The notes beneath the pieces are model-generated. The model made no database searches. It worked only from the letters and a program-made list of their open reading frames with translations, and was not told the DNA's origin. This document shows positions 1 to 64,000 of a stretch of DNA of 64,000 nt, one piece after another. Source of the DNA: Clavelina lepadiformis (Eukaryota; Chordata; Ascidiacea; Aplousobranchia; Clavelinidae); NCBI RefSeq assembly GCF_947623445.1, contig NC_135240.1, positions 20,150,001 to 20,214,000 on the forward strand, in the 5' to 3' direction. Each line of letters begins with the position of its first letter. Positions within the stretch are counted from its first letter, which is position 1. The translations under genes were made by a program, and so were the position numbers.

Positions 1-131
1 TTGTTTTTATTTCCGTGAAGTCTTGACAAATTATTATCAATCTACTATTCCCTAATCAATACATTTAAGTTTTCATTTTCCCTTTTTGAAAATTAGCGAG
101 CAGATAAAGTAACTATTGCTTTATGTTATAG

Positions 132-3100
132 GAGGAAACAGACTCGGCAAAAAAGACAACTACAGTTTTGAATGACGATGAATTGTCCACTCCCACCATA
201 ATGAATTTGAAAAATAAAAATAAAAGCAAAAGTACTGAGAGTATAAACAAGGCTTTCTCTAAATTCAGTCGGAATAGAGTAGGACCGGCTGAAATCTTGA
301 GCTATGAAAAAGACAGACCCAGTTCAGCTCCTCCTAACAAGGCCAGAATTATGCTGCAAGAACTTAATCCTCAAAGACCAAAAACGGCCGCTCCCAACAT
401 AAATATGGATCGCATGAAAGTTGCTGAGGGAACCGGAACTGATAAAGGTATTGATCATTACAAAGTACTTAACTTTCTTTGTTCTATCCAACTAATGTAA
501 TACCATTTACTTGTAATAAACGCGATTAATTTCTGGTAAACTCCAATTCGATTGTAGTGTTTAAGTACATATTTACACAAACTTTAGATTGACTTTCATT
601 GTCTTTTTAAAGTATTTTTTTTAAATTCTATTTAAAACTTAGAAAATCAAGAAACTGTCTCCATAAAATCTGCACCTGAAGAAACAGTAGATGATGAAAA
701 AAAGTCAGCTGCAGAAAGTGATGTTGCAGATAAACCAGCAGTCAATGAAACAGCTTACATTCCATATGAATACGCTCGTGCAATGATTGCTCGTGTAGTT
801 GGTGATATGAATACAATGAAAGTGAATCATATGTCCATCATTTCCAAGATGGAGTCAGAATATAACTTAATTGAAGAGCAAACTAAGGTATTTTTTCTAT
901 TCTTCAAATTCTCTTAAATTTATTTATTTAAACTACCTATTTTGGTCGTTTTTGTAGATTTGGTTTCTGTTTTTATGTAGTTGCTATTTTCAATTTTTAA
1001 TTTTATTAATGTAGCATCAGTTCAGTGACTGTGTCACTCAACTTCAAGAAACCTACAAAAGTCGACTAGTTAATTACCGAAGAATTATCGAGTTACTACA
1101 AGCAGAACTGAAAGCAAAAGGAATCCAGCAGGATGATATAATGGAGGTTAACAACTTTTATTCTTAGTTTCTTTAAGATATCATTTCATGTAATTTCAGT
1201 ATTTGTGTGTTTCAAGTCACAACTAGACTTTGTTTTCATGCTGTATCTGATATCAAAGACTTTTCTTTTCTGGTTAGTGTTTATGCTGCTGTTTTATTTT
1301 ACCAGTTTAGAACCCTAACCTGGTGTTGTTTTACCACTAAGACATAAAGTGTATGCTAATTTTAGGATTTGAAAAGGAGAAATAAAAAGCTTTTAGAGCA
1401 AAAACAAAAACTGAAGAAAAGGTCACATGAAGCTGAATCACAATACACTGAAGTAACCAACAAGAAAACTGTTGTAGCCGCTGTGCCTATAGCGACTCCA
1501 ACTGGTATGTATATGATAAAGGAGGCATATGAGTTTGAAAGAAGCACCAATTACTTAGTTTTTTCTTTATGCAGTAAAATTGCCAAAAGTGCAGTTACAC
1601 GAAAACTGTCACATTAACCTTGCTGAAATTTTGCATGTAATTATGCTGGCCTGGTGCTACCTCATTCTGAATTATCACTGAAATGATATATCTCAAACTC
1701 CTCTTGAATGAAGTCAAACTCAAAACTGGAATTTTGGGTCTGAAATATACTCATTTTCAATATACTTTTACTCATTTTCATTCCAATTTTTGTCTACATT
1801 CTACAAGTGACCCAGAACTTTGAAATATGCTAATTGCTAGGGTAATGCCCATGCTGAAAATCAACAACAGCAAAGCTGTCCTCTGATTCGCCTAAACAGG
1901 GTCTACGTCTTTGAACAAAATCAGAAAAATCTTAATTTTTAATTCATACGCCTTCTTGATATTGATATGTTTATACAGTAACATGAATTTCGGTGAGGAA
2001 ATCTCAGTTTTTTTTCTAAATTTCCTTATTTAGTCTATCAGTTTATTAACTATATTGCTATAGATTAGCTCTGATTTCATCTAACATAGAAGTCATAGTT
2101 ACGAGACTAATTCTTGCTGACAAATTATATATTTTGTGATGATCCTTTTAACCATACTTTTGTGTAAGGTGGGCAATTTTAAATCGAAATTTTTAACAGT
2201 TGAGGAAGATGCTCAATCAGACACACCATCCACTGAGGCTGAGGAAAAGGTTTGCATTTTTTAAGATTTTTTACCACTATTTGTACCTGTCTGGTTATTT
2301 TTATTTAAAGTAAGAAACTGTAACAGTAAGCAATAATGGAAATCCTTTACTCAAACTGTTTTTGTCAAGTGTTCATAAGAATAAGCTTTTGTGTAATTTC
2401 CAACCTTTTACAAGGAGGTTATGGTTTCACAAGGGTTGATCTGTTAGCATCCTGATTCCTGAGCAACCTTACTCAAAAACCCATTTTCCACATTTGGTCA
2501 AATTTTCAAAGTGGCTTTGTTATCACAGAACTGATTCATTTTTGAAGTTGACAAACCTAATGGTAAAACAGAAATAAAAAGCCAAGCCCCTACCCATGCT
2601 TGAAAAAAAGAAAGAAGCACAGGGAGACATGTGACAATTACACAAATGCTAACTGAAATTTTTCTATTGTCTGAATATGCAATTCCAACATTTTTAACAT
2701 GGAAACAAATTTTTTTTACCTGTTTATTTACTTTCACGCTAACCGCTGCAGTAAATGAAAAATACAACATTCTGTCAACGTTCCTCCAGTTTGTCATACC
2801 GCAATAATAAAAAATTAGTAGATCATACCATTATTCCTTAATAACTGTAAGCCATCCCTGTTTGTAAACTGCTGAAAAACGTCAAAACGAACAGCTATAT
2901 GGCACTAGTGGATGTTAGTTGCACCAAGTCATTATTGATGAAGAGGATGTGACTAAACCTGCATTTTACTAAAATTAGGCCACGCAGCTTGTTGGCAGGT
3001 ATGATGGGTTTGTTAGGAAAAAGAATTTTGGTAAATTTAGAGTGATGGTGGAAAATTGCTTTGCATTAGGTATTTTGAATTCAAATTTTGAGTTAATGTG

Positions 3101-6100
3101 TCATATAAGTGCATAAAAATTTATAACTGCACAAAGAAGACAAAAGTATATTAGTTGTCACAATTGATTAAAGCTATTTCCTATGAAATGTTATGGCTTT
3201 TTTTCTCTCAGAATAGCATTTTTCCATTATTTTTCTCACAAAGAGAGTTCAGCAGATATACTTTGGCATTGCTTTTTTGCCAGTTGCGGTTATCTGAAGG
3301 GGTTTATCAACACAAACGTTTATTTATTTTCCTCTTGACTCACCTGAACTATCCTGATCAGAATTTGACTATTAATTATTATTGGATAACAAAAGCTTTT
3401 GAGTAACGTTGTTGACAGACAAACAAACGTAAATTGAAACATGATGTACTTGGCACAGGTAACTATTGAAAGTTATTTTATCATTAAACAAAAATGTTAC
3501 AGATAAAAGAAGATTCGATAGAAACTGAAAAAGAAGTTTTTGGGGATGTGTCTGCAGCAGGTAAATTCCTTAAACATTATTTGTGTGTTTGATTTAAGGA
3601 CATTGTATTGACTTATTTAACATTTAAATAAACTACCTACTCTGTTTTTATGAAAATATTTGTAATGCTAAAAAGTGTATTTTGAATTAAAAGTAATCTG
3701 ATTTTGATTTCAGCTGTTGTGGTGGCTGGAAAAGTGGTAGAAGAGGCTGAAGACGATCATGATGAGGTTTGCATTGTAACTTTGTTTGTTTAATATGCTT
3801 GATCAATGCAATCGAAAAACAAAGAAATCATTGATAAACTCAAGACCAAGTTAACAAATGTGCCCTTCAGCACTGAATGCTCTGCAAAAAAGAAAAAATT
3901 CAACCTCATATGATAATATGACATGATTGGTGTTTGTAGGAGCAACATAAATATTCGACGTTTGCATGTAACATTCACATTCATGTTCAATTAGGTACAT
4001 TCTTACATTGTTATCTCACGTTGGCCATAACTTTAAAGCAGTGGCCATCAAACTATGGCCCACGGGACGAAAACGCGAGGTTAATTTTTCTAACCATCAC
4101 ACAGTGTCACAATTTTGCTAAAATACAATTCTACAAATGAAAAGAGTAACCATCCGGCCCGTTTTTGACAGTTCACGTATTTATTTAGCCCTTAGCAAAA
4201 AATTTTGGTGATGTCTACTTTCAAGTAATTATGTCGCAAATAAACTAATAAAAATTGTTGACTTAATTTTTCTTATAGTAACCACACGTCTACTGATAGT
4301 CCAATCATGTTGTTGTTGCTGATAATGTAGTTGTGACTGAGCTCAAAAGTTGCACAATAGTTCACATAGTTGTGTTTTTCTTTTTTTACTCTCAAATTTA
4401 TTGGACAAACCTTTGTAATGAGTCAGTTAGACATTTTGAGTGACTTGAATGACATTTATATTACAGAATAATTTATTGTATAATATCTGCATAATGAAGT
4501 CTACTTACCATTTTCGAACAAAATTTTAACAACAATGAAATTTGTTTAGGAAGAGGAAACTGAAGAACCAACAATAGAGAAAGAAATAAAAGATGATAAT
4601 ACATCCTCGGTATATGATGAAGATGAAGAAGCAGAGATGCTTGAAGAGGACGCAAGAGTAGTATTAGTCATGTTTTGTCTTTGATTCTTCAGCATTTGTC
4701 TTAAGCTTTAGTTTTTAAGTAACATTACAGTTGATGATTGTTGAAAAAAAAGATTGTAGTTTCTAGTTTCCTTTTCTATGCCTTTACAATTCGAACAACA
4801 ACTTCATACTTACCCAATCCTTGTTCTAGGAACAAGTAAGTCCTCAAGTAGAAGATAAAAGCGAAGAGGAAGCTGAAGTTGTTTTGGAGCCGAAAGATGA
4901 GGGGCAGGTTGAAAAGGAAGAAGAAACCAAAAATTTGCCTAAAGTAAAGGAAGAACATGACATAGTAAATCTTTTTCCTGACTTAATATGCATTTGAAGA
5001 ATACAGACAATAAATACTATACACTAATACAGACATAGCTCAATGTTTGAATGCAATTTGTCCTTGAGGCCCATTATTCTTTACTAAAATGTTGGAGCTC
5101 CAACTGCAATGATTATAGAACCAACCATTTACACCACATACTTTTGACTAAATGTTCTAATTGATGTCTGAGAACATAAAAATGTAATAAAAGTGCATTA
5201 CTTGGGATGTGCGAAATTGAAAAAGATTTAGACTCGTTAAAGTATAAGTAATAATTTTTTATATTTGTGCGAATCAAAATCTGAGAACTGTACTCATTGT
5301 CCTGAATGAAAGTATAAGACAAGGAAGTGAACCATGCTCATAATTGTGCACTTGTGGTGAATAACAAAAATCAACCTGCTTTTCCAGATACAATATTACA
5401 AGAAGTTCTTTCAAACAGATGATTTTCTTTACAGTCAATCATAAAAACGAAAAAACCAACATTTTGTTGCAGTTTCTTATTTCATAATCTGCCTGTAAAA
5501 TTTGTAATCACGAGAATAACAAAAAGTGGTTAATATTTTCGATTATACATAAAATTTGGATTTTTCTTCAATTTGGCATATCCCTTGTATAAGCAATTTC
5601 AAAATGAAAGAGGTATATTGGAAGAAAATGGAAATGTTTATACAATGTACTTGCAAATCGTTTTCTAGTTAAATAGTACTAACAATGCATAAGCCGCAAA
5701 AGATGTTGGATGCGTTCAAATCTAGAAAACATTGTGTAGCAAGCTTTCTCCAGAGAAAAAAACTTTTGCTTTTGATTGTGTTTAGAATTGTTCAAGTTAT
5801 AAAATAGCACAATTCAAATTCCTTAGACCTTTCCTTTACCCAAGACTATAATGTCTTGATTTGATATTATTTTTTCTATGATTAGACTGTACATTGGGTC
5901 ATTACCTTTATATAATTAATATATTAGGTTGTTGTGCCTGTTCCTATTCCTGGTAAGGAGAAACAAGCAAGTCCAGCAAAGTCGTCCTTGAAGAAAAAGC
6001 CAACCAAGCCAGAGCCGGTATTTTTTATTAATCATATTTTGGGACTTGTAGGCCAAAATATAGAATATGGCCAATTTATACTTTGTCGGTAGTGGTTAGA

Positions 6101-9100
6101 ATCGCAGACTGCCTACTAAATTTGGTACTTAGAGATGCTACTCTATTGTTGCAATACCTTTGGGCAAGGAGTTAACGATGCTTACTCCTGTTCAGTGGTC
6201 CTAGTTAGCAGTTCTAATTTTTAGGAAAACCAGAAAAAGTAAAAAATATGATAAAAATTTCATCTGAACAATGCACACAGTCATGCTTGGTAACCGGCAC
6301 TCGAGTGATGAGCTTTTCTCAGTAAAAGCATAACATATCCAACATCACAATTATGATGGTGATGGTGCATTAATACACCATGTAATATTTGATTCTTGTG
6401 TTGCAAGCATAGACAAAGCGAGCACTAACCAACTCTTATTATAGAGTTGCAAAGAGTTAAATAACAATTCAATACAGTTTCTGTGTTGATGTGGAAATTC
6501 AATAAAAGCTTTAGAAAGATGCTAAAGACAAAAAATCAGTGTAAGTGTAGTAAGTACAAGATACTGGTGAATACTGAAATTGAAACCGGCAGGAACCGGT
6601 TTATGACACACGCTCAAGCAGTCGTTAGCATCATATACTGTAAGTAAACATTCCTTTGAACTGTAAAGATACCAGAGAACTTATAAAGAAAGAAGGTAGC
6701 ATTAGAAGTTGACAGCATCACACAAATGTGCCAGAAAAAGATTCTACCTATGTTACCTTGACCTAAGCACCGCCTCTACAAGTGGTAGAACAATTGTGGT
6801 AAGATCAACTGGCAGTTTAAAATATGAACATTGCAACCAATTACAGAGCAAGAAATCGTAAAAGGTAATGACAAAGAGCTTTGTATATCTAAGTATGCTT
6901 TTATAGCATAGCATAAGAGCCGATTTTTGAACATAGTTTGTTGGTGCCACTTTACATTTCCACTCTGTTTATCACATTAATATAAAACATAATTTCATTT
7001 CATTATAGAAAGCAGCAAGAGAAGTGGTCCATGAAGCACCCGCCACAAAAGGCGCTATTGTGTCAAGTCTTCGTGAAAAGCAACTTGACAAGCAGGTCAA
7101 GGTATGTGTTATTTTATTATCCTTAAACCATAGATTTTAGGAACGACTTCTTTCGTTCAGTTTTTCTCTTTTCCTGAGTGTAGGTAAATTTTATATTCTA
7201 TATAGTCTTTAGTACTCATTTTTACGAGTCCACATTTCATTTTCGTTTTGCTTGCAAAAGCAATTAATGAAAAATAGCTGTAATAACTTTAAAACTTAAT
7301 AGAGCTTTCATTCAAAAGTCAGTACTATAGTTTTAGTCGCACGTTGGCGCACCAGAGCATCATTATAACACGTTGGTTGCTTGAAGCCAAGTGAAACGTG
7401 TGAGAATGAAGTAAAATTTTGTTTGCTTTGATATGAAAGTTTTCCAATGTTCACTGTAAATTTACCTTATTTGTCCATACTGGCTCACAGTTTTCAATCT
7501 TTTGCAAGACATCTTTTTCAAAATAAATCAAAGACTTTTTCCATATTTTGCACAAAACTGGATTTACAACGGAAAACTGACGGTATTTTATAGCAGTTTC
7601 TTACCGCAGTTGTGTGAACCGGTACTGTTAAGGTTTTGTTTTGATGACATTTAACTTTATCGCCTTACGGTGTTATTCACCGAAATGGAACACGACATCA
7701 AACCTGAACTAAAATGGTTGCTGCGAAATAGCTGGTGCTTGTAGAAAAGAGTTATTCAACAACCGTAGCTTTCATTGCGTAGCGAAATTTCATAGCTGTA
7801 GCGATGGCGCTGTTGCGTCGAAATGAGTTACAGAAACAGCTTAGTCAAAGCTAATTATAGTATTATGGCGCCTGATTCTTATCTTAAACCACTCGCTAGT
7901 TGGCGCTTTTTAGTTGTTAATTGTGAAGAAACTGGGTCACTTTCATGCTTTTTCTTTTCTCAAAAACTTTTTCTCCTGCGAAAACCGAGATGACATGACG
8001 ACTTTTATTAAAGGACGCTCTCCGAGGATTGCGTAAACTTGATTAACCCGACAAGTTTGAACGGATTATTTTGCCAGGACTATGCCTGAAGCAAGAGTTG
8101 GTCTTATAGAGCGGGACCTGTAATATAAACTGAGTTTTCATCGCTCACAATTAATAAGATAAACACTTTAAAATTGACGTATGGGGTCGACGTATACGTT
8201 TGAGGTGAAAAAGTGTGTTCAGTGGGGTTATGCTTACGTTCATCAATCATCATTCACACAGGTTTTGCCACTATTGCAGTTCACTTTACACACCTCGATG
8301 CGACACATTCAAGTCCTGGGTGAAATTTTTCGCATGCTTACCCGTCACGTGTTCAGCAACGCCCATCGCTTCTCGCCGTGCAAGCTCTGCCACTTTTTTG
8401 TTTTATTATATTTGAGACACAAAATTTGTGGTCGTTTCACCGGTACAGGAGGGTACGGGCTTTCGATTATCATCTCCATGCACGACCAGGTTTCAGTGTT
8501 CTTACAGTTTGCGGGTATATCTTATCTGTAGATACAATTCATGGCTTATCTAGTAGACTAGAACGAAACTTGCATTTTTAAAATTCTTTGCATTGCACAG
8601 AGTACCGTGCAACAAAATAGCAACTGATTGTATTGCATTGTACTTTTGAAAGTCTCTAAAACGTTGTAGAGAGTTTTACAAAGTCTTGCAAAAGTCGCTG
8701 TTGTGTCATCAATCAAATGTGTTTTTCTTGCACGTTTTTTTGCTTTTAGTCACGTGATGTAAATTCGCGCGTTTATACCCGTACCCAGTTTTCATAATGC
8801 TTCCTACAAACTTTACTTTCACGTTTTTTTAAAATTACTTCACGATTACGGAATGGTCAGGGTGTTGGTTAAGGTGTTGAACGTCGTTAGAATCACACCT
8901 GTAATTATCAACATCCTTTCTCACTGGGCTGATGATAATTAAAATTTTGTTGAAACGATACATTTCTCTATACTATAGGATGCGTTTAATTACCCCATTC
9001 ATACGACCATGCTGTTTCAGCTGATAGTGACGCAATTTTTTCATGCTTTTAAATCAAACAAAAATGGCACTTCGAAAAGTCGAATTTTTGTATATATGTA

Positions 9101-12100
9101 ATTGTGTTAATGTGAATTTCATTACAGTCAAACTAACAGATACTTGATATTCTTTATGAATACCTTAAACATTTTCTTTAATTGCTCGTACCGTAAATGG
9201 TGTTTGCGACTTTACTTTATGCCCTGATGGTTACCAATGCGAACGGGTTCGAGTATTTCTGTTTTAACTTTCTCCCAAATTTGTTTTCTTTTGTTCTAAT
9301 CTCTTCCCGGAGAGAGCATGGCATAGCACGAGGAATGTTGCAAATATGCCCTTAGCAGGTACCGCCAGTCACCCGGTATTTCTCGAGGTTCGTTCCTGTT
9401 TTCGTGGAAGACAAATTATTCAGCTTTATGTAACTAAAACTAAGTTGAGCATCAGTGGTCTAATATTAAATCATATAAGGTAATCGTGTTCTGTTCTCAA
9501 CATTTCATGCTATGCAGAACTTATTTTGTTGTTATGTTTCGCAATTAAATGCTATGATTTGCATTGAAACTTCAGAACGAAAGAGACATGTTTTTTGTTG
9601 TTCTTTTTGTTACAGTAAAACGCCTTATACATTATAACGTAGTATTTCAGAAAAAACGGGGCGACATTTGTGGTGACGACACTTCAGCTAAAGTTGTCGT
9701 GCACAGGATATCACGTTTATCGTTGCCTTCTTCTTGACTCGTTAATTACAAGTTCATAGTTAGAGGGCAGAGCTCCCGTGTCTTCCAGCGTTGGTACTTG
9801 TACACCGCAACGACAGGGTATAATACCGCCCGAAACTGGTACGGATGACCTCGTGTTTATGAGACCTGTGCCGGTGGTAAGATGGTCTTACAGCCTGCGG
9901 GCAACGAGAAAAAATATTGGCACCCGTCCCTTGCCGTACTGGATACAAGTTACGACCAACGCCTATTCACAACTTAACTCTTCTCGTGCATGGATACGGA
10001 AAAGCTACTTAGTGGTTTAGACACTTGCTGAACCCTTTTATGGCAGCATCTTTTGTTTAGTAATCGTGACTTATATTTTTTAAGCATATTGTGCCAAATT
10101 ACGTCACCGTTGTAAGGGATTGCTGTTACGTCATTTGATAAGCAAACCCTTTTTTCTTTCATATGTATTTTGTTAAAGTAACACATTTTCCTTTAAATCA
10201 TTTTCAAATTAAACCATGGCTATGTGATAACGGTAACCGCAGGTCACAAATTCTTAAATGTTGACGCCATGCATTACCAGAAAAAAATTCAGTTTTATGA
10301 ACCACATCCCCGCAAACAATCCCATTTCGATTTTGATGGTAAATAAAATTTATAAATCATGCAGTTTGATGTGTTTTGTGACGTTTGTTTCAAAACGTTT
10401 ATAGACAAAAGTATAAGTACTACAAGTCTAAATAAACCGCTTTTTCTTAAATTTATTTTTGTTACTTTATTGTGATAACTTTTTGTTTACATTACGTGAA
10501 TATTTCGATGTTGGTCAGTTAAGTCTTTACTGAATACCTTTTTTTTGAAGAATTTTAGGACGTAATGAGTCAACAGTTTGCCAATGTACAACGATTCACT
10601 TTCTTTATTTGAGATCTTTAGACCTACAAAGCGAGAGCATTTTGTGACCGACACCAAAGCAATGACAGTAACATTGTTTTGGTACGTCATGGCTATGGGC
10701 GATTGATGTCCTGCGAAGAGTGCTATTGCGGGCAAGGGTAAGAGATCAAAGCACATTCTCGTATTCTCTTCACATACCGTCCGTGTCAATGACTCTACGA
10801 GGTGCCTGGTTGGTCGCCCGGGGGTGTCCTTGTACCGCTCGATATTCAAGAGCTTCCTGGGGCCTTGGCACGCCTTTGCACTGTCTTCTCTCATCGCTTC
10901 GTTATTTCTGTATGGGATTTTTACTTTTAGAGATAACAGGAAAATGATAATGGTTTCTGATGACACGCAGCAGGTACACACACTGCAGCTATTGTTGCAG
11001 TTATACACTTTACCGTTACTAACCTTTGTTATTACACGATCAAAATGTTGCTCGAACTGGCATTTTACGCATTCAGTCACTTGTTGAAGGTTTAAATCAA
11101 AATTCTTTGATGGTTAACAACGTAGTTATAACTTACCAAGTCCTGCATTTCGTTGTGTTAACTTTCTGTTAAATGTCAACATCACATTAATTATTATACG
11201 CCAGAACAACGTTAATAGAGTGAAAAACCGCATGGTAAGCGTAAAATGAAATCTATGTGGCTTTAGTTTACAAATATGCGTTGTAGATTAGCTCATTAAA
11301 GTATAAGCTATTCAAGTGTAACACGATCCGGTAGATGGTGCTATGTGTTTTATTTACACTCCAGCTTATCACGTTTGTATTAATGAAAATATCCATGACC
11401 TTTCAAGATCAGCATGTTATCAATGGAAACAAAAAATGATAGGAATTATTGCTAAAATGGACTTGAATGCTAAAATGAAAAATGGATTCGAAATGGACAA
11501 ACCGTTTTCAAACACATTTAAATATTTCTACAAAATAAAAGGTTAAATTCTACACAAAGACTGCGTTTAACTGAATTTCAGAAACTGGAAAAGCAGCTTG
11601 ACCTTGAAAGTAGGAAGACGGAAAATAGCCGCAAATTGGCAAAAGAAACCGACATAGAATTGCAGCAAGTTAAGAAAGAAATGACCAACTTGGAAAAATT
11701 GCTCAATTCTCAGCAAGAAGAAGTAAGCTTTCGCTTGAACATTTTGCATAAAAGTCACCAAAATAAATAAACGCATGAATTATTATTGGACTAAGCTAAA
11801 ATAGTTAAGTGAGCGCCATACATCGATTGTAGCAATCGCTATAAAAACTTTGATCTTATCTAACATTTGACAAAAATCATGTTGTAATTTGGGGTGATGC
11901 CGCAGTTGCCCACTTTCCTTGTCTCTCTAGTCGAATCCAAAATCAATGTGTCCTTTAGTAATATGTCGAAGTTATTTGATTCGTTCACGCAGCTCTGCCA
12001 TTTATTTTGTCCAGTTCGCAAAATTGACGGAGGCTGCTGGGGCCGGTACAATCGCTTTGCAGAAATTACCCCAACTCAAAGAAGATATAAAGACACTGAC

Positions 12101-15100
12101 CGTGCAAAATCAGACTTTGGTCGACAATTACAATACAGAGCGTGTTCTTAGAAAGAAGTATTACAACATGGTCGAAGATATGAAAGGTACGAAAACTGAA
12201 TCGATTCAAAGTTTGTTAACTTTTACAATACGTAGTGTCAAACATGACCAAATTTACGCAATATTTTAGGTAAAATAAGGGTCTATTGTCGCGTACGTCC
12301 GCTGAGTTCGACAGAGAAAGCGAATAAGAACAAGTACGCGGTACAAACTCCTGATGACTACACGATTAAGATCGAAATGAACAGGGGAGGGCTGAAAGAA
12401 TTTCAGTTCGACCAGATCTTTGCCGAAAACTCTTCTCAGGAAACTGTGTTTGAAGACACGCACAGGTTCATATGATTTTTTCTTAAAATTTGTTGCCATG
12501 TGATAACATCTTTTACAACTATTACATTGTCGTCACTTAACCAGCACACTACGCGGTTACGTCCGTTTGAAATGCAATGCTGTATCAATACCCTTTGTTA
12601 CAAACTGCATTTTTCATGAACACTGTTAAAACCGATCTCTTTTGAAATATATGCTTTGTAAATGAGAACTCTTTAGTAAACTTTTACTATTTTAAAATGG
12701 AGATAGAATCGTATGACACACTAAGAAGTGCAGTATACGCTGTTTTGAATAAGTATGCCCAACAATAATTACATTATTAATAGTTCTCCTAATGGAACGC
12801 ACGCCAGTTTGTATACATTCTAACAATCTAAGCATTTACAGCTAAACAGGTCTAATATATCATACTTAGTCTATCAAATGCTTTTTATTTTAGTTTGATC
12901 CAATCGGCAGTGGACGGTTATAACGTTTGTATATTCGCGTATGGGCAAACTGGTTCGGGTAAGACTTACACAATGATCGGCGATGGCAGCCCAAAAGCGC
13001 CTGGAATCGCTCCGCGCGCGTTCAATCGAATATTCGAGATCGTTCAGAAGAATCAGAAGAAATTTACATTCACTGTGAGTTGATCTGCTTTTTTTAAGTT
13101 AACCCTTTAGTTTAATTAATGTTGAATAGTAGGAAATGTTGTTACTGAGTGTTTTGCATGAACATTCGCATACCGTCCTTACTCGTATTGCTGCATTTGG
13201 TGGTACAAGGTAACTGTTTTGCAAATAAACAGTTGCTTCACTGGTTTTCGCAGCTAATTACCACTTGGTACTATTTTGAACACAAGCAGTCCGGTTGCGC
13301 TGACTTTATTGTCTGCATCGTCGTTTACGGCTCACATTTGGTCGAATTTGCATATTTCTATTGCGTTTTGCGCTAGAAACAATGCATCGTCCGCGAAACG
13401 CAATTGTACGGCAACCTTCTAAATACAATGCGAAAGCAAACGCATATTGCGTCTTAGTCTTTGGGTTGGCACGATCTTTATTGTTTTATTATATAATAGC
13501 GAATTACCGTGTACTGGGTACAGAACCCTCTAAACAATATACATTGAAGTTTACGGCACGCGAAAACGCATAAAAAGGTCGGCTCGTTGTTGATCAACGC
13601 TATTTTTTCCTTCCACTGGTGAACGAAAAGCTACTGAAGTGCAAATAGAAGTGGTCTAAACAGCAGGTAAGAAATGATATTTGCTTTGTGTCATTTGATA
13701 GAACAGAACTTCTAGGCTATTTGACTTTGTTTAGATTATAATACCGTAGTCTAGTGATGAAATTTCTGACGTGTTTTTAAGCTGCTTTGAAATATCAATG
13801 TAGTTTAAAAGGAACTGCTTGTCTTTGTGAAGGAGATTTTCTTAATTTTAGGTTCTTCAATAGGGGAGGTTTTTTATGATAAACTTTTTTTCCAATTTGA
13901 GTTCAAAATGGTTTGAATAGTTACATAAAATGAATAAGTTAAAGTATACTTTCTATTGTTAACTCAACACGGTGTTGGTATTATTTCAGTATTTATGATT
14001 TTGTGCTGGTGATGATTATATTCCGTGGGTTGAATTAAAAAGAGAGCTCTTTGAGTAATTCAGTTTACTTTGTATTTCTATTTTAGCGAGTTTTCTTTTT
14101 AAAATGAATATCTTCGTTTGGGCCTTCAGTATTTTCTCGGCTGGCCTCATTGCCGCAACCAGACACCCTCATACTATAACCGATAGTGATATTGCTTATC
14201 TGACTGAACTGTCTCAGTCTCTGACTGACCAAGCTCAGCAGTTGGTTCGTGCTCCAACCGGTTTACCAATTGGACTAGGTTCGTAATTTTGATTTTGACA
14301 TTTCCTCGATAATAATGCTGTTTCTAATTTTCCAATCACAATATTTCTGTCGCATTGGTAACTTGTTCTGTTGTGTAATTTTACCACCAACCGTTTTTGC
14401 AGGATGCGTTCGTGATAGAGACTGCCCATCATCACATCTATGCTTAAACGTCGAAGGAGCTCTTGTTGATGCTTTTAATCTCACGTCCCACGAAACTGAC
14501 TTGGGACGAATCAGGCAAAAGGCAAAAATCACCGGACACGAATGCATCCGACCAATGTTCGATGTGTTAAACGCTTTTCCCAAGGATGTTGTTTTTGCAA
14601 GAATCGCTGAGGCCATTGCTGAAATTAACGCGATACTTGAAAGCGCCAATCTTGAAAAGTTTGGTGTAGACGCCCATCAGTTTGTCACTTCAAAAGTTGA
14701 TCTCGACGTGCAATTCAACACCCCGTTGGCAAGAACTTCCCGTAATTAGCTTGTTTATTTTTTTTGCATAAATTTATTCTAATTATGCTTTTTATTTTGC
14801 AAAACTAACCTGGTTTTATGAGCTTGAGTTTGCCGTTGTTATAAATACATTTCTTGTTTTTCAGAATACGCCCAAAACGACGACATATCTAACTTGCTTT
14901 ACACTTTGGCCTTCCGTGGAAACAGTGAAACATCCGTTGACAGTACCACAATTCTTCTTCTTTCGCTCATGAACGCCCAGCAGTCAAGCAACGAGTTGGG
15001 AGCCAACCCATTTAACAATCCTTTCCTCCTATATGTTCTCTTGAATGGAGACAGCGGCTCTTCATCTGATGTTCTGACATATTTTCTGTTGATGAATAGT

Positions 15101-18100
15101 AATGTTGGCTACAGCCCAAGCGCCGATCAGATGACCTACATTGACCCAACCACAAACGCTTTCTCCAGTCCTCTTATTTTGTACAGTCTTCTGGATGACA
15201 GCAGCAGCAGCAGCGACGACAACAACTTGCTTCCTATATTGGCTCTCACTGGAGGTCTTGGTGGTAGCATGGGGGGAGCTGGAATCGAATCAATTCTTCC
15301 ACTTCTGCTTTTGGGCAACGGCTCCCTCAGCAGCAACGAAGACCTCATCCAAATTCTTGCACAAACCGGTGCATTTGGTGGAACTGGCATCCCTGGACAA
15401 ACCAATCCTTTGGGATCCATTCTTCCTCTTCTCCTGCTGTCTGACTCAGTCGACAGTAGCTCGAGCGATCTCTTAACTCTGTTGCTTCTCACTGGATCTC
15501 AGACCTCGGGCGGGATGGGTGGTCTTGAACAAATCCTTCCACTTCTGCTTTTATCCAACAGCAGCTCTTTGTCGGGAGGTAATGATCTTCTCACCATCCT
15601 CCTACTCTCAGGTGGTCTTGGTGGTGCTGGAACCGACATGAACTCCATCCTCCCACTTCTTTTGTTGAGTAACAGCAGCGGCCTTGGTCTCGGTGATGAT
15701 ATCCTCCCTCTTCTCCTCCTCAGTGGAGGACTCGGTGGTACTGGAACCGACATGAACTCCATCCTTCCTCTTCTTCTTTTGAGTGACAGCAGTAGCTTGA
15801 GCGGTGACGATAACACTCTCATGCTGTTGCTTCTTAGCGGAGGTCTCAGTGGAACTGGAGGAATGAACTCCATCCTTCCTCTCTTGCTCTTGAGTGACAG
15901 TGGCTCCCTGTCTAGTAGCGACGATCTTCTCACTATACTCATGTTGAGTGGCGGTCTTGGTGGTACTGGCACGTCTGGTAAATTAACTTTAATCGATTAT
16001 ATTTGTTTTAGTTGAGTTGTTTATTAATCAGTGTTATTGGACAAGTGCTAAATGAATAAATGCAGCGTAATCTTATTTTTTACTAAACTAGTTTATCTTA
16101 TTTCAGATCTTGAACAACTTTTGCCGATTCTCCTCATTCAAGACTCCGGCTCCAGCAACGACCTCCTTCTTTTGTACGTTTTGGGATTTCTCCAATCTCC
16201 GGTATCAACACCAGTTGATCCATTTGCTGGTGAAATCTTGGGTTAACGCAGATGATGCTCTAACAAACTTAAATTATCGAAATTTGCTTTTTTTATTCGT
16301 TTTCGTTTTACGAATTTACGTTTTTAACAAGTGCCGAAGTCTCCATTCCGCCAGCTAATTTATTTAGTTCACCTCTTTTTCCATAACTTAAGCAACGTTC
16401 TTTTGCGCAAGCTGAAACCCAGACCTATAAGGTACGATGTTTGGTATGACTTGGCGTCATTCAAACGGAGGGATGCAGTGAACGAACGTGCGCTACCGGA
16501 ATGATAATGGAACGTTTTTAATTTTGTTGTCGTTCTTTATGCGTGCAAAGAAATAAAAAATCTTTTATTCTTTCCGTTTTAATCTGCTTGTCTGGGCTTT
16601 ATTAAACTTGATTGGCAATACAATTTTTTAACAAATTTAGGATATTTTGCAAAAAATTGGGGAGGTAAGGATGTTTTTTGTACTTTGATTTTTAACATTT
16701 AGTATGTTCTACACCTGTAAAGCATGATGCTATCCTAAATAGTTGTTTTAAAAATTTTATTGGTTCAGCGAAAACTTGTCAACCATATAGCTCGATTGAC
16801 GATAACTCAAAGTTTTGGGTTGAATTGAATTATTTTTGTTTTCCCCTGGGCATATTCGGCTAGCTCCCGTAATCTCAAAGAAAGTCGAAAATGACCCATT
16901 GTGTTGTAAACACGATGATGATTCGCTTTGTTAATGGATTATTTTGGGCTATGAGAAATTTGCTTTTAATTCTTTACCTTGCAGAATATAACATAAACAA
17001 TTAAAGCAATTAAGCTACAAGTGAGATAAAAGCAGTTAGGCAGTAGGTGATCGCATTGAAGTTATATAGTGGATGAAGACGATAATAATATGCCTTAATC
17101 GATTATATCAGTTGATGCTTATTTTCACTTATTTAATAGAATAACGTTATCACCGGAGTATGTTTAAAATGATCTGAATAGTTTCATCAAAGCAAAAGGT
17201 TGTCGTCTTTTTCCAAACTTACTTCTGGGACAGAATTATCAACGCCCTGACACTTACGTTTTATCCAGGTTTTACTGTGTAGCGTGTGTTGTACCTTTAC
17301 CGCTTTGCACATTATTCTTATCTTATCAGTCATCAATGCTTACGTCTAAGCTGTCACCCAGGTAGCCTATATAAGCCTTGCTATTGTTAATCGTCAGGGA
17401 TGGGTGATCGTTTTCTGTTTCAAATAAAACATTTTAACCAAAAATATTGTCTCTACCTGATGTGTTCCATGCAACGGAACACCGTTAGAAAGAATCGGTC
17501 TGGCAAGGACGGATGCAATAAATCCGTTACGTCTCCAAGTAGGGCCTTGGTCTTATTCCATCCGGTGATGATCTAATTCCAAAATTTTTGGTTTTGTCTT
17601 CTTCTCGATCTTATTCCTTTGATGAAATTCTTACACAGACGCCCAATAACTGGTGGTATTCGTTTTACCGTTATGAAATCAACACGAATCTACTAAAAAC
17701 ACCGCGTGTTAAGTGATTACTAAAAATGCATCTGTTATTTATCACTTTTGTCACGTACAGTCACGTGTTTATAGGCAAACTGTTTTTGGCGAGTTATAAC
17801 GAGCTTTCCGCCGTTTATTGTTACACAAATGTTTCGTTTATGAGGTAATTTTTAGAAAAACTTAACTATAGGATTGTAACATCTTTTTTCGGAAATGGTA
17901 AAACTTAAACAAATTAAATTTGATCGACAAACTGTAATTTTCTAGCACCCTTGCATGGAAGTGTACTTGACTTCGTTTTAATTTTTTTATCTTTTTTATT
18001 GTTTTTACTTGCAGCAACTTGAAGTGATTCGAGAATCAATTTAGAAGTATGAACAAAAAAATTTATGTTTCAGACTGTTTGATAGAGCTCGTTTGTCATT

Positions 18101-21100
18101 GTTTTTTGGCGAAATATTTGATACACGAGTTTTGAAGCATGTTTTTTGTGATATTATCACACGCTGTCAGACATTTAATTGTTTCATTTTTAGCAAACTT
18201 TTGCCAATATTTGATTTTTATTTTCTCTTTTTTAGCTATAGTTCTAAATTACTAAATTTCCTTTCACTTTTCCCAGTTTGTATAAAATTTAACTTGAAAA
18301 ACTTCTAAATCATGACAGGTTACACAGCATTGGCGTTAACATACGTTTTTCTTTGTATATATCACCATAAAAGCGACATGTCATCAAACTTTTAAGTGCC
18401 AGTGTATAGGTTGGGTAATTCTTGTATATTTTGTAGTGTAATGCCGTCTAAAAGGCTTCTTTTGTTTGCTTGAATGGTGCAAACTGTCAGTTCAATTAAC
18501 GATTCTTTTTTTATCAGTATTTCATTTTCAGGTGTTTTTTAAGTGTTGACTTAAGAAAATAACATTGTTAAACTTTCAGCTTTTGAGAACTTATACACGT
18601 GGTTCAAAGCCAATTGCGTGTTCGTCATGTTGTTTCGAGTATTGTGCGGCACTTGTAAATATATTGTGTGAAAAGTGCAATATTACATATACTGTAAGTA
18701 TAGGTATGTTCCACATATGCAGTTCAAAGCTATCAAATTTATTCAGTGTGACCATGTAAACCACCATGTTCAATTATGCCATAAATATATACTGTAATAA
18801 TTCGTTAATAATAACTTGAAACCGTCACTTACTAAGAATCAAAAGTTCACTACTAACTCGTTATCTCGCCGACCATATGGTTTGGTTTAACTTTTATTTC
18901 CGATTGTAGGTTCGGTAATAATTTTGAACGTTATATAATTTTTAACTTACCCGGATAGGATGAGAAACCGGTATTTAGTCTAAATTCATATACGTGAACT
19001 TTTTATCGAGTTTTTGCATCCGATGTATACGTTGAATAATACAGTATTCGGAATATAGAATTCAATCATTTTGCGCACGTTATAAACTGGATATTTTCCA
19101 ATATTTGTTCACTAAAGCGTTCGTTAACTACTTATTTTGTCCCATATAACGGCTTGCGTTAATGTGTAAATTTTATTATTTAGTGACAATTTGTTTTATA
19201 CCATCAGTTAACAAATTATCTTTGATGTTCTGTGATCTCTCTGTAGGTATCTTGCTACATGCTTGAGTTGTACAACGAAAAATTGGTGGATTTGCTCAAC
19301 GTGTCAAAAGGGAATGAAAGCAAACTGGATATTAAAAAAGTAAGACGAACTTTTGTAACATTTGCACTCGCTTTATTAACACCATTTAGCTATCGTCCTA
19401 TACGGTCAGATGTTTGATTTTTATTATACATCAGTTTTAGAACTTTTATTTAAACTTTGAATTTTCATGCAGGACAACAAAGGCATGGTCGTTATCAATG
19501 GAACTGAAATCGTGTATACTGAAAATGCTGATGAACTTTATAAAACGTTTTCTAAGGGCTCCGAAAACCGCCATACTTCTTCCACAAGTCAGTTAACTTG
19601 AAACGTTTTTGATTATCTTTCTGCGTAACTTATTCCTGCAATGTTGTAAACTCGCCTCTTCACCTACGGATATATGTCCTTACTGGGAAGTTAACCATAA
19701 ATACCGGCCGATTTACGTGATAAATTAGCGTGGTATCGTGCTGGTACTTACTATGCTTGTCATTTGTGCGAATAGTGTTTTATCGTGGGACAAATGTCTA
19801 GACTTTTAAAACAGCTTTGAATTGGTAAGACTTATTTATATTATTACTTTTTTTTATACTACTCTGTAAGCATTCAATAAAGCGAAAAATCACAAGAAAA
19901 GTTTTGTGTTCAAATAAAATGACCGTTTTAACAGAAATGAACGATGCCAGCTCTCGCTCACATTTGGTCGTTGGTGTTGTGATTGAGAGCACCAACTTGA
20001 CCACCGGTGCGGTTACTCGGGGTAAGCTGAGTCTGGTCGATCTGGCCGGAAGTGAGAGAGTGGGCAAGACCGGAGCGTCGGCTGGACAACTGAAGGTGGA
20101 CATTGTTTCATAGTTTTGTTTTCATTGACTGTGACAAATATGAATCATTAGAAAAACTACGTTTTAATTCTGATTTAACTATAGCAAACATAAGCGTTTG
20201 TAGCAATCTTGGATCAGTACTTTAAACAACATCCAGTATAAAGGCAAACGACCAGTGGGTCAGCGAGCTACCGTATAAGCTAAACAGAAAAAGTGAATAC
20301 GCTTTTTCTAGTTTAACTACAGTAATGCTTAGTGGATCGAATTTCATTAATCTCTATTTTAAATTTTAAAGGAAGCAAATTCTATCAACAAGTCCTTGTC
20401 CGCTCTAGGTGACGTAATATCCGCTTTATCAAGCGAACAGTCTTTCATCCCATACAGGAATAATAAACTCACCCTTCTCATGCAGGTGCTGCGTGACATT
20501 GTTTTTGCTTTTACCTGTTCCGTTTACTCAGAGTCTATTCTTCACGCTTGTTATAATTCCTTCCGCCTAATTTCAGGATTCTCTCGGCGGCAATGCAAAG
20601 ACATTGATGTTCGTCAACGTATCACCCGCCGATTACAATTCTGACGAATCAGCAATTTCTTTGACGTACGTATTAAAAACGTTACATTGTAACATGTATA
20701 ATATGCAATATTGTGACATATTTAAATTTGACTTGTTTTGTAGGACATATACGTTAAGTGACCCATCTTAAATTGTTAATTACGAAATATCTTGATTTGC
20801 CCAGACACTCCATCTTAATATCACTTTTATGATATGTCCATGGGCCCTTCATTATTTGGGTGAACCTACCGTGTAAAGAAACGTTTCGAACTTCACCTGA
20901 TTTTGTACGCTTTGATGTGCCGTGCAGCGTAATGCGCATCAACTACCCGATAGCTTTGTTTTAAAATAATTCAAATACCGAGACACGGCAACTCAATTGT
21001 GATCAGTTCGCGAAAGGTTACACGCACTACCATTTCGTACAGATACGCATCCCGAGTCAAACTTATCAAGAACGATGCGTCGAAGAATGCGGAGACGAAA

Positions 21101-21166
21101 GAGGTGGCCAGGCTTAAACAGATCATCGCCAAACTCAAAGCTGGCGAGGCGGTCGATGAAACTTAA
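132..21166 (+). CDS. Kinesin-14, KinC/KCBP-like C-terminal motor protein (5' end outside window)
   Basis: A microtubule motor, by family probably minus-end directed. Twenty-one exons join in frame: 132-447, 643-887, 1015-1146, 1366-1504, 2200-2249, 3503-3560, 3714-3766, 4550-4657, 4830-4964, 5928-6017, 7009-7101, 11582-11722, 12015-12186, 12270-12465, 12894-13074, 19247-19339, 19473-19587, 19935-20095, 20372-20485, 20577-20665, 21043-21166 (stop), giving 934 codons. The first ~450 residues are Lys/Glu-rich and disordered-looking, with a coiled-coil stretch (exons 643-1504). A second coiled coil (11582-12186) leads straight into the motor at about residue 578, beginning [11 protein letters not shown], the kinesin-14 neck-motor junction. 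Motor motifs are GQTGSGKT (P-loop), NDASSRSH (switch I), LVDLAGSE (switch II) and YRNNKLT. After the motor comes [20 protein letters not shown], like the neck-mimic/calmodulin-binding tail of plant KCBP and sea urchin KinC. No MyTH4 or FERM domain is visible. The exon at 4550 could end at 4660 instead. Confidence 0.93.
4039..4200. mobile_element. hAT-like transposon end or MITE fragment in a kinesin intron
   Basis: The stretch opens with CAGTGGCCATCAAACTATGG followed by CCCACGGGA, resembling the CAGTGG...TGGCCCRCGGG ends of animal hAT elements. A CCGGCCCG segment near 4153 reads like internal sequence of such elements. I do not see a matching far terminal repeat or a clear 8-bp target duplication, so only a fragment is called. 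Confidence 0.4.
6081..6230 (+). repeat. tRNA-derived SINE-like sequence in a kinesin intron
   Basis: GGTAGTGGTTAGAATCGCAG at 6089 has the shape of a tRNA 5' half with an A-box-like start. It is followed by a tRNA-unrelated body containing GGGCAAGGAGTTAACGATGC, a phrase typical of chordate tRNA-derived SINEs. No clean B box is seen. The call rests on pattern only. Confidence 0.35.
7102..11581 (+). other. 4.5-kb kinesin intron, no supported gene inside
   Basis: The GT at 7102 and the AG at 11580-11581 flank kinesin exons that join in frame. The intron holds a SINE-like piece near 8860 and a Cys-containing open frame of 197 codons on the minus strand (10487-11080). That frame has no family resemblance and no convincing splice partners, so it is not called. 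Near 9190 a short plus-strand string [12 protein letters not shown] resembles a small Cys-rich module but stands alone. Confidence 0.6.
8860..8945 (+). repeat. SINE-like sequence in a kinesin intron
   Basis: GGTGTTGGTTAAGGTGTTGA followed by ...AGAATCACACCTGT resembles a tRNA-type promoter region. A segment of SINE-body type (CATCCTTTCTCACTGGGCTG) comes after it. It shares the GTTAGAATC theme with the piece at 6081. Identity is tentative. Confidence 0.35.
13569..13577 (+). promoter_or_regulatory. TATA box and untranslated first exon of copy 1
   Basis: CATAAAAAG lies about 30 bases before a short presumed 5' UTR exon that ends at a strong donor (CAGCAG|GTAAGA, exon end 13666). The acceptor TTTTAG at 14081-14086 then brings in the leader of the ATG at 14104. 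The same TATA, noncoding exon and short 5' intron arrangement recurs at copies 2, 3, 4, 6 and 7. Confidence 0.65.
14104..16246 (+). CDS. Secreted Leu/Gly repeat protein, copy 1, nested in a kinesin intron
   Basis: Four coding exons (14104-14278, 14403-14741, 14865-15977, 16107-16246) join in frame to 588 residues; all introns are phase 1. A signal peptide ([18 protein letters not shown]) precedes the conserved helix-like [16 protein letters not shown]. Exon 2 encodes the four-cysteine domain (CVRDRDC, LC, HEC). Exon 3 encodes the repeats: Leu runs such as ILPLLLLS alternating with SGGLGGTGT and Asp/Ser turns, with several NSS or NGS sequons. The last exon repeats the style ([11 protein letters not shown]) and ends in Gly. 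It is transcribed in the same direction as the kinesin gene and has its own TATA box and poly(A) signal, so it is an independent nested gene. Secretion is well supported. Function is unknown; an extracellular structural role is inference. Confidence 0.88.
16414..16477 (+). ncRNA. Conserved 3' UTR structured RNA element, copy 1
   Basis: The core is GGTACGATG, a hairpin, then CGGAGGGATGC. The inferred fold is a three-way junction. P1 pairs CCC (16418-16420) with GGG (16470-16472). P2 pairs ACC (16423-16425) with GGT (16431-16433) around a 5-nt loop. P3 pairs GTTTG (16439-16443) with CAAAC (16462-16466) and ATGAC (16446-16450) with GTCAT (16456-16460). The hairpin bases differ from other copies but still pair. 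It lies about 170 nt after the stop codon and about 75 nt before AATAAA. Confidence 0.8.
16552..16557 (+). terminator. Polyadenylation signal AATAAA, copy 1
   Basis: AATAAA lies about 300 nt after the stop codon and just past the conserved RNA element, followed by T-rich sequence. Confidence 0.6.
16560..19246 (+). other. Remainder of the host kinesin intron
   Basis: This AT-rich, non-coding-looking DNA lies between the poly(A) site of nested copy 1 and the kinesin acceptor at 19245-19246. I see no gene, tRNA or clear mobile element in it. Confidence 0.5.
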
Positions 21167-22530
21167 ATTTTTTCACGCATTCACCTTGGTCTTGTGCACT
21201 TAACCTGGTTCACTGTTTTTGTTTAGAATTTAGAATGTTCTGTTCACGCCATAAAACTCATGGCTCGTTCATCAGTGTAGTTCATTGCACCAACCTTTAA
21301 CTTCTTAGAAAGCACCAGTTGGACACTTTTAGAAGTTAATGACCTCACTTTTTATTGGTCGACTGTTTAAACTATAATTACGACCGGTCCAGCTATTTTA
21401 AACATTACGTTCCATTTTAATCTTCATCGCATGTTTTAAAACTGCCTTTCTATTAATGCTTTGTTCCGCAGTTATGCGTGGCTTGCGTTGTACTGTTTCT
21501 AATCATTTTGGGTTTGAAAGTTTCTTCATACAGTATCCTTTTTGTGGAACGCATGTTTTTTGTTTGAATCATTTTTTGCACTTGGCGATTTTATTTCTTG
21601 TCAATATTTTTGATTTCTTCGTTTTCACCACGACTGTGTAGTAAAAGCCACAAGTAGTTACACGTAACCCACGTCAAGTCGACCATGGGTAAAGTTAGCC
21701 TGCAGTATAGTGCCTTCGTAATTTGTTTCCTTTGAAATTGACAACTGTAACTTTGCATTTCACAGTTTTATTGCTGCCCATTTTAAAGAGAATAGTCACA
21801 ATGATAGAATGTACGAATAGTCATGATTATTTCTGTACGTCTAAAATGGTTCAAGGTTTTTAACAGTAGAATTTTTGAAGTTGCACATTCAGACGAGATT
21901 TTGTCACGCTTGAAAAGCACTATGATACGTATGATTGGTTTAAGTATAATTAGGAAAAATATTGTTGTTAAATTTTCCGAACTAATTTTTGTAGATTTTT
22001 CCAGAGAATAATAAACCACGGTCACTATAATGTTGTCACCGAAATACAAAACATCGAAGTAGGCACGAATATTTGCTCAGTCTGTCACTTCTTGAAGTTG
22101 GTTGTAAAACTAATTTTTATGGAGATAGTCCATGACAATACAATACCTGCAAAATAAGAAATGCGGTTGTAGCGCCTGCTTTCAATATTTCAGCGGCAAC
22201 AGCAATCAAGTTGTTCAGCCAAATTTAAACCTAAATGTACTAAGGACCCGTACGCTGGTTCTAGATTATCGCGAGGAATTTTGGGTTGATTTAGGATTTT
22301 AAATATATGACAAAAAGGAGAAATTGAGACCTATATTATCAGAACTTACAGAAAATAGTGCTTTCCACAAATTGAAAACGCTCAAGCCAGGTAAATTCTT
22401 TGTCATCATGTCAAAGTGTCGGTATAAGCACTCGAAAACATAAATATTTACCAATAAATGACTTTTGAAGATTAGAAAGGCGACACTGGAGCTGTTAATT
22501 ATGCCGCGGGTCAGTGCGAGGCTACATAGT
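21167..22530 (+). other. Kinesin 3' flank and spacer before copy 2
   Basis: This holds the kinesin 3' UTR of unknown length and the spacer to the copy 2 promoter. The only AATAAA I noted is at 22010-22015, about 840 nt after the stop codon, which may or may not be the one used. No open frame of interest is present. Confidence 0.4.
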
Positions 22531-22532
22531 AT

Positions 22533-22539
22533 TATATAA
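22533..22539 (+). promoter_or_regulatory. TATA box and untranslated first exon of copy 2
   Basis: TATATAA is followed about 30 nt later by a short presumed exon ending ACTGAG|GTAAGT (end 22596). The acceptor TTTCAG ends at 22773 and starts the exon carrying the ATG at 22788. Confidence 0.65.
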
Positions 22540-22787
22540 GTCGACAAGGGTTTGCGATGACATCATTCATTTGTGCCGTGCGCTAACAATACTGAGGTAA
22601 GTTGTTGCTGAGCAGATGTGTTTGAATATATTAGCGATGCCTATATACTATATATGGATAAGAACCCGACGTCATTAACTTTCGTCATAAGCTTGTTTGA
22701 ATCACTACGTAAAACTAAAGGTTGTCAAATGCAAAAAAGGAAAGCCCTAAATAAAAGCTGTTTTTACTTTCAGCTTGTCATTACAAG

Positions 22788-24971
22788 ATGAATACAATCT
22801 TCTACATCAGCGCTTTTCTTTCGATCGGTCTCGTCTCCGCAATGTCGCCAAAAAAACTCAGCGATGAAGACGTTGCCCGTTTAACAGAGCTTGCAAATAC
22901 CGTGGCCAGTGATACCAAAAATAAAATTTACGCACCCACAAGCTTACCGATTGGACCGGGTGAGTTTCTTTGACCAACTTATAGTATACTTTTTGATAAC
23001 CAGACCATTTTGTTCCTTCTAACCTTATTTGCTTTGTTTAATGAGAAAACCTACCAAATATAACGTAACACAACTTCGATCCGTTCCAACAGATTCATTA
23101 AAAATTTTCATTTTGCTTGTAGGTTGCATTCAGCACAGTGACTGTAAATTGACTTGGAAGTGTAGAAATATTGCAGGAGCTTTAATCGACATCATGAATC
23201 ACACTAGTCATGAAAACGATGTTGAAAATCTCAAGCGAAAGGCTAAGATTACCGGTAAAGAATGTATCAGGCCAATCGTTGAAGTGCTGAATGCTCATCC
23301 AAAAGATGCTGTTGCTGCCAGAATTGTTGAATTGCTGAACAAGCTCAACACAATTATGACAAACGCAGACGTTGATAAGTTCCAGAAGGTCTACCCCAAT
23401 GCATCTGACGTTCTAAAGTTTTCCGCAAATTTTGAAATATCAAATGCGCCGCTTGTAAGAGCAGCAGGTGAGTTGAAATTTCAGAAGAAAATTTGGTTTG
23501 ATAGAACTTAAAACGACATTAATCTGCATCCAATCCATTATTTGCTTTCAGATGTTGCTGTTGCTGATCCCCTTTCCAACCTTTACCTTCTCTTTGCTCT
23601 CAGGGGTCTTGATGACGTTTCACTCGATGCTGAAACGCTAATTCTTCTCTCTCTTTTTCAAACCCAACAGCCTGGAGTAAATTTCGGTTCCAATGCATTC
23701 AACAATCCTTTTCTCTTGTACATCTTGCTTGGAGATAACAGTGGTTCATCTTCAGATATTTTTCTTTTCTCTTTGCTTTCACAAGGAGGTTTGTTCCCAA
23801 CAACTGGAATTCCCCGCCAGAGCACAGTGATCGATCCCAACGCTAATTCATTTTTGTATCCATTCATTCTTTTGACCCTTCTGGATGGTGATTCTGGTGG
23901 CGACGACAATTTACTTTTTTTCTTTCTGCTCAGCGGAGGTTTGGGCGGAACCGGTACAGGAACCGGATTGGAATCCATCCTGCCTTTGCTTCTTCTTGGT
24001 GATAACGACCTTCTTGGCGGAGACGACAATTTACTTCTTATTTTGTTGCTTTCTGGAGGACTTGGTGGAACCGGTACGGGAACCGGACTCGAATCAATTT
24101 TACCCCTTCTGCTCTTGTCAAACGGCTCCCTCGGTGGTGGTGGTGACGATGACAACCTTTTGCTTCTTCTTCTCCTCAGTGGAGGTTTGGGTGGAACTGG
24201 AACAGGAACCGGACTTGAATCTATTTTACCTCTTCTTCTCCTTGATAATAACAGTCTTCTCGGTGGCGAGGATAACTTGCTTCTTCTTTTATTGTTATCT
24301 GGGGGTTTTGGTGGAACTGGAGTCGGAACCGGAATCGAGTCCATCTTGCCATTACTTCTCTTGTCAAACTCGTCACTTAGCGGTGGCGACGACAACAATC
24401 TTTTACTATTGCTTTTGTTTAGTGGGGGTTTAGGAGGAGCTGGCACAGGAGTCGGAACTGGGCTTGAATCTATTCTTCCACTTCTTCTCTTGACCAACAC
24501 TTCTGGTGACAACAATGACCTTCTGCTTCTACTTTTGGCAAGCGGGGGTTTTGGCAGTGATCTAAGTGGAACTGGAGGATTGGGATCTTTGCTTCCTCTC
24601 ATCTTACTCGACGTAATTGACTTTGGAGGTGACAGTGACCTACTCACCATACTTCTTCTCACTGGCGGGCTAACGGGTGGAACTGGTATGTTGTGGAAAA
24701 TTTAATACTAAAATTTAATAATGTTTTAAGCTCACATAAATTTATGGGCTTAGTTAAATTACTCATAGCTAGCGATTACTTGTCTTGTCAATTGTTTGTA
24801 AAGCAACACTAATATTACATTTGATCTGTTTTTAATGCAGATATCAACTCGTTGTTGCCACTTCTCCTTATCTCCGATTCAGGTGATTCCGACACACTTC
24901 TTCTTCTCTTTGTGTTTGGTTTCTTCCAAAACCCAACTACTACCAATCCCTTTGGCGACGTATATGGTTAA
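22788..24971 (+). CDS. Secreted Leu/Gly repeat protein, copy 2
   Basis: Exons 22788-22959, 23123-23467, 23552-24685 and 24841-24971 join in frame to 593 residues with phase-1 introns only. The signal peptide (MNTIFYISAFLSIGLVSA) is followed by KLSDEDVARLTELANTV. The Cys domain reads CIQHSDC...WKC...GKECIRP with the conserved HTSHEND between the third and fourth Cys. The repeat exon starts with the family block DAETLILLSLFQTQQPG and [14 protein letters not shown], then a GIPRQ motif. About six units of some 39 residues follow, each made of a Leu run, [21 protein letters not shown] and an Asp/Asn turn. The C-terminal exon ends DVYG. It is the first member of the array downstream of the kinesin gene. 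Role unknown. Confidence 0.88.
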
Positions 24972-25170
24972 TTGCGATTATGCCTTCAAATTATTTCCTG
25001 ATTTAAACGAGTTTAGGAAAAATCGTAATTTTACTGCGTTTTTTTTAAAAAGTATTTAATTCTTTCTTTCACCACACCTTTACTCGCATAACATTTCGAA
25101 ATATTTATAATAATGCATTGTTGTTATTGTTTTTTTGCCTTTCTTACATTGACATTGTTTATGCAAAAAC

Positions 25171-25236
25171 CGAAACCCAGACCTGTTTGGTACGATGCTA
25201 GACTTGGTGTGCAGCCCTGTAAGCGGAGGGATTACG
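25171..25236 (+). ncRNA. Conserved 3' UTR structured RNA element, copy 2
   Basis: It has the same CGAAACCC ... GGTACGATG ... CGGAGGGAT layout as copy 1. P1 (CCC/GGG) and P2 (ACC-TGTTT-GGT) are kept. P3 starts GCT and closes AGC, but its inner pairing is weaker than in the other copies. Confidence 0.75.
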
Positions 25237-25331
25237 GTAGATGAACAGAATTTCTGCTACCTTTGAGGGCACAATTTTAACAGTAAACCGTTTTTTACGT
25301 CTTTTACATTTGTTTATGCAAAAAAATTGCA

Positions 25332-25337
25332 AATAAA
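25332..25337 (+). terminator. Polyadenylation signal AATAAA, copy 2
   Basis: AATAAA lies about 95 nt after the conserved RNA element and about 360 nt after the stop codon. Confidence 0.6.
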
Positions 25338-27286
25338 GAGATTCTCATTCAACTGTGACTTGTGCGTAAAGCAGCAACCAGGGCATAGCCGCGCAACAGA
25401 GAGGTTTTATTTAAATTGCGTAATAATGAGAAACACGATAAACACTAAGCATGTTTGCCGAGATGCAACACCCGACCTTATAACCTGTATTTGATTAATT
25501 ATTGGTGATACAAAAGCAGTTAAGTTCGGAGTGTTACAAATTATACTGTATAGTGTACATTACACCGCGACATAAACTAATTCCTTTTCTGTGCTTGTAA
25601 ATATGTAAAACCTCAGAAAAATAACAGCAAAAAACAAAATATTGTTAAATAATAACAAAAATATTGCAATTTAGGGTTAATTCAGTCAACTGATTTCGTT
25701 TTAAGAATTTAATAAAAGAGTTTGGATAAAAACAATAGCATTAACAAATATCAAAAAAATTATTGCGAGAAGATATGTACATCTTAATTATATCAGAAGA
25801 AAGAAAAAAATTCGAAATATCTATTTCGGAATTTCTCGAGAAACATGTATGCTTTTATTCAATGGCTTGTTACTTTTGTTTTTACGAAAACACAGTTATA
25901 AAGATTATGTTCATTAGTATACTTAGCAGATTACGAGGCTTCAGCCAAACTTCATAATGTTTGCGCTATTCTTTTTTCAAACAAATACGTTGAACATTTT
26001 AAAGTTGGAACTGAACTTTCAACGTGTGTGCTTAGTATAACTCGCCTTCAGGGCTTGTTGCAAAGTAATCGTGGCAGCTTCAACCCTGTTTGATTTCAAG
26101 CAATGCTCAAACATAATGGACAAAAATTAAAGACAAGATTTTCGCAAGCTATGGAAAGTATAACCGGAGGGTAAAAACTATAACCCGACGGTACCAGCTT
26201 GTAAGCGTAATGCAAACAAAAATATGATGCTTGATAAAATAATTATGCGTTGATACTTTCATTTTCATACTTTTTATGTTCAGCTTTTGGTTTACAATAG
26301 CTCGAAAGGTTGTCAATTCTATTTGCTCAATTTATCAGCAATTACGTATATCTAACAGGCTACATTTGGCTTTTAACTTGCTTACAGCATGTGAGCAGAG
26401 ATGAAAAGTCAGCTACTCTATAATACCTAAAGTTCTCCTAAATACATCTTTAGACTATTTAACGTTGCATATAGGTTGCATCATTAGAAAAATAAATAAA
26501 TTACTTACGATGGCGGAATTGTTTAATTAAGAAATGGAATAATTCATACAGTAATAGATGCTTATAATAGCTCTTTATACACCTCTTACTTAACAAAAGC
26601 TTATGTAATCTTGAAATTCTTGCTTAACTGTTGTGTGAATCAGCAACACAGTGAAAGCAGAATTATATTGTTGGGAAAACGTGTGTCGCTCAGTTTTTAT
26701 AGCTAAGTTTTTTTTTCACACTGTACAGAGATTGTATAGACGCTAATTGCCTTTTTACTGTACTGAGCAGGAAAACTGTGCTGAATAGAATCGTTTCTTG
26801 AAGTTGTTTGCACTAATATTTAATGCATTTGGTCAGATTCGTTTGTTTCATAATTTCTCTTCTCTATATTTTTGCAGTTTTGTCATCAACTTTTCTGGAC
26901 AACATTTCTTTCGTGAATTATTATCGGTTTTGTTACACTCTATAAACTTTTGCAACGACATAGTTATTTATGATGAAACCTTTTAAAATTTTTATGTTGT
27001 AGGCAATTCAGGGACGTTAATGCGTTTTAGGCGTTTAACAATCGCACTTTTTTGTTTCAATTATAAATAACGCAGCTACAGCTTATGTGTAAATATTCTA
27101 CACCGCGCGTACCATCATAGATAGAAATCGGGAGATATCATAGAATGGCTTCGAAGCAAAGAAAAAAGCATTGGGCACATAGAAGCAATTCCAAAAGGCT
27201 GAGGGGATATCTTCGAAAAATAATTGATTAATATGTCGGTCACAGACCCAAAGCCTCGCCTGAGGTCAGACCAAACGCCTAACAGA
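25338..27286. other. Spacer between copies 2 and 3
   Basis: AT-rich intergenic DNA. No gene, clear repeat or RNA was recognised. Confidence 0.5.
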
Positions 27287-27288
27287 CC

Positions 27289-27296
27289 TATAAAAG
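27289..27296 (+). promoter_or_regulatory. TATA box and untranslated first exon of copy 3
   Basis: TATAAAAG is followed by a presumed noncoding exon ending GCACAAG|GTATGT (end 27373). The acceptor at 27750-27751 starts the ATG exon. Upstream and first-exon sequence is alignable with copy 4: ACCCAAAG, CAAAC, CATTCAGACGC and the GCAAG donor border all recur. Confidence 0.65.
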
Positions 27297-27762
27297 GCAT
27301 AAAGACGAAGAGTCAAATCATTCAGACGCAAGATCGCTTGAATATATAGGAAGGATCATACTGCTGGCACAAGGTATGTTCCACTAATGTTTCGTGCAAT
27401 TTATTTAGCTATTTTAGATCCTTTTTTGGTTTGTCAGGTTGTCGACACGCTGAGTTAAAAATCATTGTCGAGTTTACAGCGGGCACTAGTTTGTTTGAGA
27501 TTATCTTATTTGACTGTGATCGATTGGCATCAATAAGTCAAATAAGATCATAATTCTCAAAAATTTTATTTTGTAAGACGCTTTAAAAATGGAAATGCAA
27601 AGATATCCGTAAAAATATTCATAGGAATGCTATAGTTGCATTTCTGCCTGATGCGTTTCAGTTGAATCATAGGTTTCAGTTGGATCACATTCATCTAAGG
27701 CGTCATGACGATGACTGAAAGGATCTTATTTTAAGCATACTTTTTTGGCAGATCAGTATAAG

Positions 27763-30128
27763 ATGCTGAAAGCAATCGTATACATCACCTCCCTTCTTTC
27801 GGTCGGGCTGGTTTCAGCAATGGAGCCAAGAAAACTTTCTGATGAAGATATTGCTCGTTTAACAGAACTTGCCAACACCGTAGCGAGTGATACGAGAGAT
27901 AAAATTTATTCTCCAACATCGTTGAAAGTAGGACCTGGTAAGACATCTTGTATTTCGTTTGTTTTTTGATTGCAAGGCTTTTTTTTCTAAAATAGAATAA
28001 TGCGAAAATGCGAAAAAATGCGAAAATATTAGGACGCCCGGTATCAAAAAATACAAGCTACAAGATACAACATAACATTTGGTGTAATATCTGGTTTATT
28101 AAGCGTATTATTTGAAGTTTTAACGTTATAATACTTTATAAAGGAAAGTTTTAACACAAAAGGTTGAAATATTTAAAGTGTCCGGTGACAAGAAAAGCAT
28201 ATAAATTCACAAGAACTAAACACAGCAATCATCTCGTGTGCAGGGTGCATTCGACACACTGATTGCAAATCAACTTGGACATGCGAAGATATTCCCGCTG
28301 CTCTCAACGACGTCATGCGTTATACCACCCATGAAAACGACGTCATAAATCTAAGGAGAAAAGCCAAAATCGAAGGAAAAGAATGCATTAGGCCAATCGC
28401 TGAAGTATTGAACGCTCATCCAAAAGATGCCGTAGCAGACAGAATCGTGGAACTGATCAACAAACTCAACACGATAATGGAAAATGCAGACGTTGAAAAA
28501 TATCAACAAGTTTATCCCAATGTCTCTGAGATTCTGCAAGTTTCAGCGAAATACGAAGTCTCAAGTTTGTCGCTTGCAAGAGCATCGGGTGAGTTAAGAT
28601 GTAACGCATTTATAACTACCTCATAAAACCTTAACATCTTGGGTAAGCAAAAATTAATGACATCATTTTTATTTCAGAGGTGGCGCCCTACGATACTTTT
28701 TCCAACATTTTTCTGATTCTTGCACTCAGAGGTAACGATGGGGACGTTTCACTTGACGCAGAAACGCTCATTCTTCTTTCTCTCTTGCAAACACAACAAC
28801 CATCAGGATCAACAACGCCCGTTGATTTCGGCTCCAATATTTTCAACAATCCTATTCTATTGTTCCTCCTGCTTGGAGATAGTGGTGGTTCGTCCTCAAA
28901 TATCTTGCTTTTGCTTCTTCTTTCGCAAGGAGGAGGTGGTTTGTTTCCAACTTCCAATGTTCCCCGTCAAGGAGACGTTGCTTTCGGCTCGAATAACTTA
29001 CTATTGCCATTGATTCTTTTGACTGCTTTGGATGGTAGTGGTACAGGTAGTGATAACACATTACTTTTGCTTTTCCTGACGAGTGGAGGCTTTGGAGGAG
29101 CTGGCACAGGAACTGGGACTGGAATTGAATCTCTGCTTCCGATTCTTTTACTTTCTGATAGCGACATTCTTAACGGCGATGATAACTTGCTTTTGCTTTT
29201 GTTGCTCTCTGGAGGTTTAGGAGGTGGAACTGGAGGCGGGATAGAATCCATTTTGCCTCTCCTTCTCTTGTCAAACTCCTCACTTGGCGGTGGTTTAGGC
29301 GGCGACGACAACCTTTTGTTGTTATTATTGCTCAGCGGAGGTTTAGGAGGAGGAGGAGGAGGATATGGCACAGGAACTGGAACTGGAATTGAATCTCTTC
29401 TTCCGATTCTTTTACTTTCTGGTGACGGTGGTTTAGGCGGCGGCGACGACAACCTTTTGTTGTTATTATTGCTTAGCGGTGGTTTAGGAGGGGGTGCTGG
29501 CACAGGGGGAATAGAGTCAATTCTTCCACTTCTGCTTTTGTCAAACTCTTCACTTGGCGGTGGTTTAGGCGGCGACGACAACCTTTTGTTGTTATTATTG
29601 CTCAGCGGTGGTTTAGGAGGGGGTGCTGGCACAGGAGGTATAGAGTCTATTCTTCCACTTCTGCTTTTGTCAAACTCCTCACTTGGCGGTGGTTTAGGCG
29701 GCGGCGACGACAACCTTTTGTTGTTATTATTGCTTAGCGGTGGTTTAGGTGGAGGAGGAGGATATGGCACAGGAACTGGAACTGGAACCGGGGGAATAGA
29801 TCCTTTGCTTTTAATCCTTTTACTTGGTGACGGTCTTGGATCAGGCACCAATGATCTTTTACCAATTCTTCTCCTTAGTGGTGGACTTGGAGGTGGTTCA
29901 GGTATGTATCTCTGATAAGTCCCAATACATATTATTTTACTTATATATTCATTTATAAATATATTTATTTATTAATGCAAATGTTACATTTTAGGAGATA
30001 TCAACTCAATATTGCCACTTCTCCTCATCACTCAATCCGGTGACAACGATATTCTTCCTTTGCTCTTCCTTACCGGCTTTTTCCAGAGCACACCTGTCGG
30101 CCAAGATCCATTTGCAATTCAAGGATAA
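27763..30128 (+). CDS. Secreted Leu/Gly repeat protein, copy 3
   Basis: Exons 27763-27937, 28244-28588, 28678-29901 and 29995-30128 join in frame to 625 residues with phase-1 introns. The last exon has a TTAGGAG double acceptor, so it may start at 29998 and lose one residue. The signal peptide (MLKAIVYITSLLSVGLVSA) precedes KLSDEDIARLTELANTVASD. The four-Cys domain reads CIRHTDC...WTC...GKECIRP. The repeat exon is the longest in the array, with near-identical units built of [28 protein letters not shown] and GGGLGGDD. The protein ends in Gly. It is very close to copy 4 in coding exons, promoter and 3' UTR, so the two are a recent duplicate pair. Function is unknown; secretion is supported. 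Confidence 0.88.
29076..29892 (+). repeat. Internal tandem repeats of the copy 3 repeat exon
   Basis: Units of roughly 120 nt recur with near-identical DNA. For example, TCACTTGGCGGTGGTTTAGG and CCTTTTGTTGTTATTATTGC each return several times between 29280 and 29740. Identity at silent sites implies recent unit duplication or conversion. Confidence 0.8.
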
Positions 30129-30316
30129 TTAAGATAGTCTCCAAATACTTTTTAACTGCAGCCAACATAAGAATCTTTCCGCATATGTTCGATGTTATTT
30201 AAATATTTTCTTTTGTACTTTAAACTCATTTTTTTCTGTCTTCCATACTTTTGTGTGCCACTTATTCATTTACAATTACTTTCTACTTGCAAATATTCTG
30301 CATTTTGGATAAAGGT

Positions 30317-30382
30317 CGAAACCCCGACCGGGTAGGTACGATGCTTTACTTGACAGTTATGTCACGTAAGCGGAGGGATGCG
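30317..30382 (+). ncRNA. Conserved 3' UTR structured RNA element, copy 3
   Basis: CGAAACCCC, ACC-GGGTA-GGT, ACGATG, a long P3 and CGGAGGGATGCG. P3 pairs GCTT with AAGC and TGACA with TGTCA around GTTA, a stronger hairpin than in copy 1 with different bases. Confidence 0.8.
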
Positions 30383-30483
30383 ACAACCAAACGCAGTTGC
30401 GAAATTCTATCAATAACTAAGTAACCAAAAATATTGCGAATTCTGTACTTTTTAAAACATGGAATTTTGCGTGTTGTTTTTTC

Positions 30484-30489
30484 ATTAAA
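30484..30489 (+). terminator. Probable polyadenylation signal ATTAAA, copy 3
   Basis: The common variant ATTAAA lies about 100 nt after the RNA element. No AATAAA was seen at the expected place. Confidence 0.4.
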
Positions 30490-31979
30490 TGCATACAAAA
30501 ATGTTTGGTGTTTGTTTTCAAAGCAATCCAGTATTTTTACTGACTTTGGTTTCTACACTCTAGTCTACATAAACTTTATAGAGTAAGTACTATCAGCAAG
30601 TCCTTATGGAGTAAGGGTTATATCGTGCATCTGTACTTTTAAACGCAAGGGTACAATATATGTTATAAAATATAATGTATGTGAATATAGGCCCTACCTC
30701 TTTCATAAGTTAAGTCATTATACTTAATTCAATGCTTTAAACAGTATAGGATAGGATGTCAGCTTTCTATGGTTATACTTTTACATAACTGAAATAAATT
30801 TCTTTCGGAAAGCTTTTACGTAGTTTAATGTAGACTATATATTCGAAAGTTATTCAAAACTTGCGCAGATTAAAAAATCTAACTTTCTTCTTCTCAATAT
30901 TTTTAGCAGTTAATGTCTCTTTCAGTTTATAAATTTTTTTTTATGGTATGTATAAACTCTTGGAGAACGATGGATGGTTGATTTAAACAAATAATGATCA
31001 ATATCCACAAAATTTTGCTGGAGTAATTTCGTATTTCGGTAAGTAAAAGTCAGCTGAACTCGAAGTTTTTTCATTCTTTTCAAAAGCATCAGTTAAAACG
31101 TTTTGCATGTTAGGTTTTCACTTTTCACTTTTCAATTTGAAAGCAGTTTGAATTTAACATAAACTTACAGCAAAATGAATCATGCCTGGTCGGCCATTGC
31201 TAAAGTTTTGCGTTTTTTTACTTCGTGGTTGGCAGAAAACGGCAATGCTCTACATACATTTTTATCGGATGATAATACCACAATACATAGAAATGACAGC
31301 ATGTTGATAGATAACTGCAGCTACCTGCTTTCGTGTATGGAGTATAGACTATAATGATGATAACGTTGGTCTACTTTTAGCTCTTAGGTATGTTTGAGAG
31401 TGCGATGTCTTGTAAATTGGTCAGGTTGTAGTCTCACACAAACCTGACTTCAACAATAACTAAGGTTTTTAAAAATGGGGCTTAATCTCAAACTGAATTG
31501 TTAAAGATTAGTTTTTATTAGATCAGAAAATATTTTGATTTACTTAATTTTTATATTTTTTCCACTTATGTATAAAATTGATTTTTGGTTTGTGCTGGTT
31601 GACCTAATAGAGCAAAATTAGTGCAGAAAGACAGAAAAAGAATCGGTTTAATGAAAACTGCAACTGTCTAGCATTGTACAGTTCCAAGAGTATACTTTAA
31701 AGACTTTCTTAATGTCTTATTCAAATGTTGATTTAAATGTTAATTTAAAGTTAAACGCTTAAGAAGTGAAAAGAAATCTGGAAAAAATTATAAATAAATA
31801 ACGATAAAAAGCCTAAAGTGTAATGCTTAATCGTGCTGTGCGACTGGTTTCAACAATTTGGCTTGAAAAAAAAACAATTAAATTTTGGCATTGTGAAAAT
31901 GAAAAAGTATAAAACTGTATGAACAGAAACTATTAAAGGGGACTTCGAGTGAGCTTACTTTTATCGAACATCTCAACCT
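30490..31979. other. Spacer after copy 3
   Basis: AT-rich intergenic DNA. Nothing was recognised. Confidence 0.45.
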
Positions 31980-33010
31980 CCAATATACGAGCCTTGTTAT
32001 CCTCCTCAGAGAGACCCACTACTGCAAGACTTCTTCTTTTACCGCTCTTTTGTTCTTATCTCTAGAAGCTCCACTACCAATAAAGCAGCCTTTACTCTTT
32101 TGGTAAAGCTGCCAGGATGTAAAAATTGTAGAAAGTTACGGAGAAAAATATTTCTGGTAATTTTTTCCAGATGAGTTCGTCGTTGCCCTTCAGTAAACAA
32201 AGTCAAGCAAGGTTCCCGGTCCAGACAACATCTTCTCCATGTTGATCTTTCCAACCAGTTTTGACAGCGTAGCTTTCTGCTGTTCTGCTTACGACACCGC
32301 AAAATCTCTTACATCTGGAGAGGAGCCCCTGCATTCGCGACCCCAAATCCTCAGAAACCGGTAAGGGAACCAAAGAGCTATCTTCTTACATTTCTCTTCT
32401 CACCACCCTCACGATCCTCGAACGCCTTACATTCACCGGTGTCGAACTGATAACCTCCAACTCCCGAGAGCAGACTGGATTTTGACGCCGAAAGCGAACC
32501 GTAAATCAAACCACTTTTATGACACATGAAATTGAGGTCAGCTCTGCGTCTACAAGCAAAATGCCAGCGCTGTATTTTTAGACCTTGAAGTTCTTTTTAG
32601 ACCTTGACCATTAGAGCACCTGCTCACCTGCTTCCAGGCAAGAAAGTGGTGAAATGTTGAAGCATGGTGAAACGGAGTCATCCCACGAGCCTACGAATAA
32701 CACCAAGACACCCATTAACCATACCCGTAGATATCAATGCGGGTCGTAAACAGAATGGAACGAGGAGTAACAGAAACCTCTGCTTGACTTTGCAATATTA
32801 TCTTCAACGCCGCTTCCCACCAAGCCAAAATTTTGTTATCCACGATGGACTCGATACAACTTAACCGCCTGCAAACTGGCGTCGGGCGTTTCCGCTCATG
32901 TCTGTAGAAATAGGGAATGGTAAACTTTGCTGCTTGTGAACGTGGCGTGGAAGAATAACAGACCAAGCTATATCTGACTGCACTCAATTCTAATCTTCTC
33001 ACGAAATACA
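31980..33010 (+). mobile_element. Decayed non-LTR retrotransposon (LINE) fragment
   Basis: Less AT-rich than its surroundings. Plus-strand frames contain broken pieces of a reverse transcriptase and its C-terminal region. SKVPGPDNIFSMLI (near 32200) matches the KxPGPDxI motif. ERLTFTGVELI...REQTGF (near 32420-32480) matches the LERLI...QAGFR region. Near 32840, RLQTGVGRFRS...ACERGVEEQT matches the Cys-rich tail of Jockey/I/CR1-type proteins. The pieces sit in different frames with stops between them, so the copy is dead. The family within LINEs cannot be fixed by eye. Confidence 0.65.
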
Positions 33011-35624
33011 TAATCTAAAAGTTTTATTTGACAGTACAACCCAGTATAGTTGCTTAAATCGTGCCTCTACAATACATCTAGTCCGGGTAGACGAACGACA
33101 TCTCGCTTATACGACGACGAATGCTGTCATGAAAGCCACGATGATAGCAAGTTTAATATGCGAGTTTAACTGTATTGTGCTGTTTAGATTGTTTACCTTT
33201 AAAATTGCAATACTTATGCATGCTTTAACTACAATTATAATTGTTATTTATCAATTACTTTATATCATTATTTTGTAAGAAAGATCAAAAATACGTTACG
33301 AATTTTCAAGACTTATTAATCTTGTATGCCCATCATTACCCATTGACAAGTTTGTTGTAGCCTTGCCAGTTTCGGCTTTGTTAACGTAATAGTGAATTTG
33401 AGGAATTGCAGAAAAGTTTGCAAAACTTTGAATTTACTTTAGTTTTGATGACGTCAGTAAAGCAGTAAATAAAATAAAAATTTCTACTCTCCGTTCAAGT
33501 TTTTTGACGTATAGAACAACAAAGATGTAGGTCTCAGCCTTTTAGCTATACCGGTCTCAAATCGCCCAAGGGAAGGTATAGCTTATGGTTTTGTAATCAA
33601 AAGTTTAAAAAATCTATCTACTACATTTTCTGCGGCAGAGAGCTTAAGCAGTTTTCAAAATATGCATTTTTCTTGATACACACAAAACTTTTATCTTCCG
33701 TAAATGGCAATGTTTTTGATAAAACAATATTGGCCTTTAAATTAATTATTTAACGCGTGGAATCAAAATATGAGGGAAAAACGAAGCATTTCACACTTTT
33801 TACAAACGCCCATAAACTCGTATACCTGTTTTATGCATATGTTCAATTGTTCCTACAACTATTACAACAATTAGCCTATATCCATTGTAATTAAAGTACC
33901 TCAAAAATCGTACTTAATAAACAAATTATGCATTCACATAGAAATAAAATAGGCTTAATAGGCCTATACACTGTGCTATCACTATATAGTATATATAATT
34001 AACAATAGCTCCACAGCACCATGAGCAGCACCTTTATAACTGTAAATGAATTTACGCGTGACTAATATATAATTTTGTAAATAAACCAGATAAAGTGTCA
34101 AATTTGTTCAAAATTAAAAATATTAATTCTTGGTCCAACACAAATTACTATTTCCATGTGTATAGTAAAATAAAGTTACATAACTAAAAAATTTTTAAAT
34201 AGGAAACTCACGGATGACGGATCCATTGCTGATGAAAAGCAAAGTTTTAAAACTAGACATAAATTTTATTTATTTATCTTACAAATTTGGAGATAAATTA
34301 ATTCATGTTTTCTTTAAATCCAAGTATTGGAAAAGTAATAATATATTTCGTATTTCCCTCCCAAAAAAAATAACTTAAACGCTATGACGCTTTACGTCTG
34401 AAAATAACTTTTTCTCCGTATAAGTATAGTCCATGCAGCCTGTTGTTAAACATAAGCGATTATGTTAAGAAAAAAAGGTATACAAGAAGTTGATTTTAGC
34501 TATAAACTTAGGAGTTTTATTACGATTAAATTTTGATTTGGTTAAGTTTCGAATATATGTTATAACATTTTAGCATAAAAAGTACGGGTTTTCCGCTAAA
34601 TACTGTATAGTGGCCATTTTTACGATATCTCGCCTTTGGTTTCTGTCATATGCTATACCATGCATGTTTCGTTGAGTAACTTCTTCCCCAATTAAATAAA
34701 AAAGTTTTTTTAGCTACACAGTAAATTATCAAATAGGGTGTGTTATATTTTTCATGACATCTATGCTGCTGTGTTTGCGTTAAACGAATGGTTTTTAATC
34801 TTATTTAATAAAGATCTTGCATTTTCAACGTTATTGTTGAACAATGAGCATAGCCAGGCGTTGATTATTTCAAAACTCTTTTTAAAGCAAATGTAAACTA
34901 AGCTTTTGCAAGTAAATTAAAAAGCATGACGTGTTATGTAAAAACATGTTTACCTGAAGTGAACTTTTTATAAGTGTAATGTAACATATAGTACCGCCGT
35001 ATTATAGTACCGAATTACTGTACCATGGTTCTTTTTCAGTACAAGTATTTTGGGGGAAATGTAGCTTATACCGAATCTCCATGCGGAATTACTTTTTTAA
35101 ACATTTCTAATCGGTCCCGGTACTCGTTACTTTTAAAGTGGTTATTTCAAGGTTTTGAGAATTATGTTTTTCACACGTTCATTTTAATTAAACCTAAATG
35201 CCAATTTAAGCGTTTGCTGCCCTTTTTTAAATCTATAAATAGCTAACAAATTCGCAAAAAGTGAAGTCAAACTTGTTTTTACCTGGAGTAACCTCTATAT
35301 CGGGGCCATAATAGAGGCAAAGATGCAAGATCTTCTTTACAAAAAGTACTGGTATACCGAGTATACCGACAGAGTACCGTACTACGTTTTTGAAACAGTG
35401 GTATACCTTTGGTATGTACATTTCTTGCCAAGTAGCGGTACCGGTACCGTTACCGACGGTACTTTCAAAGTACCTTCTGCCGCCTATTGATATAGGTTTA
35501 TTACAAAATTCTACTTTTCGTTAAATAGTTCAATCATTTATAAACAAAATGCAGCAGCTGTTGATATTTATCAAGATTTTACTTTACATAAGCTCCAAAA
35601 TTCTTACATAACTGTGCTATGAAC
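33011..35624. other. Spacer between the LINE and copy 4
   Basis: AT-rich DNA without a supported gene. From about 34980 to 35480 it holds many GTACC/GGTAC palindromic motifs, listed separately. Confidence 0.45.
34980..35480. repeat. GTACC/GGTAC-rich palindromic tract
   Basis: The left edge carries TAGTACCGCCGTATTATAGT then ACCGAATTACTGTACC. The right edge carries AGTACTGGTATACCGAGTAT and GGTACCGGTACCGTTACCGA. The dense inverted motifs at both ends suggest a decayed fold-back or terminal-inverted-repeat element of about 500 bp. No coding part was recognised. Confidence 0.3.
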
Positions 35625-35740
35625 CAGCATGGTGGGGAGAGCAGTTTATCCTGCTATATAAAAAGCTTGGGTTTCAAGTCCTCAGGCAAGTCTTTTTGCA
35701 GCGTTTAGGGCATGGCACGACATTCGCCCTTCCACACAAG
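35625..35740 (+). repeat. tRNA-derived SINE-like sequence
   Basis: GTGGGGAGAGCAGTTTATCC at 35632 resembles a tRNA D-arm/A-box. GGTTTCAAGTCC at 35670 matches a B box (GGTTCRANTCC) at tRNA-like spacing. The anticodon arm is degenerate, so it is not a functional tRNA. Confidence 0.4.
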
Positions 35741-36385
35741 AAAAAGTTTCTGCTAAGGCAGAGAGCTGCTCGACTTGACTGTACCGAATTATGCAAACAT
35801 TTGATCCTTCGCTGTCGCCTTGTGATTTTTTTGCTCTACGTTATCTACCAGTAAAAGTAAATTACCGAATTTTCTTAGTAGACTTTTGGCAGTTAAATAC
35901 ATTCATTTTACGGTATATCATCATCACCGTCATTAAGAATTAAATTACCAATAAAAATTTGCTTTCAGTTTTCTGTTGTAAGTTAAACCAAGGTAATGAT
36001 ATTACTACCTGCTGTAAAATATTTTCTTATGATAAGCAAACGAATATTGATGCAATTTATCACATTGTGTCTCTATATATTACCCTTCGACAATGTCAAA
36101 AAATACACCAAAGTCCACATTTCAAATACATAGTTCACCTAAATAATGTTCAGGAATTAAATTTGGTGCTAAAATATATGTGACTAAATCTTAGGTCTGT
36201 ATACTTCACTATTAACCCACGCGTTTCTCGTTTGCCTATACACCGCCGGCACCAGAAAAAAGGAAAACATTGAGCCTGCAAAATCATTTTTTAATGCGTT
36301 AAAAAAGGCCCAAAAAAAACTTGGCTGGTATCTCCATCACTTACCCAAAGCTACGCCTGGGGACACGTCAAACACCTTAGAAGTC

Positions 36386-36393
36386 TATAAAAT
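36386..36393 (+). promoter_or_regulatory. TATA box and untranslated first exon of copy 4
   Basis: TATAAAAT is followed by a presumed noncoding exon ending GGTGCAAG|GTATAC (end 36470). The acceptor TTTGCAG near 36769 starts the ATG exon. The sequence aligns with the copy 3 promoter. Confidence 0.65.
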
Positions 36394-36781
36394 GTATGAA
36401 GAGAAAGGTTCAAACCATTCAGACGCCTGAGCGCTTGAGGGGACCAGAGAAGATTTATCATTGGTGCAAGGTATACACCCATAAGATGATAATATAATGA
36501 TAGTCTTTTTGTCTTTTACTGGAAGCACGTCGTTATAAGATTGTCGATGTGCTCCATTGAACTACATTTAACAGCGTTTGCAAGTTAGCAGCGAGTGCTG
36601 CGTAAAATATTTAATAGAAACAAGTACAAAATTTATAAAGTATAAACTGGTTGGTAATGTTGGTAATGTTTGGTGTATTGCCCTGCTGTATCAGTTACTT
36701 TCAAACCTTAACGGCCCAATGAGTTTATATGTGCGTGAGAGAGCTTTCAATATATACTCGTTTTTGCAGTTCAGACAAACG

Positions 36782-38956
36782 ATGCTGAAATCTATCGTAT
36801 ACATCACCGCCCTTCTTTCAGTCGGGCTGGTTTCAGCAATGGAGCCAAGAAAACTTTCTGATGAAGATATTGCTCGTTTAACAGAACTTGCCAACACCGT
36901 AGCGAGTGATACGAGAGATAAAATATATTCTCCAACATTGTTGAAAGTCGGACCTGGTAAGACATTTTGTATTTGTTTGTAAAATTTGTATGAACAAACT
37001 CGAAATACTCAGTTTGCTGCTCCATTTATCATTTACTGAAGCGCTGTTTTGGAAGTTTAGATCTTATCTAGATCAACAGTATAAAATGACTTATTAAAAT
37101 AAAATTTCAAAGTCAAAATGCCTTTATTAAGCTCCTTAGAGACAACATGAAAAGTTAAAAATTTTGCAAGAACTAAACACAGCAATCATCTCGTGTGCAG
37201 GGTGCATTCAACACACTGATTGCAAATCAACTTGGACATGCGAAGATATTCCAGCTGCTCTCAACGACGTCATGCGTTATACCACCCATGAAAACGACGT
37301 CTTAAATCTAAGGAGAAAAGCCAAAATCGAAGGAAAAGAATGCATCAGGCCAATCGCTGAAGTATTGAACGCTCATCCAAAAGATGCCGTAGCAGACAGA
37401 ATCGTGGAATTGATCAACAAACTCAACACGATAATGGAAAACGCAGACGTTGAAAAATATCAAAAAGTTCTTCCCAACGCGTCTGAGATTCTGCAATTTT
37501 CAGCAGAAGTTGAAGTCTCAAGTTTGCCGCTTGCAAGAGCATCGGGTAACTTATATTTATAATAAGTATATAAGGTCTATAACACACTCCAATATCAAAA
37601 TTTAATGTGGTCATTTTTATTTCAGAGGTGGCGCCCTACGATTCTTTTTCCAACATTTTTCTGCTTCTTGCACTCAGAGGTAGTGATGGGGACGTTTCAC
37701 TTGACGCAGAAACGCTCATTCTTCTTTCTCTCTTGCAAACACAACAACCAGGATCAACAACGCCAGTAGATTTCGGCTCCAATATTTTCAACAATCCTAT
37801 TCTATTGTTCCTCCTGCTTGGAGATAGTGGTGGTTCGTCCTCAAATATCTTGCTTTTCTTTCTTCTTTCGCAAGGAGGTGGTTTGTTTCCAACTTCCAAT
37901 GTTCCCCGTCAAGGAGACATTGGTTTCGGCTCGAATAACTTACTATTGCCATTGATTCTTTTGACTGCTTTGGATGGTAGTGGTACAGGTAGTGATAACA
38001 CATTACTTTTGTTTTTCCTGACGAGTGGAGGCTTTGGAGGAGCTGGCACAGGAACTGGGACTGGAATTGAATCTCTGCTTCCGATTCTTTTACTTTCTGA
38101 TAGCGATATTCTTAATGGCGATGATGACTTGCTTTTGCTTTTGTTGCTCTCTGGAGGTTTAGGAGGTGGAACTGGAGGCGGAATAGAATCCATTTTGCCT
38201 TTGCTTCTCTTGTCAAACTCCTCACTTGGTGGTGGTTTAGGCGGCGACGACAACCTTTTGTTGTTATTATTGCTCAGCGGAGGTTTAGGAGGAGGAGGAG
38301 GAGGATATGGCACAGGAACTGGAACTGGAATTGAATCTCTTCTTCCGATTCTTTTACTTTCTGATAGCGACATTCTTAATGGCGATGATGACTTGCTTTT
38401 GCTTTTGTTGCTTTCTGGAGGCTTAGGAGGAGGTGCTGGCACAGGAGGAATAGAGTCTATTCTTCCACTTCTGCTTTTGTCAAACTCCTCACTTGGCGGT
38501 GGTTTAGGCGGCGGCGACGACAACCTTTTGTTGTTATTATTGCTTAGCGGTGGTTTAGGAGGAGGAGGAGGATATGGCACAGGAACTGGAACTGGAACCG
38601 GGGGAATAGATCCTTTGTTTTTAATCCTTTTACTTGGTGACGGTCTTGGATCAGGCACCAATGATCTTTTACCAATTCTTCTCCTTAGTGGTGGACTTGG
38701 AGGTGGTTCAGGTATGTATCTCTGATAAGTCCCAATACATATTAGTTTACTTATATATTCATTTGTTTATTCATTTATAAATATATTTATTTATTTATGC
38801 AAATGTTACTTTTTAACAGATATCAACTCATTATTGCCACTTCTCCTCATCACTCAATCTGGTGACAACGACAATCTTCTTTTGTTATTCCTTTTTGGCT
38901 TCTTGCAAAACACACCAGGCGGACAAAATCCACTAGTGTTTCCGACATATGGATAA
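36782..38956 (+). CDS. Secreted Leu/Gly repeat protein, copy 4
   Basis: Exons 36782-36956, 37201-37545, 37626-38711 and 38820-38956 join in frame to 580 residues with phase-1 introns. The signal peptide MLKSIVYITALLSVGLVSA and the following residues are almost those of copy 3. The Cys exon (CIQHTDC...WTC...GKECIRP) differs from copy 3 at only a few positions. The repeat exon has fewer units than copy 3 but the same unit types, including SDSDILNGDDD turns and GGGGYGTGTGTG linkers. The C-terminal exon ends FPTYG. An in-frame upstream extension is open through the 5' intron, but the signal peptide fixes the start at 36782. Role unknown; presumably exported and structural. Confidence 0.88.
38025..38702 (+). 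repeat. Internal tandem repeats of the copy 4 repeat exon
   Basis: These are the same roughly 120-nt units as in copy 3, with fewer copies. Shared silent-site identity with copy 3 suggests recent duplication followed by unit gain or loss. Confidence 0.75.
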
Positions 38957-39145
38957 TAATGAACGTGCTCAAACAAATACCTAAATTTTAAGCATTCTAC
39001 ATACCCATTTTTTGCATATGTCCGATGATATTTAAATATTTTTTGTACTTTAAACTCAGTTCTTGTGTCCTCTTTATTTTTCCGTGCCATTTATTCATTT
39101 ACAATTATTTTCTTCTTGAAACTTTTCTGCGGTTTGGATAAAGGT

Positions 39146-39211
39146 CGAAATCCTGACCAGGTAGGTACGATGCTTTACTTGACAGTAATGTCACGTAAGC
39201 GGAGGAATGCG
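39146..39211 (+). ncRNA. Conserved 3' UTR structured RNA element, copy 4
   Basis: CGAAATCCTGACC ... GGTACGATG ... CGGAGGAATGCG. Compared with copy 3, the P1 strand CCC is TCC and its partner GGG is GGA, a compensating double change that keeps the helix. P3 pairs GCTT/AAGC and TGACA/TGTCA around GTAA. Confidence 0.8.
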
Positions 39212-39411
39212 ACAACCAAACGCAGTTGCAAAATCTCTTCCAAAAGTGATGGTAAATGTGTTGTGCTTATAAATGTAGAAGTTTGATATTGGCGTTGAAT
39301 GTAAATATAAAGATTTGTGTTTATCCAAAAGATTTGCTTTATTTTTATTTAGGGAAAATACGCATGCTAGTATGTATTTCAATACTTTTTCACATTTATA
39401 GTGTCCACGGC

Positions 39412-39417
39412 AATAAA
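39412..39417 (+). terminator. Polyadenylation signal AATAAA, copy 4
   Basis: AATAAA lies about 200 nt after the RNA element. It is the nearest canonical signal seen. Confidence 0.4.
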
Positions 39418-39989
39418 ACACAATACAGAATTAGAATTTTAGGTTGAATTAACACAGCTAAAATAAAACGTTTTCATGAAGTTTCTGGATAACGTTTTAG
39501 AAAATATTAAAAATTGAACAGCAATCTTACATTTTTGAAAATCGACAGTGACATTACATTGCGTTGCGTAAGGAGATTAAAATATTCTTAGGTTGAAGAG
39601 CTGTCAAATTTATCGTACAAACCTACTGAAGTAGTATACAATATGGGGGGTTAAGCACCCATATACGAGATGAAGCGTACTGGCGTGTAATGTATGTGGT
39701 AAGGTATGAGCTTTGGCACACATGCTAGATGAAGGCAGTTCTAGCACAACATATTCTTCTTGATGACCACGTTTGTAAAAAGGAAGTAGTATATGAGGGT
39801 TTTACACACACAGGCGTGCTTCAGACGCTGACAAGTTTTGGATTGAGTAAATGTTATACTTAACTATAACATGCTATAGTATTTCGAATAAATGCCATAC
39901 TATTTCAAGTAAATACTATACTATTTTATATGCTATGCCATAACTGGTATTTATAACAGAAAAACAACTAAAGAAACAAAATAAGTTTA
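39418..39989. other. Spacer after copy 4
   Basis: No gene was seen. Near 39855-39940 a short imperfect tandem motif based on AATACTATACTATTT occurs. Confidence 0.4.
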
Positions 39990-41700
39990 TCAAGGATTAC
40001 ATAATAATAGAAAGGTTCTGAAGGGTAGATTACTGCAAAAGAAAGTAAACTAGCAACAATTGTTAGAGTCTGCCTCCAAAGTCGTTCAACCAACAACGAA
40101 AACAATAGGAGAAACTCAAAAGAAAACTAATGAAAGACAAGACAAGTAGTTGAAATTTTGCAAGAACAGTAACAACTTGCAGTAGAAGCGAAACCAACAC
40201 AGAGTTTTGTTATGGATATTCAAAAGAACTTCGCTGAAGTAGAACAAGAATTTCTAGCAGAGTATGTATTCGAAACGGACATAAATGTGGTAATAGAAAG
40301 AAGTGAAGATTTCATAAATGAATTAATTGACAAAAAAACGCATTAACAAGAAGTTAAGTAATATGAGAAACGGAAGCATTGTTGACAAAGACACGATTGC
40401 CAAAAAAAAATTTTCTGGAAATATAGAAAAAAGCTGACTAAAGTGTTAGGTGGATTAGAATTTCTCGGAAAAGAACTCTAAGATCCAAATAAACTTTGTG
40501 AAAGACTTCATTTATTAGTAGCCGCCAAGCAAGAGGAGAAAAACAACAATCATTTGAACAAAGAAATTGCGAACATATTGAAAAATTTAAAGTTCCACAA
40601 TTGTATTTCAAAGTATGACTTTAACCAATTACGTGAAAATATATTAAAATGACATCGATACCATTATTTTTTGATTCTCGAAAAGGACAAGGAAAATCAA
40701 AGAATTTTACAAGCAGTTTTAACCCAACTTTACAACTTGATATCAATAAAAACTTTATTCACAGAAGATATTTATAAATTTGGTTATACACCATCAAGTG
40801 AAGTACTAAAAACACTTGAATTTACACCTGAAAGTTATAATATTGAAAATCTCAATAAGGAAATCAAGTATCTAGTTATTATCACCATTACACTAAATTA
40901 TCACATATTAAAGTCAAGGCTTGAGCTTAAAAATAACTGTGCGTTTGACTTCTCCACATCAGACTCGGTAAGATCAGTCTTAGCTTTTGATGCAGTTCGC
41001 CTAGATAAAAACGGATTATATGACAGTCAAAACATTGTCAATATTACGAATATTAATACACTTCAGATCCATTGTAGTTTAACTAACGAAACCTACATAT
41101 ATGGGTCGTCATGTGATTTGCATAATAGTGTCTGCCTATATGTCCTACCTGGGTACCTATTCAAGCTGAACCTAAGCAAAAAGTTTTTATTTAAAATATG
41201 ACAAAAATATCCAAATATAACAAAAGTATAAACTAACGATAATATAAAAAAAAATATTGAATTAGATTTTTTAATCGCAGTGAAGAACAGGAATTTTTTA
41301 TTTATGATTTATGTGCTGAAAATCTTTTAAATAACGCGATTAATAAATCAACTCATAATAATATAACTAAAATTAAACCAATTTATCCCGTAACTTTACA
41401 CGATGGAGTTAATTAGAATCTTTATGACGTCGAAATACTATATATCAATAGAACAAGTAAAAATACAATTCTACTTTTAAAACAGTTTCAAAGATTTTTT
41501 CCAGACATTGTGCTTTAAAATATCGTTTGACAAATTCACTGCTATATGTTACAGAAGATGTCTTAGTGAAATACAATTAGACTATTTAATTGAATTTTCA
41601 GAAAAAAATCAAAATATAGAAGCTTTTGAAATGGATATTCTTGTTACGGGTTACTTTTTCATTATTTTTAATCATAGCTCAAGTTTTTACTAACAACGTA
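39990..41700 (+). mobile_element. Virus-like fossil, probably Polinton/Maverick-type fragment
   Basis: A strongly AT-rich block whose composition differs from the host genes. The best-kept part (about 40671-41200) resembles the minor-capsid (penton-like) proteins of Polintons and related adinto-like viruses, with the characteristic order SVRSVLAF, NIVNI, IHCSL and YIYGSS. The flanking parts look like other pieces of the same element. No terminal repeats were found. It looks broken, with several breaks, and old. Family assignment is by motif memory only. Confidence 0.45.
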
Positions 41701-42191
41701 TGTTCCGTAAACTGGATGGTGGACAATTTTTGTGACACGTTTAGTCTTTTGATCTGAGTGTGTTTTTATCAACTCAAGGTTTATTCACTACTTGCAATAT
41801 CAAAAATCCACTTCTGTCATTATGCACTATTGCTACACACAGTATAGACATTAATATCCGTCGACAAGGCCATGCTTTCATCAGCACCGGGTTATTTGTG
41901 TATTTATTTGTTCTTTTTTGAGCCCATTGAGTTTTTTTCAAATTTTGTGTTATCCCTCTTCAGTTTCCTATACCGTAAAATGTAAAAAGCAGTGGCATGT
42001 TTAGCGTAAAAACATAACACTTGTTTCCTTGAGTACTGATTTTTTTTATATGATATTATATATTTTGCATTTTCGCTAAAAACCGTAAAATATTAAATTA
42101 TATTTTTGCGGCTAAATATATATATATACATAGGACAACAAATGCAATAATACCAAAAGAATTAAACACGGCATTTCAATTGTAAATTCAG

Positions 42192-43348
42192 ATTCATATC
42201 AGCTAAATTCAATGTCAAACCTTCTACTCAATTTGGCTCTCAGGCGAAGCGGCAGTTTACCATTCGATGATGATATACTTATTCTGCTTATGTTGTCACA
42301 ATTGCAAGGCGGATCAACAAACTTGGGATCCAATGCTCATAACAATCCTTTCCTCCTTTACGTTCTCTTAAACACTGACGATTCGTCATCTTCATCCGAA
42401 TCTGACATTTTTCTCTTTTTCTTAGTATCCAACACATTCGGAATAAAAGGAGGAACGTCTTCGTTATTTGATGCTTCGTCCAACGCTTTTCTCTCACCTC
42501 TTCTTCTCATGACTCTCTTTGACTCAGACACAGGAGGTAACGATAAGATGTTGCTCTATTTTGCCTTTTCGAGGGCTTTGGGTGGAGGAAATCAGAGTAA
42601 TTTTAACTCGTTTCTTGGTTTATTATTTCTACACGATGACGCTGGTTTGGAGAAGTATCTTCCATTTTTGCTGCTTAACGGGGGAGATTTTGATACTCAT
42701 GGAGACAGTGCTTTAAACTTGCAAACACTGCTATCTTTATTTTTCTTTGGTAACTCAACCTCTTGACAAAGATATTTTGCCTTTACTGATATTCGGTGGA
42801 AATTTCGGTCAATCAAAAGATTCCAATCAATTAGATCCGCTCCTATTATTGTTTTTACTAAACGACCAAAAACTTTTTAATGGCGACAATAAGCGATTTC
42901 TTTTTGATATTGTTGAGTGGGTTATTCACTGGTAGAAACAACCAAGAAAATTTCGGATCAACTCTACCTCTTCTGCTTTTTTCCAGTTTTAGTAGTTCTG
43001 ATGAACTCCTACCACCCTTGCTGCTTAACGGTGGTGTAGGTTTTGGAGACTCGCAGCATACCTTAAATCTCCTATTTTTCTTCTATTTGATCGATCTGAT
43101 TCCAAAAAGGATGACAACAACCTCCTTTGGTTATTGTTGCTCAGTGGAGGTCTGGGTTCTTTTGGGGTTAGGTAACGTGAAAAACAAGTTTCATTATTGA
43201 CATTTTATAGTTTAAATTATAACTTAATATCTATAACAATATATGTATCAGTTTTCGAAGTTTTTCGCCCATCGTGTGATATTGTTTTGCAGATATCACT
43301 TCAATCTTGTCCTTCCTACTGATAAAGGGATTCTTCTGGCTCAGATAA
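42192..43348 (+). pseudogene. Copy 5, broken member of the secreted Leu/Gly repeat family
   Basis: A phase-1 acceptor (TTCAG, ending 42191) leads into the family repeat-exon start: SNLLLNLALRR, ILILLMLSQLQGG and [14 protein letters not shown]. The frame then stops at 42764-42766 and continues in other frames (about 42747-42935 and 42880-43200), so at least two frameshifts are present. A degenerate last exon (43293-43348, DITSILSFLLIKGFF) ends early, without the usual C-terminal part. The signal-peptide and four-Cys exons are absent upstream, where the virus-like fossil lies. No 3' RNA element is seen. This is a truncated dead copy. Confidence 0.8.
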
Positions 43349-43915
43349 CACTGTGCTGCGTTTGAAAATTTTTTTTCAAAGGTCAAAGATGTTTTAACTG
43401 TTTCTGAATCGATTTTTTGCGCTGAACTCAAAAATGCAACCAGTTTTTTTCAATCAGGTCAAGTTTTTTTTCTATCGCATATTTACTTATGCTAGCTTTG
43501 GTCATTATTGTGCACAAAGAAACTAATTTCTGGGGTAGCTTAATTGGTCATGCATGTTGTCAATTTTCGCAAGATGGTATTTTTATTTGAATGTAAGGTT
43601 TTTGCAATGACAGCCATTTTAAATACTAAAAAAATATAATGACACAGTTGAAATAAAGGCACTTACAACTAACCAAGAAAGCTTCCTAACACATAATTTT
43701 GTTCAACGGCGCTCAACCTAAAAGTAGAAGTTAATATGTTACACTATAGACACGTAAACACTTAACATCACAAATGTGTTTAAATGTGAAATACTTGCCA
43801 ACATCAATGTGTGAAATAAAAACGAAGTGTTCAAAATAGCTTAACACAGAAAGCGTTGTGCGGCACATGATGATATTACGATGTTAAATGCAATAACAAT
43901 ATAAATACAAATGAT
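43349..43915. other. Spacer after pseudogene copy 5
   Basis: AT-rich DNA. Nothing was recognised. Confidence 0.4.
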
Positions 43916-45118
43916 TTATGCTGACAAAAAGTGTCGCTTCAAAGATTTTCTTCTATGTGTGGTATTGGGAAGATCTCTTTTTAAGCACCAACAGTAATCT
44001 GCAAGCATGTTTACGTCCCAGTATCCTTGGTACCTTTCTTCCATATGGCGAAGGTCTTGGTGGAATCTCTCTCCCTGTTCTTCGCTGTAGTCACCACAGT
44101 TGTCAGGAAAGTAATCTAAATGCGAACTCAGAAAGTGCATTTTCACAGACATCCGGGCTCCAAGGGATTGAAAGCTTCCAAGCAGCTCTTTAACCTGTGC
44201 TTCATAATCAAGGCTTCTATGCTTTCCAAGGAAGTTTGAAATTACTACTCGAAATCCTGTCCATGCTCTTTTTTCTACTGCACTCATGTGTGCAGTAAAA
44301 CCTTCGTCTTTCATCAGCTCACGGATCTGTGGCCCATCAAAGACTCCTGCTCGTAGCTTCGCTTCAGAGATACGGGGAAATTTCATTTGTAAGAACTTGA
44401 AGGTTGGGCCATCTTTATCAAGTGCTTTGGTATAGTTTTTTATGAGACCAAGTTTAATGTGGAGAGGTGGCAAAAGAATATTTTGTGGATCAACTAAGTA
44501 AGCAAATTTGACATTTTTAAAATGTAAAAAATGTACTTTGGTCTGCATCCCATGTGTCTTGTTCACTTGCTTTGCTCTCTGCAGATGAAGAACACTCCAT
44601 TTCACTTATTTCTCCAGGTGGTTCTGGAACAGGAATACCAGGGCCATGTGGTACTGGTTTCATGGCTGAAGGAACATCAGGGTACTTCACATGTTGTTTG
44701 TTCTTCCGGTTTATTCCTAAAATGAAAAAGAACACTGTTACTCTTAAATCAAGCAATTAATGAAAATGCCTCCATACAGTGCAAGTATCAGCATACCTTG
44801 TAAGTTGGTCATGCAAAAATAACAATCAGTGACATGGTCTTTTCCTTCTCTCCATACCATAGGAATACTAAAAGGAAGGCTCTTTATTTTCTTTAGGCTC
44901 CATAATCTCAAGTTTTCAACGCATGCTCTACAACATATATGCGGAGCAAATGCCTTGTCCTGATCGCCTAGTTTTACTCCAAAATACGCATAATATGCTT
45001 TCTTAACAAACTGCGTAATTTTTGCTTGGCGACTGCGCAGGGTGACCTTGCCACATATGTAACAGAACCTGTCTGGATCATTTTTGCACTTTCTCATTGT
45101 ACTGTAAAAACAAATCAT
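43916..45118 (-). mobile_element. Transposon-like two-exon gene copy with N-terminal zinc-binding region
   Basis: The 5' exon (45118 to about 44815) encodes Cys pairs (FCYICGKVT, HICCRAC, CYFCMTNLQ) typical of a widespread, multi-copy invertebrate protein family that I believe is transposon-borne. A second exon begins near 44710 (INRKNKQHVKYPDVPSAMKP). Further along are the family's C-terminal blocks PLHIKLGLIKNYTKALDKDG, RAGVFDGPQIRELM and SEEQGERFHQDL. The long central region I remember for the family is not seen, so this copy looks incomplete. The element class is not established. It lies opposite in strand to the repeat-protein array and is probably a later insertion. Confidence 0.6.
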
Positions 45119-48100
45119 CTAAACTGCACACTAAACTAGCCTGTAAAAACAAGTTCAGATGTTTAACTTTTCAAGCACCAGGTGCATTCGTTATGTTCTT
45201 CTCATTGTGATGTCACTGAAGTTTCATCAAAACTTAATTCAAAAGCTAAATCATTTTTATGACACCACAAATCTCAATCGCAAACGCTGAAGTTGTCAAA
45301 AATTTCAAATGCAATTTGCCAAAAAACTAGACCTGATTGAAGAAAACGGATAACAGTTTTGGATTCAGCATCAAAAAGTACAATAAGAACCGTCAATACT
45401 TTAGTAACCTAAAAATTAACGCAGCACAGTGAATTGACTGTTACTTTTATATTTATTTGGCCTTTTGCAGCAGACTGCCGATCAAGACCCATTTGTTGCT
45501 ACCAAAGTTTCCGGTTGATAGCTATAAACAAAGCAGTGGTGAATTTGCTTTATGTAACATTAGTTCATGCGTTTTTAGAATAACTTCTGCACGAAACAAT
45601 AAAGTTTGTTGCATCTGTATATGCAGTTCTTTTTGCTGAACACATGTACGCAATACGCTGTGCGCCTGTCCCTGTCGTTGTCAACGAACTACGAAGCTAT
45701 AATGTAGAGCATTCATTTGGGCGTTTTCCTTCAGATTATAGTATACTATATTACACTATTGATTTAGGAAATGCAAAGATATAAAACTTATTTTATTTCC
45801 TTTCGTTATATATAGGTTGCATTTTCACTAAGTTTAAGCTGCAAGATAAAATGTTTAGCAGTGAACTCGCCGCATAGAAAAAGCCTTTTGAGCATATAAC
45901 AACATGCGAATTTTGCGTTTTTATTTTTTGTCATGAAAACAAAGATTAAATGTATAGAGTTTAAACTCACATATACATATATACAGTATAGTACTTTTTT
46001 GTATATGAATATGGTTTAACCGCAGTTACATGTATTATACTTATTTGATCCTATGATGCCATCGATTGGAAATTTCCAAACGGTTTGGTTCCGCGTTGTG
46101 TTTTGTGATGATGATTGATAGGTTCGTGTTATTGCCAGTTATTGTATGATTCCGCATAAACTTTTAAGAGATTAAGGATAATCCAACGTTTTATTAAAAT
46201 ACCACAGCAATGCTTTAATGCCTCCAGCAATGAGGTTTAACGTTCTGGTCATGAATGACAAAGGAGCAAGCATAAAGATATATAGTTATAAGCAAAAATA
46301 AGTGCAAGCTCTTGAGATGGCATACGTGGTTTGTAACAAAACATTTTCACAACAAAGTCGAACGAAAACGCTCACTCTTGTTGAAAGTAGTACGTGTCGG
46401 ATCACTTTATGACGGAAACTGATTAAAAGCTATAGAAGGCGTAACGGCTTCTATATTTTTGTCAAAACATACTTTCTAATTACCTTCATGCACTCAATGA
46501 TTTTCAACGACGCACGACAATGATATGGTGATAAAATGACCAAATACAACAAATGTTTATATGAATGGTAAACCTTACAGCTCGTCTCTATCCAGCAACC
46601 AAAATATTCTTTTGGAGCCAGTATAATCGTCGTCACTCACACGCTTTTTTTTGGTCGCCTTTTCGGTGTTCGACAAAAGTAATCAAAACGTCAAGCCGGG
46701 TCTAATGCAATATGTGTTTGATTCAGTTGATGGCATCTGAATATATAACATCTACACTTGAGTAATTTTGGACAAAGAGAAAAAATAAAAAACTAGAAAA
46801 AATGCATAAATTGCTGTGAAACGGTATAGTGCAAGGTACAACAAAACGTTTTTGACGAAAATTAACACGTTGTTCACGAAGAGTATTCATCGAAACCTTT
46901 TTACTAATACCAGTACACAAATGATAACAATCAACAACACATAAAATTTGATAATTGTTCAATAATAAGTTGTTATACGTAACAAATTATGCATTTCATC
47001 CTGAATAACTATTTTACAAATATTCTATCAGCGCGTTTTCTCTTGACACAGTAAAAACAGTAAAGCAGATACTGCATTAAATACATGTCATGTAAACTGG
47101 TTGGGAGAGAAAAGCAGAAATCTTGTTCCAAAGCGCCACCTTGCGGTAACGAAAGAAGTGGGCATTTTATCACTAGCATCTTGTATTGTTACACATATTT
47201 GATGCGTGGCTTGTATTGGCTTTATACAATCTTAGGTCATGCTTCAAACATTATATTTAAATACTAAACGCTTTATTTTGATATACATAAATGAATGTAA
47301 ACCTTCTCTGGCAATAAACATTTCAACTCTGTATATGATCAAATCATTAGGTTTGTCTTTTGCCCATTTTCTGAACTGAGTAGAACTACACTACTTTAAC
47401 TATAAAATGAAACTAAAAATGAAAAATATTGCTTGTGTTTACGTAAAGACTGTGTTGTGTTGTATTGTGTAAACATTGTGTTTACACACATATTACGGTA
47501 AAGATTTATATTACTTTCATGCGCCCATAATGTTTCTTTTTGATGCAAACATATTCAGTGTATAAAGTATTGTTAACATTTGAAGTACTGTTTCACTGTA
47601 ATGAAACATGGTTCATGATGAAAAATTACTACATTTTCGTAAAGAAGTTTGAAATTCTGGATACTAAAATACTGACTTCAGTTTGCTGCTATAAGGCGTA
47701 GCTATGCGTTCAAGATGTTATATTGGCTTTACGCGAGTATGAAAAAGGAATGAAGCAACAGAACTTTCAAATTTCGGTAGTTTCTGATAAAATCATGTTT
47801 GGCAAGAAAACTTGTTTTGTGTGAATGGATCACATTAACAGAGCGACGACAAACCGCAAAATAATACCTCATGGACTACTTGTTACATTACGCATAAACA
47901 TACCTAAAGTTGCAAAAAGTAAACCCATTTCGATGCAATTACATGCAACTTTTACAAGTTCATTGTAAAATGGATGTTATATATTCGCAGCAGTGTCTAT
48001 TGCAAAACTGTAAGTATAGTAAGTATAAGCCATAGCAAACTGTAACTAGTTAATTGCTACACGACAGATGGTATCAGACGATTTAGTATAAAATAACCTT

Positions 48101-48299
48101 AAGGCTACGTTATGTGATGATAGCTGGTGATAGTCACCGTATGTGTAAAAAGTGTTTTAATGACGTGATTTGCTAATAAAAAGGATCGTTTAGAGACAGG
48201 AAGTAAATTACTTTTTTCCGCTAACACAAAAGAAAAAAGAATAATTTAATTGGCAGTAATAACGACCTTGGTACAAAATCGTTTATTGAAAACGACCAA
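45119..48299. other. Spacer between the transposon-like gene and copy 6
   Basis: About 3 kb of AT-rich DNA. I see no supported gene, RNA or clear mobile element. Confidence 0.45.
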
Positions 48300-48307
48300 T
48301 ATATAAG
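48300..48307 (+). promoter_or_regulatory. TATA box and untranslated first exon of copy 6
   Basis: TATATAAG is followed by a presumed noncoding exon ending TACGAAAG|GTAAGA (end 48383). The acceptor TTTTAAAG, ending 48528, starts the ATG exon. Confidence 0.65.
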
Positions 48308-48546
48308 TCCAAGATGTAGATACATAAAATCATTCCAGTTAGATATTTTGGGAGCTCATAGAAAAGAAGCAAACTTACGAAAGGTAAGAATTCTTTTGTT
48401 GAACATGCTGGAAATCGATATGAAACTTGTATAAATAATAACACACATCTGTAAGATAAATGTTAAAGGGTAAATGAGTGGAAAATCAAAACGAAACGTT
48501 TTATTAAAGATGAGATTTTATTTTAAAGGTTTTATCAATAGCCAAA

Positions 48547-50679
48547 ATGAAGATGTTTATCGCTATCACAACTTTATTATTGATTGGAGCTTGTTCTTCG
48601 ATGAACGTGCCGAGAAGGCTCACCGAATCAGAGATTTCTTACTTGACCGAACTTTCTCAAAGCTTATCAAACGACTTCAGCAACAGGATTGATGCTCCCA
48701 TCACAACCCCTGTTGGACAAGGTATTTTATTTCTGATATTTCCTGGTATACGGTACATACTGTTTTGAGAGTTTAGCTATAGCTCCACCTACAAAAATAA
48801 ATCGATTGTAAAGTAATTTTTTATGTTTTTAGGTTGCTTTTTCGATAGCAACTGCAAGGGCACCTGGCGATGCGAAAATATAGAAGGAGTTTTGAATGAC
48901 GCTTTCACCCACACAACCCATGAAACCAATTTGCAAAGGGTTAAGCGCAAGGCCAAGATCAGTGGAAAAGAATGCATCAGACCAGTCACTGATGTGTTGG
49001 ACGCTTATCCCAAAGATCAGCTTGAGAATAGAATCGCCGAGTTACTGGCGGAGTTGAACGAAGTAATGGAAGGAGCTGATCTTAAAAAGTACGGCGTAGA
49101 AAGCAATGAGACGCTTAAAGCTACCCTTTCAAGCGCAAAGAATTTGAATGTACCAATCACAAGAGCAGCAGGTCAGTGGCCACATTATTTTAAACAAACA
49201 ATAAGTGTATCACTTTGACATGAAAAGAGCAAAACGGGAACATAATATTATCTGTTTTTAGAAATTGGACACACCGACGCCTTGTCACAAATCTTTCTTC
49301 TTTTGGCTGTCAGAGGGAAGGATGGTGATATATCTATGGATGAAGACATAATCTCTTTGTTATATTTAACGCAAGCCCAAGATCCACATGGAGTTGATTT
49401 CGGATCAAACGTCTTCAATAATCCTTTTATGCTGTATACCCTTTTAAGTGGATCTAAATCTGCTTCGAAAATCTTGATCTTTTCTCTTTTTGCTAATGGA
49501 AATATTGGTTACCCTACTCATGACACTAGTACAAGACATGGGGAAGTGACGCATCCACAAACCCAAGGCTATGATAACCAGTTTGGCGCATTTTCCTCTC
49601 CACTTATTTTGCTCAGTCTATTGGGCGACGATGGAAAAAACAGTAACGACGATCTTCTATACTTTGCCCTTACTTCCGGATTTGGCGGCTCCGGCTATGG
49701 TGGTGGTCAAGGTGGCATTAGCGACATTATTTTGCCGCTCCTCTTCTTGAAAGATGACAAGAGTGATATTGGGGATTTACTGTTTCCTCTTTTGCTTTCC
49801 GGGGGACTCGGAGGTGGAAACGCCGGCGGTTATGGCGGAAACGATCTTAGCTCTTTGTTGCCTTTGTTTTTCCTGAGCAACAAAACCGGCGATGGTCTTG
49901 GCGACATTCTTCCTTATATTTTGTTGTTCGGAAATGGAGCTGGGCACGGAACTGGATACGGAGCAGGAGGAGGAGGCCTCGATTTGCTTTTGCCGTTACT
50001 CTTGACTAAAAATAATACAGATTTCAAAGATATTCTTCCACTCTTTCTCTTTGGCGGACTCGGTGGTGGAAATGGAGGCGATATCAGTTCTATTTTACCA
50101 TTCCTTCTTTACGGTGATGGTAATCTCACTGACATTTTTCCATTGCTGTTCCTTTTTGGTGGTCTTGGAGGTCAAGGGTATGGAGACCATGGCAGTCAAC
50201 CACATGGTAGCCAACCACATGGTGGAATAAATCCGATAATGCTTCTATATCTGTTGGACCTCATTGATCTTGGACATGGTAATGGAAATGGTGGCAAAGA
50301 TTTATTTCCCTTGCTCTTTCTCACCGGGGGTTTTGGAGGAGGTAATATTGTGTGGATTACACATTGTTAGATAATTTCCTTTGTAATACTAATTTTAATT
50401 AAAACAAAAAAACTTACAAATGACGAATAATTTGTAAATTTCTTAAAAAGGCTAAAAACGATAAACTGATTGGAGACTTTGTTGGTAATGAAATACTGTA
50501 TGTTTTTAAACTAAAAATTTTCCATTTAAGATCTTCAAAGTATCCTTCCATACATCGTTCTCATGGGAGATGGAACGAAAGACACTCTTCCACTCATATT
50601 CTTATTAGGATTCTTGAACAAAGGACCGCAAGTTTATTCTCAACCTGATCCGTTTGGATCGCCCAATATTTACGGCTAA
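48547..50679 (+). CDS. Secreted Leu/Gly repeat protein, copy 6 (divergent)
   Basis: Exons 48547-48721, 48833-49171, 49262-50341 and 50531-50679 join in frame to 580 residues with phase-1 introns. The signal peptide (MKMFIAITTLLLIGACSS) precedes [20 protein letters not shown]. The Cys domain reads CFFDSNC...WRC...GKECIRP. The repeat exon keeps the family opening (DFGSNVFNNPFMLYTLL) but its units are more varied and more charged: ILPLLFLKDDKSD, GGLGGGNAGGYGG and SSLLPLFFLSNKTG. It also has a small HGSQPHGSQPHGG insert found in no other copy, and uses RHGEV where others have PRQG. The C-terminus is NIYG. A different-frame ORF starts upstream at 48474 but is a shadow. It is the most diverged complete copy in the window; function unknown. 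Confidence 0.87.
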
Positions 50680-50807
50680 ATCATTTCAACGAGTTAATGC
50701 CGCAGCCACATTCAATATACTGCCTTCTTACGTTCCGCCATTTGCTTAATCATTCCTATTTACAAAGTGTACATGTAATTTTATTTTTTATCGTCACGTT
50801 CACCAAT

Positions 50808-50872
50808 CGACGCCCAGACCGGTTAGGTACGATGTTCTTGGCTAATTCTAATGCCAAGAGCGGAGGGATGCG
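50808..50872 (+). ncRNA. Conserved 3' UTR structured RNA element, copy 6
   Basis: CGACGCCC, ACC-GGTTA-GGT, ACGATG, P3 and CGGAGGGATGCG. P3 is TCTTGGC paired with GCCAAGA, a 7-bp helix with bases quite unlike those of copies 1, 3 and 4 but in the same place. Confidence 0.8.
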
Positions 50873-50967
50873 GTTTGTTGAACAGTGATTTATTAATTCA
50901 TTCTGTGACTTTACTAACATTGCCCACTGAATTGTTGCTTACCTGGAACTGATAATTTATTTCCGCA

Positions 50968-50973
50968 AATAAA
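50968..50973 (+). terminator. Polyadenylation signal AATAAA, copy 6
   Basis: AATAAA lies about 95 nt after the RNA element, as in copy 2. Confidence 0.6.
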
Positions 50974-53391
50974 TTAATACCTTTCTATATTAAAACAAGT
51001 CATTATTGTTGTTTGAAGTTTGAATATGAGAAAGACAAAAGCAGAAGCAGCAGAAATGTTTAAAGTACGACTGAAGAGAATTAACCATAAAAGCAAGCAA
51101 GTGTTGTGAAATCACTTTGAAAACACAAAAAAGGACAACTAATTGTCTACATATGAAGTATACTTGCGCGATATACAAAACATTTTTAAGAAACGTGCTT
51201 ACTGTAGTAAGACGATCAGCAGCAAGCGATAAAAAACGAAACAATATTTATTGCAGTTATCAGTATTCTTAAGCAAATCTGCTATTAATTCTTGATGAAG
51301 TCAAGTCAAGTACAAAAATGTTGTTAGGTTAAGTTGATGAAAGAAAAAAATTTAAAATGATTGATTTTTCTTATGATCAATACTTGTATCTTTGCCTAAA
51401 AACACCGTCGGATAAAGCGAATAATTTTTTAATATTTAGCCGCTACCACCACCAATTGGGCATGTTCATCTTACATCAAACAAATATTAAGGCACAGCAT
51501 GGAGCTAAAGATGCAAGCCCTATGCAGAGCGGATTGCCATACTACGGTTTTAATTGTTAACACGCAGCTTGCTGCTTCAAACAGAATAAAAAGCTTTAAA
51601 GTAATACGTCTGTTATGACATGAATGTTTATGACGCCAAACTTTCTCACTGTAGTTTATATCACTTAGCTTTTAATTTGCTTTTTTAAAAGAGATGTTAG
51701 TTGTCTCTTTGTTGTTATTTTTGCACACCCAATGCAAAGTTTATCACAAGTTGAATTAATAATGATAAATGTTTTTTTCTTTGAGAAGAGCTTCAAAGAG
51801 GAAATGTGCTTCAGCCCAAACTTTCATTACCAGTCGATCATAAAATAACAACAAATCATCCTTACAGTGACTGACTGCACAAATGCGCACATGTCGCACG
51901 GAATATTCTACAGTGATATACTGTACTGATAAATGAGCAGCAGTGGTGTAAATCACGTTTCAACTTATTAACTATGTTAAGCTGATTAATAGGTACAAGC
52001 TTTGGCAATTAGGTATATGATATATTCGTTAGTTTGTTGCTTTAGTTTGGTTCTATTAATGCATCTACCATCTTTTTATTGTATGTTCTTCATTTAGTAT
52101 CATATACAACTCACTGGGTGTAAAAGATATAGCACAAGCTATTACGACACATTTTAAAAGAGCAATTTTAATTTATCACAAAGCCGGATGACAGAATGAC
52201 ATATTTACCGGACTGGGTTAGTTCTTGTTTCGAAAAAAACGGTCAGTTCAACCAAATAGTTTATGGTTTTATTGTGCCAGGTGCAAGTCATTTGTTTTGT
52301 TTCTTTTCTAAAACTAGACGACGATCAAAAATCAGGTGAACTGGTTAACGAACTTTTAATGACTTCTGGTCGAAGTCTTTTCTATCGTATAAATAAACCA
52401 GTTGCATTTTTTAAAATAGCACTTATTTTGCGTCGCTTGATTATGCCCCTGGGGTAGGAAAGCATCATTGCGTTTCCGGGCGTTCATAAACAACTTTGCG
52501 AGCAGAGAAAGGGTGGTTCCTCCCATTAGCAGATACTCATCACGTATTGTCGAGGATATGAGACTGTATTATTACGTAAATTCTGACGGTTTAATGTGCT
52601 CCCAGGTATATGAAATCCGTCTGCCCCTTATTTATGTTTACGTAAAACGTGACGACCAACCCTTCAATTTAGCGATTAATATTTCATTCCTGATTTTTCT
52701 TAACCCAGTATTGCCCACTATGGCAACAATCGTTCTGTTGTGTAGTTCGCCTTGTGACATGGACATTTTTATTTACAATTTATTAAAAATATTAAGTTGA
52801 TGCGGAAATTTATAGTCGTCGGTATATCGCCTTTCTGAACAATGTGTATTCTAAAACGCAACTCTCGACTCATAGCACCAGAGTTTTGATGATAGCGCTG
52901 AATTAGATTCGGTATTTACGGTATTATTCTCGGTATTTACTATCACTGAATTTTGTTTCGTGCGTTGGTTTGGCGCTATCTAAAACAATGCATTAAAATA
53001 ATTAGAATCTTCTAATTTCAGATCTGATGAAATGTCAAAGTGCTTTGATTTTAAATGGTTTTACATAGCGATGGAATATGCGTCAAATCAAATTTTAAGT
53101 ATCTTCATAATTATCCATAACAATTGTACAATTTATGATAAATATTTAATCACCAAAACCAGCAGCGGTACCAAATGTAAAAGTGGACGGAAGGGAAAAA
53201 GGAGGTTTATAAAATATACAAGAAACGGTAATGAAAGTAGAAACATTCACTTTTAAGCACGTAATTTCCGTAAAAGGAACATGCTTAGTATTTCTTGGTA
53301 CTTCTGTACGGTTATTTAAAACTAGCATGCAGTAACATCATGTGGTTAGGACCGACTGGTCGCGCCCGAGGCCGAAACAGCACTGGACGAA
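50974..53391. other. Spacer between copies 6 and 7
   Basis: AT-rich DNA. A plus-strand open frame of 110 codons at 52468-52800 has no family signature and no promoter or splice context, so it is not called. Nothing else was recognised. Confidence 0.45.
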
Positions 53392-53400
53392 GATAAAAAG
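53392..53400 (+). promoter_or_regulatory. TATA-like box and untranslated first exon of copy 7
   Basis: GATAAAAAG lies in a GC-richer segment and is followed by a presumed noncoding exon ending TCACCAG|GTATTC (end 53476). The acceptor ATATAG, ending 53783, precedes the ATG at 53795. Confidence 0.55.
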
Positions 53401-53794
53401 CCCACTCGGCCGGGGAATGAGTGGCAGTGTGAGGTGAATCGCTTTCCAAGAACTTGGGAGAAAAATTTCTCACCAGGTATTCTAACTACGTAGACAAGAT
53501 ATCTATATCAGTAGTTTTGCACCTTATGGAAAATTTACTAATAAATTGAAGAACTTGAAACTTTGCAAACAGTTTTGATATATTTTCAAATATCGTTTTT
53601 AACAATTAGCAGACTTGATGACAATAACAGTAGATTGTTTTCATTGATCTTTTATTAATTTCGAAAGATGTGCATGCTTGATAAACAAGTTTCACCGAAA
53701 AGGGAAGATCAACAGCTATAATAAATATATTTACAACCTTACTTATTATAACAACATTTTCATTACGGTTTAGTTTCATATAGTTGATAGAAAT

Positions 53795-56044
53795 ATGAGT
53801 AGGCCTGCTTGGATTTACGTCGTGACATTACTCTCGCTTGGTTTCGTTTCTGCAAAGAATCCACGACACCTGAACGAAGAAGACATCGCTCGATTAACGG
53901 AATTGTCGAATAATCTCATCGAAGAACCAACGGATTTACCAATTGGAAAGGGTAAGTGGCGGTGAGATGCGATGTGTTTGATCGATGTGATTACACCACA
54001 GTCGTTATCTTTGAGATAAGTCTGTAGCTTTATATGGTTATTGTTATTTTAAACCAAATCATATAGCACCTTCAATAGAAATTAAAACGCAATAAAATTT
54101 GCAGTACTATAGATGTAGTCTACCGCTATGGAAAATTTACGGCGTTCTGTTTGGAGAAAACATGTTGTATCTAATCTTTTTATTAACTTAAACAAGATAT
54201 TGTAAACGTTTATCTTATTGACTAAAACGATTACTAAAAACCGGTTTTCACAAACAATTAGGTTGCTTCCTGAATAGCGACTGTCAAGGCACATGGCAAT
54301 GTGAAAATGTGGAAGCTGCTCTGACTGACGCTTTCAATCATACAACCCACGAATCTGATTACGAAAGAGTTAAGCGAAAGGCTAAAATTAACGGAAAAGA
54401 ATGCATAAGGCCTATTGCGGAGGTGGTGAACGCCTATCCCAAAGAAGTTATAGTGGAAAGAATTGGAGAATTGCTGGGGCAACTGAGTAAAATCATGGAA
54501 GAGGCAGACGTCCAGAATTTCGGAAGTGACACTGCAGAGTTGATCACTGCTTCGCTTGATAACGTACAAGATTTCAATGCTCCACTGATAAGAGTTGCAG
54601 GTGAATCAGTTAGCTTTCATAGTAAACTTTGGAGTAAACTTTGCATTATCTTTGTAGGTAATTAACTTTATGCTATGTACATTCTCGCAGCTGTTGCGCC
54701 TGTGAATCCACTTTCGAACCTTTTCTTCATTTTGGCTCTTAGAGGAAACGATGGCGCTTCGCTGGATGCAACGACACTGATTCTCTTATCATTGTTTCAA
54801 TCACAGCAGCCTGGAATTGATTTGGCCGCGGACCCTTTTTCCAATCCCTTCCTACTTTACATTCTTTTGAATAACGACGATAGTGGTCGCGGTTTTGATA
54901 TTCTGCTCTTCTTTTTCATAATGAACGGTAACATCGGTTATCCCACAGCACCTTCATCCGTTCCACGCCAAGGTGCTGCTCAGTACGTTTATCCATCCAC
55001 AAACGCGTTTCTGTCTCCATTTATTCTCTACTCCCTTCTTGATAATTCGGGCAGTGACAGTAATTTAATATTTTTATATCTCCTCACAAACGGTGGTGGA
55101 TCGAATCCTCTTTTATCTTTTCTTCTCTTGTCTGATAACACCTCAATTGATCAAGACACGATTCTCACATATATGTTGCTTGGCGAAAACTCTGGCGGCG
55201 CTGGTGGATTTGGATCCCTTCTTCCAATACTACTTTTGTCTAATAACTCTCTAGGTGGCGGCCTTACTGGCGGAGACAACAGTCTGTTGACTTTGCTTCT
55301 TCTTTCTGGAGGACTCGGTGGAACTGACGGGTTGGGATCCCTCCTTCCAATACTACTTTTAAGCGACTCTACTCTCGGCGGCGGTCTTGGAGGCGATGAT
55401 AGTTTGATAACATTGCTTCTTCTTACTGGAGGACTCGGTGGAGGCGGGGGATACGGTGACACAGGTGGATTAGGATCCCTTCTTCCAATACTACTTTTGT
55501 CCAATAGCTCTCTTGGTGGCGGCCTTACTGGCGGAGACAACAGTTTGTTGACGCTGTTGTTGCTCAGTGGTGGACTCGGTGGTGCTGGGGGAATTAATCC
55601 TCTTTTCCTTCTCGAGCTATTAAACGTGACCGACAGCGGGATCGATCCGATTCTTTTATTGGCTCTTAGCGGTAGCTTTGGAACCGATTCATCAACTGGC
55701 GTAAGCGCTCCGACAACTGGAAGTGCAGGTAGGCATATTTCAGCTAACAGAAATGCGTCAAAATAACGCATTGTAATATGTATAACTTAACATAATCGTT
55801 TACTTCACCGGGTTGTCGTGATGTTATGATGTTATCAATTAAGATAAAATGTTTATATTATTTATGCGCAAGTCGGTGTGTTGTATTAATCTTGGTTACC
55901 ATTCTTGCAGGCATAAATGCAATATTGCCGTATATACTCATCCGAGAATCTGGCTCCAGCGATTCACTTCTTCTCCTCTTCTTACTTGGATTCTTGCAAA
56001 ATAATCCTAGCGGTTATCCAAGTGACCCAAACACATATGGTTGA
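53795..56044 (+). CDS. Secreted Leu/Gly repeat protein, copy 7
   Basis: Exons 53795-53951, 54262-54600, 54691-55728 and 55911-56044 join in frame to 555 residues with phase-1 introns. The signal peptide MSRPAWIYVVTLLSLGFVSA is followed by HLNEEDIARLTELSNNLIEE; this first exon is shorter than in copies 1-6, lacking part of the linker before LPIGKG. The Cys domain reads CFLNSDC...WQC...GKECIRP. The repeat exon has PRQG, then units of [28 protein letters not shown] and GGGLTGGDNS, closing with INPLFLLELLNVTDSG and a Thr/Ser-rich end. The C-terminal exon ends DPNTYG. Closest to copy 8. No conserved 3' RNA element was found downstream. Function unknown. Confidence 0.87.
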
Positions 56045-56208
56045 TTTCAATGTTCATAGCTGAAATGATTTTACTTACATTTCACTCCAAAATAATTGTT
56101 TGTTTTTTGGTTATTATCAGATAATGACGTGCTCATAGGTTTGTCGTTTTGTTTAGCACAATTTTATATTCCTCATTAATTTAAAAAGTTTATGTTTTTA
56201 TGATACGT

Positions 56209-56214
56209 AATAAA
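56209..56214 (+). terminator. Polyadenylation signal AATAAA, copy 7
   Basis: AATAAA lies about 165 nt after the stop codon, with a second AATAAA immediately downstream. Confidence 0.55.
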
Positions 56215-56938
56215 AAATAAATAAAAATTCCGCTTATAAGTGTTATGTTTTGTTTCCAAAATTATCCTTTTATTAAATAACTGGTGTTTACTATACAACA
56301 GAAAGCATGCTATATTTTTACTCATTGTATATACTGCATAACTGGATATTGTTTGCGCAGTACGAAAAAAGAATTTTTTTTCTTATTTTCCGGTAAAATT
56401 TTCTCTTATGTTCTTTGTGACGTGTAAAAAAGTGATGTGGACAAGTAAATAAATTGTTGTGAAACCTTTAAACCAGAAATGCCCATGCACGGTAGTTATC
56501 TGATGTCAAAATTGTGATTAAAGATTTGTGCTGCAATTAATCGCTTGTTCTGAGGTTAAGTGCTTTTAAGATGAAGTTAGATGATTGACATTTTGGTAAA
56601 TAAGTAAAATCAAGTTTTCACATCAAGTTGGTATGGTAGTTTGAAGAAAAATGTTCTAGCTAACCCATAAATTTACGTTTTACGAAATTGGTATCAACAA
56701 GTTGGAGAAATTTGCGGTGTTTGATCATACTATGTGTACAACTTTAATTACTCGGTTGCGTAGCAAGTTTGTTGATGCATAAGTAAATGCATTCTTTTGG
56801 GGATTTGCAAAGAACCATTAATTTAATCTCGTTACTTAAATGTCGTGAAATCTAAAAGGTTTAGCAGTGAGGTCACACTAATTCAAATTATATCGCAATT
56901 ATTTGTATAAAGCTCATATTAAGCAAACATTGTCATGC
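56215..56938. other. Spacer between copies 7 and 8
   Basis: AT-rich DNA. Nothing was recognised. Confidence 0.45.
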
Positions 56939-56946
56939 TATATAAA
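56939..56946 (+). promoter_or_regulatory. TATA box upstream of copy 8
   Basis: TATATAAA is followed by GC-richer sequence. The first-exon border is unclear. The best donor is AGTTAG|GTAAGA (exon end 57163) and a candidate acceptor is GGCTCAG (ending 57291). The 5' UTR structure of this copy is therefore not fixed. Confidence 0.5.
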
Positions 56947-57365
56947 CGGCCCCGGTACCGAAAAAGTTTCGCTTTAGGTGTAACTTAAAAAGAATATTTT
57001 TGTGCTAAGCTCGGGCCTTGTGACATGGACGGGGTCGAACAGCCTGTTCGCGCCTCAGGGCGTGTCAACCAGGACAACATAAAACCTGGTGTCAAGGATG
57101 CATGGGTAGGAAATGAAAAATTTCATTTTGTGGTGCGCTACTTGCTAAGTAAAAAAAAGTTAGGTAAGACAGTTCGATCTGAGTTTACATTATTTACCTA
57201 AATCTTCTAAAGTACCACGAATAACGTGCTTAACAAAGCAGTATTATGCAAAAAGGTTTATAAAAATTTTTCTTTACCCTGGATGGCTCAGGGGTCGCCA
57301 AATGTGTAATTAAATGAAAACATTTTTATGAAGGAAAATTTTTTCTATACCGGTATTAACCCAAA

Positions 57366-60342
57366 ATGAAGACAATTAGTTTTGTCATCGCTTTGCTTTC
57401 TGTGGGATTCGTTTCAGCAACGGACTTAAGTGGCATCAGTGAGGAAAATATTGCTTACTTAACTGAACTTTCACAGAGTCTTATTGACGAACCCAGCCCA
57501 CTGCCAATTGGACAACGTAAGTTTCTGAGTTTTCTTGGACTGTGTGGTTAAAAATATTTACAACATCATAAATGTGTCAATAAATTTATAGCAGCCAATA
57601 CGATCTAATCTATTGGTTTAATTTTGTTTACTGTAATAAAGTAATAAAGGTTTGCACAACATAACAAAAGAAATAATATCTGGTGATAAATCATTGGTAG
57701 CCTAATTCAACACGCTGTTAATGTGTTGCAAAATTACGAAAAGCTAAAGTGTGAATATCGATCATAGTTAAAAAGAATTTTTTTTTTCTCCTATGCAGTA
57801 CCCCCAAAATTTTGTACTACAGTAAAACACAAAGCAAAAATTCCATCGCATTTTAAAACACCCCTCACTTACAAGGCTGCTTTGTACGGTTTTATTGCGT
57901 CTTCAACATGCTGTGTTTGACGTTATCTGATTCTCACCCTGGGTGTGGCGATAGCCACCACAGCAATTTTTTCGCCCAAGCGAAAAAGGCGCTACCTGTC
58001 TTCTTTTATTCTGGGGCTGGGAATTTAACCGATGTTCTTTTGCAGTTAACTACATGACATTAGCCGTTAGCATTAGTTGTAATAATAGCGAATTGTCCAG
58101 TCATATTGTAAATAACAAAAATAATTTTTACTGCTTATGTATAAGGCAAGGGATGACAGTTGTTGTATTATACTAAAGTATGTCATACTAGACTTCGAAG
58201 TTTGTAGTAGAGGAAAATAATTAAATATTAAAATCCTTAAAATAACAGCATATTTTCGTGGATCAATGGATTACATAAGATTTCTTCCAAAATCTTTCTT
58301 AAACGTACATTTCTGTTTAAAAGCTAACAAATTTCTTAGCCATTGAGAACTCCAACCACTTATATAAGCGGTTGTTTGCCGATTAAATTTTCCCAGCCGT
58401 ATTTATTCATAGGTCGTTTATGGAAGAATGGGCAGTTATACATGTCTTCATAGCCAATATACTGGAATTACATAATAATAGTTCTAAACAGATGAAACAG
58501 TTAATCAAATTGTATTGTGTAAATATTTAGGATGCTTTCACCAAACCGACTGCCCTTCCTCAATGCAATGTGAAAATGTCGAAGGAGCTTTGGTTGATGC
58601 CTTCAGCCACACCACCCACGAAACTGACATGCAACGAGTCAAGCGAAAGGCTAAGATTGATGGCAAAGAATGTATGAGATCTGTTTTTGAAGTCACGCAC
58701 GCTTATCCCAAAGATGTTATTGTGGAGAGAATTGCAGAATTACTTCAAGAAATGAATAAAATCTTTGAAGATGCTGGTGTAGAAGTCTATGGCAGCAACG
58801 TCACAGAGCTTGTCACTTCAACACTTGACAATGTTCATAGCCTTAGCGCACCTCTTACCAAAGTTGCAGGTAAATGTATCGTTACTGAATGAATGATTTA
58901 TTGTGTTTCCAGTAGCATTATAAAAATATATTTATTCTGAACTTACGTGACATAACCTTGACATAGATGTTGCGCCGGTGGACCCATTGTTGACTATCAT
59001 GCTTGTCTTGGCAACCCGCGGAAATGGCGGTTCATCATCAATTGACGCAACGACGCTCATTCTTCTTTCTCTGTTACAAACTCAACAACCTGTCGGTTAT
59101 GTTCCGGGTTCACAGCCTGTCGGTTATGTTCCGGGTTCACAGCCGGTTGATCTGGGATCTAACATCTTTAACAATCCTTTTCTTCTTTATATTCTATTGA
59201 ATGACAACGACTCAGGATCGTCTTCAGATCTTCTTCTCTATCTTATATTGTTAGGAGGGGGCTCACAATTGGGCATTCCTAGACAAGGGGATCCGTCACC
59301 TACCAATCCATCCACAAACGCATTTCTGTCTCCTTTTATCATTTTTTCTCTTCTTGATGATTCTGGCAGCAATAGCAATTTAATTCTTTTGTACCTGATG
59401 ACTCAAGGTGGACTTGGTGGTGGTACTGGTGGCGCTGGTGGGCTTGGATCGCTTCTCCCAATTTTACTTTTAAGCAATAGCTCTCTTGGTGGCAGCCTTA
59501 CTGGCGGAGACAACAATCTGTTAACATTGCTTCTTCTTACTGGAGGACTCGGTGGAGGCGGTGACACTGGTGGATTAGGATCCCTTCTTCCAATACTACT
59601 TTTAGGCGACTCCACTATCGGCGGCGGTCTAGGAGGCGATGATAGTTTGTTGACTTTGCTTCTTCTTTCTGGAGGACTCGGTGGAGGCGGGGGATACGGT
59701 GACACTGGTGGATTAGGATCCCTTCTTCCAATACTACTTTTGTCCAATAGCTCTCTTGGTGGTGGCCTTACTGGCGGAGACGACAGTTTGTTGACGCTGT
59801 TGTTGCTCAGTGGTGGACTCGGTGGTGCTGGTGGACTCGGTGGTGCTGGTGGAATTAATCCTCTTTTCCTTCTTCAGCTATTAAATGTGACCGACACCGG
59901 GATCGATCCGATTCTTTTATTGGCTCTTAGCGGTGGTTTAGGAGGCGGCGGAACCGACCCATCGACAGGTGTCCCAGCACCAACAACTGGCGGCTTTGGT
60001 AAGCGTGTTGCAATTATTACATTTAAATCAAAATTGTTTCTAAATCTCTTGGCATCGTGGATTCAATACACGCTACCAACCAAAATTCAATTAAATTCAG
60101 TAAAATTTACTTTTAAGTATAAGTATTTAGTTTAGCCTACTTACTAACAAATCTGTGCTTTACGTTTATATATTTATGGTCTGTTCACCTTTCCAATTTT
60201 TACAGATATTAACTCGTTGCTGCCCTTCATCCTCATAAGCGACTCCGGTTCAAGTAACAGTGTTCTTCTTCTTTACTTGTTAAGCTTCGCACAAAATTCA
60301 GCCAATACACAGCCACCACTCGATCCTAACGTTTTTGGCTAG
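57366..60342 (+). CDS. Secreted Leu/Gly repeat protein, copy 8
   Basis: Exons 57366-57516, 58531-58869, 58967-59998 and 60206-60342 join in frame to 552 residues with phase-1 introns; the first coding intron, about 1 kb, is the longest in the family. The signal peptide MKTISFVIALLSVGFVSA precedes [20 protein letters not shown]. The Cys domain reads CFHQTDC...MQC...GKECMRS. The repeat exon carries a direct duplication QPVGYVPGSQPVGYVPGSQP near its start, then PRQG and units matching copy 7: [25 protein letters not shown] and [13 protein letters not shown]. It closes with INPLFLLQLLNVTDTG. The C-terminus is DPNVFG. No 3' RNA element was found. Its 3' end meets the tropomyosin gene tail-to-tail. 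Function unknown. Confidence 0.87.
57945..57987. other. Two adjacent perfect hairpins in the first coding intron of copy 8
   Basis: GTGGC-GATA-GCCAC (57945-57958) is followed by TTTTTCGC-CCAA-GCGAAAAA (57968-57987). Both stems are perfect. It may be part of a small repeat element. No function is assigned. Confidence 0.5.
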
Positions 60343-60608
60343 TGTTACTTGCATCTACCATATTTGCGAAGATTTATACATTGTTTGTTCGCCTTAAAAC
60401 TAAATTCTGATTTATGTAAACTGTATTATGCTAACCAAGCGGTATTCTAATGGTTGCAAGTACGCAGTATCTTATTCTAAAAACAGAAATTTAACTTTTC
60501 AAGATTGCAATGTTGCAGCTTTGATTTATATATGTACGTTTAACATTTTTTACTGCATACTGAAAAATTATACCAAAAAGTTTTATTGGTATTAATAACA
60601 CATTTGTC

Positions 60609-60614
60609 AATAAA
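60609..60614 (+). terminator. Polyadenylation signal AATAAA, copy 8
   Basis: AATAAA lies about 265 nt after the stop codon and 26 nt from the opposite-strand tropomyosin signal. Confidence 0.55.
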
Positions 60615-60639
60615 AGACCACTGAGACACAGTTCAACAA

Positions 60640-60645
60640 TTTATT
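60640..60645 (-). terminator. Polyadenylation signal of the tropomyosin gene
   Basis: TTTATT on the plus strand reads AATAAA on the minus strand, about 40 nt past the tropomyosin stop codon. Cleavage would fall within the 3' end of copy 8. Confidence 0.6.
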
Positions 60646-60683
60646 ACATTCAAAAATGGCTCCGTGCAATAAGGCAGAAAAAG

Positions 60684-63361
60684 TTACATTTCTCCAATTC
60701 CTTGAAGAGTGATATCCATGTCTTCAGATATAGCCTTTAGCTTGCATTTTTCGGAATACAAACAATCTGTGTTAGGTCAAACCAACAAAACTTTTATGTG
60801 CATTGGGTAAAAAAGGACAAAAGCGCCAGTAAGATTATGCTTGCTTTTTTGATGATGCAGTTCACAGTGAAGTAAATTAGGCAAATCAAATCAAATCAAA
60901 ATCGGTGCTTGGTGCTTAAGCTGTACGTTATTTCAGCATTTAATGAAATTAATATGTGCAAAGTAAAAATGAAAATGACATGACGGTGACTTTAATAAGC
61001 AGAGATGTCTTCGTTGAAGTTGCGCATGCGCATTTTTTGCTTGTATAACTCATCTGAAAATCAGTAGTCGTGAAGTTCATGATAAAGCATACATGGTTCC
61101 AGCTAAGCATGCATAAATGATCCATTTGCAAAGATGCATTTAACCATAAACTAACGTTACCCGTTATGCTAGGCTATACAATTACTGGCTGAAGATCAAT
61201 GAAGCGATAACGTGTAAAAATGGGTGGTACGGGCAGCGATGTGATGTAAAAAACTCGTGCACAAGGACAACCACCTTACCTTCAAGCTCGTCGATGTTCT
61301 TCTCCAGTTTAACTACAGTTTTCTCAGCAAATTCAGCTCTCGTTTCGGACTGATAAAATCAAGAGAAAAAATATGTCAGGGCTTTGTTAAATTATCTTCG
61401 CTAATACGAGCACGCCTCCGGCACATTACGAAGTCGCCATGTGGTACAACCTTTTGTGGCGGACAGAATGCAAACATTACCCGGCACGTCAAAATCAAAC
61501 ACGAAACTGAACAAGCAATTTTTCCAATAGACTTACATCCTTCAATTTGTCGCTGAGTGTTTTGATTTCTTCCTCATAGCAGCGTTCCTTCGCCGAATAC
61601 TGAGAGGTCAAACATACGAAGTCACATAAATTTTAAAACTTTTAGGAACAATACAATCTAACCGCACTATTACAACATACGTAATGATAAAACGCTGTTA
61701 CAGATTACGATCACGTGAAAAATAACATTACCTTTTCCGAAGCAGCTTCCAGGGATTTGAGGTTGTTTGCTACAACTTTTAACTCTTCCTCGAGTTCTCC
61801 CGCCTTGCTGCGTGTTGCAAAACGTACTTGTGTAAAAATGATGCACACTATTGAACAATCTACAGTGGACGTTTAACAGAGAAGTACCAAAGATCATTTC
61901 AAAACAACCGGAACATCCGGTATCAGCCACGCTTACGGACAACTTACTTTTCAGCAAGTTCAGCTCTCTCTTCACCGCGTTCAAGTTCTGCCTCGACCAT
62001 GACCAGTTTTCTCGCAACTTCCTCATACTTCCTGTCAGCATCTTCAGCGATGTTCTTCGCCTCGTTCAGCTGGATCTCCTGCATTTCCAACCTCTCTTCA
62101 TCCTTTAAGGATCGGTTTTCAATGACCTTGCGCCCTCTACGGATAAAATGGATTTGATTGTTGTGAACTACCAAAAACCAGTTGCAATGAAAGCGCTACA
62201 TATTATGTTGACTGAATTCGCAATAAATTGAATGCTTTCGTACATTGTACGGAGATATTGACAAATTAAAAGTTAATTGCTTTTCTATATGAATTTTGAA
62301 TTCATCGGTTGATAAATATTTATTATTTTAGGCCGATAGTAACTGCGTTTGTAGTCAAAATAAAATTCGAATAACATCAACACGAGACATCAATTCACTT
62401 AAAACAAGAACCCACCGTTCGCTCTCGTCTGCTGCTTTTTCAGCCTCCTCCAACTTTTGCAAGGAGATAGTGAGTCTTTCCTGTGCACGGTCAAGTTCTT
62501 CTTCAACTAAAGTGATTCTTCGGTTCAAGGAAGCTACTTCTTGCTCGGCCTTAACGTTACAAAATTACAAGATACAGCAAACTGATTTCGTGTTACCAGA
62601 GTTAATCTACAGAAAATGATTTTTTGCAAAAGAATTAAATTAACTCAATGTTTTGCTGTCGCGATAGATGAAAACCGACGCGCATTTAAAACATTGGAAA
62701 ATGTTTTCTGTAGCAAACGAAACAACCTAATCCCGCAGCTGTTAAAGACTTCAACGTAGGCATGACCGCGCACGAACAACTGTTGCATGACGTCACACAT
62801 CGCCTTAACGCCATCGTCATGCCTATTGAATTTTAGTAATCGCCTTCTTATACAGTAAAGGGTGGCATTTGCGAGCAATCTTGACAAACATACTGCAACA
62901 ATATTGTTATTGAAAAATAATAAAATTACATCAGTAGCTTTCTTCTCAGCGGTTTCAAGGTCATCGTTGGCAGATCGGAGTTTTTCTTGAGAGTTGTCAA
63001 GTTCGTCTTCGGTGGCTTTCAATCTCTTCTGATTGCCTTGAACTTCTTCTTCAAACTTTCAAACGCAAAACAAAATTTAAACATTTTTCTCCCTCAGTTA
63101 AGATTCATCAATCTTTTCAAACATAAATATATTCCACAATATGCGAAACTTCATGAGCTAAATAGTATTAGCGCCACTGATATCACCAGTAACACTATGT
63201 CAGTAACCTTTATAACGTCACCATTACATAAGCATGTTCAAACTTACTTGCAAGACTTTGTCTTCCGCACTCTTCTTGTCTGCTTCGGCTTGTTCAGCTC
63301 TGTCTATAGCATTTTCCTTATCCAATTTAAGCATGGTCATTTTCTTTTTAATGGCCTCCAT
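60684..63361 (-). CDS. Tropomyosin
   Basis: An actin-filament coiled-coil protein regulating myosin access. On the minus strand, exons in order are 63361-63248, 63055-62930, 62549-62416, 62136-61948, 61807-61732, 61599-61537, 61349-61280 and 60766-60684. They sum to 855 nt, exactly 284 residues, the canonical muscle length. The start [20 protein letters not shown] matches muscle-type exon 1a. Exon lengths 114, 126, 134, 189, 76, 63, 70 and 83 equal the vertebrate gene, except that vertebrate exons 4 and 5 (118 + 71) are one exon here. Later landmarks are [34 protein letters not shown] and [16 protein letters not shown]. The C-terminus ([17 protein letters not shown]) departs from the usual LDHALNDMTS ending. 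No alternative exon 6 or 9 was seen. Expression in muscle is expected from the family. Confidence 0.97.
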
Positions 63362-63490
63362 TTTTGCTTAATTTCTTTTGACTTCTCGAAGGAAAAATAC
63401 AAATTCCCTAACTGGGTTGAATAGACAACGAGCCGAAAATGATCACCGAAAGCAGATTCCAAAGTCAATCGAATTGCGAATTGCCTTATT

Positions 63491-63499
63491 CCTTTTATG
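63491..63499 (-). promoter_or_regulatory. Possible TATA box of the tropomyosin gene
   Basis: On the minus strand this reads CATAAAAGG, about 135 nt before the ATG, giving a 5' UTR of roughly 100 nt if used. It is the only TATA-like site close upstream that I noted. Confidence 0.4.
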
Positions 63500-64000
63500 C
63501 AGTTACGTGTGTCTTTTTTCTCTTACTTAGAATGACCAAACGTCTATTTTAGTAATCACTGCACTCAGATAAGAACTGTCTACAGCGTGTGACGTTTAAC
63601 AGAGCCTGACAGCTGTTTACGCCCGTCAAACGGCTTGCGCCTGTCGTCTTAGAGAAGTCAACTCCGCTATGCAGTTTGCTCTATTTGATACTTTTTGAAG
63701 TGCACGGCGAACATGGCATAAATTTGCTAGATTAGCCTACAGTTGAAATATGTTAACTATCACCCAATAACAACATCAGCAATCGCGCCGGCAAGGCCAC
63801 GATGCTTGCTCAAATTCCTAAGAGAGCTATTTTCGTAAGAGAAGTTTCATACCAAGGTATTAATGACGAACTATTTTGTGTTTGTTCTCTATCAAAGCTT
63901 AAAATCGCGTATGATTTGGATCGTTCCGCCAAACAAAACCACAAAGCTTATATATCGTTTGATAGAAATCTATGTTCAAAACCAAAATCCATTGCAGCTC
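63500..64000 (-). promoter_or_regulatory. Upstream region of the tropomyosin gene
   Basis: Likely promoter-proximal DNA. It contains one CAGCTG E-box (63610-63615), the type bound by muscle bHLH factors, about 115 nt beyond the TATA-like site. A six-base site can occur by chance. No gene is visible in this stretch. Confidence 0.3.

Follow-up and report, generated by a model that had tools for sequence, protein, structure and literature searches.

A Branched, Selectively Maintained RNA Element in the 3′ UTRs of Five Neighboring Clavelina Genes

Five genes of a tandem array in Clavelina carry a branched RNA element of ~95 nt (outer helices included) in their 3′ UTRs, and both its fold and the selection acting on it are well supported. 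In general terms, we regard it as a cis-acting 3′ UTR element that is read by a protein, a reading to which we assign a probability of roughly 0.7. Its three-way junction contains invariant letters that match the start of a kink-turn.

Position and Distribution of the Element

By its best protein matches, the window (the whole 64-kb stretch of DNA analyzed here) comes from the sea squirt Clavelina lepadiformis, a tunicate. We searched it for the pattern GGTACGATG-N15..45-CGGAGGRA and found five matches, all on the + strand and exactly where the preliminary description had placed five conserved blocks; 100 shuffles of the window gave no match in any. Of the two halves said to be fixed, GGTACGATG is indeed exact in all five copies, whereas CGGAGGRATG is exact in four, copy 2 reading CGGAGGGATT. 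The covariance model R1 recovers the five copies at 75–89 bits (75.3 to 89.2), and the next best match in the rest of the 64-kb window has only 10.3 bits. Each copy belongs to a different paralogue (p1, p2, p3, p4, and p6; Table 1), on the same strand throughout. The core starts 126–197 nt 3′ of the stop codon and the first AATAAA/ATTAAA lies 73–199 nt past the core in all five copies, in keeping with the setting originally proposed, past the stop and before the poly(A) signal. We infer that the element is present in the mature mRNAs.

Table 1. Coordinates of the element copies and paralogues in the window (paralogues end with the stop codon).
Feature	Positions	Strand	Details
Paralogue p1	14104..16246	+	Signal-peptide exon to stop TAA; tblastn with Clavelina proteins
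Element copy 1 (p1 3′ UTR)	16395..16489	+	Core 16411-16479; P-1 arms 16395-16400, 16484-16489; R1 82.9 bits
Paralogue p2	22788..24971	+	Stop TAA; matches P0005, LOC143462866
Element copy 2 (p2 3′ UTR)	25156..25247	+	Core 25169-25238; P-1 arms 25156-25162, 25241-25247; R1 78.9 bits
Paralogue p3	27763..30128	+	Stop TAA; matches P0003, LOC143462851
Element copy 3 (p3 3′ UTR)	30298..30396	+	Core 30315-30384; P-1 arms 30298-30308, 30387-30396; R1 89.2 bits
Paralogue p4	36782..38956	+	Stop TAA; matches P0006
Element copy 4 (p4 3′ UTR)	39127..39225	+	Core 39144-39213; P-1 arms 39127-39137, 39216-39225; R1 88.1 bits
Broken paralogue p5	42134..43200	+	ORF pieces; no covariance-model match downstream, without element
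Paralogue p6	48547..50679	+	Stop TAA; tblastn with Clavelina proteins
Element copy 6 (p6 3′ UTR)	50793..50889	+	Core 50806-50874; P-1 arms 50793-50802, 50879-50889; R1 75.3 bits
Paralogue p7, complete	53795..56044	+	Matches P0002; stop TGA; 3′ UTR without element
Paralogue p8, complete	57366..60342	+	Matches P0001; stop TAG; 3′ UTR without element

The element genes encode secreted glycine/leucine-rich repeat proteins. Among them, p3 and p4 duplicated recently (dS 0.064), and element copies 3 and 4 are near-duplicates, so that the five copies amount to four independent sequences. The earlier count of five carriers among seven complete paralogues is correct, with p7, p8, and also the broken p5 lacking the element; the existence of complete paralogues without it (p7, p8) is an observation that counts against the role proposed below for the element. 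In the gene tree of the paralogues, p2(p3,p4) is the sole well supported grouping, and joining p7 and p8 in one clade cannot be rejected (p-AU 0.177). The presence of the element has therefore changed once or twice, with gain and loss indistinguishable.

In viral contigs, 55 stretches contain the bare pattern, and these score at most 18.3 bits with the model (E 0.065) and resemble chance matches. Of 23 pattern matches, none lies on a viral contig encoding a relative of the Phallusia protein, and no phage or plasmid DNA similar to copy 3 was found at E up to 1. A literature search covering sources outside most subscription journals gave no paper naming LOC143462851, LOC143462866, or LOC100183754, and among the matches listed there, going by their titles, none describes the element.

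Consensus Fold and Selection

Given no input structure, RNAalifold folds the five copies into a three-way junction with an outer helix, P0, comprising 20 pairs. Both sides change at 9 of these 20 pairs, and still at 8 when the near-duplicate copy 4 is omitted. The consensus energy is equalled by none of 1000 column shuffles (z −4.6), and four of five pairing measures are reached by none of 500 shuffles, the fifth (the count of further pair types) being ordinary at 78/500; these shuffle controls ignore the tree and apply to n = 5 copies, two of them near-identical. Paired cells make up 94/100 in the consensus structure vs. 26–46% in slid versions. Unbiased consensus folding thus arrives at what was first proposed, a three-way junction whose core is fixed and whose stems covary (0/500 and 0/1000 controls), and paired changes beyond the shuffle controls place the element among structured RNAs under selection. 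G.U cells (5) vs. A.C cells (0) favor the + strand as the RNA strand; the reverse strand also gives a consensus fold, albeit a weaker one (−12.9 vs. −17.0).

The individual stems agree with those previously drawn. P1 is CCC/GGG, compensated to TCC/GGA in copy 4, and P2 is a short, invariant hairpin (ACC-N5-GGT). The P3 hairpin varies freely; its proposed stems are found in copies 1, 3, 4, and 6, with nine pairs in copy 6. P0 and P1 are separated by an internal loop that reads AAA/AUG in three of the five copies and is partly retained in the remaining two. A GGTCG..CGACC hairpin (copies 3 and 4) was rejected as a common feature, copies 1, 2, and 6 being unable to form it as judged by eye.

Two outer helices extend the stem. 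P0, a four-pair helix enclosing the block, was absent from the preliminary description; among 256 offset choices, one alone fully pairs more than one of the four independent copies (three of four), the exception being one extra base in copy 2. A further helix outside P0, P-1, likewise missing from that description, is likely. Its spacers differ (10, 6, 6, 6, and 3 nt), and because of this the MAFFT alignment fails to line up its 5′ arm, so that its support consists of per-copy pairing: the sum over copies 1, 2, 4, and 6 has p 0.0002 relative to shuffles, and copy 2 by itself has p 0.20. Cross-pairing counts against P-1: only in copy 1 is the downstream arm of the same copy the single best partner of the upstream arm, while the upstream arm of copy 2 does better with the downstream arm of copy 6 and that of copy 6 with the one of copy 1; copies 3 and 4 have identical downstream arms and therefore tie.

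Folding of single copies varies. When the core is folded alone, the junction takes an ensemble share of 0.73 in copy 1, 0.53 in copy 3, 0.55 in copy 4, and 0.57 in copy 6, and the core of copy 2 favors a different fold (junction share 0.004). P3 is likewise weak against shuffles in copy 2 (p 0.41), the other four copies having p 0.0005 to 0.010. In a context of ~111 nt, the best fold is the whole structure in three of the five copies (3, 4, and 6); in copy 1 it retains P-1, P2, and P3 with P0 and P1 replaced, and in copy 2 P-1 and P0 form and the junction does not. Taken one by one, the copies have modest energy z-scores (−1.0 to −1.9).

Conservation is concentrated in the element. In nine of ten gene pairs, its local scores are 26–51 vs. 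13–22 for the flanks (null 99% = 23), although three of nine element scores are not above 35, the highest of ~400 random pairs, and 4/18 flank scores are at or over the 95% value of 20. Across nine of the ten pairs, dS is 1.4 to 5.1 or not computable (three pairs), i.e., saturated. With flanks close to background and saturated synonymous sites in these nine pairs, we conclude that selection acts on the element as RNA.

A Candidate Kink-Turn Junction and Its Proposed Role

The junction invariably has ACGAU opposite GGA, which places GA across from GA beside U.G at the foot of P3. That GA dinucleotides face each other there had been pointed out before; the letters for G.A, A.G, and U.G prove identical in all five copies, and with the U.G they constitute, at the level of sequence, a kink-turn signature matching the start of such a motif. 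A GA/AG step flanked by U.G adopts the k-turn type of pairing, and G at the 3n position promotes k-turn folding (PMC5061560). The simple three-base kink-turn loop is absent from the element, which makes L7Ae-type binding uncertain. The topology of a kink-turn three-way junction (k-junction) would fit if P2 is taken as the C helix and P1 as the third helix, with a two-base link, and the junction could plausibly adopt that geometry. The GA/GA letters never vary, and therefore no covariation supports the k-turn; by our own estimate, chance alone may put GA opposite GA in a few percent of junctions.

We propose that the element was inherited along with the genes and that selection has maintained its fold. 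A long stem (P-1, P0, the AAA/AUG internal loop, and P1) would open into the three-way junction with P2 and P3, and a k-junction may bend the arms sharply together. An RNA-binding protein would then dock at the junction; the first to consider, though a doubtful candidate, is a member of the L7Ae family that recognizes kink-turns. By setting the stability, translation, or location of the five mRNAs, the bound protein would regulate them jointly, and it is in this way that we suppose the element to affect its mRNAs.

To our knowledge, few branched elements with a fixed core common to several genes are known from animal 3′ UTRs. The array offers a natural test in a chordate, with seven complete neighboring genes, five with the element and two without. 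If the k-junction is real, it would be the first in an animal mRNA as far as we know and would give a handle on finding the protein that reads the element. The covariance model can already be applied to other tunicates, and more widely, in search of this fold.

Alternative Explanations and Comparison with Known RNAs

The preliminary description matched the element to no known class, and our searches uphold this. The 4227 covariance models of Rfam 15 gave two weak matches in the whole window at E ≤ 5, both off the element, and copies 1, 2, 3, and 6 searched alone at E ≤ 10 gave three matches to lncRNA models, at 8–11 bits and far under the cut-offs. Rfam 15 holds no credible match to the element.

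It is improbable that the mRNA is merely the carrier of a small RNA gene (snoRNA-like or another processed RNA) hosted in the 3′ UTRs. The compact, closed fold with its long outer stem would suit such a gene, and the junction recalls the box C/D k-turn, in which box C is RUGAUGA and box D is CUGA. All five copies, however, read ACGAUG and CGGA, matching neither box, no Rfam model of a snoRNA family matches at the element, and outside the junction no long stretch is constant enough for a guide.

Still less probable is an animal 3′ UTR RNA with an activity of its own, whether a new class of self-cleaving ribozyme or a natural k-junction riboswitch, that switches a secreted-protein family on and off. 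Taken singly, a self-cleaving ribozyme that cuts the 3′ UTR and removes the poly(A) tail is quite unlikely. Its attractions are the size, the three-way junction, and the ~ten fixed junction letters with variable stems that are typical of small ribozymes, as well as a precedent in hammerheads, which sit in the 3′ UTRs of rodent Clec2 mRNAs and whose cut removes the poly(A) tail. The hammerhead core (CUGANGA / GAAA) is absent by eye, though, and no Rfam hammerhead match was obtained in the window or in copies 1, 2, 3, and 6. Nor did any Rfam ribozyme model match these four copies alone at E up to 10; there is no mark of a cleavage site, and a k-turn would explain part of the fixed letters.

Very unlikely, too, is a roadblock or stability fold that halts 5′–3′ decay. 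Flavivirus xrRNAs resemble the element as three-way junctions of similar size in 3′ UTRs, but their defining feature is a pseudoknot in which the loop of a junction hairpin pairs with the 3′ flank, and we found none at a consistent place: the best helices between the P3 loop and the downstream 30 nt have 3–4 bp, at offsets unrelated among the five copies.

Equally slight is the chance that the element is not selected as RNA and spread as a mobile repeat or through short gene-conversion tracts among neighboring paralogues. Conversion is common in tandem arrays such as this one, and p3 and p4 are recent duplicates. Yet compensated stems require paired changes, which copying does not produce, and conversion should have evened out the flanks as well, which are near background. 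A mobile repeat is also at odds with five copies that share place, strand, and a single gene family, with none elsewhere in the 64 kb.

Least probable is a ligand-sensing riboswitch analogous to the plant TPP riboswitch, which likewise lies in a 3′ UTR and would share the putative k-junction core; the AAA/AUG loop could speak for it, but the Rfam TPP model matches neither the window nor copies 1, 2, 3, and 6, and nothing visible ties the secreted repeat proteins to a small ligand.

Several known RNAs invite comparison with the element. Histone stem-loops and IREs are, like the element, short conserved folds shared by several mRNAs, but they are single hairpins, whereas the element is branched and ~95 nt long. 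SECIS elements share its position in the 3′ UTR and have a k-turn-like GA core to which an L7Ae-type protein binds, without a three-way junction; all five genes with the element stop at TAA, the database proteins P0003, P0005, and P0006 (matching p3, p2, and p4) are without selenocysteine, and no Rfam match was found. The Clec2 hammerheads combine a three-way junction, a fixed core, and an animal 3′ UTR, as the element does. The k-turns of box C/D RNAs and U4 snRNA share its GA-U-G / C-N-GA layout, and the non-bulged strand of the element, CGGAGGG, resembles that of U4, CCGAGGC; where these have a three-base loop, the element has a hairpin or third helix in its stead.

The comparison is closest with k-junctions, which are held likely to be widespread and include the three-way junction of the TPP riboswitch as well as J4,5 and J94/99 of H. 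marismortui 23S rRNA (PMC4005666). The element differs from TPP in its two-letter link (AC, vs. four letters in the TPP loop), in being without the extra A that TPP has between G and A, and in having U.G rather than C.G beside the GA pairs; the sequence outside the junction differs as well. K-junctions and the element have in common three helices, GA opposite GA opening one of them, and a short single-stranded link ahead of GA, and, given P2 as the C helix and P1 as the third helix, the topology of the element would be that of the TPP junction.

The gene array and the position of the element

By its protein matches the window belongs to the ascidian Clavelina lepadiformis. It holds seven complete genes and one broken gene (p5) of a single tandem family, p1 to p8, with one exon for a signal peptide, another bearing cysteines, and long repeats rich in glycine and leucine; the products look secreted. 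Pfam returned no match for the repeat exons of p1, p2, p6, p7 and p8. Proteins matching the array genes were found in Phallusia, Oikopleura and metagenome data, partly through low-complexity repeats, and the array may perhaps represent a functionally uncharacterised protein family of tunicates. Judging from the database proteins that match p4 and p8, repeat number in these genes seems to differ from one assembly or individual to another. The exons around p1 suggest that it may be nested within a kinesin gene of the same orientation. The reading frame beside p5 we take to resemble a mobile-element remnant, and the SNORD29-like match could be either a real box C/D snoRNA or a chance similarity.

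Features of the window and their coordinates
Feature	Position	Strand	Remark
Kinesin-motor-like exons	11522-20644	+	Flank p1 on both sides; translations, by eye
Tandem array	14104-60342		Proteins with GGLGG... repeats
Stop codons of array genes	16244-60342		
Element, copy 1	16414-16477	+	3' UTR of p1
SNORD29-like match	17114-17195	-	Between p1 and p2; weak Rfam match, 30.1 bits (gathering 48), E 0.067
Element, copy 2	25171-25236	+	3' UTR of p2
Element, copy 3	30317-30382	+	3' UTR of p3
p4	37607-38725		Stretch within p4; more repeats, by eye, than database protein P0006
Element, copy 4	39146-39211	+	3' UTR of p4
229-aa open reading frame	43916-44605	-	Adjoins p5; no Pfam match
Element, copy 6	50808-50872	+	3' UTR of p6
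p8	58978-60135		Stretch within p8; fewer repeats, by eye, than database protein P0001
Tropomyosin-like exons	61944-62195	-	Translations, by eye

The element is absent from p7, p8 and p5. All five blocks reported in the preliminary description were found where it had placed them, and its statement that each lies past the stop codon and before the poly(A) signal holds throughout, the core following the stop codon by 126-197 nt and preceding the first downstream AATAAA or ATTAAA by 73-199 nt. From these positions we infer that the element is part of the mature mRNA. TAA is the stop codon of all five bearer genes, TGA that of p7 and TAG that of p8; this association of TAA with the element may be chance.

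Of the two halves of the block that had been called fixed, the first is exact in all copies and the second in four, copy 2 deviating at its last letter. Allowing a gap of 15-45 nt, the two halves match at five sites in the window, all of them on the + strand; 100 shuffled versions of the window gave no match. A covariance model built from the five copies, as the preliminary description had suggested, likewise recovers exactly those five in the window (75-89 bits, filters off), the next match scoring 10.3 bits. The absence of a known class was borne out by Rfam 15, which gave no match near the element when the whole window was searched at E up to 5; copies 1, 2, 3 and 6 searched singly at E up to 10 gave only three matches to lncRNA models, at 8-11 bits. 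Nothing similar to copy 3 was found in phage and plasmid DNA. The bare pattern occurs in 55 viral-contig stretches, which were rejected as true copies because they score at most 18.3 bits with varying spacings, as expected by chance.

Conservation and covariation of the fold

Synonymous divergence among the bearer genes is 1.4-5.1, or (three pairs) not computable, in nine of the ten pairs, p3/p4 being the exception at 0.064. In these nine pairs, the 110 nt on each side of the element give local alignment scores of 13-22, near the background of random pairs (95% value 20, 99% value 23, maximum 35), with 4 of 18 reaching 20. By contrast, the element itself scores 26-51, above the 99% value in all nine pairs and above the maximum in six. 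With synonymous sites saturated and flanks near background, a 70-nt island of similarity has therefore outlived neutral sequence. The helices inside it change in pairs, and gene conversion of such an island would not produce changes of that kind. The similarity of the copies agrees with the gene tree where this is resolved (p3 with p4). To account for the presence of the element, a single change suffices with p7 and p8 as sister genes, a topology that is not rejected (p-AU 0.177), and two are needed on the best tree.

From an alignment of the copies with 30 nt of flank as its only input, RNAalifold recovered the three helices of the preliminary description (P1, P2 and P3) and returned a fourth, outer helix, P0, absent from that description. 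The consensus has 20 pairs, nine of which change on both sides. The arms of P0 read GCUG/CAGU, ACCG/CGGU, GUCG/CGAC (twice) and AUCG/CGGU, so that all 20 cells pair, with both-side variation at three of the four pairs. When 256 combinations of offsets were scanned for a four-pair flanking helix in the four independent copies, a single offset gave more than one fully paired copy, and this was P0 (three of four, copy 2 being shifted by one extra base).

Of the 100 cells in the full structure, 94 are paired, compared with 26-46% when partners are slid by 1-3 columns. None of 500 shuffles matched the observed percentage paired, number of pairs with both-side changes, number of cells so changed or covariation score; the count of further pair types was not unusual (78/500). 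The consensus energy is -17.04, against a mean of -6.15 (sd 2.35) for column shuffles that preserve gaps and variability, none of 1000 reaching the observed value. When the near-duplicate copy 4 is omitted, both-side changes persist in 8 of 20 pairs and P0, P1, P2 and the base of P3 are retained, the upper part of P3 pairing somewhat differently. The mRNA strand is the one acting as RNA: its alignment contains five G.U cells and no A.C cells; the reverse strand also folds, but more weakly (-12.9). Overall, we put the probability that the element is a functional RNA structure at roughly 0.95.

Folding of single copies and the outer helix P-1

The minimum-energy fold of the core is the three-way junction in copies 1, 3, 4 and 6, with constrained ensemble shares of 0.73, 0.53, 0.55 and 0.57; in copy 2 the share is 0.004, the best alternative fold lying 3.4 kcal/mol lower. 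P3 is more stable than shuffles in the same four copies (p 0.010, 0.0035, 0.005 and 0.0005); in copy 2 its stability is no better than that of shuffled sequence (p 0.41). Single-copy energies are unremarkable against shuffles (z -1.0 to -1.9). Protein binding or a k-turn, both outside the energy model, could shift single copies towards the junction.

Beyond P0 the flanks of every copy pair once more, centred on GUUY/RAAC (imperfectly so in copy 3), to form a further helix, P-1, with which the element measures 92-99 nt. P-1 has six perfect pairs in copy 1 and seven in copy 2; copy 3 has nine, interrupted by a small interior loop, and copies 4 and 6 have ten, interrupted by a bulge. Its summed energy in copies 1, 2, 4 and 6 differs from that of shuffled flanks at p 0.0002, the values for copies 1, 2, 3, 4 and 6 singly being 0.024, 0.20, 0.015, 0.0095 and 0.005. 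Because P-1 and P0 are separated by spacers of unequal length, and because arms from some different copies pair as well as those within one copy, P-1 represents pairing potential without proof by covariation; it is probably a real helix of the element. When the core is extended by 24 nt on its 5' side and 18 nt on its 3' side, copies 3, 4 and 6 adopt the whole structure including P-1 as their best fold. Under these conditions copy 1 keeps P-1, P2 and P3, with P0 and P1 replaced, and copy 2 keeps P-1 and P0 and loses the junction.

Possible roles and comparison with kink-turns and k-junctions

The element probably acts in cis within the mRNA. The block might instead be a separate RNA hosted by the 3' UTR, a ribozyme, a riboswitch or a roadblock to decay, each of low but non-zero probability. 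On the simplest reading, a branched and probably bent 3' UTR RNA would be a docking site for a protein, which would control the mRNAs of the co-duplicated genes as a set. PMC5061560 describes kink-turns as sites of L7Ae-family proteins, and a passage of PMC6549022 discusses the family member GADD45alpha as a kink-turn binder with post-transcriptional effects; that the binder is of the L7Ae type we consider rather unlikely.

The helices are linked by (A/C/U)G between P1 and P2, ACGAU between P2 and P3, and GGA between P3 and P1, all invariant in the five copies except the first letter of (A/C/U)G. If the junction is taken as a kink-turn, the strands of P3 start G-A-U-G and end C-G-G-A, giving G.A, A.G and U.G followed by G-C. 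According to the k-turn review PMC5061560, a GA/AG step beside U.G adopts sheared k-turn pairing, and G at position 3n permits folding in Mg2+. The GA letters never vary, so covariation lends the k-turn no support, and by rough estimate GA would face GA somewhere in a junction by chance in a few percent of cases. We give a k-turn-like junction about even odds.

Structured 3' UTR elements are already a known kind; to our knowledge, a branched one bearing a k-junction signature has not been described in animal mRNAs, and among the literature matches listed no title described one. The sequence cannot decide whether P1 or P2 is the C helix. With P1 (C-G at its end) in this role, the hairpin P2 falls in the loop strand, a form not described in the sections of PMC4005666 consulted. 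When P2 takes that role, P1 becomes the third helix and the topology is that of the k-junction, which according to the same source carries such a helix opposite the loop; the link in the element is two bases long.
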